From Chrysomallon squamiferum (lineage: Eukaryota; Mollusca; Gastropoda; Neomphalida; Peltospiridae): a stretch of DNA of 64,000 nt. The stretch's first letter is position 1. Each line of letters begins with the position of its first letter. The translations under genes and the position numbers were made by a program. The DNA lies in assembly GCA_012295275.1 (NCBI GenBank), contig CM022677.1, positions 12,780,934-12,844,933 on the forward strand, written 5' to 3'. The notes beneath the pieces were generated by a model that was not told the DNA's origin, did not search any database, and was given only the letters and a program-made list of their open reading frames with translations. Positions 1 through 64,000 of this stretch are shown piece by piece.

Positions 1-146
1 AAATTAATGCTCCCGAAAACAGTGAGAACAGAAAAAAAAAATTAACAATTAATGATTTTATAGAGAGTAAGTTCTGTATTCTGTTGTAGAAGAAACCTGA
101 GAAAAGGAGGCTGACAGGTAGATCAAATGTTTTTTTGTTTTTTTTT

Positions 147-758
147 CTAATACAATAAATCTGTGAGAATATTGCACAACTCTTTGTTCTTTCTGAGAAG
201 CTCGTAGTAGCGTTTTGGCGGCTTTCGAAGTGCGTATAGCTCAGCTCGCAAATCTTCGTTGCTTCGCCAGAACAAATCAAATTCTTTAAACGGATTGAAC
301 TTGGGATGGTCCATGCATTTGGCAATATTCAGATGGTATTCCCCGATGCGGTATCCCCAGAGTGTTAACAGTTTCTCCACCTCGCTAGTGTACGCGTCCG
401 ATACCAAATTCAACTCAATCACGGTTTCCTACAGGTCCTCCAAAATAATATCTTTGGCCACTGCAAATAGTAAACAATTAGGTAAAGTTTTATATTAATA
501 TGTTGTTTGTTTGTTATTTTTGGTTTTAGATTAATACTTTATTATTTGTTTTTACAATTATATCTTTGATATGGTAGAAACGGGCGATATTTGTAATTAG
601 TCATGTGACATATTTGTCTGACTATTGATACTTACAAATTACCATCTCTTTGAATTCATACCTCTTAGCACTTCTTGTTTAGCCTCAATCATTTTTCTGA
701 ATTTTCTTTTATGTCTTCGACGCTTGACACACGGACAACACCAAGATAGCCATTTCAT
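147..758 (-). pseudogene. Small two-exon gene of unknown function with an in-frame stop
   Basis: Exon 1 is 758-662: an ATG opens a short basic, Cys-rich N-terminus (MKWLSWCCPC, then an Arg/Lys stretch) and ends at a GTATGA donor in phase 1. Exon 2 is 460-147, after a CTATTTGCAG acceptor, in matching phase, and ends at TAG. Read through, the product would be about 136 residues, with a charged, Trp/Tyr-rich C-terminal half (for example FDLFWRSNEDLRAELYALRK). A TAG at 431-429 interrupts the frame after about 42 codons, so the gene is broken or carries a nonsense allele. I do not recognise the family. The CCPC near the N-terminus could be a lipidation site, which is a guess. Two 3'-partial copies lie in the arms of the inverted duplication, near 26,317 and 48,860. 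Confidence 0.5.
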
Positions 759-774
759 TTTTTCTATTTTTGTT

Positions 775-895
775 TATTTGCTTTATAAACACAACTAAAC
801 ATGACTTTTGTTGCTAATTGTCTAGTTGCTAATGACGTAATAATATTCAAATTGACCAATCAGCTTCGACTTTCTGACGTCAACTAAATATAGAT
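775..895 (-). promoter_or_regulatory. CRE/CCAAT/TATA cluster upstream of the small minus-strand gene
   Basis: A perfect palindromic CRE (TGACGTCA) lies at 875-882, a CCAAT box at 856-860, a second CRE-like TGACGTAA at 833-840 and TTTATAAA at 782-789. All are directly upstream of the minus-strand ATG at 758. The TATA is only about 25 bases from that ATG, so either the 5' UTR is almost absent or the cluster drives another start. The order would also suit transcription to the right, where no convincing gene follows. Confidence 0.4.
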
Positions 896-1103
896 GAGCT
901 CATCACTAAAATTACATTTTCCTTTGTCAATACTACTACTAATAATAATAATAAATAAAAACAGAATAAATTTTATTCATTTAAAAAGTAATAATAATGA
1001 AGAATTAAATATTGTCCAAAACGAAGCTCTTCGTTTAAACCTCATTTTTTTATATAATAAATTAATTCCATATTAAATAATATAGTTATTAATAAAATTA
1101 ATT

Positions 1104-2460
1104 TTAATGGAATGTATAAAGGATATTTCCAATCATTTTCTTTTCCAATGATAGGTACAGTCCTATCACCATAAATACCCAAATCAATCGCCGTCTAGGT
1201 TTTCTTCTATTCCAATTATCCCATACTGGAGCGTCTATTCGTAGCTGCCAAGATTTTTTAATTCTCTCGAAATATTGTTTATAATTTTCAGATAAAATGT
1301 TTTCTTGTTCTGTATGTTTTATATTATCTTTTTTACCAGCAACCATAGTAGCTAATATAAACATTCCTCTCATAACACCAGGGCAACCACCAAGTCCAAT
1401 AGGAATGTATTTAGGACACATACCAGTCCTAACTATGAACTCTACTTCACTATAATGCGTTATTTGAAGATTAGCATGATAATTAAAGATTAATGTGTTA
1501 CCATTACTTGTTTTTTCACATCAGGATAAATACCTATCAAAAACACTGGTGGTCGATTAACTTCATTCGTTCTACGATTACTTCCGTCCATTTCTGTATT
1601 AACATTTTGATCACTTATATCATTTGCTGTCACAGCTTTTTAAATCAGTTTATTTTGATTACTATCATTTGCCATTGCTGGTGCACCTAACTGTTCACCA
1701 GCTAAATTCTGAAAATATGCTTTATAATCAACATTTCGATACTGATGATTAAAATAACTTGTCATAGCTTTTTCCACTGGATGTTGAGTGATATCAGTTA
1801 CTGTTATTTCATCCGTTGGCCACACTTCAAAATATTTTGCACTTACATTACTACATTGATAATTGGTCTTTTTCATGTTACCAGTAACTTGAGTGAAATT
1901 TAAAGTATGATTATTTTCTCCTGGAAATAATACTAGAGGAGTATCTTTACATTCATAATCTAAGGCAAACCCTCCTGCACTAATTACAGTTTCTCTGTAA
2001 CCGTCATGATTTTTTAAATCATAAATATAACTAGGTGTCAGTTATGTACATGTTTATATTATCATCATTCAGTGTCCAAGCATTATTTTAAACCTGCATT
2101 CCTGTATCTCTTGGCAAATAAATATTTCTATCAGGTTGTACCTTGATACTTCGATCATCGGTTTGATCCATACATTCTTCATCTCCAAATAAATTATTAT
2201 GACTATAATCACCTGTATTTTTTGTTGGTATCAGTAAAAGTCCACACTCTAGCATTTGGTGGAGCCATAGCAGGAACTTCATTAGGATCAGCCTTATTAT
2301 TGTTTAAAACATGAATCATCATATTATTAATATTGAATCCAAACTTTTTAATTCTATAACCTACAAATTCATCTGGTAAATTCCAATCTTCAGGATTAGT
2401 ACTAGCTTGTTTATACCAATAAGGTAACCCTTTGAGCCTGATTGTGTAGAACATGTCATG
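1104..2460 (-). pseudogene. Capsid-like fragment resembling a parvovirus (densovirus) structural protein, frameshifted
   Basis: Four minus-strand open segments follow one another in different frames: 2,454-2,209, 2,282-2,088, about 2,035-1,640 and 1,421-1,104. Together they look like one protein of roughly 450 residues cut by several frameshifts and stops. Pro/Asn/Tyr/Trp-rich composition, segment order and a basic tail near 1,200 suggest the core of a densovirus-type capsid protein. The attribution rests on memory of the family, not on a search. No replication-protein gene or terminal hairpin is visible nearby, so an old integrated fragment is more likely than a whole viral genome. Another small DNA virus or an uncharacterised host gene is possible. 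It is non-functional as read. Confidence 0.42.
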
Positions 2461-2585
2461 CCATTTGGCATCTTTTCATATCCTTCAGGCATTCCTTCAG
2501 ACATGTCAGGTGGGTTTTAACTCCAACGATGAGTTTTTAGTCTCAGAAAAAATGTACATCGTAATGCATTGTATCAATCATCCAT

Positions 2586-3265
2586 GCAGGTATGCATTTT
2601 TTTAAATCTCTATTATGACTAAACAAAAAATATTATACCCAGGAAACTTTTATATGTGAACTTTATGCATACATGTAGGCCTACAATGTCTTACTCGATG
2701 GTCAAAAGAGATGGTGATTCCTAGCATCCAGAATTGATCATTCAGGTTTTAGTCAATCAGATGTTAATGGCTGAAAAGGTGTTATTTTCATGTATGTGCA
2801 TTTTTTAAATCTATATTGTGGCTAAACAAAAAATATTACACCCAGGAAACTTTTATATGTTTTAGATAACATGTGGGAGATTAAATTTCAATAAAGGTCA
2901 TCTCAAGATCACGTGATCCACACGGTCAATTTCAAGGTCATTGCAAAGGTCAAAAGGTCAAGGTACTCCAATATTTTCCAAACTAAACAAAAATGGCAGA
3001 TTTGGTATCCTTGTCATTTTGCCTTTCTAACAATACCAATTTTGTGAAGATTGGCCCAGTAGTTCCTGAGATATGAGGGTTCTAAGGTTGGTGGTCACAT
3101 GGTGGCAAAAATCTCAAAATTCCGTGGGCCGTATCTCCCACACCACTGGTCTGATTGGGCTAATATTTCAGATTTGGTGCTGTGGGATCCCAGTCAACAA
3201 GTATACCAAGTTTCATAAAAATCTGAGACGGTCGGGTTTAAACCATTGGGTGATTTGACACGGAA
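2586..3265. repeat. Interspersed repeat with clustered AGGTCA half-sites
   Basis: A segment of about 70 bp is duplicated in direct orientation (2,586-2,659 and 2,794-2,863, sharing an ATATTA(T/C)ACCCAGGAAAC core). Next comes a block with AGGTCA at 2,895-2,900, 2,935-2,940, 2,947-2,952 and 2,955-2,960. The segment 3,060-3,265 has the look of a dispersed non-coding repeat and encodes nothing convincing. Confidence 0.4.
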
Positions 3266-3269
3266 TGAC

Positions 3270-4020
3270 CCTTTTAATATGATTAATAATGTATAGACTA
3301 AGTCAGCAATTTAACATAAATCTTTAAAAATACTAAATCATAAATAACCTGACAGAAAACAACCTGTCAAAGAAAATTAGTATATTTTCTTTTAATTGTT
3401 TTATTAGTCTATTTAAAAAAATAAATAAATAAATTAATTAATAATAATAATAATAATAGTTTTATTAGTCTATTTAAAAAAATTAAAAAAATAAATAAAT
3501 AAAATAATAATAATAATAATACAAATTTAAAATTCTCAGTGAGTTGTTGTGTGGTGTTTTCTTTTAAAATAAATTTAATTACTGGCCACCCAAAATTTGC
3601 CCGATAGGCTGATACATCATTATGATCATATACTGATAAAGTGATTGGTAAAACAAAATTAAAGACTAAACATGATTTCTTGTTTATATGACATTGTTTA
3701 TGCTGTTCACATTAGTACAAACACTTGTGAATTTTATTAATGATCGAGAGTCGTTATTTGAAACAAAAAAATAATAATAATAATAAAAAAAATAAAAAAA
3801 TAAATAAATAAATAATTATTGTTGCCGATTAAGATGGCTGCCATCATGCGGCTATGACTTTTAAATTATAAATAAATAAAACCAAAAAAATCCAAACACA
3901 TTAACAACAATAATAATAAATAGTAATACCTGTCTCCTGTAATGTTTTAAGAAATTTCTTTGTTAGATCATAATGTGATTACACCAATTCTGAATAAGAT
4001 TCTTCGAACGTCAAAATAAA
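3270..4020. other. AT-rich stretch without a recognised gene
   Basis: Runs of TAA, AAT and TAAA repeats (around 3,440-3,520 and 3,765-3,815) sit in otherwise unremarkable AT-rich sequence. No coding frame is supported. Confidence 0.6.
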
Positions 4021-4024
4021 AGTA

Positions 4025-4375
4025 AATCCGTAAAGACCGGCAATCATCCCGCATTTTTCCGAAACTAATACAGTGGACAAAAAAAAAGAAAAAAGTTGTG
4101 ATCAAATAAAATAAATAAAGGAACATAATAACCTTTATTAATATACATACTAATTATAAATCGAAATGGTTCTTTTTTTATTATTGTTAGATTTTTTTTA
4201 TTCTTTTTTAGTCTTATTATTAGCCAATCGTAAATCCGTAAACACCGGCAATCATCCCGCATTTTTCTGCAACTACTAAAAAAAAGAAGAAAAAAGTTTA
4301 AAACAAATAAAATAAATAAGGGAACATAAACCTTTATTAACATATACGTACTAATTATAAATCGATATGGTTCTT
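4025..4375. repeat. Two-copy tandem duplication, about 190-bp period
   Basis: The segment beginning AAATCCGTAAAGACCGGCAA near 4,024 recurs near 4,220 with a few substitutions. Both copies end at the same AATTATAAATCGA-type stretch (about 4,155 and 4,355). Confidence 0.7.
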
Positions 4376-4379
4376 TTTT

Positions 4380-5019
4380 TCAAATAAACGGTGTTGTTAT
4401 TTTTTTTTACCTATTTTTTCTTTCTTCTTCTTAATTTATCTTAATGCACCACATAAAATCACAAAGCTTAGAACTCACACTACAATACGTTGCTAATTAT
4501 TGTCCAGGAATTTACCAAGGTTTTATATAGGTCTGAAAACATTGTCTTAAAAAAGAAAGAAATAATAATATAATATAAAATAAAAATTTACAACTATGGC
4601 AACTCAGAGAGATTGGAAATAAATAATCATTTTCCTTTGTTTTATCTGCATTGCATTTTAAACTGTGTAGTCTTTGTAAGCTATCGCATATATGAAAACT
4701 GTGTATGCGTTAAAACAACAAATAATCCCATCAAACAATTCATAATGGCACTACATTTAAAGTTTATTTCTCTTATAACAAAAATGTGTGTGTACGTGTG
4801 TGTGTGTGTGTGTGTGCGATCAATGTTTGAACCTATTCTGACATCTATTATCAATAACAAAGTAGAAACTAATCAAATGAAGGGTGTATTCACCTTTTCG
4901 GGTGTCTTTTCCTGGAGTGCTGAAATGTTAAATAAAAACATATGAAAGTAAATATGTTTTAATATATTTCTTAAATTTCCATTGTTACCACATAACATTT
5001 CTTTTGATTATTAATATTA

Positions 5020-5050
<31 letters not shown>

Positions 5051-6430
5051 TGAACTGTATTAAGGAGTGATTAATGTGAATCAAGTGAAAAGTGACACAA
5101 CGTAATGCAATAATCAGTCAAGACAAATACATTTATGTTGTTAAATGTCTAAGTACATGAAGATTAACAATGATAAAATATTTTATTACAATATATGTCT
5201 ACTGTGTTAGCGTCTGTAAAAATAAAAACTTCAAAACAAGGGTAAATAAATAAATAATAATAACAACAATAAAATAATAAAAACGACACAAACACAGAGA
5301 TACCTGAACTAACATTTATTTTTGTAATAACAACAAACAGAAAGTAAAAAAGATATGTACTTAAGTAAGAAAAAAGAGAGTTCCGTGTGACTGACTCAGG
5401 GTTGGATTTAATGTGCTTGCCTCCCATAGGCTAAAGAAAGTTTACCGCCTCCCCCTCTAGGCTCAAGTCCCCCTCACCCTTCCCTCTTAATATGAATGGT
5501 TATAACTTATGATCTAGTTCAAAGTAAAAACCTGGTTTTACATTCACATAATGATTTATTTATAAATCTAATGTGAAAATACGAGTTTATTGCGCTTTTC
5601 AGCCATTGACTTCAATGTAAAAATGACGAAACCGTTTTCAACTAAAGATTTCCAGTGACGTAGAAAGATCCGCGGGAAATATAAATATGTCGACTAAACA
5701 GACATATCTCAGATCTATCTTGAGAAAAGGTCAAACCGAGCGTTGGGCCTATAATTCCCACAAATATCTGTAACTACCGTCAATGTTTTCACACACACAC
5801 ACTCACGCACAGTCATACACGGAGTCGGTTTTAAGCCAATATATATGTATATATATCATGATCATAATCAGGTTAATGTGAAAAAGTAGTACAATAATTC
5901 TTCTAGTACTTCAAATAGTATATTATTTGTTTTAAGAGACAACTCTAGGTCTTATTTAAGAAGCTTTCCAAGACAACTTAGAAATGTAATATGTGTAATT
6001 ATCAGCATAATTTTTAATCAACATTATATTATGTATACATAAACTCATTTTATAAAATATGAATTAACGTTATGTTCCTTGTGAAATTAGGCGGGCCACT
6101 CAGACATCCGCGATTGAAAAAGACTGAAAGGATTAAATGAGTAAACACGCAAAAGAAAATGTAAAACAAAATACAGAATAAAAAAATGATATATAGAAGC
6201 GACAGAATGAAACAAAGCAAATATAATTAGATTGAAAGAACGAAAGCATAAAAGAACGAGAGACAGAATTAAATATGATAATAAATAAATAAAATAAAAT
6301 AAAATAAAATATAATCGACTGCTTGGAGAAAAAGTATTTCAAACGTCATGGGCATGTAATTTATAAATTTTTGTTCAGGTTGACTGAACTCATTGTATTT
6401 ATTTGTTTAACTTTCTTTTCTTCTTTTTGG
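4380..6430. other. Gene-free AT-rich stretch with GT/AC microsatellites
   Basis: GT runs occur at about 4,785-4,817 and 5,022-5,050 and an AC run near 5,790. The part 5,400-5,760 is less AT-rich and looks like an old interspersed repeat. Open frames here are short, low in complexity and unsupported. Confidence 0.5.
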
Positions 6431-6434
6431 TTTC

Positions 6435-6437
<3 letters not shown>

Positions 6438-6522
<85 letters not shown>
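6438..6522. repeat. (CT)n microsatellite
   Basis: An uninterrupted CT dinucleotide run of about 85 bp. Open frames across it encode only Ser-Leu repeats and are not genes. Confidence 0.95.
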
Positions 6523-6523
<1 letters not shown>

Positions 6524-6594
6524 GCACTGTTTATTATAAACTTAGCTCGCTTTGCTGGTACAGGGAAATATGTTCACGAATGAAGAGCTACCAA

Positions 6595-6888
6595 ACACAT
6601 GTACACACACACATTCACACACACAAACACACACACATTCACACACACATGTACACACACACATGTACACACACAAACACACACACACATTCACACACAC
6701 ATACACACACACATTCACACACACATGTACACAAACACATGTACACACACAAACACACACACATTCACACACACATTCACACACACATTCACACACACAA
6801 ACACACACACATTCACACACACATGTACACAAACACATGTACACACACAAACACACACACACATTCACACACACATACACACAGAGGG
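6595..6888. repeat. AC-rich minisatellite with higher-order structure
   Basis: CA runs are punctuated by ATTCAC, ATGTAC and AAACAC variants. A block with two ATGTAC motifs flanking an AAACAC recurs about 96-100 bp apart (near 6,711 and 6,807), so the array evolved by duplication of longer blocks. The His/Thr and Cys/Val open frames on both strands are artefacts of the repeat. Confidence 0.9.
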
Positions 6889-7227
6889 ATTTGTGGTTTA
6901 TCTTTAAAAAACAACAACCGCGCGGTCACAGCTAACAGTCGACATCCGAATAAACCATAATTTACAATGGAGAAACAACAGCAACGATACTAACAACAAC
7001 TACAACATAAACTAGTTCTGGATAAATCGCTAGATCTGATTTCACAAATAAAATATTTAAAACGGAGGACAAACGAAGAAACAAAGGCATATAAATATTA
7101 ATTAATATTCTTTAGATACTTCAGTGCCTGTTTGACCATCTGCTTCAAAGCATGCACGCACAAAAACACGCGCGCTCACAGACACACAGACACACACACA
7201 CGCACACACACAGAAATATGTATGCAC

Positions 7228-7490
7228 CAGAGCTGTAACGATTACCACGATACAGAATCGTATTGTGATACAAAGGCCCCGATACGATACATCGATTCGG
7301 GAAGGATGTTTCCCGATACAATATGACATTTTAATAATTTTTGGTATGGAGTTGATGAAGATATTTACATACAATGAAAACGTAACATCCACGTTTCGCC
7401 GCTGTAATTCCCGAACATTCAGGTTACTATTAACAGTCCTCGAGGTTGCTGTCGTCACGTAACCTGAACACATCATCTCATGGCATGGAG
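7228..7490. mobile_element. Possible hAT-type DNA transposon terminal fragment
   Basis: The segment opens with CAGAGCTGTAACGATTA and continues with repeated CGATAC motifs. That style is common at the ends of non-autonomous hAT-family elements. I cannot find the opposite terminal inverted repeat or an 8-bp target duplication, so this is a weak call based on resemblance. Confidence 0.22.
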
Positions 7491-7499
7491 GACAAGAGC

Positions 7500-7700
7500 A
7501 CATTTATTTATTTTTTTAATATTTTTCATGAAATTTACTTTTCAGAAAGATTAATATGTTCCATTATACACGAAATCGGTTGATTTATTATCTCAGAATA
7601 ACCTAATATATATTTTATAACAGTCCCATAGGACTCTTTTTTATTTCTACAGTTTAAAATGCGGCGGCTCTCTCAGTTTTGCCTTCAGTGAATTAAATAT

Positions 7701-7735
<35 letters not shown>

Positions 7736-8449
7736 TGATTAATTGTTGTTGCTGTTGTTGTTGTTGTTATTATTACTATTATTATTTTATTTTATTTATT
7801 TATTTTTCTTTATTTTATTATTCTTTTTTCTTTTTTGTACATTTTATTTAACATATTTTACGTTTGAACGTTAGATGCATTTTTAAAAGTAATTACAGTA
7901 GTATTACTGAATTTTAACGTGGATAAAACGTCATAGGCTGCCACTTTTAAAAAAGAAAAGAAAAAACTGAGATGTGCCTAACAAGTCTCAATAACTTTCT
8001 TCACACATGTATCTTAATTTTCCAGTGTTAAGTATTTTAAATATTTAGTGGTAAAACGTTAAAAAGATGTTTAGTTTGAAACTATATATGTATACAAATA
8101 TGTGTGTATGTATGTATGTATGTACGTATGTATGTATGTATGTATTATGTATGTATATATGCATATGTATGTATGTGTGTATGTGTATGTTTGTTAATTG
8201 AAAGAAGTACAAGATCTTGTAATAGAAACAAATCAGACGTCATATTGGATGTTAATGATTCGCTGTGTTTGATTGTACCGAGCATTCAGTTATGTGTGTT
8301 CTATTTTTATTTATTTACTTATTTGTGTGTGTGTGTGCGCGCGCCCATGTATTTGCATATTGCTTCGTTTAGTTTTCATTTTACGTTTAAAATTAAAATA
8401 ATTTAACAATATAAAAAAAACACGGGTATTTTGTTTTTATTCTACTTTA

Positions 8450-8488
<39 letters not shown>

Positions 8489-9559
8489 CTTAGTAGTATT
8501 TTAAGTACAAAATAAGAACGTTTAAGGGGTTTTAAAAAATATTCGGTGCGTGTTTTCTCTCCTTAACTTTCAAATCTGGCTACGCCTCTGATGGGTGCTG
8601 AGGATATAAAATAGACTTAAGTTTACAATCTTCATGTTCATAACTTGACAAACCGTATATACGTTTTACTAAGGCAAATACTGATTACACTATTTCTAAG
8701 ATACATAATTACACGCCAGTCCTGATAGAATTAGTTCGTGAAAACAACGAATGATGCTGCCCTGTTGAAATAAAAATGCAAGAACAAATTCACGTAATTT
8801 GTATTATTATTTTTTTTTTTTATACTCCTTTACTGAACATTAACTTAAACAAATACAATGAAACAAATAAAAGACCGGAAGCACACTTTCAATCGTTTGG
8901 GTTGTCAGATATTGTGCAAAATAAACTGACGTCGAAATATTAAAATTCTCTGGTTGTCGTTCCTGACTAATAACAAGATAAGAAGATGTCTGAACAAGTT
9001 TGTAACATGAAAAATAATAAGAGAAACCAAAAATAATTGTCTTTGGAAAGTGAAATGTAGACGCCAACTTGAGCATGGTATAATATCTAAGTTTATATAT
9101 TTTATCCACGTTAACTGAATTCTTAGCAGAGATATTGGACATTACCGATATCGAAACAATTTATTATGTCTAGTATAAATATAAAGATTTAAACTCAGTA
9201 AAAACTTAGATTGTTTACAATATTATCATATATGGATATAGAAAATAATATAACATATCGATTCGGTCTATGTTATGAAAGGTGGTAGTAAATTTATTTG
9301 GAAGAAAAATAAAATATATAAATTCAACAACTTATGTTTAATATTACAATTATTTTATATTTGACTATTGACCCTCAAAAGTGTTTACACTGTTGTTGTT
9401 TCTTCAATTGACTGTCATTAGCCGTTTAATATAGTTGTTGTTGTTTTTGTTGTGGTTGTTGTCAAACATAAAGAAGAACGCAGATTACCTTATCTATATT
9501 TCAGTAACAGTTTTTAAAATAATTCTTAATTATTATTATTATAATTCATTCATTGTCAG

Positions 9560-9599
<40 letters not shown>

Positions 9600-9870
9600 T
9601 AAATTTGGTATATTGATAATAATAATAATAATCAAAATCATCATCATTTAATTTTTTATTTTAAATTTTTTTCATTTGGTTTCTGTAATTTGTATTATTT
9701 CTTCATTTTGTTGCTATTTCAGTAATATTATATTTTATGACATTTTATTATTTTTCTTTTTTCTATAACTTATTCATTTAATTTATTTGCATTATGTATT
9801 TTAAATACATATATATATACCTGAGTGTGTGTGTGTATGTATGTGTGGATATATACATATACTATCTTAA
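7500..9870. other. Gene-free AT-rich stretch with microsatellites
   Basis: Contains an ATTT run (7,700-7,735), an ATGT run (8,100-8,190), a GT/GC run (8,323-8,343), poly-T (8,459-8,489) and an ATT run (9,560-9,599). The only longer frame (8,840-9,142, minus) has no recognisable motif or splice context. Confidence 0.5.
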
Positions 9871-9874
9871 TTCT

Positions 9875-9939
9875 TCAGAGCGAGCTGTTGTGAAGCACGT
9901 CTATGATGGGCAAGCTTTCTGAGAAGTCAGTGGGTGTGT
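9875..9939 (-). CDS. Short terminal exon, paralogous to 23,154-23,218
   Basis: After a pyrimidine-rich tract and a GTGTGACAG acceptor, 65 bases encode a short Ser/Asp-containing tail ending HNSSL and TGA. The segment at 23,154-23,218 has the same acceptor end (GACAG), the same 65-base length, no indel and the same terminal HNSSL-stop, although many bases differ. Same length without indels and retained frame suggest selection on a coding tail. The function and the parent gene are unknown. Confidence 0.4.
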
Positions 9940-9942
9940 CTG

Positions 9943-10281
9943 TCACACAAAAGAGTTTTGGGTAAGGAAAGAGAGTGGGTTCTCGTTACGATTGCAGGAC
10001 ACAAGGGAGTGTCCAGCATATCGGATCGTAACGAGTCGGTTCCGATGTTTCGTAGACGATATCTGCTCCTTGTTGTTTCCGCCACTTGTCTGGCTTGTTG
10101 AAGGTCTCCTATTCATCATAGGGTCCGTGTTGGTTGCGTCCTGTTTGTTTGTTCTCTTCTCGGCTGCTGTAGATGTTTCCTTGTTCTTTTTGACTGCTTC
10201 CCTCTGGTCCAACAATTCCAAACTTATTATTTTTTGTTTTGCCATTGGTATTTTTATTGATTTAAAAGATGCTGTAAACAC
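9943..10281 (-). CDS. Uncharacterised basic, Ser/Thr/Asn-rich open frame, possibly an exon
   Basis: An open frame of 112 codons with Lys/Arg/Thr/Ser/Asn-rich composition (for example MAKQKIISLELLDQREAVKK). It is more complex than the surrounding sequence. A plausible acceptor (TTTTAGTTACAG) lies just before its 5' end on the minus strand, and the conserved terminal exon at 9,875-9,939 lies immediately downstream. I see no clear donor to join the two. It may be a disordered region of an unknown protein or chance. Confidence 0.3.
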   Translation of the reverse strand: MFTASFKSIKIPMAKQKIISLELLDQREAVKKNKETSTAAEKRTNKQDATNTDPMMNRRPSTSQTSGGNNKEQISSTKHRNRLVTIRYAGHSLVSCNRNENPLSFLTQNSFV

Positions 10282-10299
10282 CTGTAACTAAAAAGAATA

Positions 10300-12790
10300 A
10301 GAACATGAATGTAGTTAACTTATTTACATTTTATTTTATTTATTGATTTTTTTTTTTTATTTTAATTTAAAAGATGTTATAAATGGTGTATATGTATAAT
10401 TATGATACCTAGATTAAACAAATTAGTTGGGTTTTGCCTTGATGCTCATGGAAAGGCTCACATATAACAAGAAAAACAACAAACTTAATGATACTATTGA
10501 AAAAAAAAATTAATATATAAGAAAATGATATAAATATGGTATCATTTTCTTATAAAAATTATGTCAATTCTTTATGTGCCTGCATTTATGTGCCTGCACA
10601 TATATATATATATATATATATATCAATATCAACATATATATATATATATCAACAAAATAGAAAATAAACTCAGCAAATAAAGCATAAAATCAATTTATTT
10701 AGCAGACTTTAAAAAAAAAAACCAAAACAGGTGTCTAGATTAATTTTTAATACTAGCTCCTGTTAAATAATGTAATTAATTATCCAATGTAATAATTTAA
10801 AACAGGTGAAAAAATAAGTAAACAAGTAACAGCTTTTTACAATATTTTGTTACTTGTTTATTATGCACATGTAATTTGACCTTATCAGTATTATGTTTTT
10901 TATAGGCATTTTTGATTAATTAATTTTTATATTTGCTACAATTTTGCTGTTGAATTTGGCTTTTTTACTTCATTGTTACTGATTCTTGGTAAAAATAAAA
11001 AAGATATCAAATTGTTTTCAGGGTGTTTTTATTTTAAATTGTATTTGCTTTCTTTCTTTATTTCATGTTTTAACACTATAAACAGTCTTATCAAAAGAGT
11101 GTTATTTCCCTTATGTTATGAAAATTATTATCCATGGTCAGTTGCTCATAATATCATAATAATAATAATAATAAAAATAAATAAATAAATAAAATAAATA
11201 AATAAACCAGTGATAACAATAACCAAACTAATAATAATTAAAATAATAATAATAAAAATATTACTGGTAACTAAAACTAAGACAAATGAAAAATAAATAA
11301 TGTTAATTGTTAATACTAAAACAGGTTTATTTCTGATTCAAATAAACGTAATTTTATTTTATTTTATTTTATTTTTTATTTTTATTTTTTATCTACATGT
11401 TGGGGTTTTGATTAAAACAAAACAGGACAAATTACAAAATAAAACTGGAAGTAAACTTCGTGAAGCTAATAAATGTACAAATTTGGTTCCAAGAATTTAT
11501 TAAATTGTAATTCAATTCTCAATATATAAATAATATTTACTGGAAAAGTAAAATGTATTCTTAAATATTAATCAAAAGGAAACATAGAACTATATATATA
11601 TAGAAGCAAATACAAATTTCCAGTCACCGAAATGTTAAGGATTATCAGTGAATGAAAGCTATTACATTTTACTAGTTAAAATACATTTTAAATGGAATAA
11701 CAAGTGTTGCTATCAAATATTTATTTCATGGAAGACTCAAAAATGATAACTATTGTGCATGTACATACATGTGTGCATTTGTATATATGTGTGTGTGAGT
11801 TGTGTTTGTGAATAAAAAGCACTCATTGACACACAAATATACAGACACATACAAAGAAAAACATTTATATAAATTTCTTTATTAGTATAAATCTACTGTG
11901 TTGTAATATCAGTTATACAGAAAATTATATTAAACTGTATTTATTACTAATTTCATCTCATGCAAATCAAGCAATATTAATTTAAATTCAAAAGTAATAA
12001 CATCAAATAAATAATATTAAATATGATAAACTACAATAATGACAATAATAAATTAATAATAAATTAATAAATCAAGCAGTTTTATTAAAGATTCTATTAA
12101 TATTACTGGAACTAAACTAAGACCTGCTATATATATACATATATATATATATATACAACAATTATTACAATAAATACTTTTTAAAAGTCACCTAAATGAT
12201 AATAAAATATTGTGAGACAATTTAAATTCGTTTTTATTTTATTTATTCTTCATTAAGTGATGCTGAAGATGCATAAAACATAAGAAATTTGGAAATGGAG
12301 GACGTACCAGTTTCAATGTATATCATATTTCTGAACTAGAACTAACTCGCAATAGCTCAATGGAAATCTTTTTTTAAAACATTTTAATAAATTTATAAAT
12401 TTCACACTAGTATACACGTGCAAAACATACTTACTGTTACAAAGCGAGTTTTCAGATTGATAAAGAAATCATCGAATATGAAAACATTCAGCATGATAAT
12501 TATAGCTTCACCCGTCTTCTCGGTTTCGGTCTATCAAACATTAGTTCTATTTCTGTCGCTGGAGAGCAGCGTCTTCGTAGCTTTAGGAAATGGTGAGGTT
12601 AATATGCTATTATCTGTCTAATTATACTGATAATTAATCCTCTCATTATTAATATATTCTGCTGTATAGCAAATAATTATATTGTCAATATCTCACTAAT
12701 TAAAACTGCATAACCCCGTTCAAATAAAGTAAATAAAGAAAACAGTCTCATTATCATTCGTATAAACTTTACCACGTATTATAAAAAATA
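10300..12790. other. Gene-free AT-rich stretch
   Basis: TA runs lie at 10,602-10,622, 10,634-10,648 and about 12,125-12,155, with TAA/TAAA runs around 11,155-11,205. An open frame at 12,418-12,621 lacks support. On the minus strand near 12,433 a GTAAGT donor follows a short open stretch, but no acceptor or motif supports an exon. Confidence 0.5.
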
Positions 12791-12810
12791 TAATATTATA
12801 ATGATAATAC

Positions 12811-12811
12811 C

Positions 12812-12871
<60 letters not shown>
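12811..12871. repeat. (TTA)n microsatellite
   Basis: About 20 uninterrupted TTA units. The poly-Asn frame on the minus strand is repeat-derived. Confidence 0.95.
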
Positions 12872-12875
<4 letters not shown>

Positions 12876-13269
12876 CGCCGTCATTACCATCGGTGTACTT
12901 CTTATTTGTTTGCTTTTTATTAACTATTATTCGTACTTTTTTAGTGTTCAGAGGCATTATTACAATTTCTATTAATATCACCATCATAACGGCTTTGTTC
13001 CTAGCTTTTTTGGAGTAATTATAATTTTTCTTTAGCGCTTTTTATTAATTATTCCTCATACTTTCTGAGTCGGCGCATCACCTATTAAAATATATTATTG
13101 TAAGTTCTATTGATGTCGCCGTCGTTGACGTCGTAACGGCTTGTTACTAACGTTATTACAGAACTCCTCATTATTCCTTTTCTTTTTTTATTCACTGTCA
13201 TTCTATATGAAAATATATTATTATTGTTTATTAATGTCGTCGTCACTACCGTCGTAACAGTAACGTTTG

Positions 13270-14050
13270 CTTAAGAATTAAGGTTGCGGAATTGGGCAGG
13301 ATTAGGTCCAGAAGTTGGGCTAGGGTTCGGGTTTGGGTTGTTTAAAGTTTATTACGATTATTATAATAGAGTTAGTACTAGTGTTCCCTTTAGAATTAAG
13401 TTTAACGACTTCGTTAGGGTTATTTTTAGATCCCGGAAGCACGGGCTGTCAGACAGCTTGTGAAGGTACCAGAACCAAGTTAAAACGTTTAGAGAAAGCA
13501 CTATGGTGGATGGACGTAGGGCTAGAAGTTGGGCTAGGATTAGGGTTAGGGCTAGGGTTAGAGTTATGGTTAGTGTTAGGGTGAGGATTATTTAAAGTAT
13601 ATTATGTGTCTTATGATAATCTGCAAACTGTTTTATGATCAGCGTTAGTACTAGTGTTAGAATTAGAATTAAGTTTAACGAGTTCGTTAGGTCTAGGTTT
13701 AGAGTTAGCGCTAGAGTCTTAGGTAGGGTTAGGGTTATGGTTAATATTAGTTTTAGGATTAGGATGAGGCTTAGAGATGGTGTTAGCATCAGAATTAAGT
13801 TCAGCCCCTTTGTTTGCGTTACGTTTAGGATTAGTGTTAGGGTTAGGGCTTAGGGTTAGGGTTTGAGTTAGGGGTTGGGTTAGGGGTAGGGTTAGGGTCA
13901 GGAATATTTAACTTTTGTTATCAGTGATACGATAATGTGCAAAATAATTATAGAGTCACCATTAGGAGGAGCGTTAACGTACGAATCCAACTTGGGAAGG
14001 ATTAGGTTTAGAAGTTGTGCTAGGGTTAGGCTTAGGGGTAGGGTTACGCT
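13270..14050. repeat. Degenerate TTAGGG-like (telomere-type) repeat field
   Basis: GGGTTA, GGGCTA, AGGATTAGGG and related hexamers cluster at about 13,270-13,345, 13,527-13,590, 13,640-13,770, 13,825-13,910 and 14,000-14,050. The blocks are degenerate and separated by related GTTAG-rich sequence and by recurring segments such as AAGTTTAACGA. The animal telomere unit is TTAGGG, so this could be an old interstitial telomeric block, or a satellite of similar unit. The Gly-Leu frame at 13,333-13,584 is a by-product. Confidence 0.6.
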
Positions 14051-14189
14051 CATACCCTTGATGACCAGCTTCATCGTGTAATCGATTTTTCACGTAATGC
14101 CTGAGGCAAAATTAATTGGTATAGCGTATTGCGCTCGTGTTGGATGACACGATACCAAATGTTACACAATTGGTTTATTTTCTCCCATT

Positions 14190-15010
14190 GCCTCATCAAG
14201 AGATCAAGTTTGAGCTTCGACTGTCAAAAGAAATAACCACTACTCGACCATCTTGCTCTTGAGATAGAACAGCTCCCAAACTCTGAAAACCTGCATCAGT
14301 CTCATCAATGAAAGGTTTCTGGAAGTCAGAGTAGCCTAAGCTTGGAATTGTAGTCAGCTAAACTGTTGATGCATTGAAAGCATCGTCACAAGACTGATCC
14401 CAGCATTCCTGAAAAGCTTTTCGAGTTTCAGGAACCTTTCTGACAAGTTTTCCTTTCTTTTTCTTGCCACCACCTATCAGTGAATGCAGGGGTGCAGCTA
14501 TGTTGGTAAAACTCTTTTTGAACCTTCGATAGTAGCTGGTAAATCCAAGAAATGACCTCAGTTGTCTTGTTGGTATTTTCCACTGTTTGACACCTGAAAC
14601 CTTATCAGAAATACCCGTCTCTGAAACAACATGACCAAGATACCTAACCTCCTTTTTAAGCAAATGACACGTGTAGCCTACCAAATACCATTTCTAGCCT
14701 TTGGTCCATTTCGTCGAAGGTGCGTCCAGACACAAGAATGACTTCTAGGTATACTATCAGAGACTGAAGACTGTCTTCTCCCAGGCAAACCTGCATTAGC
14801 CATTAGACTACTCTGATTAAATAAACCCATGGATATCCTGGTATATTAAAAAAAAAAAAAAAAAGACGAACCAGCGCGAAATGCAGTCTTGGGAATGTCT
14901 TCCTCTTCCTCTTCACTGAAGAAATCCATGTGCTAGATCGATGGAAGAGAAATACTTGGCGCCTTTCAATGTCTCAAGTGCTTCATCTCACGCTGATCTT
15001 TGATATCGCG
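14190..15010 (-). pseudogene. Ty3-type retrotransposon pol remnant (reverse transcriptase to RNase H)
   Basis: Read right to left on the minus strand, the pieces follow pol order. Near 14,995-14,925 is GAKYFSSIDLAHGF, an early reverse-transcriptase motif. Near 14,910-14,870 is DIPKTAFRAG. Around 14,800-14,700 is the palm segment, where the catalytic YLDD-type box reads YLEV. The longest open stretch, 14,684-14,358, holds YLGHVVSETGI and LRSFLGFTSYYRRF. After a TAG near 14,359 the same frame runs into FIDETDAGFQSLGAVLSQEQ at the RNase H start. Frameshifts, stops and the altered catalytic box make it dead. A run of 17-18 A interrupts it at 14,847-14,864. Confidence 0.85.
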
Positions 15011-16440
15011 AATCCAGTCCTCCACGTTAAAGTCCGATCCCGGCTTACCTTGAAACTGCCCGATATGGTGCTCGCTCCTGTGTCACCAAACATTATTTGT
15101 GGCAGAATATGAGCAGAGGATTAACGTTATAATCTTTTAGACTCGTTATGTCTCGTACTTCTAATCGAATCTGAACGAATCTGATTCTCTTTGGCCTGCT
15201 CCCTAAACTGGGAATCGGGGTTTTGAAAATCTCGTCTAAGCTGTTCATAGCTGTCTAATCCTTCTTCCGTTTGCGACATCTTCCTTTGAAAACCATCTCA
15301 AAACTACAGCAACACTTTACTTAAAAATCGACTTAAAGATTTATGAAAAGCGTAAAATTTGATCTTACTAGACTTCAATGACTATAAAAGAGAAGATAAT
15401 TTGACATATCGTTTAACTGTCTGATGTGAACATGCTTTTAGTTATTTATTTCTCCAAAAGCTCCATATTAACTTATAAACTATTATTCACTGGAATATAA
15501 AATAATATTTTACACAATCCCAACTACAGGTAGACTGAAGAAATTTTTACTAATGGTTATAACATACATATACTGAACTTTACTGAATACTGAAAATAAA
15601 TGTAAATGTTCTTGGATCAATTTGGATCAATTTAGTAACCCTCTTCAGTTGGGAATCTCGTGTCGTCAACCATGTAGTCTCGCATAATCGTCAACATCAA
15701 ATTTTGTCTATGCCTGGTCACGTGAGCCCATTGGCCGTCTTTCACTTAATTTCTAAATGTCCGGGTTCAGTCCTAATTGCCTTAAAATCCCACTTCTGAC
15801 GCGAGAGTGTAACTGGGCGGTGAGGGGAAGCAAACGGATCTCTTAGCTAGCTGTACGTATAATATATATTCGTAATATATATGACTGTCTAAACAAAGGG
15901 CTTTAATATTAGGTAATTTCTGCTACAGCAGTGTTAACATTTACAATATGGTAACTGTGGCATCTCCAAGGAGGAGAAACAGATTCATAAAACAAATCAT
16001 AATAAAAATTCTAGAGTTGGAGAACAAAAAACATGAAGCCAGTACGAAAAAAACAAAAAGAACAGAAAACAAACAACACCAGTGTCGCCACCTTCTCTAG
16101 CAAGTGTTTCAGGTCCTGCAATGTCCAAGACCTAAGTGCAGTCTTTGCCTTAAATTCCAGGCTGCAATTGCCATATGTGGTAATGTCACATGACCGACCA
16201 TACAGTTGCCACTGCTAACGAAAGCTCCCAATAGGAGGCAGTCATCTTAATCTATCTTGTAGCACTTACTTTAAACCGATGAAGTTGTCCTCAAGTATTA
16301 ATAATACAGAGTTATGGTCATCAGCTTCTGATAGTGCTTCAAAAGCTGCCGCCTTTTCATGCACTGGAACGAATGCAATTCCAACTGACGGATCAGTAAA
16401 GCAAAATCTTCATCAGTATTGTAACGAACTGCTAGACTAA
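15011..16440. other. Left-flank sequence without a recognised gene
   Basis: This lies between the pol remnant and the LTR-like junction, where gag would be expected, but no open gag frame survives. 15,130-15,300 may still be decayed coding sequence. 16,033-16,218 has a short open frame with no recognised motif. Confidence 0.4.
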
Positions 16441-16441
16441 T

Positions 16442-16700
16442 GAGTTGAACTTGGCGCCAGATGAAAGAAGAATCCAGACACAGTTCAGTTCAGCTTTACA
16501 AGCGTGTTGTCTTCTTCCTTCACACTCGTAAGAAGTCACTGCACCACTGAGTTCCTTCTGTCGGACATACACATAGTTTTCGAACGCAAGTTTTGGATGA
16601 CCATACTCTGACGCTATGACCTTATATACTGTCTCATTCGTCTTAATTATTGATCAGTTGCCACATCAAAGGAATCTTTAGCATTTAATTAACCTGAATT
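16442..16700 (-). mobile_element. LTR-like end with TATA box and primer-binding-site-like motif
   Basis: On the minus strand a TATATAAG box lies at 16,628-16,621. About 160 bases downstream comes TGGCGCCAA (16,459-16,451), the type of motif used for tRNA priming just inside a 5' LTR. Orientation and position suit the pol remnant at 14,190-15,010. The upstream LTR limit is unclear, and no second LTR was found. In the right arm the TATA equivalent has decayed to TACATAAG, and the copy stops before the priming motif. Confidence 0.35.
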
Positions 16701-17376
16701 AGTAATTAGCTGACTGTCGTTAGCTTTGGTGTTAGATGATTTTTAATAATGTTTCAGCAGACGTTTTAGCAGATCAAAGTAATCCAAATGCCTCTGATCA
16801 AGTTCAATTAGTAATTAGCTGACTCTAGGTAGCTTTGACGAATTTATTGCAATTTTGCTTAAAAATAACTTTGAAAGGTATATTTGAAGAAAAATGGGGG
16901 CAATTGTGCTTAGGGGCAGTGTCCAGGGGGCAATTGACCTGATACCATAAAAAAAGCTGTTCATGAATGTAAATGAACTTGCTTTAGCAATTCTGATAAT
17001 GATCAATGACTTGACTATGGTAATTAGTGTTATTAAACAGTTTTATAAACACAAGAATCTTTGTTTTGGGGAAACATTCAAATTTTAATAATTGTTTTCA
17101 TTTGTTTAGATATTCTGAATAAATATCCCAAAACATCCATGTTTGAAGCTTGTTGACAACGGTGAACAAATCATGAATGTGCTAGGAGACTTGTTACCAT
17201 TGAGAAAGTAAAACATTACTCAGTAAGGAAACATTATTATTATCATTTCTATTTTTTGTTACGTTCACTTTAGCTGATGCCAAACGCAATCTCTTTTTCT
17301 AAAATCTTATATCTAGTACAAATTAATGCTAAATGCAAGCTTAATCTAAGAAAGCTGAATGCAAAAGTAAACTTGT

Positions 17377-17382
17377 TTTATT
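17377..17382 (-). terminator. AATAAA polyadenylation signal of the secreted orphan gene
   Basis: AATAAA on the minus strand about 145 bases past the stop codon at 17,525. The right-arm copy keeps it at 55,091-55,096. Confidence 0.55.
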
Positions 17383-17524
17383 TCAGCATAGAAATTGTTT
17401 CACACATAAGATTGTGAACTGGAAATCTGAAACTTAATATAATTATAATCATAAGCGCTAACAGGTTTTACATGTGAACTGTCATGTTATTTAAAACTGA
17501 CTGATTAGCTGACAACAATACTGA

Positions 17525-19333
17525 TTAGCGCGTGCGCAATAACACCAGATGGATATCCGGACTGAGAGTCAGATGTTTGGATTCGCATCTTCTGAAAAGT
17601 GTAAACGTTTTTCCATGTACACCATTCAGGTTCTCCATGACGCCGAACACGCTGGAGCTGTCCACCATGATGCTGTCGCTGTCTGTGTTGCCCTCGTCGA
17701 CGTACATTGATCGGAATGTGGCAAATGGAAATCCCTTACTGGACTGTTTAAATATGAGATCAGAAACAACGAGTTCCGTTCTGTCCACTTTCGAAATCAA
17801 CGTCAGCTTTGCTTTTTCTCCATTTCTGTAAAGAATCTTCAGCTCTCGTTTATCGACGTCGATATCCACTTGATCAATGGGAGCAGCAGGTCTGATCAGG
17901 TCAACATCAGATGTTCCAACCACAACTGATGTTCCAAACGGAATCCAGTCTAATCCTGCAGGAGGGAGGGGCAGCAGGCGTACGTTTCCATCTTGATAGA
18001 TAACAAGTGTCTCACTGTAACCCTCTGACCAAGGAACTGGAAGAATTATTTTAAAATAGTCTACTTTTCTATAAAGTTTGTCAGTATTTTTTACATATAC
18101 TTTCATGGTTTCCGGATTTCTCCACCAAAAGTCTATATCAACACCTATAACAGTGAACTCGTTACTGGTGTATATAGGAAAATATTTTTCAGGTTTCATA
18201 GGTTTTCTTTCCAATTTTATTTCTTCGATACAAATGGAAAATACATCCTGTGCGGATAATGAAATTTTGATCAGATTTACGTTGTGTTCGATCCAAGAAA
18301 GGTTTGGGATTTGCCAATCGACGTCAGTTTTCCCGGGTTGTAAACCAGTTTCTTTGAGCGCAATTAAATTTTTGTTTCTGTCTCTGTATGAAACCTGTAT
18401 TTTTACAAATGAGGTCACTGGTTTGATTTTTAGACTGAAGACTGACCCAATATCAGCATCTATGTAACCTTCTGATCTTCCTTTTAACATGAATGAAATT
18501 TCAATTACGGCTATTTTCGATGTGCTAGGTCCTGGATACACTTTCATAGTTGCCGAATTTGAAAATAAATGATTATTTATTTTATTCAAACAGAGGTGGG
18601 TAAAACTCCAGTAGAGAGGAGACAAAGCAACACAGTCAGTATTATTTGGTTCTCTTCTGTTTACAAAAGCTTTATACACTGGTAGAGTAGCTATTAGTTT
18701 GTACTGTTTCACGCTGTCGAGGTATACTGCTATTTTGACGTTGTCCTCTTCCGCACATTTAGATGGGTAACTTTTCTGTCTAAGTTTAGCTTTTTTGTCG
18801 ACATTAATTCGAGACGAAGAGTTCAGATGGGGCAGATCATTCGTACAGTGAAGTTTACACTGCAGCATGTCCTGCGCGAGACTGCTGTCATCAATATCTA
18901 GACTGACTGTGTTCAGTTCCACTCCATCAGATCCGTGAACCTGGATCTTTAAAATATACCAACCTCTTTCCAGAATTACTGATCCTTTCATCTCGGTACT
19001 GGAATGAAAAACATTCCAGTTATTTCCAGCTGTTTCTGGTGATATGGTGACAATGGATCCCATTTTCTTCTGGTTTAAAACTGCTGTGATGACTTCGGGA
19101 TCGTTGCCATTGGAGTATCGTAAACTGGAGATTTTTACCGTGCTTGTTTTCTTCAGACAGAAGTAAAAATTAATGATTTCGTAGCCTGTTAAAAACACTA
19201 CCTTCTTTGACAAAGCGTTTGATCGAAAATGTATTAGGTGTTTATCTCGAACCTCGGAGGCTGGTAATGGGTGAATGTTGCCCAGACATAATCTGCAGAA
19301 CGCTAAAAGTAGAACGGTCTTCACAACATACAT
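17525..19333 (-). CDS. Secreted orphan protein, single exon, 602 residues
   Basis: One uninterrupted frame from ATG to TAG. Residues 1-18 (MYVVKTVLLLAFCRLCLG) form a typical signal peptide, so the product is probably secreted. No transmembrane segment is visible after it. Residues about 265-385 alternate beta-strand-like hydrophobic stretches with a conserved-looking YRDRNKNLI and WIEHN, resembling a galactose-binding-like beta-sandwich. Residues 400-550 form a second probable beta-rich region with LLPLPPAGLDWIPFG and PFATFRSMYVDEG. I cannot name the family. The copy at 53,531-54,903 differs at about a dozen of some 457 shared residues, so most changes have not broken the frame. One extra C near the end relative to that copy extends this protein by about 15 codons. 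A compact promoter lies upstream and an AATAAA downstream. Confidence 0.85.
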   Translation of the reverse strand: MYVVKTVLLLAFCRLCLGNIHPLPASEVRDKHLIHFRSNALSKKVVFLTGYEIINFYFCLKKTSTVKISSLRYSNGNDPEVITAVLNQKKMGSIVTISPETAGNNWNVFHSSTEMKGSVILERGWYILKIQVHGSDGVELNTVSLDIDDSSLAQDMLQCKLHCTNDLPHLNSSSRINVDKKAKLRQKSYPSKCAEEDNVKIAVYLDSVKQYKLIATLPVYKAFVNRREPNNTDCVALSPLYWSFTHLCLNKINNHLFSNSATMKVYPGPSTSKIAVIEISFMLKGRSEGYIDADIGSVFSLKIKPVTSFVKIQVSYRDRNKNLIALKETGLQPGKTDVDWQIPNLSWIEHNVNLIKISLSAQDVFSICIEEIKLERKPMKPEKYFPIYTSNEFTVIGVDIDFWWRNPETMKVYVKNTDKLYRKVDYFKIILPVPWSEGYSETLVIYQDGNVRLLPLPPAGLDWIPFGTSVVVGTSDVDLIRPAAPIDQVDIDVDKRELKILYRNGEKAKLTLISKVDRTELVVSDLIFKQSSKGFPFATFRSMYVDEGNTDSDSIMVDSSSVFGVMENLNGVHGKTFTLFRRCESKHLTLSPDIHLVLLRTR

Positions 19334-19414
19334 TTTTCCAAAGTTTCAAAACTGGTTACGTATGATTCTTAGATAAGAAGACACAACAGGGCCCGGCTGC
19401 TGTAGCTCAGCTGG

Positions 19415-19434
19415 TTTATACACGTGTGACGTCA
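19415..19434 (-). promoter_or_regulatory. CRE-E-box-TATA core promoter of the secreted orphan gene
   Basis: On the minus strand three elements lie end to end: TGACGTCA (19,434-19,427), CACGTG (19,426-19,421) and TATAAA (19,420-19,415). A start about 30 bases downstream would leave a 5' UTR of roughly 55 bases before the ATG at 19,333. This would suit control by CREB/ATF and bHLH factors, which is inferred from the motifs only. The right-arm copy lacks the whole segment. Confidence 0.6.
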
Positions 19435-19499
19435 CTGTACTAATCGGTCTCCAGTCAGCGTTATGACTCAGTCGTTCAAAGAACTACTCTGAAAAATCG

Positions 19500-19609
19500 T
19501 AATTTAATGTCAGCTGTTAACCTTGGTTATATTTAGTTTTATAAACTAAATTTTATAATTAAATCCTTTAGCATAATAATATATACATACATAATATTAC
19601 AGACACCAA

Positions 19610-19641
<32 letters not shown>

Positions 19642-21281
19642 ACACACATACACATACACGCACACTCACATATATACTGGACAGGCTACAAACATAAACA
19701 GTCTCCCAGACAGATTATATACATAAATATACATACACGGGCACATGAACAAAAACATACACATACCCCACTTTCATTCATATAGTCATAAAATACACAA
19801 TCCCATATGTGCTATTATTGTAATATGGAAACTTAAAAACATATACGCAGTCATGTTTTAAACTTGTCACGTACTCATTCACATAGACAGACATATACAC
19901 ACCAGCAATAACTTATCTTCACACATGATACATACACACAATATGCAAACACAGACTAACTCATATATGTACATTCAGACACACACACACACACACATCT
20001 TCATTTTCTCTCAAATTAAGCCACATTTGTACCAAGTGCTTAATTTTCATCAGTTTTAACAGTATCTACTTAACAAGGTAAGCAAGCTATCAAAAGTGCA
20101 TTTTTTCTTCTCCTTAATTCCACAATTTGCCAATATCTACTACTGATTTTGCTTTTTCTTTATAACAATTTAGCATTTTACAAGTCTGAATTCACTGTTA
20201 ATTACAAAGTGAATCAAAATCTAACTGAAAGAATAAAAATATAAATTATAACATAAACTAATCGTAAGAAAGGATATAAAAAAAAAAACCAAAACCAATA
20301 GTAATCTGTACACGTCATGGATTAGCAATAAAAACTATGTAAAAAAAAAATATATATATACTATAAGAAAAAACTATTTTGTGTACAAAAGTTTCATTTC
20401 TTTTTTTAGTATTTAAACAAATTTCTGTTTATTTAAACAAAATTGTATCACCTCACATCAACTCCTGTAAACAAACACAAACACACACACACATGACAAC
20501 AACACCAACAACTGAAAGAAAAAGCATATTAAAAATAATTATTTTTCTTGTACAAACATACATTTGATAGCCATACAGAAAAATTAACTATAATCTAAAC
20601 TAAAATTATAATCTCTTTCAAATATTTATAATTTTTTATTATTAAACAATTATACAACTATTATTATACATCATGGAGGATTTATAATGATTTTTCTAAA
20701 TCACTGTTACATATGTAAATATATATAATCTTGATAGAGAATTATGCAAAATATTTATTAAGTAAAAAAAAAAAATAAATAAATAAAACTTTTTCCAGCA
20801 CTAAATAAAACTTGGTTTTGGTACATTGTGCTATTTTCGGTAACTCGATATATTATATTATATATTTGTTTTGTTTTTACATATACATACGTCTGGTTTA
20901 GACAAGTGTCCTGTGTACCCAGTTTCATGTGATAAATAGTAAAAAGTATACAATTACTATACCCTGCTAAACTAATAAATATTTCTCAAGCAAAATATAT
21001 AGACAAAGCATTTTAAATATATGGCAACATAAATTTTGTAAAAAAAAAATAATATGGTTACAAATATTGGCGCAAAAAAAAAAAATAATAATAATAAAAA
21101 AAAAAATAAATAAATAAATAAATAGAGGCAATTATAAAAAAAAAAAAAAAAAAAAAAAATCAAGAGAAATAAAACAGAGCAAGATTATTTTTTATTTGTT
21201 CTTGCAGATAGTCCTGCAGTTTATATCATAGATTATATTGATGTATTATTATAATCAGCCTGTCAGAATAATGGAATGTTA

Positions 21282-21330
<49 letters not shown>

Positions 21331-21840
21331 AAAATATACTCTTAAAGCTTCCAGGATTAATAGATAAAAAAAATAAAACAAATGTCTGTCATGGAAATAG
21401 TGACTCCACGGTTATGAATTAAATTAAATAAAGTCCTGTAGGAAATACTAGGTAAATGAAATAATGTTTGATTAAAGGCACTAAACAGAATGATCAGTAT
21501 GAAACATAATAATTAGTAATTCAGAGGTTTGTATACAGTTGAACTTGCATAATCAATGATTCTTATGTATTTATATTTTTATTTTTAACTTTAGGTAAAT
21601 GTATATGAGAGAGAGAGTTATATTTTGACATAAGGAAAACAATGATTAGTAAAAAAAAAAACTAGTATGTGCACAAAACCAAACACTTTTATAATATTAT
21701 TTTCAGTATAATTTAAAATATTTATATATAAATATAGTTTATTAACAAAACCAAGAATTTAGTGTTTAATATACACATCATTACAAACAAATTATATGAT
21801 CAACATCTATTGTAGCAGATAGATCACATTAGACAATCTA
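19500..21840. other. Upstream non-coding part of the left arm
   Basis: CA-rich repeats (19,609-19,670 and 19,978-19,998), a GT run (21,283-21,328) and A-rich runs (21,018-21,160). The piece 18,942-20,929, of which this is the distal part, is absent from the right arm. No coding frame is supported. Confidence 0.6.
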
Positions 21841-22112
21841 CTGATATATACTGTAGCTCAAAATATTCGGACTCTCTTTTTGCGATGGATTCTCAAAACC
21901 TTTATGAAAATAGCAGATACTCCAGGAAGAGGGAGACAAGGATCCTGTATCACATACATGGTGAAGAAACTCTTACCTTATTAAATTATCAGTTTCAGCA
22001 GATAAAGTGATTTTAAAAGATTTTAAGAACGCGAGCTCCCTTCAGTTTGTTTACGAAACTTCCAGCTACTTTGTGTAGGAACGCCAGTCGCACTGTCTTC
22101 ACAGCGCTTAAT

Positions 22113-22120
22113 TGACGTCA
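22113..22120. promoter_or_regulatory. CRE palindrome conserved in both arms
   Basis: TGACGTCA here is retained at 52,385-52,392 in the right arm. The nearby sequence is less AT-rich than its surroundings. It may mark an old promoter or enhancer, but no gene start is evident next to it. Confidence 0.3.
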
Positions 22121-22572
22121 CAAAATTGACAAAAAAAAAAAAATAAAAAAAAAAAAATGAAACGTCGGACCCGATTCAAATGTTGTTCCACAAAAAGTTT
22201 TGCCTCAGCAGGATCAGTTATGAGCGATTTCTTTTCTCTTCTTTTCTTTTTATTGCAAATAATCAATTTTATTGACCTAATTCAAACAAAGATTCACATT
22301 TTAATATTTTGAACACGACGTCAGGTGCCCTGAATCATTAGTTTAACCATCTGACTGGTTAAACAATGTAGATGTATTTATTTAATTACTTATTGAATTA
22401 TTAATTTAAAAACAGAATAACTTAAATATTATTTTCTAAAGAGATACTGTATTTTTTTGTTGTCTTATTATCTTTGCTAACAATAAAAATTTTGAGCTGA
22501 TATTATTATTGTAAAAATATAGTCTAATCACATTTTATATTTCTGTTTCACTTGTTCATATATTTTCTCTTT

Positions 22573-22579
<7 letters not shown>

Positions 22580-22639
<60 letters not shown>
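22580..22639. repeat. (CT)n microsatellite, left arm
   Basis: CT run of about 60 bp. Its partner is the GA run at 51,878-51,937 in the right arm. Confidence 0.95.
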
Positions 22640-22642
<3 letters not shown>

Positions 22643-22749
22643 CTTTCAAAAAACAACAACATAAAATTCTATGACTATCTGTTTTAGTAATTTTTCTTGT
22701 TAATTGAAAGATTATATTTATTTCAGGCAGCTGAGTTTTACTACCAGAT

Positions 22750-23311
22750 TTTGAATATACACTTGTTATTCAGATGTTATAATTACAAATGTTAATATTT
22801 TTTTTAAAAATGTTATTTTTTTCTATTTCTGTTGTTGCCTCGTTATTCATTATTAATGCAGTTTTAAGATAAATTTGAATGAACTGTTACGAATGCAATA
22901 AACATCTCTTCTAAAAACACATTTGTATTTCAGTGTGATAGAAGAATCTTCCACTTGTAAATGTCCCTTGCTGTGTCTTTTGTATCTTAAGCCTGGGAAC
23001 TGCGGAATTAATTATCACTAAAGAGTTCTTGTTTTGCAGAATGATCTGGCGACAGACGTCTAGCGGCAAGGTTCAACACGTTGTCAAATAACGCGAGTTC
23101 CTTTTCTTTCTTATAAAAGCCCGGACATTTTTTTTTTTTTTAAGGATACGACAGACACGCCCGCTGGCCTGTCAGAAAGTGTGGCTGTCGTAGACGTGCC
23201 TCACAACAGCTCGCTCTGATTAGCAAGTCAAATTTTTCCATTTGCATTTGTTCAGGCAGAGCGAGTTGTGTTTTCTTTACCAACGAAATTACTGTTCGGG
23301 ATAGCAGTTGA

Positions 23312-23378
<67 letters not shown>

Positions 23379-23395
23379 TTTGCTATCTTTTATTG
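22750..23395. other. Segment present only in the left arm
   Basis: At 51,735-51,810 the right arm joins the sequence flanking this segment directly: the GGCAGCTGAGTTTTACTACC edge is followed at once by the TTTTTTCTTTTTCATAATTT edge. About 645 bp were therefore inserted in the left arm or lost from the right. No clear target-site duplication is visible. It holds a second CT run (23,319-23,372) and the terminal-exon copy at 23,154-23,218. Confidence 0.65.
23154..23218 (+). CDS. Short terminal exon copy, paralogous to 9,875-9,939
   Basis: A GATACGACAG acceptor is followed by 65 bases ending HNSSL and TGA, alignable without gaps to the minus-strand exon at 9,875-9,939. A TTATAAAAG motif lies about 40 bases before it. 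No upstream exon could be joined with confidence. It lies in the left-arm-only segment, so it has no right-arm partner. Confidence 0.35.
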
Positions 23396-23529
23396 TTATT
23401 TTTTCTTTTTCATAATTTAAAAAACAAAAAAAAAAACCCCAATTAATTTCTCTTATATTTCTACTATTTTAAAGCATTATTGTCCTGGGTTGTATTTTTA
23501 TACGTGTTTCATTGAGCAGGCTGTTGCGC

Positions 23530-23945
23530 ATTGTAGTTTTTTTCCTGTATAAAGTTTTGCATCGAAATGGGAAACTCTTGGCAGCTGAACAGGTTCGAGT
23601 GATTTATATTGACACAATACGAGGCAGCAGGGATCTGTATTATAATGAGCATACATTTCGCGTAAGTAAAAAGAATGGGTAGAGAACAGACTGGAAATGT
23701 GTTGTTAACTCGCAGTGTCTGTGGACAACATGTTGCAGACGGCAGAACAGATGCAGCAACAACCACGCGGCCGTGCCATTCCAATACAGAAATGTAGAAA
23801 CACTTTGGCAATGACGGTCACCGAACAAATAACCACTTGGAAGGATGGCGCCATGAAATCAATCAAATCGCCCAGAAGAGTCATCCGACCACAACGAGAA
23901 CTTTTGTATTTCAACTGCGAGCATCAACGGAAATATTTTTTAAAA
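23530..23945 (+). pseudogene. FLYWCH-type zinc-finger remnant
   Basis: The plus-strand frame reads VIYIDTIRGSRDLYYNEHTF, then TDWKC, a second Cys (NSQC) and, in a shifted frame, NNHAAVP. This is the order of a FLYWCH finger (aromatic, Leu, aromatic, WxC, C, HxH), with the first His apparently lost. FLYWCH domains occur in host regulators and in Mutator-like transposases; I see no transposase domain here. A TAG between the aromatic part and WKC is shared with the right-arm copy, so the gene was already dead before the arms separated. A 16-bp loss near 23,713 is specific to this copy. Confidence 0.55.
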
Positions 23946-23949
23946 TAAA

Positions 23950-26310
23950 TCACCTTCGTTTGCTTTCCTTCTTCATTTTTTCATCATTTATTTATTTATT
24001 TATTTACTATTTTGTTTCTTTATTTTTTTACTTATTCTGTGTTTTGTTGTTCTCTCATGTATATACTTCTCTTTGAATATTTAATTTCTTGTACATTTTG
24101 TAACAGTTGTAGTCTCCGTTATTGTCATTATTGTACGTTTTGCGTTCACACTGAATCGTGGAACTGAATTATGGAAACAACTGATGTATTACTGAAATTT
24201 GAATTAAAATGTTATGCTGTTTTTATGTTGAATAGTTTGTTGTATTAACATATACAAATTAACATACAGAGAGATAGACACACAGACATACGACGTAAGG
24301 ATAGATTTTTACACCAGAGCGTTAAAACTTTGGTATTGTTGTATATATCTTTAAAATTTAGAAACGAACTGTTACTGCTAACACGTGCAGTGGTACAGAA
24401 GTAGTTCGTTGTTACTTTTGACTACACAAAACACCGTCAACCAGGTAAAAGGAAAATTAATGAGATAGATCCTAATTAGTACACAAGTTTTTCTACGTCA
24501 CAGAGATACAGTGAAGATATATTAACAACAAATCCCGTGACCGTAGAATTCATTTAGCCCCATTTACACCATTTATTCTACATCCAGGGCCCTACATGGC
24601 AGATACACAATGAGAAATATATTAACGTGGTATTTTATTGAGTTCTCTAGAAATTACGTTACATTTACTGTTACTAGCTGTTTTTAATGAATACACTGTG
24701 ATTGATATGTAATAACGAATATTTTGTTAAGAATACTATATTATAGATGATTTTTACAGAGCATAATGGAAAAAGAGTTTTGTAGTTTACATGATATTAT
24801 AGATATTCAGATATTTAGGATTTCTTCGCTAATACAGTTACGCAGATCTAATACTACGCTGTAAATTACAATAAAAGGTGAAGCAGTAATATTAACCGAA
24901 TATTTTCAAAAATTCAGCTGTTTCCAGACAAACGTCCTTTGTCTTATTAACATAACTAGAATACAGAAGACGTGCCTAGAATAAAAGTGAGAAGATGCTG
25001 GATTAGGTTGATATAAATAAGAAATTATATTGATAATTAGAGTTTATGCCGATAACCTTTATTTTATTAAGTTAATCAGGAAGGACATTCCATAATTTAA
25101 TGAAGATACTGGGCTTCTCCTAAAATATAAAAAATTAGTATCACTCATTATAAATATATTCTGTGATGTAGATAATAAAATATAATATTAATTTTCTACG
25201 TAAACAACATAAATAGCGCAATCGGAATTAAATTGCGTCTTATAAAAAATTATAGTGTAAGTAGCAGTATTCTAAGTTATTCGTATAAAAAGTGTTTGTG
25301 TTATAAAAGATACGGGATATCTCAAGTTGAAAGTACGATCATCAATGTTAAAATAAAAAAAAAGAAAACGTTTTTTTCATTTATTCCCGTTATCAGAATA
25401 GTTTATAGTTGAGTCTGTTAGGCCCTATTAACATGAGCGCAGTGCATACTTCAGTTTTCATTAATAACATAATTTATTCATTAATATCGAAGTCGTTTTT
25501 GTAGTTGTGATTATACATTGCGGTTCCATAAACAAGAGATTCTCATGTAATTAATATGACGTGGATATAACGGAATATCACATTAAACTTTTCGTTTATG
25601 TTTAATAATTCAAAAATTTACTGAGTAACAGTACGCTGTATATTTCTCCAAATTCAGGTATTGTCCATGAGTAAATATCATCATTTTAATCTATAGTGAT
25701 TATTTTAATGATCATGTTAGTCTTTAATGTAATGAAATGTCTTTTGTGATTCTCCTATGAAATTAAAGGATAAACTTACAGTTGCTATTATTATATTCAG
25801 CGGTGCAGCTATTAGAAAGCAATATCAATGATAACAAAATTTTAAATTGTTTTCACTATAAACTGTTTTGACGATATTAAAGTTCTACAACTCTATATGC
25901 GTAACCCGTGACGCGTGTTTTTCTCACTGTGTCCAGTTTATTCTACAAACAGTTTCTACTGACAGAAAAGAAACAAAGTAAATTCCTCTCTGAATTTCTT
26001 GTTATCTGTGTAAAAACCTGAAATGCTCATCACATTAAAAACTGATAATTATTTTTGAGGAGTTATTTTTTTGATTTTTTTGATTTATTATTATTTTGTT
26101 TCATTTGTTTTAGTTTTTCTTCAATTTTTTAATTTTTTAATTAATTATTATTTTTTATGATTCTAATAATATATTATTCGTTTACACTGAGCTGGATCGT
26201 ATAAACTGACTTAGATAAAACTGGTTATTGCTTTAATTCGAGACGAATTTAGTGTATTTTTTAAATAAGTAAGAACGTAAATAAGTAAGTATATTAATAA
26301 ATAAATAAAT
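23950..26310. other. Non-coding block conserved between the arms
   Basis: About 2.3 kb of AT-rich sequence with no coding frame. It aligns with 48,870-51,180 in reverse complement, with scattered substitutions and small indels. I recognise no element in it. Confidence 0.55.
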
Positions 26311-26314
26311 AAAT

Positions 26315-26690
26315 ATTGCCGAATGCATGGACCATCCCAAGTTTAATCCGTTTAAAGAATTTGATTTGTTCTGGCGAAGCAACGAAGATTTGCGAGCTGA
26401 GCTATACGCACTTCGAAAGCCGCCAAAACACTACTACGAGCTTCTCAGAAAGAACAAAGAGTTGTGCAATATTCTCACAGATTTATTGTATTAGAACAAA
26501 ACTTTGATCTGTCTGTCAGTCTCCTTTCCTTAGGTTCTTCTACAATAGAAAACAGAATTTACTCTGTAAAATTACTGATTGTGTTATATTTCTTTTTACT
26601 TTTTTTCTGTTGGCTACGATTTTATTTCTAAACTCACTGCTCCAGGGAGCATTAATTTCATTGTACCTTAACATCAAAACATTATTTATT
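26315..26690 (+). pseudogene. 3' fragment of the small gene at 147-758, left-arm copy
   Basis: From about 26,317 the frame matches the last 55 or so codons of exon 2 of the gene at the window start, ending at the same TAG (26,492-26,494), with one Arg to His change near YYELL. Homology continues into the 3' flank to about 26,690. Upstream it stops at a TAAA-repeat edge, so exon 1, the promoter and half of exon 2 are missing. No start codon context survives, so it is a dead fragment although its frame is open. Confidence 0.6.
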
Positions 26691-27139
26691 TATAAATGCA
26701 ATATTGTTTATTTATTTATTATTTTATTTCTTGCTTTATTTCTTTAGTTACTACAATTTAAAAAAAAAGAAGAAATTTTGTTAACGTCATATACATTCTG
26801 TACCACTTTTCAGTTTAAACTATATAAAAAGCCACTACTAAACATATTCTTTCATTATTTGTATCTATGTGTATATACACATACATATCCACATGCATCA
26901 AAAAAATACACACATACACACACAAACACATAAACAAACACTCATACAAACATACATTGGCTCAGGGTACATTTGTGATTCATATGTTTCAGAAAAAAAG
27001 TATTTAATTACTTTTATATTTTTTAAAATGTATTTATTTATAGTTGTTTTTTCTTCTTTCTTTTTTCCTTTTTTTTTTCTCATTTACAATACACATACAG
27101 TGTTCAACAAAAATATTTTGTATTTGTAAATATTTTGAA

Positions 27140-28480
27140 AACAAATAATGGCTTTAAAAAAAAATAATAATAATAATAAAAAAAAATAAAAAAATAAAAA
27201 AAATAAATGAAAACAAAAATGTCTAATCACATGTAAATAAAATACAAATGTTGTGTTTTTCCTATCTTTTGTGTTTGTTTTAACATATCACAGTTTAGGT
27301 TTGGTTAGACCAGGAAATTATGTCAGAGAAAAATGAAAATTGATACAGCTCTGCTCACTATTATTATAATTATCATCTGCAGGCTACTTACTATTATTGT
27401 AATTATCATTACTAAATCTAATTTTTATTATAATTATCTGTTCACACACACTTGATAAATAACTGGTTTCTACATTCTGGTTTGTAAAAAAACTGGCATT
27501 TTGCAGATTATATACTTTAAAACATTTTTTTTTAGAAAAATATAAAAATAATTAAGAAATAATATAATTAAATAAATAAATAAAAATAATTTTAAAAAGT
27601 CTAAATATTTGTCATGCTTCTGCAAGGCATGTGCACATCTGTATATAAAAAACAATCATATACATGTTCTGTATTTTGTGTAAACACATCAGAACCTTAA
27701 CACTACAAATGTTTTAATAACTAACCTGACTATCAAGACCACTATTACAAACAAAACCTTACATAATCAGCAATATGTTAGTAACTGCAGTATTGAAAAC
27801 ATGTGATAAATCATGCTACTCAGTGATAAATAATAATGACAATTCTTACAATCTGTGTTTATATTATGTGCATTTGAGTGTATATATATTTGTGTAAGTC
27901 TGTATACATGTATATTTGAGTGTATGTATTTTTATATGTATGTATGCATGTGTATCTGTGTGTGTTTATATTATGTGCATTTGAGTGTGTATATATTTGT
28001 GTAAGTCTGTATCTGTATGTATCTGTGTGCTTATTATGTGTGCATGACTAGGTATGTATTTCTGCATCTTTGCATGTATGTGTATCTGTGTATGTTTGTA
28101 TTGTATGTTTGTATGTATGTATGTTTGTATGTCTGTATGTATGTGTAGATATGTTTGTATTATGTGTGTAAAAGTATGAATGTATTTGTGTATCTGTGTG
28201 TTTGTATTTTGTGTGTGTTGTTTTGTGTGAGTGTTGTTTGTGTGAATTTATTTAGTCAAATTATCTAGTGATCATGAATATGTTTCTGAATGTGTGTACA
28301 TGTGTATCTTTTAGAATGTTTGTATAGATGTATATATATATATGTATGTGTCTGTATTAGTGTATATATGTATTAGTATGGATTATGTGTACTTATATCT
28401 AAGTATGTATGTATGAGTACTTGTGCTTGTATTACTGAGTGTAAGTTTGGATCAATGCCAAATAAATTACTGGTTCAGAA
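27140..28480. repeat. AT-rich and GT/ATGT-rich repeats, left arm
   Basis: 27,160-27,210 is A/TAA-rich. From 27,860 to 28,440 TGTAT, TGTGTG and TTGAGTGTATATAT segments recur; a block of about 100 bp at 27,858 repeats at 27,958. The right-arm counterpart is about 46,980-47,510. No gene is seen. Confidence 0.6.
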
Positions 28481-28734
28481 AACATTATCTGAACTCCAAA
28501 AACAAATCTGATAATAAAGACAATTTATCTAGAACTACTATGTGTGCTTTATGTTGTTTTTTACCTGCTGAAATTAAATAGCAATAAAAATTGAATAAAA
28601 TACCTATTTATAATGAATTATATATATTTTTTTTAAATAATTAGTTACTAATTTAAAATCAAACACACATTAAAATAGAAAAACATATTTCATAAACATA
28701 CACAATTAAAAAAACTCATAATTCATCATAAACT

Positions 28735-29010
28735 AACACACACATATATGCACATACACATGTATACATATGCATACATATACAAAAAATCCATACAAAC
28801 ACAGATACAAACACCCACAATCACACAGAAACACATACACACACAGACACTCAGACTTACATATATACAGACACACATACACCATACAAATGCAGACAAA
28901 TTCACATACACACACATACAAACTTGCATACAAGACACATACACACTCACCACACATACACAGAAACACACTCCCACACACACATACATACATACATACA
29001 TAAAAACTCA
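28735..29010. repeat. CA/ATAC-rich repeat block, left arm
   Basis: Runs of ACAC and ATAC. Its reverse complement is found at 46,435-46,695. Frames on both strands are of low complexity and not genes. Confidence 0.8.
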
Positions 29011-29106
29011 CTCTTACACATCATACAAAGATAATTATGTAGAAACAAAATGACACACAGTACTATAAAGAGATAAGAGGTATATAAAAATATCACTTGT
29101 TTGTAG

Positions 29107-29590
29107 GTAAAAAGATGATGGAGGTAGAGCATGTGCCTGTGATAGAAAACAGCAGTAACACAGTCAGAGAAAACACCAGTAACACAGTCAGTGAAAACAC
29201 CAGTAACACAGTCAGTGAAAACACCAGTAACACAGTCAGTGAAAACACCAGTAACACAGTCAGTGAAAACAGCAGTAACACAGTCAGTGAAAACACCAGT
29301 AACACAGTCAGTGAAAACACCAGTAACACAGTCAGTGAAAACACCAGTAACACAGTCAGTGAAAACACCAGTAACACAGTCAGTGAAAACACCAGTAACA
29401 CAGTCAGTGAAAACACCAGTAACACAGTCAGTGAAAACACCAGTAACACAGTCAGTGAAAACAGCAGTAACACAGTCTGTGAAAACACAGTTCAGTCAGA
29501 AACTAGCTTAAAGAGAACAGCAGTAACACAGTCAGTGGAAACAGCAGTTCAGTTCAGAAGCTGGCTTAAAAAGACAGAAGGCGTGGTGAA
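29107..29590 (+). repeat. 24-bp coding-phase minisatellite in a possible exon, cut by the assembly gap
   Basis: After a TTGTTTGTAG acceptor-like end, ATG at 29,115 opens a frame that runs to the N gap. It holds 14 tandem units of 24 bp encoding NTSNTVSE or near variants (29,145-29,480), each with an Asn-Thr-Ser sequon. Because the unit is a multiple of three without stops in several frames, the open frame is not in itself proof of coding. The right-arm array (45,480-46,290) has lost this phase. Either a repetitive exon or a plain minisatellite is possible. Confidence 0.5.
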
Positions 29591-29790
29591 NNNNNNNNNN
29601 NNNNNNNNNNNNNNNNNNNNNNNNNNNNNNNNNNNNNNNNNNNNNNNNNNNNNNNNNNNNNNNNNNNNNNNNNNNNNNNNNNNNNNNNNNNNNNNNNNNN
29701 NNNNNNNNNNNNNNNNNNNNNNNNNNNNNNNNNNNNNNNNNNNNNNNNNNNNNNNNNNNNNNNNNNNNNNNNNNNNNNNNNNNNNNNNNN
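29591..29790. other. Assembly gap of 200 N
   Basis: Exactly 200 undetermined bases. A round gap length is normally a scaffolding placeholder and not a measured distance. It lies at the inner end of the left arm. Confidence 0.95.
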
Positions 29791-29877
29791 TAACAAATAA
29801 TATGTAATCACACAACGAGCTAGAAACGGTGAACAGCCGTCCTGTTTCTGTGTTTGACTAGGCGTAGAACTACCGCC

Positions 29878-29933
29878 ATGGTCGGATTAAGATCTTTAGT
29901 GGCTCTGCTATCAACAATTTTGATGCGCAATTT
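29878..29933 (+). CDS. Possible first coding exon with hydrophobic N-terminus
   Basis: ATG in a strong context (ACCGCCATGG) opens MVGLRSLVALLSTIL, resembling a signal peptide or anchor, followed by a GTATGT donor. The exit phase does not fit the exon at 30,257, so it may belong to another gene or be chance. Confidence 0.2.
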
Positions 29934-30256
29934 GTATGTAAACAATGCAAACAAATATAAAGAATAATAAATCATAGAATAAAATGTAGTTTTCAAAAGG
30001 AAACAAAAGTTATAGTGGAGCTGGAAAATAATCTTTAGTTTTGTGTAGTTCCACTAAATTTATACTGGGAATGTTTTCTCTTATTTTATATTTTTTATTT
30101 TTATTTTTTATAAGCAGTGTTTGGTCAGATCGACAATACGTATTTTAGTTATTAATGTACACCGTTAATCTCTATTATAATTTTTGTTACTGTGTGTGTG
30201 TGTTTGATTTTCACTGAAAAATAATTCCTTTTAATTCCATTTAAAAAGAAACTTAG

Positions 30257-30441
30257 AGTGATATCGGTAGAGCACGTGTAGTTCGAAGTCCAGACTGGGC
30301 TGGTAAAGGAAAGATGGTGGCGAAGATGGTCTTGGAACAGCTGTGAAAGAGGATGTCGCTAATGGCAAGGTGAAGGTCATATGGGACATAGGTCACGAAG
30401 GTCACTATCGTGCTGGATATGATGGACGATATACGAACTCA
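30257..30441 (+). pseudogene. Mind-bomb-like gene, exon with first MIB/HERC2 domain
   Basis: The exon begins after an ACTTAG acceptor. It reads ARVVRSPDW, then, one frame over, KDGGEDGLGT, VKVIWDIG and YRAGYDGRY, the signature of a MIB/HERC2 domain as in mind-bomb E3 ubiquitin ligases. The frame slips by one base in the run GGAAAGAT near 30,311, so the domain is broken here. The start of the gene was not found. Confidence 0.75.
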
Positions 30442-30988
30442 GTCAGATTTTCTACACTTAATGTTTCTTTAATTTTTTGTTGTTGTTGTCATTTTTTTTT
30501 TTATAACCGTTGCTTGTCGTTGTTAGAAACGAACAAAACGTTTGTAAATAGTTGATTTTTCAAGAAAATGTTAATCATTAACAAAAAATGATATCTTTAC
30601 AAATCATTACTTTATTCCTTTAAGAACTGTTTCTATATTTTCTTAAATTAGTCATCTTATGTCAGAGTCAACGTTTGCACATATATACTGAAACTGAAAA
30701 TGGTGTTATTTGGAAAAAAACCTACTAAGATTTGTTGAGGAACATTCTTGTTGCGGGAATATAGACTACTGCATTTTTGTAACTATATGCATGTAATATT
30801 TCACTTGATTTATTATCAGTCTTTCCATATTTCATCCGTGTACCCTGCCATTCTCTTTAGAGTTATCCCTCTTCCGTCGAACTATTAATAGATTATATTA
30901 TACCTAGTACATTGTTTATTGTACTAATATTTTACAGACTTTAAACTGTATGGTCAGGAACATTTAATTATTCGACAAGTGTTTATAG

Positions 30989-31230
30989 ATTGCTAAAACA
31001 TGTTTTGACAAATCGCAATATCTCAATCATGAAAATCATGCGGAAATACAGCATCAGTTATGTCCCTTCTGTAGATGTCGTATGTCACTAGAACCAATCA
31101 AAATGGAACCAATAGAATGTATGCGCAGGAAGTGTGCAACCTGCTGTGACCTTTGCACTCTGTGTTACATGAGTGGAAAACATGATCTTAGTCATCCTTT
31201 CGTTCTCCATCAAACACAGACATCTACACT
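30989..31230 (+). pseudogene. Mind-bomb-like gene, exon with ZZ zinc finger
   Basis: Open from the GTTTATAG acceptor to a consensus GTAAGT donor. Cys and His spacing (CPFC, KCATC, CDLCTLC, then H-x3-H in KHDLSHPF) matches a ZZ finger, which lies between the two MIB/HERC2 domains in mind-bomb proteins. This exon has no internal lesion and joins the next one in phase (CT plus A gives a Leu codon). Confidence 0.8.
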
Positions 31231-31430
31231 GTAAGTCAGCAAAACTGAGATTACATGAATAAAACAACAAAGGAAAAAAACATATAAAAAGTAATAAAAT
31301 TTAAAAACAAAAATTAAAAAGGCCTTTTACTGTTAACAGTTTTGTACATTTATTTTAAATTGAATTTAAAACCAATTTATCTTCACAAATGATTTTAAAA
31401 AGGAATGTATTACTGCTTAAAAGTGCTTAG

Positions 31431-31537
31431 AGTGCCTATTGATTCAAGAAATTTGCTAAAACCAGAAACTGTACATGGAATTTTGCCAGGTGCTAGTGTT
31501 AAGAGAGGGTTACACTGGAAGTGGAGTAATCAGGGTG
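31431..31537 (+). pseudogene. Mind-bomb-like gene, second MIB/HERC2 domain, first half
   Basis: From the AAGTGCTTAG acceptor to a GTAAGT donor, encoding KPETVHGILPGASVKRGLHW, a Lys-Trp and NQGG, the usual opening of the second MIB/HERC2 domain. It enters and leaves in phase with its neighbours. Confidence 0.75.
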
Positions 31538-31989
31538 GTAAGTATTCTTTCAATAAAGAGTTCACAGTGAGGTCAGTACTCTGTTAAGATAGATTTATGG
31601 TAAAAAAAAGAGGATTTTTTGGTTTTAAAATTTACAATTAGAAAAATTTACACCAAGGAGTTTAGTAATTTTATGCAAATCATAAAATATATTGTTTAAA
31701 TCTTTGTTAGTTTATTATTTATCAATATAGTGTATTTAAAATGTGTTCAGCCTTGATGTGTCATGGTGGGATATACACAAAGATAACAGCTGAAGCCTGT
31801 TATAATAATTGTGACAATAAGCATCACACTATTTTGTAATCATAAAGGAATTAATTATACTGATTTCATTTAAGTCCATATAACAAATATCTTTTCTGGC
31901 TTTGAAAATGATTAAATGTGAAGTTTGAAAGAATCTGTTTTGCATCTTTTCAAAGATGTTTTTCTTTTTATTTTGTTCTTCAAATTTAG

Positions 31990-32210
31990 GTGAAGGAGCT
32001 GGTGATGTCATACATTTAGTAAAGTGGGGAAGAAATAGTTATAGAGGTGGTGTTGAAGTTAAATGCAAAACGGTTCAATGAATACCTACAGATGTGGAGG
32101 AGAAGGTTGTATGGATCTCATTCTGATTGCTGAAACAACGGATGTATTACTTTCCACAGCATCTTCCTGTGTTATGTGTGTTTCTTGAACTACCAGCAAA
32201 TACATAACAA
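31990..32210 (+). pseudogene. Mind-bomb-like gene, second MIB/HERC2 domain, second half, frameshifted
   Basis: Starts after AATTTAG in the right phase (EGAGDVIHLVKWGRNSYRGG). It then continues only by changing frame twice: first to TYRCGGEGCMDLI, then to MYYFPQHLPVL. Both later pieces match the expected end of the domain. At least two small indels therefore break it. Confidence 0.7.
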
Positions 32211-32523
32211 CTATACTATCAAAGTGATAAATTAACAAACTAATTAAAACCAACTTTTTTGATCTGCATAAACCTGTTATTCTTACTAAGTTTTGATAAT
32301 TTTAGTTAATTTTAAAAGAAGCAGTAATGGACGTACCACAGAAGCTCCTAATAGTTTTTGGCTTTTATTTTAATATCATTTTTTTTTTTTTTACTTTGAT
32401 TAAATTATCATAGATAATACTCTTAAACAACAACTATTAATAATGATGATGCATGTGATGAGATTATGATGAGGAGGATAATGATGAAGATAAATTATAA
32501 ACTAAAGTACTTTGTGGGTTTAG

Positions 32524-32640
32524 ATGTGAGAAGCCAGTCAGAATATCAGTTGAAACCTGGAGACAAGGTACAAATGGATATAGATGTCAAAGTGGTGAAG
32601 AATTTTTTTTATCAGAAACTAAAGGAATGTGGCATGAAAA
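32524..32640 (+). pseudogene. Mind-bomb-like gene, MIB repeat, first half
   Basis: Encodes EYQLKPGDKVQMDIDVKVVK, similar to the start of the SH3-like MIB repeat. The 3' limit is unclear: the expected Gly-Gly-Trp part is not visible before sequence turns AT-rich. An ATCT microsatellite follows at 32,722-32,756. Confidence 0.5.
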
Positions 32641-32719
32641 GATATCTGATTTATTTAACTTTAATTAATTATAACATAAATGTAATTTATTCATTACAAT
32701 TAATACATAATGAAAAAAA

Positions 32720-32756
<37 letters not shown>

Positions 32757-32983
32757 GTCTGTCTATCTATATATATATATATATATGAAATTATGAAAGT
32801 ACCTTTCTTCTGCACTCAAATTTGTTTTGTCATTCAAATAAACAATTTTCATAATGTCTGTCTGTTTCTGACTGAAGGATAACAGCAATACTTTTTTTGT
32901 TCTATTTTATTGATTCTATTTAGGGTTTATTTTTAATTTAATTTATTTATTTATTAATTTATTTATGTATTTGCCATTGCCAG

Positions 32984-33075
32984 GAACAGTCACTGAAATA
33001 AATGGCTCAAGAATAGAAAAAGTTCAGTATGAAGATGCACAGTCATGGTATTTCTTTAGATCAATGTTAACGAAG
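32984..33075 (+). pseudogene. Mind-bomb-like gene, MIB repeat, second half
   Basis: Between a TTGCCAG acceptor and a GTAATC donor, the frame GTVTEINGSRIEKVQYED, then AQSWYFFRSMLTK, matches the end of a MIB repeat. It exits in phase 0, as the ankyrin exon requires. Confidence 0.65.
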
Positions 33076-33378
33076 GTAATCTATTATTATTTACTTTAAT
33101 TTAAAATGTTTTATTTTTTATTTTTATATATATAATTAAAGAAAAATTTATATAGTCTTTATTTAATTTAATTTTGAAAGGTATCTCTTTCATGTTTTTA
33201 ATTCATTTTTAATTGACAAAGTATCTTCTATTTGTGGTCTTGTCTTTATGTTTAATTTAAATGTATCTATTTGTATACTTTTTATTTATATTGTTTTATT
33301 TGTTTTCCTGTAAAGAAATTCCATTTTATACGGTTCTATTTTTATTTTTCAGAAGTATTTATTTAAGAATCCATGCAG

Positions 33379-33527
33379 GTGAATGAGACTGTGGATGCAA
33401 ACAGTCCATTACAACTGGCTTGCTACACAGGTAGCAGTGACGTTGTGAAAATTCTCTTATCATATAAAGCTGATCCAAATCTGGTTGATGAAGAAGGAGA
33501 CACTGCTCTTCATTTTGCTGTCTCTCA
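33379..33527 (+). pseudogene. Mind-bomb-like gene, ankyrin exon 1
   Basis: From CCATGCAG to a GTAAGT donor. It contains SPLQLACYTGSSDVVKILLS and GDTALHFAVSQ, a standard ankyrin repeat and the start of the next. It is intact and joins in phase with the exon at 34,312. Confidence 0.8.
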
Positions 33528-33760
33528 GTAAGTCAAACTTTACATAACATCACTTCAGAGCAAGTTAAACTTTACATAACATCACTTCAGAGCAAGTTAA
33601 ACTTTACATAACATCACTTCAGAGCAAGTTAAACTTTACATAACATCACTTCAGAGCAAGTTAAACTTTACACAACATCACTTCAGAGCAAGTTAAACTT
33701 TACATAACATCACTTCAGAGCAAGTTAAACTTTACACAACATCACTTCAGAGCAAGTTAA
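33528..33760. repeat. 32-bp minisatellite at the start of an intron
   Basis: About seven copies of a 32-bp unit containing ACTTTACATAACATCACTTC, starting right at the donor of the ankyrin exon. A looser repeat with TTTCATAATGCAGTTTTATT motifs continues to about 34,170. Confidence 0.9.
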
Positions 33761-34311
33761 ACCTGTATTTGTACACAACATTTCATCTCTCTGCTTTATA
33801 GTAAGATGAGTATTTAGTTAACATTATTTCACACTAAGTTAAATTTCTTTCTGTTATATATTATCACTGAATCAAGCTGTTTCCTAGTAAATTAAATGTG
33901 TATCATTACTTAATATCATTTCATTTCATAATGCAATTTTATTAAGATTTATCTGCATCTTTATATCATTTCACAATGCTGTTTTAGTAAATTATATCTA
34001 TATCTTTATATAACATCATTTCATAATGCAGTTTTATTAAGATATATCTATATATTTATATAACATAATTTCTTTATTCTGCCTCATGGTCAGTTATATC
34101 TATATCTTTATTAATCATCTCTTTCTCGTGCTGTTTAACAGTAAGATAAAGCTATATTTTTATATAACATGTCACTTCATCATGTGGTTTCACAATATGT
34201 TAAATGTGTATCTTTAAATTATCACATCACTATTCTCTTTAAAGCTATAATTATACTTTTATATAACACAGATACAAAATTGTGTCATTTCATGATTATT
34301 ATGTTTTTCAG

Positions 34312-34466
34312 AGGCCAAGATGAAATTGTGAAAACCCTAACTGATAAAGATGCTGACATGAACAAAAAGAATAAAAAAGGACACACCATGTCACTAAGCA
34401 GTGACTGCAGACAATGAAGAAATTGTGAAAATCCTCACTGACAAGGGTTGTGTTGTTAACACACAG
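34312..34466 (+). pseudogene. Mind-bomb-like gene, ankyrin exon 2, frameshifted
   Basis: Follows TTTTTCAG in phase: GQDEIVKTLTDKDADMNKKN, then KKGHT. Near 34,392 the frame shifts and resumes as AVTADNEEIVKILTDKG before a CACAG/GT donor. The two halves are near-copies of one ankyrin helix pair. Confidence 0.7.
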
Positions 34467-34485
34467 GTTATATGTGTATTTATTT

Positions 34486-34496
<11 letters not shown>

Positions 34497-34548
<52 letters not shown>
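34497..34548. repeat. (GA)n microsatellite
   Basis: Intronic GA run directly after the ankyrin exon 2 donor. Confidence 0.95.
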
Positions 34549-34551
<3 letters not shown>

Positions 34552-34780
34552 AAATAAAATGACACAATGTATGTACAAATAACAACTCAGAAAGCTACCT
34601 AAATTTAAAAAATGCCCTTTTCTAATTATTATTCCTGTTTGCAAATTTTGCTTTGATAAATTTATTCTTGTAGCTTTATAATGAAGTTTTAACTTCATAT
34701 TGCATCTGCTAATTGTCAATTTATTCTGATTTATAAAATTATTTCTTAATCATATAATTTTACATATTTATTTTCAAAAG

Positions 34781-34955
34781 TTGTGCAAACATTGAGTTTG
34801 TTCTGACAAAGGGTTAATGATGAAGACATGCCACCCATGCTATGAACAACTACCCATCTGTGAGATGTTGATGAAGGTGAAGAAATTAAATGTGACATTT
34901 TCAACAGTGATGGAATGTCTGCTTTTCATGTGGCTGTAATAAATAATAAAGAAAA
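34781..34955 (+). pseudogene. Mind-bomb-like gene, decayed ankyrin exon 3
   Basis: Ends at a GTATGT donor and keeps DGMSAFHVAVINNKEK, an ankyrin start. The preceding part is broken in all frames. Confidence 0.5.
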
Positions 34956-36257
34956 GTATGTATAGCTTTCAGCTGTCAAGTCAGTCAGCTGCCTTAATAA
35001 GAATGTTTAGAAAGATTTTATTATAATTATTATTATTATTATTATTATTTTAAACATAGCGTTAAGGTGATCTCTATAACGTATCATCATGAAACAAATA
35101 TTAAACAACTTAGCTAATTAGAATATTAATTGTTCCTGAAACAAACCCTTTATAGTCTGTTTTATCACATATTGGCTGTACTTGAAGAACATTTTGAGTA
35201 TGTGAACACTCTTTGCTTTTATTTTTATTATATCATTGTCTTTCATGTAATCCTAGGTTTATAACTTGTATACTGTAACCACAACCTGAAACCACATAAC
35301 TTTAAAGTTGTACAATGATTTCTTAGAAATACAACTGAAAACAAGAACATTCTTAAAATGACTAAGAACAGCACCAGCTCCTTCAGTGAGGCATCTTGTT
35401 TGTTGTGAGATTTGACATGTGAAGTGGATGATGGATCCTGGTGGTTGAGTCATGTTTGATGTCTGCAACTGAGTACATTGCCACTGACAATTATTCACTT
35501 TGATCTAGAGTTCATGCAGCTAATAGCTATTGATTTGTTTAATTTTGCTAGAATTAGAATTCTTATTTTTTATTATTATTGTATGTCTGTATATGTATGT
35601 ATTTATATTATTATTATTATAATTTTTATTTACTTATTTATTTATTTATTTATCAATTTTTCAATCTCTTAACTGCATCTCCATCTTTCTGGTTATTTTT
35701 CTAAATTCTAATAATTCAAATTATTTTATTTTATTATTTATTTATTATTATTATTATTATTAATATTGTAATTATTCTTTTTCTTTTTACAAGCTAGTTA
35801 TAATTCTTTTTATTATTATTTTTTTCTTCATGTTTCTTTTTATTCAGTAGGGAGCAGACTTTTTTTTTTTAGTTTTTAATAAAACAAGTCACCTAGTAAT
35901 ATCTCAGAGAATTAATATTTTTTGTTACTAGTGTAGATGTTCTGTCTTCCTAATTCAAAACCTGTTTCCATTGATGATGTCGTATTTCTAGTGTTTGCTG
36001 AACAAACCCAAACAATAATGAAGTTGTAAACTTGTATTGTCAATATATTTTGTTTTCTGGAAATTATTATTATTACTGATTTTTTTAGAACCAGTATTAT
36101 TCTGATAACTTGTTTGTTACTAAATAGTGTCTTTTTGGAATAGTTATTTGTATTTATATTGACAGACACTTTTTTCTCTTAATTTCAAGGTCTGCCCTGT
36201 GTTAATATATATATATAATTTGTTTTTCTTTCTATTTTTTTTTTGTTTTTTCCACAG
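34956..36257. other. Intron-like AT-rich stretch
   Basis: Contains ATT, TTA and TATT runs (35,020-35,050, 35,600-35,655, 35,740-35,765). A minus-strand frame at 35,259-35,498 has no motif. Confidence 0.4.
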
Positions 36258-36442
36258 AACTGATATAGGTTTAATATCACTGAAAAAAAAACAACAGCAG
36301 TTGGCACCAAAACACCAGTATCACCATTAGACCTGAGACAAACTGACATCACCACACCAACCACTGAAAACTCAAACTCTGTGCCAAGAAACATCCAGAC
36401 ACACTAGAAAAGAAACCAGAAACACCAGCAGCCATTGCCAGA
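36258..36442 (+). pseudogene. Exon-like Thr/Ser/Pro-rich segment
   Basis: A TTTTTTCCACAG acceptor and a CAGAG/GTATTT donor bracket 185 bases that are richer in coding-like triplets than the flanks. One frame reads PVSPLDLRQTDITTPTTENS, then hits a stop. It could be the linker after the ankyrin repeats of the broken gene. Confidence 0.3.
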
Positions 36443-37338
36443 GGTATTTTGGTAAAAAATAATGTCTAAGAAAGAAAGGGAACAGAAAAAGTTTGATCAT
36501 GTGATTCTTCTTGTGAAACTGGAATTTTTGTTGAAAGCAGCCGGACCAAGCTTAAACTGCCACAAGCTTTAACACCAACATATCCACTTAGTCACATTTT
36601 AAATCTTTGAAAAACATTCAGGTAAATATGTCTGTAAATATGTCTTAGTCTATCTGTCTGTTTCTCTTTCTGCCTACCTCCTTATTTATTTATTTGATTT
36701 CTATCTCTGCTTTTCTGTTTGTATTTCTTTCCTTGAAACTGTGCAGATAAATATGTTTATCTTTCTTACTATGTCTCTACTTAATATGCTTATCTGTTTT
36801 TCTGCCTGTTTCTTTATGTATCATTTCTTATTTGTTCCTAATTATCATTTTTTTTAGTTTTCTTTCTTTTTTCTTCCTTTCTTTTCTTTATGTTTTTTAA
36901 TAATGATTTTCTAAGTTGTAATAGTTTTTGAAGTATAACAAAGAAAGAAAAGATTATATATAATCTTTCTGTAAGTTCTCTTTTGATAATTCTGAACATA
37001 AATAGCTTTAGAATCAGCAGTTTAATTTTTAAATTTATTTAAATTTAATTTTAAAATCAGCAATTTTAGTAGACAGCTGATTATTTTAGTTTATTTATTT
37101 TTAAATTTATTTCTATCTAGTTTTTATTTTTAATTTATAAAATAATTTAGTATTCTTAAAATCAGTTTTAGTTATTTAGTTTTGACCCCAGTTTTAAATT
37201 TATCATGAAACAGCTTTGTTTCCGTGTTTTTTGGCAGTGTGTTCTAACACAACAGTGATCTTCCTTAGCCTCACCACCAACAAAACAGACACTGAGAGTG
37301 CTGTGAGTAATCTGAATTATAACTGTTACAAAGTCTTT

Positions 37339-37375
<37 letters not shown>

Positions 37376-37848
37376 CCAGTTTAAAGAATTCCATATTCAT
37401 TACATAATGCTTACACCAATAACAAGAAATTATTTTTATATTTATATTTGTATAATTATGAGAAAAAAATCTTATTTTCTCTTGTTGTTGTTGTTGTTCT
37501 TCTTCTTCTTCTTCTTCTTCTTCTTCTTCTTCTTCTTGGTATTATTATTATTATTATTCTTTATATTATATATGTCACTGTTATTGTTATTATTATTAGT
37601 AGTAGTAGTAATTAGTATATGTAATTAATGTGTAATTGTCACTTAGCTACTAATATTGCTAATTCTGCTACTACCACTATTACTACTATTATTCTACTAA
37701 CAAAAACAGTTACTAACAGTGACTTTCATTACACTAAATCAATTACCAGTAATTATTATCTATCTATTTACCACTGTGTGTGTTACTGCTATTTGTACTG
37801 TTGCTACAAATGTTACTACAAATGTTATTTTTACCACTATTATTACAT

Positions 37849-37881
<33 letters not shown>

Positions 37882-38366
37882 TGGTGTCTGCAGTTATTTA
37901 CTACCTCTATGTATTGTATCTACTTGTACTGAACAACCTAAGCTAATTCTACCACAGTTATCACTATTACTGTTACTGCTGCAATTACCACTATTTGTAT
38001 TACTACTACTAGTATAGTTATTACTAATATTACAAACTATTACCACTGTTACTATTACTAGTACTGTTACTACTGATATTACAATTATTACCACTATTAC
38101 TGCTACTAGTTAGTACTTTATAACTATTAGTATACTCTGTCTCTCTTACTGTCTTTCTCTTTCTCTGTCTCCTCTAAGAAACCTTAGCTTCAAGAATCTT
38201 AATTTATCATTACATATTTTTAACTTTCTTATTTATTTACTGGTTTTATTAATATAAATGTGTATTTCTCTGTAATTTCAGAGCTATTTTCTGATAATGT
38301 ATATTCTGCACATTGTGAATTATTATTATTATTATTATTATTGTTTTTATTTGATTTTATTACCAG
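36443..38366. other. Intron-like stretch dominated by trinucleotide repeats
   Basis: TAA run (37,342-37,372), TTC/TTG runs (37,480-37,537), CTA/CTACTA runs (37,850-37,880) and mixed TTACTA-like sequence to 38,110. 37,238-37,310 could be a short exon (GGCAG acceptor, Thr-rich frame), but support is thin. Confidence 0.5.
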
Positions 38367-38474
38367 CTGGGATCACTTAATCTTGTATTCGGTTTTTTAT
38401 CTGAATGATGCAAAAGTTAACAACCAAACTCTTATAGTTGATGGTAAATTTAGATTTGTAAAATATATTTACAT

Positions 38475-38548
<74 letters not shown>

Positions 38549-38886
38549 GTATATATACATACACACACATGTATTTCATTCTGTAACTAGCTAGATTTGA
38601 TGTATCAGAATATGTTTCAACTTTTTTTCTTTTTCTGCTCATAGTTAAGATACCAGGTTTGTTAATACTGTTTTTCATTTTTTTCAGATATTCCAGATTC
38701 CAAAGCAGTCACAAGTTCTCTACAGGAATTAAGTCTGAACTCCAGTTGTTTAACCAACCAGCTGTTTGAGTTTCTGTTAGAACATTTCCATAGAAAACTC
38801 CTTTCTTTGAAAGACTTCTGTGGACATTGGAAATTGTCCTGATCTTTCTGTGTCTGTCATTGACGATTTAGTTAAACTTACTTCAG
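38367..38886 (+). pseudogene. Two exons of a leucine-rich-like region, frameshifted
   Basis: Exon 38,367-38,443 (ATTACCAG acceptor, GTAAAT donor) and exon 38,688-38,886 (TTTTTTTCAG acceptor, CTTCAG/GT donor) join in phase 1. The joined frame reads LIVD, then DIPDSKAVTSSLQELSLNSS, a leucine-rich-repeat-like pattern. A shift near 38,820 precedes a continuing frame with NCPDLSVSVIDDLVKLTS. The intron carries a CT microsatellite (38,477-38,543). It lies downstream of the ankyrin exons on the same strand, so it could be the same gene or a neighbour. Confidence 0.45.
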
Positions 38887-39239
38887 GTAATTTTTTTAAA
38901 TTTTATAAATTTTTATAATATTTGAATAATTATTCTATATATAATCCTAATCTTTCTCTATCAGACATAGACAATTTAGTTAAACCATATGCTAAGAATA
39001 TTAAACTAAACTTTTTATTATGAAATAATTTTATGTAGATATTTTTAATGTATATAAATATTTTGTTTTGTTATATAGTTGTAATTATTATGTATTTGTT
39101 ATTGAGTAGGTAATTATGTATAAACTGCTTGTTTCCTTTTTGCTTTTGTTCTCATGTTCTCTGTCTCTGAGTCTGTCTTTCAGTCTGTCTTTAAGCCTTT
39201 TATAATTAATTTTCTAATTTCAGCTTTACTTATATTTAT

Positions 39240-40010
39240 ATTCCTGAGAGTGAGTGAGTATGTGTGTATAAGCAATAGAGATAATTGCTCTGACAATAGT
39301 CTGTGTGTATGTGTGTGTGAATATCAGCAATAGTGCAAATTGCTATTCTGATCAGTTTGTGTGTGTATGTGTTGTATCAGCAACACTGATAACTGCTACT
39401 CTGACATTAGTTGTGTGTTTGTGAGTGAGTGTGAGTGTACAAGCAATAATGATAACTGTTATTCTGTGTATGTGTGTGACTGTGTTTGTGAGTGTATCAG
39501 CAATAGTGATAACAGCTACTCTGATAATAGTATGTGTGTGTGTCTTTGAGTGTATCAGCAGTAGTGATAACTGCTTCTGTGATAATAGTCTGTGTGTGCA
39601 AGAATATGAGCAATAGTGATAACTACTACTTTGATAATAGTGTGTGTGTCTGAGTATCAGCTACAGTGATAATTGCTACTTTGATAATTGTGTGGGTATC
39701 GGAAATAGTGATAACTACTACTATGATATCAGTATGTGTGTGTGTTTGTGTTTGAGTGTATCAGTGATAATTACTACTGTGATCATAGTATGTGTATGTC
39801 TGTATGTGTATGTGTATGTCAGGAATTTTGATAATTGTTACTCTGATAATAGTGTGTGTGTATCAGCAATAGTGATAATTGCTACTCTGATAATAGTGTG
39901 TGTGTGTGTGTGTGTGTCACTGTGTTTGTGAGTAGTGTTAACTGTTTCTGTGATAATAGTGTTTGTGACTAAATCAGCAGTAGTGATCACTGCTACTCTG
40001 ATAATAGTGT
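39240..40010. repeat. Minisatellite, about 65-70-bp unit
   Basis: At least ten irregular copies of a unit with ATCAGCAATAGTGATAACTG, then CTACTCTGATAATAGT and a TGTGTG stretch. Frames across it are repeat-derived. Confidence 0.85.
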
Positions 40011-40639
40011 GTCTGTATAAAAAGGAGTAATAATTAATAACTAGAGAATTCTATAAATAAAAGTCAGGACAAATATAATGTGTGTTTTTTATAGGAGATG
40101 AGACTCAGTTGTACAGTGACAATGACTTTATTCTCATAAACTGTAGATTACACTTATTAACAAATGACAAATATACATTTTCAGGCTGGTCAAAAGCATC
40201 AGATGATGAATAATATGAATTCTCTGGTGGAATATATACAATACAATTAAAATGTTATGATCTGTGTGTAAAACCCTGCTTTCTGTCTCCAGCCACATAA
40301 TACATTTACACTGTGATTCAGTAATACTTATTTTAGTAGATAATTTTTTGTATATACAGCTATACCCCCAGATTTACAATGAGATAAAGAAACTCTGTTT
40401 TTATCATATGCTTTATAATAAAGAATATTAATTAGTGATGGTTTCAAGTATCTCTGAGCTTACTTGCCAAATCTCACACGTTAATCTTATTATTTTTAAA
40501 ACTTAAGGGCTTACTTCTTTATGATTTTTGTTAGGCGTATCTTTACAAACGAGAGAGTTTACTGACATTTGCTCAACACTGTTTTCACTTGGTAAGACTT
40601 GTCCTCCTCCATTGTTGTATTGCACTGAGTGAACTGACT

Positions 40640-41240
40640 TGTCTCAGTCAGAGTTTGGTTTGTGTTGTGTGATCTCTGTTGTCTTGTTTCTGTTGACTGA
40701 GTTGTTATGTTTGTGTTGTGTGATCTCTGTTGTCTTGTTTCTGTTGGCTGAGTTGTTATGTTTGTGTTGTGTGATCTCTGTTGTCTTGTTTCTGTTGTCT
40801 GAGTTGTTATGTTTGTGTTGTGTGATCTCTGTTGTCTTGTTTCTGTTGGCTGAGTTGTTATGTTTTGTGTGTTTGTGTGATTCTGTGTGATCTCTGTTGT
40901 CTTGTTTGTTTCTGTTGACTGAGTTGTTATGTTTGTGTTGTGTGATCTCTGTTGTCTCTGTTGGCTGTTGTCTTGTTTCTGTTGTCTTGTTTCTGAGTTG
41001 TTATGTTTGTGTTGTGTGATCTCTGTTGTCTTGTTTCTGTTGGTTATGTTTGTTGTTGTGTGATCTGAGTTGTTATGTTTTGTGTTGTGTGATCTCTGTT
41101 GTCTTGTTTGTCTGTTGACTGAGTTGTTATGTCTGTGTTGTGAGATCTCTGTTATCTTGTTTCTGTTGACTGAGTTGTTATGTTTGTGTTGTGTGATCTC
41201 TGTTGTCTTGTTTCTGTTGGCTGAGTTGTTATGTTTGTGT
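40640..41240. repeat. 51-bp minisatellite
   Basis: About eleven partly rearranged copies of a 51-bp unit starting GAGTTGTTATGTTTGTGTTG. Fifty-one is a multiple of three, which keeps a Leu/Cys/Val frame open for several units (40,639-40,890). Confidence 0.9.
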
Positions 41241-41259
41241 TGCTGGCTTCTGGCCTGAC

Positions 41260-41916
41260 CTCTCCCAGTGTAAACAGCCTGACCTTGATATACAGTTTAT
41301 CACTATTTAAAACCAATCTTTTCCCTTGCTGGTTTGTAATGTGGATATAATAATTTTCTCCTGTCATTAATGTATTTCGGGAATTGTTCATTAACCCCAT
41401 ACGGTTTGTTGTGGGTGCAGCTCTTCTCACTATTTCACATATTTGTTGTTTCATACTGTTATTATTATCTCTGATTTAACAAGTAGAACTGTTCATATCT
41501 GACACAACAGATTTCAAATCTCACATTTTACCACTATATCTTGTACAGTTATTTCCATGCTATTCAGTTGTTTTTCAATCAAGTCCAAGTTTTTCAGTTT
41601 ATCACACATTATAGCTAACGTTCTAGTCAAAGTATCTAATTTTATACTGACATCTTGATTGTTCACAACTGGTGAAATTAAACCAGAATACTGAGAGTGG
41701 GATCATTAGGTTTGTCCATATTGTCCATACTGTGACTGCTGACACTGTTGAATTGGTGTTGACTGATAAAATGGTGCAGATGAACATCTCGTTATTCTGT
41801 GTATTTGACATCCTTGTAATAGCGACTTCTTGACCAGCTTGGCTGCTGCTTACCCTTATTTTCTGTTCACTTTCTCCACTTATAGTTTTACTCTTATTTT
41901 TTTTCTCTTTTAGCAA
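41260..41916 (-). pseudogene. Uncharacterised minus-strand fragment, partly coiled-coil-like
   Basis: The open frames 41,916-41,623 and 41,454-41,260 are separated by stops. Between them, in another frame, lies MCDKLKNLDLIEKQLNSMEI, a heptad-like pattern. The last part reads GENYYIHITNQQGKRLVLNS. The order recalls the coiled-coil first protein of a LINE element, but no zinc knuckle or reverse transcriptase is present. Origin uncertain. Confidence 0.25.
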
Positions 41917-42489
41917 TAACTTACATTGATAAAAAGAGATAAAATCCCTTTAATACTAATAAACATTATATATTTTCACAGAGAGATGAGAGAATGACTT
42001 TCATTTCCATGCATGTGTTAGTGGGAAGTAATGGTTACTCGTGTTGGGAACATTAAACAACCACACAAAAAAGATCAAACAGAACTTGAAGAGACCAAGT
42101 GAGTTAACACTGTCTTTTCTTTTTCCTTTCACATGTGTCACTCTTTAACTGACAAAGATGATAAAGGTACTTGTAAAAAATAATTGTCATAACTAGCACT
42201 TTTTATTTTTTATTTTTTGTTGTTAGCCTAATCAGATATACATTGATGAAAAAGGCTGTTAATTCAGATATTTTGTAAGAAAAAATAATGTAAATTATTT
42301 GTTTGTGAATTAATAGCTAAAGAAGACTATTTATAAGGTGAAAGTTCTATTATTTGTTGATTTTAGGTTGTAGTAGCTTGTGTGTGTGTGTTTGGTGTTG
42401 TTTTTTTAATTAAAAATATAATCTATATAACTACTGTTTTATTTATTTTTATTAATTAAGTATGAGTTTAATTTTTTTTTTTTTCTAAG

Positions 42490-43529
42490 GGATCTAAAAT
42501 ATCCATGTCTATGTGTGGATTGAATGCTCCTATAAAGGTATGTTTTATTCATTCACTTTTGTGTTTTATTTGATTAAGGATGGATTTAATTAAAAGATGC
42601 AAAGTTTATTTTTATGCACAGAATAGTATTGAAACATTTATATAAATGTCTCATAAATGATGTTTACTTTAGATAGTATAGAATCAATTTAATAATGGTT
42701 TATAAACCTTGTAATAATTTGCATGCCAGCCTAATAGAGTAGTGAACAGAACATGTGTAATTTGCTGTTAGTAATATCTCACTCAAATCTGAAAAAAGGA
42801 GCAAAATTTTACTTATATTAAAGTGGCAGGAAAGTATGTTACAATTAAATATTTTAATAATCAAATAATTTATTGTAAATGATGTAACTATAATGATTGT
42901 TAAAGGTTAATTAAAGATCATAAGAATAATCTCAAATGTATTTCCATCATGCTAGTATGTTAGCATTTCAAGTAGAATCAGTATAACAAGACCATTTCTT
43001 TACTGCCTAATGTAATACTATATATATATATATATATATATATACCTAATGTAATATATAGGTTTAAATTGTTTATTTACTTAATATTCCTGGCAGTCAC
43101 CGTAAACTGGACTAAAAGACTAAAACAGTGTAATTATCAAAATTTTAGCAAGTTAATAGAATTATTCAAATATTAAAACACATTTTTGTAATCTCTCTTA
43201 CTGGTGTATTGCTCTTTAAATGGTTTTATGTCAAAGTCAAAAAATAAAATTAAACTAAGAATATAAAACCATTTAATAAATTATTTTTATTATTAAAATT
43301 GGATGGAAAAAATAAAAATGAGGACTAAAATTCTACTTGCTAAGACAGTGAAATATTGACAACAAAAATACTGCTTGCACTTTATTTTATGTTTAGTTTA
43401 TATGAATATTATTTTGTTTTCCTTGTAGGATCCTAGAAATGTTGTTTTTCAGAAAAGGTTCACTAGATTCAAATGCTGCCTCAGCTTCCCTGTCCAGAGA
43501 AAAAGCTCAACACTTCAGTTGAAAATGTT
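42490..43529 (+). other. Two exon-like segments with good splice borders
   Basis: 42,490-42,537 (TTTCTAAG acceptor, AAG/GTATGT donor, 16 open codons) and 43,429-43,529 (CCTTGTAG acceptor, GTAAGA donor) are in compatible phase 0. The joined frame (SMCGLNAPIK then DPRNVVFQKRF) has no motif I recognise. They may be 3' exons of the broken plus-strand gene. No RING finger, expected at the end of mind-bomb proteins, is visible. Confidence 0.25.
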
Positions 43530-43559
43530 GTAAGACACATTTTCAGAAAATGTTCACTA

Positions 43560-44064
43560 GAGCACAAAAGAATGCTTTTTTTGATGTGTATTATTTTTAT
43601 CAGGGGCTAAATCAAAGGATTTGCTGGGGTAATTCAATTTAAAAATAATCATCTAAGAAGAAAAAAACAAAAAAAATCAATTTTTATCTTTTTTTTTTTT
43701 TTTTAAATCAAATAAATCAAGGATTTGCTTTCAATTTAAAAGAAAAATGAAGGGTTGGGGGAAAATCAAGGGTTATAATTAGTGTAAATATATTTGAAAT
43801 TATGTAATTATTTCAATAACTAATCTTTAAAAAATAAGAAATAATAATTTTAAAAATGATAAAAAATAAAAAAAAAAAAAAAAAAAAAATAAGAAAAAAA
43901 TTTCCCGAATATTTTATACTTTGCCTTTTACATTTTGGAACAATTCAAAAAATTAGTTTAAAAATGTACAAATTGAAATGTCTTCTAATTTTTTATAATC
44001 TGTATTTTCTGTTTAATTCAGTTAAAAAGCTTGGGAAAAAAAAAAATAATAAATAAATAAATAA

Positions 44065-44112
<48 letters not shown>

Positions 44113-45400
44113 AAATAATTATCACTTAAAAAATGAAGTACAAACTGGTATTTAATGTTTCCAAGCTGAATGAAAATTAAAGCTGGTTTGTTTGTTCAAA
44201 AATCTAGCACCTCCTGTTTTGTTATAGTGTAATTGGTAAACATCACTAGCAGTTGCCCTGCACAAGTTATCATCTGGAGAAAGAAACTTGTTTACTTAAG
44301 CAACAGTAGCAGGGGTCCTAATACAGACTTAAGACAATCTGGTTTGAAGATTCAGAAATGCATATGACAACAAAGTAATTCAAATAGTCCCTTACAATCT
44401 TTGCTTTTAAGAATTATAGTACCTAAATGGTTCTCCAGCTTTCAGATTCAAATTTTCATTGTTTATTCTAAGAGAGATATTGTAAGATTATGCAAATTCA
44501 GTACTTTAAATATTTTTAGCAATGCTTTGAGTTTTTTATCAACAATAAAATATAACCAGGTTTTGTTACATAAATGGGTGGCAGTACAAATATGTTTTAA
44601 TAAAAAAATCATTATTTGTTCTTAACTGTTTTAAATCCTGACATTTACAAAATCAAACACATTGCATCTTATTTAAAAATAATAATGAAAATGGAAAATA
44701 TTTCTGAAATTGTTTCACTTTCTTAATATTAAAAATGTTAAGGCACATTCAAATAATTTTTAAAATATATAAGAAAAAATGAAGCATAGTCTTTGTATGT
44801 TTTTATTTTTATTATGTATATATTGATCAGCGTCTTCTGTATTTGTTATCAATTAGCAAAAGATAATCTGACAATCATTATTTATATATATATATACTTC
44901 TTATTTGAATTAGGTAAACAAACATTTATAGCTCTCTCTCTCTCTCTCGCTTTCTCCACACTCAGTCTTTTTTGTATATTTACAAAGACAAAATCAAAAT
45001 ACAACATCTTGAAATGGATATTACTGTTTTAGTGAAAACAGTTTAAATTCTGATTTAATAAAGTACCAAAATACATTTTATATGAAAATAGCTGTCACCT
45101 TAATTATTTTTTATGTTCACCTTTTCTGTGCATTAAAAACCACATGATGAAATTAAAACAAAACATGAGAACAATATTACTGTTTTGTAAAAAAAGTATA
45201 AGATTAAGAAATACATCAGTAGACAAGTTATAGAGACTTTATTTCTTTATTTCTTTATTTATTAATTATTGTTGTTATTGTATTGTTGTTATTTATTGTT
45301 AGTATTATATTATTATTATGATTATTATTATTATTATTATTTATTTGTCATAGTGTTTACTTTTGTCTTCTCTCTTATTTTCAGAAATGTGCTTGATTCT
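43560..45400. other. Gene-free AT-rich stretch before the right arm
   Basis: Poly-A (43,868-43,889), a TAAA run and a TA run (44,045-44,106) and a CTCT run (44,935-44,948). No coding frame is supported. Confidence 0.6.
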
Positions 45401-45479
45401 GTTTTCTTCACATCTGCTGTTGTTGCTGTAGTTGTTGTAGTTGTTTCATCACCACTTTCTGCTGCTGTTCTCTTTAAAC

Positions 45480-46290
45480 TAGTTTCTGACTGAACTGTGT
45501 TTTTGACTGTGTTTTTCACTGACTGTGTTTGCTGTTCTCTTTAAAGCTGTGTTACTGCTGTTTTTTCACTGACTGTGTTACTGCTGTTTTCTTTTTAAGC
45601 TGACTTGTTACTGAACTGTGTTTTCACTGACTGTGTTACTGCTGTTCTCTTTAACTGACTGTGTTACTGGTGTTTTCACTGACTGTGTTACTGGTGTTTT
45701 CACTGAACTGTGTTTTCACTGACTGTTTTGTTCTCTTTAAGCTAGTTTCTGAACTGTGTTTTCTGGTGTTGTTTTCTTTAAGCTACTGTGTTACTGGTGT
45801 TTTCACTGACTGTGTTACTGCTGTTTTCACTGTGTTACTGGTGTTTTCACTCACTGAACTGTTTTACTGACTGTTTTGTTCTCTTTTCTGACTGACTGTG
45901 TGTTACTGGTGTTTTCACTCTGACTGTTTCTACTGGTGTTTTCACTGACTGTGTTTTCACTGACTGTGTTACTGCTTTTCACTGACTTCTGACTGAACTG
46001 TGTTTTCACTGACTGTGTTACTGTGTTTTCACTGACTGTGTTACTGGTGTTTTCACTGACTGTTGGTGTTTTCACTGACTGTGTTACTGGTGTTTTTTAA
46101 CTGACTGTGTTTTTTCACTGACTGTTTTGGTGTTTTCACTGACTGTGTTACTGCTGTTTTTCTTTAACTGAACTGTGTTTTCACTGACTGTGTTACTGCT
46201 GTTTTCTGACTGTTACTGTGTTTTTCTGACTGTGTTACTGGTGTTTTTTTTTTCACTGACTGTGTTTTTCTGCTGTTTTCTTTTCTATCA
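45480..46290. repeat. 24-bp minisatellite, right-arm version, expanded and disordered
   Basis: Reverse complement of the left-arm array, about 800 bp against 430 bp. Units such as TGTTACTGGTGTTTTCACTG are interleaved with TTCTCTTTAAGCTAGTTTCTG segments, and indels remove the three-base phase. No long open frame remains. Confidence 0.8.
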
Positions 46291-46434
46291 CTGGCACATG
46301 CTCTACCTCCATCATCTTTTTACCTACAAACAAGTGATATTTTTATATACCTCTTATCTCTTTATAGCACTGTGTGTCATTTTGTTTCTACATAATTATC
46401 TTTGTATGATGTGTAAGAGTGAGTTTTTATGGTG

Positions 46435-47510
46435 CATGTTATATGTATGTACGTAAGTGTGTGTGTGTGTGTGTGTGTGAGTGTGTATGTGTCTTGTATA
46501 TAAGTTTATATGTGTGTGTGTGTGTGTGAATTTGTCTGTATTTGTATGGTGTATGTGTGTCTATATATGTGTAAGTCTGAGTGTCTGTGTGTGTGTGTTT
46601 CTGTGTGAGTGTGTGTGTTTGTATCTGTGTTTGTATGGATTTTTTGTATATGTATGCATATGTATACATGTGTATGTGCATATATGTGTGTGTTAGTTTA
46701 TGATGAATTATGAGTTTTTTTAATTGTGTATGTTTATGGAATATGTTTTTCTATTTTAATGTGAGTGTTTGATTTTAAATTAGTAACTAATTATTTTTAA
46801 AAAAAAATTTAAGATAATTAATTATAAATAGGTATTTTATTCAATTTTTATTGCTATTTAATTTCAGCAGGTAAAAAACAACATAAAGCACACATAGTAG
46901 TTCTAGATAAATTGTCTTTATTATCAGATTTGTTTTTGGTGTTCAGATAATGTTTTCTGAACCAATAATTTATTTGGCATTGATTACATCCAAACTTACA
47001 CTCAGTAATACAAGCACAAGTATTCATACATACATACCTAGATATAAGTACACATAATCCATACTAATACATATATACACTAATACAGACACATATATAT
47101 CTATACATCTATACAAACATTCTAAAAGATACACATACACACATTCAGAAACATATTCATGATCACTAGATAATTTGACTAAATAAATTCACACAAACAA
47201 CACACACAAAACAACAAACAAACACACAGATACACAAATACATTCATACTTTTACACACATAATACAAACATATCTACACATACATACAGACATACAAAG
47301 ATACAGACATACAAACATACAAACATACATACATATAAACATACATACATACTTAAACATACACATACAATACAAACATACACAGATACACATACATGCA
47401 AACATGCAGAAATACATACATAGTCATGCAGACATAATAAGCACACAGATACATGCAGATACAGACTTACACAAATATATGCACACTCAAATGCACTTAA
47501 TATAAACACA
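46435..47510. repeat. GT-, ATAC- and CA-rich repeats, right arm
   Basis: Counterparts of the left-arm blocks at 28,735-29,010 (here 46,435-46,695) and 27,860-28,440 (here 46,980-47,510). Frames are of low complexity. Confidence 0.7.
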
Positions 47511-47519
47511 GATTGTATG

Positions 47520-48480
47520 TAAGAATTGTCATTATTATTTATCACTGAGTAGCATGATTTATCACAGTGTTTTCAGTACTGCAGTTACTAACATATTGCT
47601 GATTATGTAAGGTTTTGTTTGTAATACAGAGTGGTCTTGATAGTCAGGTTAGTTATTAAAACATTTGTAGTGTTAAGGTTCTGATGTGTTTACACAAAAT
47701 ACAGAACATATATATGATTGTTTTTTATATACAGATGTGCACATGCCTTGCAGAAGCATGACAAATATTTAGACTTTTTAAAATTATTTTTATTTATTTA
47801 TTTAATTATATTATTTCTTAATTATTTTTATATTTTTCTAAAAAAAAAATGTTTTAAAATATATAATCTGCAAAATGCCAGTTTTTTTACAAACCAGAAT
47901 GTAGAAACCAGTTATTTATCAAGTGTGTGTGAACAGATAATTATAATAATAGTAAGTAGCCTGTAGATGATAATTATAATAATAGTGAGCAGAGCTGTAT
48001 CAATTTTCATTTTTCTCTGACATAATTTCCTGGTCTAACCACACCTAAACTGTGATATGTTAAAACAAACACAAAAGATAGGAAAAACAACAATTTTTTT
48101 TTATTTACATGTGATTAGACATTTTTGTTTTGATTTATTTTTTTTTTTTTTTTTGTTTTTTATTATTTTTTTTTTAAAATATTATTTTGTTTTTCAAAAT
48201 ATTTACAAATACAAAATATTTTTTGTTGAACACTGTATGTGTAAATGTAAATGAAAAAAAAAAAAAAAAAATACATTTTAAAAATATAAAAAAATTAACT
48301 ATAAAAATAAATAAATTTTTTGTAAAAATATAAAAGTAATTAAATATTTTTTTATGTGTATATACTTAAACATATTTTTTTCTGAAACATATCTTTTTTT
48401 TAAATTGTAGTAACTAAAGAAATAAAGCAAGAAATAAAATAATAAATAAATAAATAAACAATATTGCATTTATAAATAAA
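47520..48480. other. Non-coding right-arm stretch
   Basis: Matches left-arm 26,690-27,840 in reverse complement. T- and A-rich runs at 48,135-48,200 and 48,253-48,272. Nothing coding. Confidence 0.5.
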
Positions 48481-48487
48481 TAATGTT

Positions 48488-48861
48488 TTGATGTTAAGGT
48501 ACAATGAAATTAATGCTCCCTGGAGCAGTGAGTTTAGAAATAAAATCGTAGCCAACAGAAAAAAAGTAAAAAGAAATATAACACAATCAGTAATTTTACA
48601 GAGAGTAAAGTCTGTTTTCTATTGTAGAAGAACCTAAGGAAAGGAGACTGACAGACAAATCAAAGTTTTGTTCTAATACAATAAATCTGTGAGAATATTG
48701 CACAACTCTTTGTTCTTTCTGAGAAGCTCGTAGTAGCGTTTTGGCGGCTTTCGAAGTGCGTATAGCTCAGCTCGCAAATCTTCGTTGCTTCGCCAGAACA
48801 AATCAAATTCTTTAAACGGATTAAACTTGGGATGGTCCATGCATTCGGCAATATTTATTTA
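48488..48861 (-). pseudogene. 3' fragment of the small gene at 147-758, right-arm copy
   Basis: Same 3' piece as at 26,315-26,690. The frame from the CMDHP segment to the TAG is open, and it keeps the Arg that the left copy changed. Homology with 1-330 includes the 3' flank. It stops at the same TAAA-repeat edge as the left copy, so the fragment formed once, before the arms separated. Confidence 0.6.
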
Positions 48862-48869
48862 TTTATTTA

Positions 48870-51180
48870 TTAATATACTTACTTATTTACGTTCTTACTT
48901 ATTTAAAAAATACACTAAATTCGTCTCGAATTAAAGCAATAACCAGTTTTATCTAAGTCAGTTTATACGATCCAGCTCAGTGTAAACGAATAATATATTA
49001 TTAGAATCATAAAAAATAATAATTAATTAAAAAATTAAAAAATTGAAGAAAAACTAAAACAAATGAAACAAAATAATTATAAATCAAAAAAATAATTATC
49101 AGTTTTTAATGTGATGAGCATTTCAGGTTTTTACACAGATAACAAGAAATTGAGAGAGGAATTTACTTTGTTTCTTTTCTGTCAGTAGAAACTGTTTGTA
49201 GAATAAACTGGACTCAGTGAGAAAAACACGCGTCCCGGGTTACGCATATAGAGTTGTAGAACTTTAATATCGTCAAAACAGTTTATAGTGAAAACAATTT
49301 ACAATTTTGTTATCATTGATATTGCTTTCTAATAGCTGCACCGCTGAATATAATAATAACAACTGTAAGCTTATCCTTTAATTTCATAGGAGAATCACAA
49401 AAGACATTTCATTACATTAAAGACTAACATGATCATTAAAATAATCACTATAGATTAAAATGATGATATTTACTCATGGACAATACCTGAATTTGGAGAA
49501 ATATACAGCGTACTTTTACTCAATAAATTTTAGAATTATTAAACATAAACGAAAAGTGTAATGTGATATTCCGTTATATCCACGTCATATTAATTACACG
49601 AGAATCTCTTGTTTATGGAACCGCAATGTATAATCACAACTACAAAAACGACTTCGATATTAATATTAATGAATAAATTATGTTATTAATGAAAACTGAA
49701 GTATGCACTGCGCTCATGTTAATAGGGCCTAACACACTCAACTATAAACTATTCTGATAACGGGAATAAACGACAAAAAACGTTTTCTTCTTTTTTACTT
49801 TAACATTGATGATCGTACTTTCCACTTGAGATATCCCGTATCTTTTATAACACAAACACTTTTTATACGAATAACTTAGAACACTGCTACTTACACTATA
49901 ATCTTTTAGAAGACGCAATTTAATTCCGATTGCGCTATTTATGTTGTTTACGTAGAAAATTAATATTATATTTTATTATCTACATCACAGAATATATTTA
50001 TAATTAGTGATACTAATTTTTTATATTTTAGGAGAAGCCCAGTATCTTCATTAAATTATGGAATGTCCTTCCTGATTAACTTAATAAAATAAAGGTTATC
50101 GGCATAAACTCTAATTATCAATATAATTTCTTATTTATATCAACCTAATCCAGCATCTTCTCACTTTTATTCTAGGCACCTCTTCTGTATTCTAGTTATG
50201 TTAATGAGACAAAGGACGTTTGTCTGGAAACAGATGAATTTTTAAAAATATTCGGTTAATATTACTGCTTCACCTTTTATTGTAATTTACAGCGTAGTAT
50301 TAGATCTGCGTAACTGTATTAGCGAAGAAATCCTAAATATCTGAATATCTATAATATCATGTAAACTACAAAACTCTTTTTCCATTATGCTCTGTAAAAA
50401 TCATCTATAATAGTATTCTTAACAAAATATTCGTTATTACATATCAATCACAGTGTATTCATTAAAAACAGCTAGTAACAGTAAATGTAACGTAATTTGT
50501 TGAGAACTCAATAAAATACCACGTTAATATATTTCTCATTGTGTATCTGCCATTGTAGGGCCCTGGATGTAGAATAAATGGTGTAAATGGGGCTAAATGA
50601 ATTCTACGGTCACGGGATTTGTTGTTAATATATCTTCACTGTATCTCTGTGACGTAGAAAAACTTATGTACTAATTAGGATCTATCTCATTAATTTTCCT
50701 TTTACCTGGTTGACGGTGTTTGCAGTCAAAAGGTAAAAACGAACTACTTCTGTACCACTGCACGTGTTAGCAGTAACAGTACGTTTCTAAATTTTAAAGA
50801 TATATACAACACTACCTAAGTTTTAACGCTCTGGTGTAAAAATATATCCTTACGCCGTATGGCTGTGTGTCTATCTCTCTGTATGTTAATTTGTATATGT
50901 TAATACAACAAACATAAAAACAGCATAACATTTTTATTCATATTTCAGTAATACATTAATTGTTTCCATAATTCAGTTCCACGATTCAGTGTGAACACAA
51001 AACGTACAATAATGACAATAATGGAGACTACAATTGTTACAAAATGTACAAGAAATTAAATATTCAAAGAGAAGTATATACATGAGAGAACAACAAAACA
51101 CAGAATAAGTAAAAAAATAAAGAAACAAAATAGTAAATAAATAAATAAATAAATAAATGATGAAGAAATGAAGAAGGAAA
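48870..51180. other. Non-coding block conserved between the arms
   Basis: Partner of 23,950-26,310. No gene recognised. Confidence 0.5.
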
Positions 51181-51204
51181 GCAAACGAAGGTGATTTATT
51201 TTAA

Positions 51205-51690
51205 CTAATATTTCCGTTGATGCTCGCAGTTGAAATACAAAAGTTCTCGTTGTGGTCGGATGACTCTTCTGGGCGATTTGATTGATTTCATGGCGCCATC
51301 CTTCCAAGTGGTTATTTGTTCGGTGACCGTCATTGTCAACGTGTTTCTACATTTCTGTATTGGAATGGCACGGCCGCGTGGTTGTTGCTGCATCTGTTCT
51401 GCCGTCTGCAACATGTTGTCCACAGACACGACGTAGGTTCTGCACTGCGAGTTAACAACACATTTCCAGTCTGTTCTCTACCCATTCTTTTTACTTACGC
51501 GAAATGTATGCTCGTTAAAATACAGATCCCTGCTGCCTCGTATTGTGTCAATATAAATCACTCGAACCTGCTCAGCTGCCAAGAGTTTCCCATTTCGATG
51601 CAAAACTTTATACAGGAAAAAACTACAATGCGCAACAGCCTGCTCAATGAAACACGTATAAAAATACAACCCAGGACAATAATGCTTTAA
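51205..51690 (-). pseudogene. FLYWCH-type zinc-finger remnant, right-arm copy
   Basis: Same order as the left copy: IDTIRGSRDLYFNEHTF, an in-frame TAG, TDWKC, NSQC. It keeps 16 bases (CAGAACCTACGTCGTG) that the left copy lacks, so the segment after the second Cys reads VVSVDNMLQTAEQ, as expected for the domain. The His end remains out of frame and altered. Confidence 0.55.
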
Positions 51691-51872
51691 AATAGTAGAG
51701 AAATTAATGTTTTTGTGTTTTTTTTTGTGTGTTTTTTTTTTTTAAATTATGAAAAAGAAAAAATGACTGGTAGTAAAACTCAGCTGCCTGAAATAAATAT
51801 AATCTTTCAATTAACAAGAAAAATTACTAAAACAGATAGTCATAGAATTTTATGTTGTTGTTTTTTTGAAAG

Positions 51873-51877
<5 letters not shown>

Positions 51878-51937
<60 letters not shown>
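51878..51937. repeat. (GA)n microsatellite, right arm
   Basis: Partner of the CT run at 22,580-22,639. Confidence 0.95.
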
Positions 51938-51939
<2 letters not shown>

Positions 51940-51942
<3 letters not shown>

Positions 51943-53151
51943 AAAGAGAAAATATATGAACAAGTGAAACAGAAATATAAAATGTGATTAGACTATATTT
52001 TTACAATAATAATATCAGCTCAAAATGTTTATTGTTAGCAAAGATAATAAGACAACAAAAGAATACAGTATCTCTTTAGAAAATAATATTTAAGTTATTC
52101 TGTTTTTAAATGAATAATTCAATAAGTAATTAAATAAATACATCTACATTGTTTAACCAGTCAGATGGTTAAACTAATGATTCGGGGCACCTGACATCGT
52201 GTTCAAAATATTAAAATGTGAATCTTTGTTTGAATAAGGTCAATACAATTGATTATTTGCAATAAAACGAAAAGAAGAGAAAAGAAATCGCTCGTAACTG
52301 ATCCTGCTGAGGCAAAACGTTTTGTGGAACAACATTTCAATCGGGTCCGACGTTTGATTTTTTTTTTTTTTTTTGTCAATTTTGTGACGTCAGTTATGCG
52401 CTGTGGCGTTCCTACACAAAGTAGCTGGAAGTTTCGTAAACAAACTGAAGATAGCTCGCGTTCTTAAAATCTTTTAAATTCACTTTATCTGCTGAAACTG
52501 ATAATTTAATAAGGTAAGGGTTTCTTCACCATGTATGTGATACTGGATCCTTGTCTCCCTCTTCCTGGAGTATCTGCTATTTTCATAAATGTTTTGAGAA
52601 TCCATCGCAAAAAGAGAGTCCGAATATTTTGAGCTTACAGTATTATATCAGTAGATTGTCTAATGTGATCTATCTGCCACAATAGATGTTGATCATATAA
52701 TTTGTTTGTAATGATGTGTATATTAAACACTAAATTCTTGGTTTTGTTAATAAACTATATTTATATATAAATATTTTAAATTATACTGAAAATAATATTA
52801 TAAAAGTGTTTGGTTTTGTGCACATACTATTTTTTTTTTTTACTAATCATTGTTTTCCTTATGTCAAAATATAACTCTCTCTCTCATATACATTTACCTA
52901 AAGTTAAAAATAAAAATATAAATACATAAGAATCATTGATTATGCAAGTTCAACTGTATACAAACCTGTGAATTACTAATTATTATGTTTCATTCTGTTT
53001 AGTGCCTTTAATCAAACATTATTTCATTTTCCTAGTATTTCCTACAGGACTTTATTTAATTTAATTCATAACCGTGGAGTCACTATTTCCATGACAGACA
53101 TTTTTTATATTTTTTTATCTATTAATCCTGGAAGCTTTAAGAGTATATTTT

Positions 53152-53204
<53 letters not shown>

Positions 53205-53530
53205 ACATTCCATTATTCTGACAGGCTGATTATAATAATACATCAATATAATCTATGATATAAACTGCAGGACTATCTGCAAGAACAAATAAAAAATAAT
53301 CTTGCTCTGTTTTATTTCTCTTGATTTGTTTTTGTTTGTTTGTGGTTTTTTTTTATAATTGCCTCTATTTATTTATTTATTTTTTAATTATTATTATTAT
53401 TTTTTTATAATATTTGTAACCAGAGATTTTTTTGTTCTTAAAGATATTATGTTGCTTTTTATGTTCACTAGCTTTGTCTATATATTTAGTTTAGCAGGGT
53501 ATAGTAATTGTATACTTTTTTCTATTTATC
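51940..53530. other. Non-coding right-arm stretch
   Basis: Partner of left 20,930-22,575. It holds the conserved CRE at 52,385-52,392 and an AC run at 53,155-53,198. The plus-strand frame that enters from 53,359 is AT-rich filler fused to the gene copy by the deletion. Confidence 0.55.
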
Positions 53531-54903
53531 AGGTTCACGGATCTGATGGAGTGGAACTGAACACAGTCAGTCTAGATATTGATGACAGCAGTCTCGCGCA
53601 GGACATGCTGCAGTGTAAACTTCACTGTACGAGTGATCTGCCCCATCTGAACTCTTCGTCTCGAATTAATGTCGACAAAAAAGCTAATCTTAGACAGAAA
53701 AGTTACCCATCTAAATGTGCGGAAGAGGACAACGTGAAAATACCAGTATACCTCGACAGCGTGAAACAGTACAAACTAATAGCTACTCTACCAGTGTATA
53801 AAGCTTTTGTAAACAGAAGAGAACCAAATAATACTGACTGTGTTGCTTTGTCTCCTCTCTACTGGAGTTTTACCCACCTCTGTTTGAATAAAATAAACAA
53901 TCATTTATTTTCAAATTCGGCAACTATGAAAGTGTATCCAGGACCTAACACATCGAAAATTGCCGTAATTGAAATTTCATTCATGTTAAAAGGAAGATCA
54001 GAAGGTTACATAGATGCTGATATTGGGTCAGTCTTCAGTCTAAAACTCAAACCAGTGACCTCATTTGTAAAAATACAGGTTTCATACAGAGACAGAAACA
54101 AAAATTTAATTGCGATCAAAGAAACTGGTTTACAACCCGGGAAAACTGTCGTCGATTGGCAAATCCCAAACCTTTCATGGATCGAACACAACGTAAATCT
54201 GATCAAAATTTCATTATCCGCACAGGATGTATTTTCCATTTGTATCGAAGAAATAAAATTGGAAAGAAAACCTATGAAACCTGAAAAGCATTTTCCTATA
54301 TACGCCAGTAACGAGTTCACTGTTATAGGTGTTGATATAGACTTTTGGTGGAGAAATCCGGAAACCATGAAAGTATATGTAAAAAATACTGACAAGCTTT
54401 TTAGAAAAGTAGATTATTTTAAAATAATTCTTCCAGTTCCTTGGTCAGAGGGTTACAGTGAGACACTTGTTATCTATCAAGATGGAAACGTACGCCTGCT
54501 GCCCCTCCCTCCTGCAGGATTAGACTGGATTCCGTTTGGAACATCAGTTGTGGTTGGAACATGTGATGTTGACCTGATCAGACCTGCTGCTCCCATTGAT
54601 CAAGTGGATATCGACGTCGATAAACGAGAGCTGAAGATTCTTTACAGAAATGGAGAAAAAGCAAAGCTGACGTTGATTTCCAAAGTGGACAGAACGGAAC
54701 TCGTTGTTTCTGATCTCATGTTTAAACAGTCCAGTAAGGGATTTCCATTTGCCACATTCCGATCAATGTACGTCGACGAGGGCAACACAGACAGCGACAG
54801 CATCATGGTGGACAGCTCCAGCGTTTTCGGCGTCATGGAAAACCTGAATGGTGTAGATGGTAAAACGTTTACACTTTTCAGAAGATGCGAATCAAACATC
54901 TGA
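53531..54903 (+). pseudogene. 5'-truncated copy of the secreted orphan gene
   Basis: Homology to the left gene starts abruptly at codon 131 (QVHGSDG) and runs to the end with about a dozen amino-acid changes and no frameshift. The signal peptide, first 130 codons and promoter are gone. Upstream sequence is the far flank (left 20,930 onward), so the open frame to 53,359 is fortuitous. It stops at ESNI because it lacks one C present in the left copy. An AATAAA remains at 55,091. It is probably not expressed as a secreted protein unless a new promoter was acquired. Confidence 0.8.
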
Positions 54904-55090
54904 CTCTCAGTCCGGATATCCATCTGGAAGTATTGCGCACGCGCTACTCAGTATTGTTGTCAGGTAATCAGTCAGTTTTAAATAACATGACAGTTCACAT
55001 GTAAAACTTGTTAGCGTTTATGTTTATAATTATATTAAGTTTCAGATTTCCAGTTCACAGGTCTTATGTGTGAAACAGTTTCTTTTCTGA

Positions 55091-55096
55091 AATAAA
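55091..55096 (+). terminator. AATAAA polyadenylation signal, right-arm copy
   Basis: Counterpart of 17,377-17,382, about 190 bases past the stop codon. Confidence 0.45.
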
Positions 55097-55539
55097 ACAA
55101 GTTTATTTTTGCATTCAGCTGTCTTAGATTAAGCTTACATTTGGCATTAATTTGGACTAGATATAAGATTTTAGAAAAAGAGATTGCGTTGGGCATCAGC
55201 TAAAGTGAACATAACAAAAAATAGAAATGATAATAATAATGTTTCCTTACTGAGTAATGATTTACTTTCACAGTGATAACAAGTCTCCTTCATGATTTGT
55301 TCACCGTTGGCAACAAGCTTCAAACATGGATGTTTTGGGATATTTATTCAGAATATCTAAACAAATGAAAACAATTATTAAAATTTGAAAGTTTCCCCAA
55401 AATAAAGATTCTTGTCTTTATAACACTGTTAAATAACACTAATTACCATAGTCAAGTCATTGATCATTATCAGAATTGCTAAAGCAAGTTCATTTACACT
55501 CATAAACAGCTTTTTTTATGGTATCAGGTCAATTGCCCC

Positions 55540-55963
55540 CTGGACACTGCCCCTAAGGACAACTGCCCCCATTTTTCTTCAAATATACCTTTCATAGTTA
55601 TTTTTAAGCAACATTCCAATAAATTCGTCAAAGCTACCTAAAGTCAGCTAATTACTAATTGAACTTGATCAGAGGCATTTGAATTACTTTGATCTGCTAA
55701 AACGTCTGCTGAAACATATTATCAAAAATCATCTAACACCAAAGCTAACGAGAGTCAGCTAATTACTAATTCAGGCTAATTAAATGCTAAAGATTCCTTT
55801 GATTTGGCAACTGATCAATAATTAAGACGAATGAGACAGTACATAAGGTCATAGCGTCAGAGTACGGTCATCCAAAACTTTCGTTCGAAAACTATGTGTA
55901 TGTCCGACAGAAGGAACTCATTGGTGCAGTGATTTCTTACCAGTGTGAATGAAGAAGGCAACA
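55540..55963 (+). mobile_element. LTR-like segment, right-arm copy, truncated
   Basis: Matches left 16,508-16,940 in reverse complement. The TATA-like box reads TACATAAG near 55,841. The copy ends about 50 bases short of the priming-site-like motif found on the left. GGGGGCAATT-type motifs near 55,545 occur in both copies. Confidence 0.3.
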
Positions 55964-57530
55964 TTTCATTTCCTAAAATCGGAATATTTCCACATTGTTT
56001 GACTGATGTCTAAGATACAATGTGAACTAAAACTGGATACAACTCAAATCTGTAATGTTGACTTCAACACAGTGAAATCTTCTAAAAAAAGAAAAAAGAT
56101 AAACATTCTGTTATGAAATTAAGTGGAGGCATTGTAGTATTTAGGCAATATTGAAATCTGTTTTCTCTCTTTTACACTGATTGATTCAAAGACTTGCAGA
56201 TTATTCAGATATAAGGAACACGTTTATCAGTTTACCTAAATCTTATGTAAAGCTGTCTCTGTGCTGCTGCAAAGATCAACTCATTTTTGTAATCTTAATT
56301 TCCTTCCTTGAAAGGGTGTCCCTCATTTGTTTTTCTTTTGAAATTATTTTCTAAAAAACAAATATTATGATGTTTTATATATATTCAGCTTCATTTTCAT
56401 ATTCGTTTCTAGAACTTTGATAAAAATTGAGAATTGACAGCCAAGTTTATAGTTTCTTTTATAGCCTGCCTAAATGAATTAACAGTTAACTTAAATTGGG
56501 AAATTAATAATTAAACTGTAAGGTACTTCTGAGCTATTTAGAGCAGTTAATTACAATTTGTTAATTTCTGCATCATGCTTAAAAATACTGTAGTTTTAGA
56601 AATTATCATTTTGATATAAAACATGTGTATACTGGTTTGAAACTGTATGAAACAATCAGTATTCTGTTTGCTAAATGACTGAAATGAAACTCAGATTTTC
56701 CACTGACTATGAAGGAAAAAGACCAGCAAATTTTATTCAGATGAAAATTCGTTACTTCCTTCACATCAATCATATTTTGTTGTCATTTTAATCTCCTTTT
56801 CTTTTTTTCTTTCTTTTCTTGTTTTTTTGTTTTTGTTTTTTTGTTTTGTCATTGTGTACTTATAAGTTAAATGATTTAAAGGATAATTATATTTTTGAAA
56901 GTACCATCACATATCTGCTAAACATAATTACATAATAATTTAAATGAAAAGAAAAATATAACTGATTACTAAAAAATTATACTCATAGTACATCGTATTG
57001 TTTAATAATGTATTTTCGATTATCTGCCCTTGAAAACTTTCCAAAAGGCAGACGATGAAACATTTTACAAACTAAATTACAAACATGTATTCCAAAGTAT
57101 ATAAAGAATAATAAAAAAAAAAGAAAATAAAAAAACATTTCAAGAAAGTAATATTCTACCATTACCTGTATATATAAAGACGTCAACTCTTCGTGATTCT
57201 TAGAATCTACATTTAACTGAAAAAAACATAAATAACAAACACCGCAAATAAAAGTAGAAATCCCGCCTCCCCCCGAAATAAAAAATTATATGAGAGTAAT
57301 CTCCCTTCAGCTGTAGTTTCTTTCTTTCTTCTGTTTGTGGAGTTCTCGGTGTACGTCATTGCACACCACAGAAAATCGCTGATAACGAAACGTCGTATAC
57401 AGCTGTATAATGAGTAATAAATGTAAATGTGTAGGTACGTTCCAGGAATATCATAACATTTTCATACAATATAAACAATATACCGTATCTGTTAATATGG
57501 GATAAATAATTAAAATATAAACAATAAAAA
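55964..57530. other. Gene-free stretch right of the duplication
   Basis: AT-rich with TTTTCTTT-type runs at 56,800-56,850. The frame at 56,983-57,186 (minus) has no recognised motif. Confidence 0.55.
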
Positions 57531-57536
57531 TAAATA

Positions 57537-58012
57537 CAGTGGACGCTGTCAAAACCGGATGATTCATTGAGACCAACGTTTTCTCTGATTTTCCTCAATT
57601 GCATGTAACAATCACTACATATGTGTGTATAGCTAAATATTTTTGTTTACACTGGAAACAAGTGCAAATCTAATAATAATCTTGTTCATCTAGCTGCATA
57701 TTATATTACAAGAAGCTTGATATAATTGTTTGTTAAGCCATCGAAGAAGAGCGATCATTTTATCTCACGCGCTAGTCTAATTATGTTCAAACTGCCATCA
57801 GTGTTTAAGAAATGATAGTACTTAGAAAATTGTGTGCCACTGCTAATTACTATATAAACTTTTCTGTTGTTGTGAAATTTGCACCCGGAATCATCGAGAT
57901 TGGATTAGTTTTTGTTCATAACAGGTTACCGATAGCTGGACGAAACTTTGAAATTGTGCTGGTTATTCAGAAATCTGTATTAGTCGAAGACTGGTTTTCT
58001 CAGAGTCCATTG
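57537..58012. mobile_element. pogo/Tc1-type MITE with TA target duplication
   Basis: The left end CAGTGGACGCTGTCAAAACC and the right end, in reverse complement CAATGGACTCTGAGAAAACC, form imperfect terminal inverted repeats of about 25 bp. Each is flanked by TA (57,535-57,536 and 58,013-58,014). At 476 bp with no transposase it is a non-autonomous element. It covers most of the open frame 57,812-58,099, which is therefore not a gene. Confidence 0.55.
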
Positions 58013-58026
58013 TATACAATTAAATC

Positions 58027-58057
<31 letters not shown>

Positions 58058-58290
58058 TCATGTATTCATGACGTAAACAATACATCTGAAATATCATAGG
58101 ATAATTTATGCAATGTACAACAAGTTACTGACATTTATGATATTCTAATTCTGTAATATAAAACATTAAAAACTAACATACTGAATCGACTGTTACATCA
58201 ATGCGGGGAATTTTATACAATGTTTTCTTTATATATTTTAATTAAGTAAAGTGTATAAAATATTTCTAGTGTGTGTGTCTGAGTGTTGCA

Positions 58291-58391
<101 letters not shown>

Positions 58392-58425
58392 CAGTTTTTA
58401 ATATAAGAGTACTTGTTTTTTGACC

Positions 58426-59370
58426 TCATTGTTTAACGCAACATGTACGTAATGACAATTTACATCTATATACTTGCTCTTTTTCTAGAATCCATTTAGA
58501 GCCAATAAGAACGGGACAAGCTCCATGAATTGTCATTTTGTTAGGTGAACCATTCCGATATAAATTATACCAAAATATAGCTGCACCTGCTTTAGGTTGT
58601 ATTCTTACACCAAGATGAAGAAACACTGTTGCACCTCCTTCTACATCACTCAAATAGTTTAACCACGTGGCAATTCTGTTTCCACGGCAAGAATCTGCTT
58701 TGTGGAAATAGTCAGCATGAGCCGTGAAGTACCCGCCTATTCCATAGTTTGCTACCTGCAGTCGTTCTGAAGCTTTCATTGAAAGACCTGTGATTGCTTC
58801 AATTCTTTTCTGAATTCTCAAGTCTGCTTCTGTGAAACCTCTTCCTAAAAATGTAGTTTTGCTAATTCTTTTCTCAGATTTCACATGTTTTCCAAAGTTA
58901 TCGATTTCGGATGTTTTTAAAAGTGGCAAAGAAACTGTTGTAATGTCTTCAATTTCAGCATCACTGATAAAATCATGATAGAGAACAATTTTCGGTGAGA
59001 AATGCAGAATCTCTTCTTTAGCAGGCTTAAGAATTAGAAGCGGATTTTTGATATTGCAATGGTAGCGACATTTCAGACGATGTCGCTGTCGTACTTTAAT
59101 AACGTCTTCACCACGTCAGAGAGCATCGAAAGTTGTTTTTTCTTTAACTTTGGTATTTTTTCTCTTTTCTTTCCTACGTTTTGATATACTTGAATACTTT
59201 TTTCTTCTGTTCGGAGCACGTTCAAGTCCACGAGCTAACATTAACTGTTCATAAAACATGTTCTATCGGTCCCGCTAATTCTTTACCGTGTATGTCATAG
59301 TCATGAAGTTCTAACCAAGATACGTTCTGAATTTTTTCTGTTCTTACTTTCTCAAGACTTATCTCAATCC
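58426..59370 (-). pseudogene. Prolyl 4-hydroxylase alpha-subunit-like sequence, two lesions
   Basis: The family hydroxylates proline in collagen-like chains in the ER, using Fe(II) and 2-oxoglutarate. From 59,115 to the stop at 58,426 the frame is open. It holds HFSPKIVLYHDFISDAEIED, LQVANYGIGGYF, the iron ligands His and Asp in HADY, NRIATWLNYLSD, GGATVF, FWYNL, the distal iron His in TIHGACPVL and the 2-oxoglutarate Lys in GSKW, ten residues after that His as in known enzymes. Upstream, TGA at 59,118-59,116 replaces the Cys of the usual CRGE motif, and a frameshift near 59,245-59,262 separates an earlier piece (WLELHDYDIHGKELAGP). About 940 bp carry no intron, so a retrocopy or an intronless gene is likely. 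The N-terminal dimerisation region and signal peptide are not visible. A live gene with sequence errors remains possible. Confidence 0.8.
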
Positions 59371-59539
59371 AGATATGTACAGAAGAAAATATCACTTTTA
59401 AATTCCAGGAAAAGCGCTGGGTATATTTTAGATAAATACTTTTTCTAAGCTGGAGTCAGTGAGATGGAGAAACATGAAGGTGATTTTCAATAATTACACC
59501 ACAGCCTGTGTTTTTAATTTTCTGGTAATTAATATTTAA

Positions 59540-61150
59540 TAAGTATATTTTAAGAAATGTGGTACTTAGTCGTCCTGTACAACGGCGTGTGTTTTGTGAA
59601 GAAACGTTTGGGTGAAATTTGTGAAGACAAGTCGGACTGTGCAGACGTATTAAAAAATCTGCTGTCCAGTTTTGTTCTTTCAAAAATCAGTGTCGAGACA
59701 TGATAAAACTTGTATCTGAGTATTTACTAAAACACTAAACTTTGACGTACAGTGTAGTTTTCTAGACGTAATTTGTGACACTGGGCAGAGTTTATCTTCT
59801 ATAAACAAATAAGATTTCAGTTTTATTTGAATAAACTGAGGTTCTACCAAACAGAGCATGATCTAATATAAAGAATATATGCCTAAAATAATCATTTTAT
59901 TTCTTTTCTTACTTCTTTCTTTTTATCCTGGTTTAAGTAATCTTTCTTAATTATAATTTTATTTATCATTTTAATTAGTATTGTTGTTGTTGTTGTGTTT
60001 ACAAGAATAAATAAATAAATAAATAAATAAATAAATATGATTTTAATTTTAATACCGACTGCACAATTTAAATAATGGAGATTGGATATTTATATCGTAT
60101 TAGGCGTATTATGTAGATGAGAAGGCGGCAGTTTAATCTGATATTTTAAAAGCTTCAGGTAAAATTTTACTGATAACTGGAGGAGAAATATTATTATTTA
60201 CTTGATAGTAAAGACATTATTCTTATGTTTCAGTAGGATTAAATAATTGATATATTTCGTCTAGCTAACTGAAAATATCCTCATATCTCATAAAACACTA
60301 GTTCAGGAGGACATGCATGTTTTCTGTGATGTAACTTACAATATGTAACTTATAAGATTTCTCCTAGTAGAATAAAATGTAACTGTAAGTGAAATTATCA
60401 GTATTTTTTATGAAGCAAAATAGAGGAAAATATAATAAAACATCACGTTATTTTCACTCAGTATCAATTTATAAAAATAAACGTCGCTGGTTTTATGTAT
60501 TAACGTGAATTAATGTAATCTGTTCTGCTGTTAATCAAATATCACATTTATATTGATCTGACCTTTTATTTTATAGTGGCATTCAGCGATGGACTTCTAA
60601 ATTCATTTTATATATAAAACCAGCGACGTTTATTGATACTTAGTGAAAATAACGTGATGTTTTGTTATGTTTTATCTCTATTAATATCCAACATCCATTA
60701 TATAAATTGTGCAGTTAAATTAAAATTATATTTATTTATTTATTTATATATTTATTTATTTATTTCAATTAAAGATAATCGGTGTAAATAGAGGTATTCA
60801 TAATATTTCAAACTATTTTTGGTTGAATCTCAGTTTATAAAACTGAAATCTTGTTAATTTATAGAACGTAAATTCCGTCCAGCAATTTGTCCATAGAAAA
60901 ATACACTGTACGTCAAAGTTTTGTGTTTCAGTAAATACTCAAATACGATTTGTATCACTTGACTTTTGGAAGAATAAAACTGGACAGCAGAATGTTTACT
61001 GAACACGTGTTATCCAGACAGTCAGCTACACGTCTGCACAGCCCGACCTGTCTTCACAAGTTTCACCCAAACGTTTCTTCACAAAACACTCGCCGTTGTA
61101 TAGGACGAACAAGTACAACATTTCTTAAAATATTGTGGTTAAATGCTAAC
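59540..61150. repeat. Fold-back inverted repeat
   Basis: 59,550-60,080 matches 61,145-60,700 in reverse complement, and 60,430-60,497 matches 60,670-60,615; the centre lies near 60,555. Shared segments include GAAGAAACGTTTGGGTGAAA and a TAAA run next to GCACAATTTA. The left side has about 300 extra bases (about 60,110-60,430). The short frames at 59,456-59,683 (minus) and 60,950-61,186 (plus) are the same sequence in each arm and look non-coding. Confidence 0.75.
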
Positions 61151-61199
61151 TCGCTATGTATCAATTCTACAGCTACTGTTGAATAAAGGGTACATAACT

Positions 61200-62850
61200 C
61201 TATATTTCGCTGCAGCATATTATATTCTGTTATTGATTCACGGTTTCAGATATTTAGTTTTATCTATAATAATAATGTGATTTTGTTTCTTGTATAATCT
61301 GTAATACAGTCAATAAAAAATGACGTTAATCCACAAGCGCGCGCAATAATTCTGATTATCCACTGATCTTCTATAAAACAAAATATTTATCTTGCGCATT
61401 CTGCGTTAGTAAAGGTAAGTAATGTATCATGTCATTTTATTAATTTATCATTTTCTCACCTTTTCAAGTATAATCCTACATTGGTAATTAAAAAAATAAA
61501 ACTCCAGAAGCCCATTTAATATGTTCAATACACCTCTCTCACCTACATACTAAATTATAAAAAAAATGTTTTTATTATACGATGTAAATATTTATTTATT
61601 TATTTATTATTATTATTATTATTCTCAAATAAGTGTCTCGCTCATTCTCTCTTTTTTTTTATGTTCTGTTTGTCAGTAAAGACGATTGAAAAGTGGATAT
61701 CTCCAGTGAACTTGTCTGTGTGAAGCTATAGCTACGTCATAAAATATACTGACATCCAGACTGGAGCGATGATGTTAACATTTGAAGTCTTATGGATATT
61801 GAGAAGTAAAGAAATCAAACAAAGATTAAAATTTTATTTTCTTCTATTGTTGTTGTCGATGTCGTAGTTGTTGTTGTTTTGTGTGTGTACTGTAGCATTA
61901 TAGTAAACACTACAGGTGTGATTTTACTGCGAGAACACAGTGTACTTTCAGAAATGTAGATTGGGTTTCGGGTTAGCGTGTATTGAAAAATAGAGGAATT
62001 GTTTTTTAATTAACAGTATCAGATCATTATATTTTGCATAATAAATAAATAAATAAATAATAAGCTTAATTTTTTTTTTAACAGTAATAACGTGTCTAAC
62101 AAGTTGAATAATGAATCAACGTCTAATAATGTGTATTATTCTCTTTTTTTATTAAGATAGTAGAATTGCAGTTGAGAGGTGAGAGTCTAGATTAAGATGA
62201 ATTAAGTTCACCATGTTATTGATATTTGCAAGTGCATCTTTCTTAAGTGCTACTAGAAAAGTCGAGAATATAGAGAAACATTAATAGACGTTTTTATTAT
62301 TAAAAGTAAAGTGAAAAGGCGAGGATGCGCGAGATGAATCTTGTTTATTATAACACAAGTTCTGTAAATATACTCTGGATCTATCTGACTATTATTTAAC
62401 TGTATACATAAACACCGTCTCACTGATATGAACTTTCGTATATAACTATCCTCTAAGGCAAACACGTATACCAAACTATTTCTTTTCTATGTGTGTCTTT
62501 CTGTGTGTGTGTGTCTGTGTATGTGTGTGTGTGTCTATCTCTCTATCTGTTTATTTGTTGATATTTGTTTCTTTATTTATGATGACGACTGCAATACTGA
62601 CATAACGACATTAACGATAAAAACAACAACACTAATTGCAATAATACTACTTAAAATGATAAATAAAATAGTAATTTGGTCCTCAAATTTGTTGGACTGA
62701 TTATTGCTATGTAATCATTGTTTACTACTAATAATAATTAGTCCTAATCACAATACAAGTCAAATTCAAAATTTCAATAAACTAAACTCCTTGACAAATA
62801 TCACACAAGAATGCATCCACCGGTTCTGCTGTAGCATTCAAATTGAACTG
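61200..62850. other. Gene-free AT-rich stretch
   Basis: TTA/TTTA runs (61,590-61,625), a TAAA run (62,040-62,060) and a GT run (62,490-62,535). No supported coding frame. Confidence 0.55.
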
Positions 62851-62854
62851 CCAT

Positions 62855-63045
62855 TTTGACTTTGGTATCTTCTAAAAAATGTTTTGTAATTTTGTCTCTA
62901 AAACATTTGCTTTCTTTGCCTTTCTTCCTCCTTTTTCTTCTTCTCTGCCAACTCTTCTTCATACCTCTTGACACTTTCTTCTTCTGTCAATGCCTCGGCA
63001 TACCTCATCCTTTTGATCTTATTGCCCCAAGTGGTGGAGTAAAAT
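62855..63045 (-). pseudogene. Charged coiled-coil-like fragment, possible transposase tail
   Basis: The minus-strand frame reads IKRMRYAEALTEEESVKRYE, then a Glu/Lys-rich helix ending at a stop near 62,902. A further frame ends with FLCDICQG, a Cys-x2-Cys. The pattern recalls the C-terminal tail of pogo/Jerky-type transposases. There is no catalytic domain here, so origin is uncertain. Confidence 0.25.
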
Positions 63046-63049
63046 AAAA

Positions 63050-64000
63050 AACATATTTCTTGCCTAATTATCACATATTAATCAAGTTTCTTCTGCTGAA
63101 CTTAAAAACCGATTATATTTACCTCAAAATGCAGTATAGCGACTGCAACTCATAATATACCTCGGAGGCCAGAATTGCCCGGAGGCCAGAATTACCCCAA
63201 CTTACTACTAGTTTTAAATAAAATACCCATTTCGTACTATTTTTTTTTTTCACTTTTTATTACGACATCGTCAGCCAAGAAAAAATAAATAACAAAATTT
63301 AAAAAATAAGTAAATAAATAAAAGTAAAATAAAATAATTGAAATAAAATAAATTAAAATGAAATAAATAATTTTCACTGACGCTGGCTGGAGGGATGGAT
63401 CTATCCATATAGATATACACACATACATACATACATATATACATACACACACCTGTATAGGAATAATAATGTATTTGTATGTTTAGAAGTTTATTAGCAG
63501 GTATATGTATATAAAAGGATAAGTAACTACATGTATGTGTGTGTAAAAAAGAGTGGATAGATGGTAGATGATAACTTCATTCCAAATATAATTAATGAAT
63601 TTTACAAAGTCACTGTACTAATCAAAATACATCAAACATGATGTATATTGCTATTTTAATCCTTTTATATAAAAGTTAAAAACATAATGTTAATCTGATT
63701 GCAAATAGGAATATAAAAACATTTGAGAAATTATTTTTATTAAAATTACATGCTCTAATCTGAAATACATACATCTAATACTTTACGTGGTAGGTGAGAT
63801 ATTAATAACATCAAATTACACATTTATACAAATATTCTGTTCACTACTCTATTAGGATGTCCTGCAAATTATTACATTGATTCTATTCATTTTCAGTACA
63901 TCATTTTACAAAAATACAAATGTATTATATTTTCAAATATGTGGTTTAATTCAGTATAAGAGAAAACATTTTGCACAGAATTATTTAAAACTGAAATAAA
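63050..64000. other. Gene-free right end of the window
   Basis: A 17-bp duplication (CGGAGGCCAGAATT) at 63,163 and 63,179, TAAA-rich sequence (63,285-63,370) and an ATAC/ATGT run (63,415-63,450). Nothing coding is seen. Confidence 0.5.

Follow-up and report, generated by a model that had tools for sequence, protein, structure and literature searches.

Two similar segments that lie in opposite orientation in pseudo-chromosome C13 of Chrysomallon squamiferum, here called arms A and B, probably belong, as mosaic copies, to a duplication family located within the first 16 Mb of C13 and were probably set face to face by a scaffold join. We analyzed a window of 64,000 nucleotides (C13:12,780,934-12,844,933, plus strand, of the 28,278,047 bases of C13), in which the arms were delimited by self-BLAST and, for B, by alignment as well.

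16505..29590, plus strand: arm A; on the right it stops where the contig stops, and its left end is only the point where the similarity to B stops.
45450..55963, minus strand: arm B; its inner end is approximate, within a 24-base repeat array, and it breaks off at 55,963.

Self-BLAST gave four minus-strand blocks with bit scores from 2442 to 5426: 16505-18943 with 55963-53530 (96.5% identity), 20930-22752 with 53531-51760 (93.3%), 23398-26767 with 51764-48394 (95.8%), and 27390-29503 with 47986-45938 (88.3%). The inverted similarity between A and B is real and far above chance, and these collinear blocks bear out the mirrored landmarks that a preliminary description had placed nearby. The whole-arm alignment contained 299 substitutions in 9,967 columns (3.00%), 68 indels shorter than 30 bases and, as the two largest indels, 1,988 and 648 bases found in A only. 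The same description held that this was not one sequence assembled twice, and the substitutions and large A-only indels confirm it. The segments and arrays that distinguish the arms were the following.

18944..20929, unstranded: segment of ca. 2 kb in A, absent in B (self-BLAST and alignment).
22747..23397, unstranded: segment of ca. 650 bases in A, absent in B (self-BLAST and alignment).
29145..29574, unstranded: tandem array with a 24-base period where the contig of A ends (14.3 units, 97% matches and 0 indels over 29145-29488).
45454..46290, unstranded: its relative in B, a much less regular array (66% matches and 21% indels over 45513-46247).

Where the ca. 2-kb segment is missing, the join in B shows a 2-base (TG) overlap.

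The connection between the arms was read directly from the bases.

29591..29790, unstranded: exactly 200 N, separating the contig with A from the contig with B.
29791..45450, unstranded: the so-called spacer, which is the beginning of the contig of B (genome search).

The contig of A ends inside or just beyond the 24-base tandem array, and the spacer starts the next contig. Since no contig links A to B, the inner border, the spacer and the inverted layout all depend on a single scaffold join. The preliminary description had placed a border at 29,590 and left a choice between a palindrome and misplaced haplotypes; its suspicion about the join was right, but 29,590 is a contig end followed by 200 N, a gap that went unreported there, and neither of the two readings fits as stated. 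A real long inverted repeat, with A, spacer and B arranged as assembled and the arms able to pair or convert, agrees with the mirrored order at 3.0% substitutions. However, arms and spacer are not contiguous in sequence, with 200 N standing between A and the spacer, and a 200-N gap also separates the arms of another inverted pair at 12.64 Mb and those of the 12.72/12.80-Mb pair. We consider such a repeat improbable; a true palindrome may exist but lacks support.

According to the main text of PMC7142155, the assembly was made from Nanopore reads with canu and smartdenovo, followed by polishing, and 1,025 contigs were scaffolded into 15 groups (7 unanchored), the Hi-C data for the 3D-DNA scaffold coming from a second specimen. 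From these numbers of contigs and groups, we computed a genome-wide mean of about one gap per 400 kb. The 324 kb of C13 sequence that we read (26 fetched stretches plus the window) contained seven 200-N gaps, a local figure, as the stretches were picked at copies and not randomly. Two further N runs, of other lengths, were seen in the same 324 kb. The contig carrying A measures at most ca. 63 kb, and the preceding 200-N gap lies at C13:12,747,016-12,747,215.

On their outer sides, the two arms have unrelated flanks.

14000..16504, unstranded: left flank of A, which continues the duplication, with 99% identity to C13:6.378-6.381 Mb.
55964..58200, unstranded: right flank of B, unrelated to the flank of A; an older C13 repeat, at about 81-94% to its relatives.

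A block spanning the border (16,440-16,760) was present in 10 of the 10 other fetched copies that reach it, at 87.6 to 98.5%, and one more copy (7.76 Mb) stopped at a gap short of the border. The copy at C13:6.374-6.384 Mb, the best outer relative of A and 6.4 Mb distant from it, matched window positions 9,654-19,933 in a single alignment (98.35% over 10,324 columns), and the flank at 14,000-16,500 was also matched at 82 to 96% at many further C13 places. Because all ten copies and the relatives of the A flank continue through, the outer border belongs to B alone. The sharp outer border that had been described on both sides is thus a feature of one arm: only B stops there, and the ten other fetched copies that reach 16,505 run past it. 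By eye, a decayed Ty3/Gypsy-like element was recognized on the minus strand at 14,000-16,504; a Pfam search with 14361-14693 returned no domain.

Inverted arms around a unique-looking spacer would also be the layout of a single large transposon or virus-like element with 10-kb terminal inverted repeats, a reading to which we give hardly any credence. The outer end of the arm, past which the ten other copies run, is no terminus, and no constant termini common to the copies were found. The spacer was itself duplicated (30,768-38,743) at C13:7.765-7.774 Mb, with the longest piece at 97.6% over 6,008 columns, and that spacer copy meets an arm copy only over another 200-N gap and at a different arm end. 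A long-terminal-repeat mobile element was likewise rejected, given that the border is not a terminus.

The preliminary description had treated A and B as a singular pair, which did not hold. A genome search with the DNA of the gene carried by the arms (1,818 bases; best 40 of 43 candidates scored) gave at least 44 matches, 38 on C13 (1.57-15.05 Mb) and 6 on C14, the latter chromosome including a long but old relative (67%). At least 14 matches, A and B included, reached ≥96% over ≥1,200 bases, and all of these were on C13, between 2.1 and 15.0 Mb (10 minus and 4 plus). Neighboring copies were inverted in 8 of 13 pairs, compared with a mean of 5.7 from shuffled orientations (p 0.12), so that an excess of inverted neighbors was rejected. 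As inverted pairs are no commoner than under shuffles, an inverted neighbor is an ordinary event here, a further point against a dedicated inverted repeat. A second inverted pair, at 12.632-12.654 Mb (98.1% over 3.47 kb), would speak for it.

The ends of the copies varied, on the left (window 4,252, 9,654, 14,193, 15,591 and others) as well as on the right (25,097, 25,795 and others), some of the listed ends being ends of the fetched stretch or gaps. Intrachromosomal segmental duplications are kilobase-sized copies at >90%, in both orientations, mosaic and gene-bearing, and are a known cause of assembly gaps. Sequence of at least 1 kb at ≥90% in at least two places was found here in 14 places, and A shared 98.35% identity with the 6.38-Mb copy along 10.3 kb. 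The varied copy ends, together with a distribution that was not genome-wide (in the search with 14,000-16,500, 29 of the 29 tallied matches at ≥82% were on C13), indicate that this is not simply a transposable element. As assembled, the family of A and B resembles such low-copy repeats in being kilobase-scale, dispersed on one chromosome, mosaic and gene-bearing; it differs from them in that nearly all its matches lie in half of one pseudo-chromosome.

The concentration on C13 extended to other parts of the window, from which all query stretches of the genome searches were taken. C13 below 16 Mb held 35 of the first 40 matches of a further window stretch (best 40 of 884 candidates), 35 of the first 41 of the repeat at 55,964-58,200 (best 40 of 460) and 39 of the 52 tallied matches of 14,000-16,500 (68 matches; best 40 of 259). 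These tallies are lower bounds, because only the best candidates were scored. Among the matches listed, two of the three stretch searches had some places at ≥82% on C7, C10 and C14, and the search with the right flank of B had two at C13:22.85 Mb. One untallied match of 34 bases (94%) to 14,000-16,500 was on C1.

Such a pileup of three other window stretches might also arise if repeat-rich contigs of many chromosomes had been drawn into the first half of C13 by ambiguously mapping Hi-C reads. The dense 200-N gaps and the 3D-DNA scaffold built from a second specimen (main text of PMC7142155) are in line with this explanation, which we judge unlikely but worth keeping in mind. On the other side, the element-like parts of 14,000-16,500 had relatives at 70 to 81% on C1, C2, C3, C6, C12 and C14, so that the other chromosomes keep repeats of their own, a point that is not decisive. 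We infer that all of the block belongs to a single chromosome, but it may be either a genuine chromosome arm or a scaffolding bin of repeat contigs.

In mammalian Y ampliconic palindromes, a multicopy gene lies within inverted repeats and belongs to a chromosome-restricted family. A and B are similar in having a multicopy gene inside inverted repeats and a chromosome-restricted family, but they are only 97% identical, their outer halves are not mutual closest relatives, and there is no contiguous palindrome. It is conceivable, though we hold it to be a long shot, that the first 16 Mb of C13 are a genuine ampliconic block confined to this chromosome, where the gene for a mollusc secreted protein multiplied along with its surroundings and the copies still exchange sequence; the block might be what remains of a region that was sex-linked or poor in recombination before the lineage turned hermaphroditic. 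C. squamiferum is reported to be the sole known simultaneous hermaphrodite of its family (PMC4470333).

The relationships among the copies differed along the arm. In the outer block (outer 2.4 kb, 16.5-18.9 kb; 12 rows), A grouped with the 6.38-Mb copy (1.24% apart; support, 100/99), and B was nearest the 14.139-Mb copy (2.19%), with support of only 79/93. A and B were 3.04% apart in this block and were rejected as sisters (AU test, p-AU 0.00025), as was the grouping of B with the 12.72-Mb copy (3.21% apart; p-AU 0.025, for a pair picked after viewing the trees). In the 20.9-22.6 kb block (8 rows), B grouped with the 12.72-Mb copy (1.25%; 100/100), and A plus B was again rejected (p-AU 1.4e-5). 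A, B and the 12.72-Mb copy formed one group in the 23.5-25.1 kb block (7 rows; p-AU of 0.235 for A plus B), and A and B were sisters (100/99) in the 24.5-25.8 kb block (6 rows), which the 12.72-Mb copy does not reach. Over the four blocks, A and B as closest relatives were rejected in two, not rejected in one and sisters in one, the last two blocks overlapping. The outer flank of the 12.72-Mb copy had its closest match at 14.25 Mb (98.8% identity, 4.8 kb). Block trees and flank matches disagree, and therefore parts of a single copy have different nearest relatives.

With A next to the 6.38-Mb copy in the outer block, B next to the 12.72-Mb copy in the 20.9-22.6 kb block and A plus B rejected in both, these two blocks are not as expected of gene-converted arms or of two alleles. 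For a real inverted repeat, it is favorable that the inner parts of A and B are 1.7 to 2.0% apart, versus 6 to 19% to copies outside the 12.7-12.8 Mb cluster, and the inner-arm trees show that a local subfamily of A, B and the 12.72-Mb copy is real; in the outer two blocks, however, the arms are not mutual nearest relatives.

Uncollapsed haplotypes, that is, contigs that are two alleles of one locus, both retained and placed apart, have to be weighed at the same point. The main text of PMC7142155 estimates heterozygosity at 1.38% and does not contain the word “haplotig.” The distance of A from the 6.38-Mb copy in the outer block is close to this value, and their match begins with the fetched stretch itself and stops ≤40 bases short of the end of the 6.38-Mb contig; in two blocks, the distance between B and the 12.72-Mb copy is 1.25 and 1.38%. 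As in false duplications, similar contigs adjoin across scaffold gaps in a heterozygous genome. Against this, B and the 12.72-Mb copy reach 3.21% in the outer block, up to 14 copies are more than two alleles can supply, and the assembly (407.8 Mb) is smaller than the estimated genome (444.4 Mb; main text of PMC7142155), which does not point to wholesale duplication. Two copies only, with allelic flanks, were not what we found: there were 14 long copies, and the flanks of A and B are unrelated. A and B themselves, 3.0% apart, differ more than mean heterozygosity and have different sisters and different flanks. Haplotypes are accordingly a doubtful explanation overall; the close pairs A/6.38 Mb and, in part, B/12.72 Mb (near 1.38%) may be retained alleles, but not A/B.

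The gene within the arms was characterized from the open reading frame list, homologues, Pfam and fold.

17528..19345, minus strand: single-exon open frame of 606 codons in A.
53530..54944, plus strand: the same gene in B, without its first 402 bases and the upstream DNA; its alignment to A contains a one-base gap.

The first 402 bases were kept in ten other fetched full copies, and B most likely lost the ca. 2-kb segment, since the gene part of that segment is present in those copies. Among the 12 fetched copies, the frame was open over ≥600 codons in 5, interrupted in 6 and truncated in B. The pooled dN/dS over all pairs was 0.65, so that selection is weak at most. The protein had 24 database relatives, and the 11 with organism names were all molluscs; the best named one, from Haliotis asinina, had 43% identity, and another database protein had 51%. 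Two of the 24 family members matched the Pfam CBM-like family PF14683. The structure model (mean pLDDT, 85.2; pTM, 0.69) consisted almost wholly of beta strands, its first helix being signal-like. Foldseek matches mostly had TM-scores of <0.3, the best single-domain match being the agarase CBM 2cdo (TM of 0.69 by target length; E, 8.4e-4). Naming the gene from solved structures was rejected, given those low TM-scores and three sequence matches at E 0.4, which we took as chance. We read the product as a putative secreted, mollusc-type, glycan-binding type protein with CBM-like domains. Pfam analysis of 19 other or arm open reading frames gave a single match above the cutoff (2OG-Fe(II) oxygenase); DUF6990 and Spec3 appeared as two weak matches below it. 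RNA genes were found neither by Rfam (0 matches) nor by ARAGORN (0, bacterial code setting).

Taken as a duplication family met by a scaffold join, which we regard as the likeliest explanation, the arrangement would have arisen as follows. A segment would have been duplicated repeatedly, until 14 or more long copies of it lay between about 2 and 15 Mb on C13 (28.3 Mb), some plus and some minus; deletions and breaks that came later, and probably exchange from copy to copy, would have made the nearest relative differ stretch by stretch. The assembler presumably broke contigs within these repeats, Hi-C scaffolding would then have put the contig of A before that of B with a 200-N gap, and the join would happen to set a plus and a minus copy 35 kb apart, hence the look of a palindrome. 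We infer that the copies spread by duplication and ectopic exchange and not by assembly chimerism. Exchange among copies would produce such a mosaic; as a counterpoint, a chimeric consensus from noisy Nanopore reads could do so likewise.

Literature searches on segmental duplication in C. squamiferum and on ampliconic palindromes in molluscs returned no papers. The striking palindrome turns out to lack support, and the analysis explains its appearance. Should the C13 block not be real, neither gene counts nor order and orientation should be trusted for C13 below 16 Mb; should it be real, private duplications would make up half a chromosome of this unusual snail.

Part of the spacer between arms A and B, the two inverted arms of the window, has a second copy on the same chromosome (C13). 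The spacer segment 30768-38743 is duplicated at C13:7,765,205-7,773,999, exactly at the start of another contig. A 200-N gap separates this duplicate from a neighbouring arm copy, and the arm end facing the duplicate differs from the one facing the spacer in the window. Further features were located in and around the window.

Additional features (short coordinates are window positions)
C13:12,632,455-12,654,433: A-like segments forming a further inverted pair at a distance of 130 kb
C13:12,777,634-12,779,693: third array of the 24-base family, opposite orientation, immediately left of the window
13531-13590 and 13825-13902: short TTAGGG-type arrays within the duplicated flank of arm A
58429-59115, minus strand: open frame matching 7zsc and Pfam PF13640

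The halves of the further inverted pair are, as with A and B, separated by a 200-N gap. The TTAGGG-type arrays recur in the C13 copies at 6.378, 12.638, 12.653 and 15.050 Mb. Judged by eye, 14000-16500 looks like a decayed Ty3/Gypsy element, whose LTR-like piece stops near 16,463.

Arm A carries the 24-base array in regular form (29145-29574); in B (45454-46290) it is full of small indels, reflecting either true decay or a badly polished Nanopore consensus. Beside the third array, the B end of the spacer (44987-45349) occurs again at 85%.

As for coding sequence, the minus-strand frame matches the prolyl 4-hydroxylase alpha-2 catalytic domain (7zsc, E 6.8e-51) in a single unbroken stretch and could be an intronless copy. 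The 606-codon arm gene has a relative on chromosome C14 (13,798,555-13,800,285; 67% over 1,725 bases), which possibly lies near the ancestral locus.
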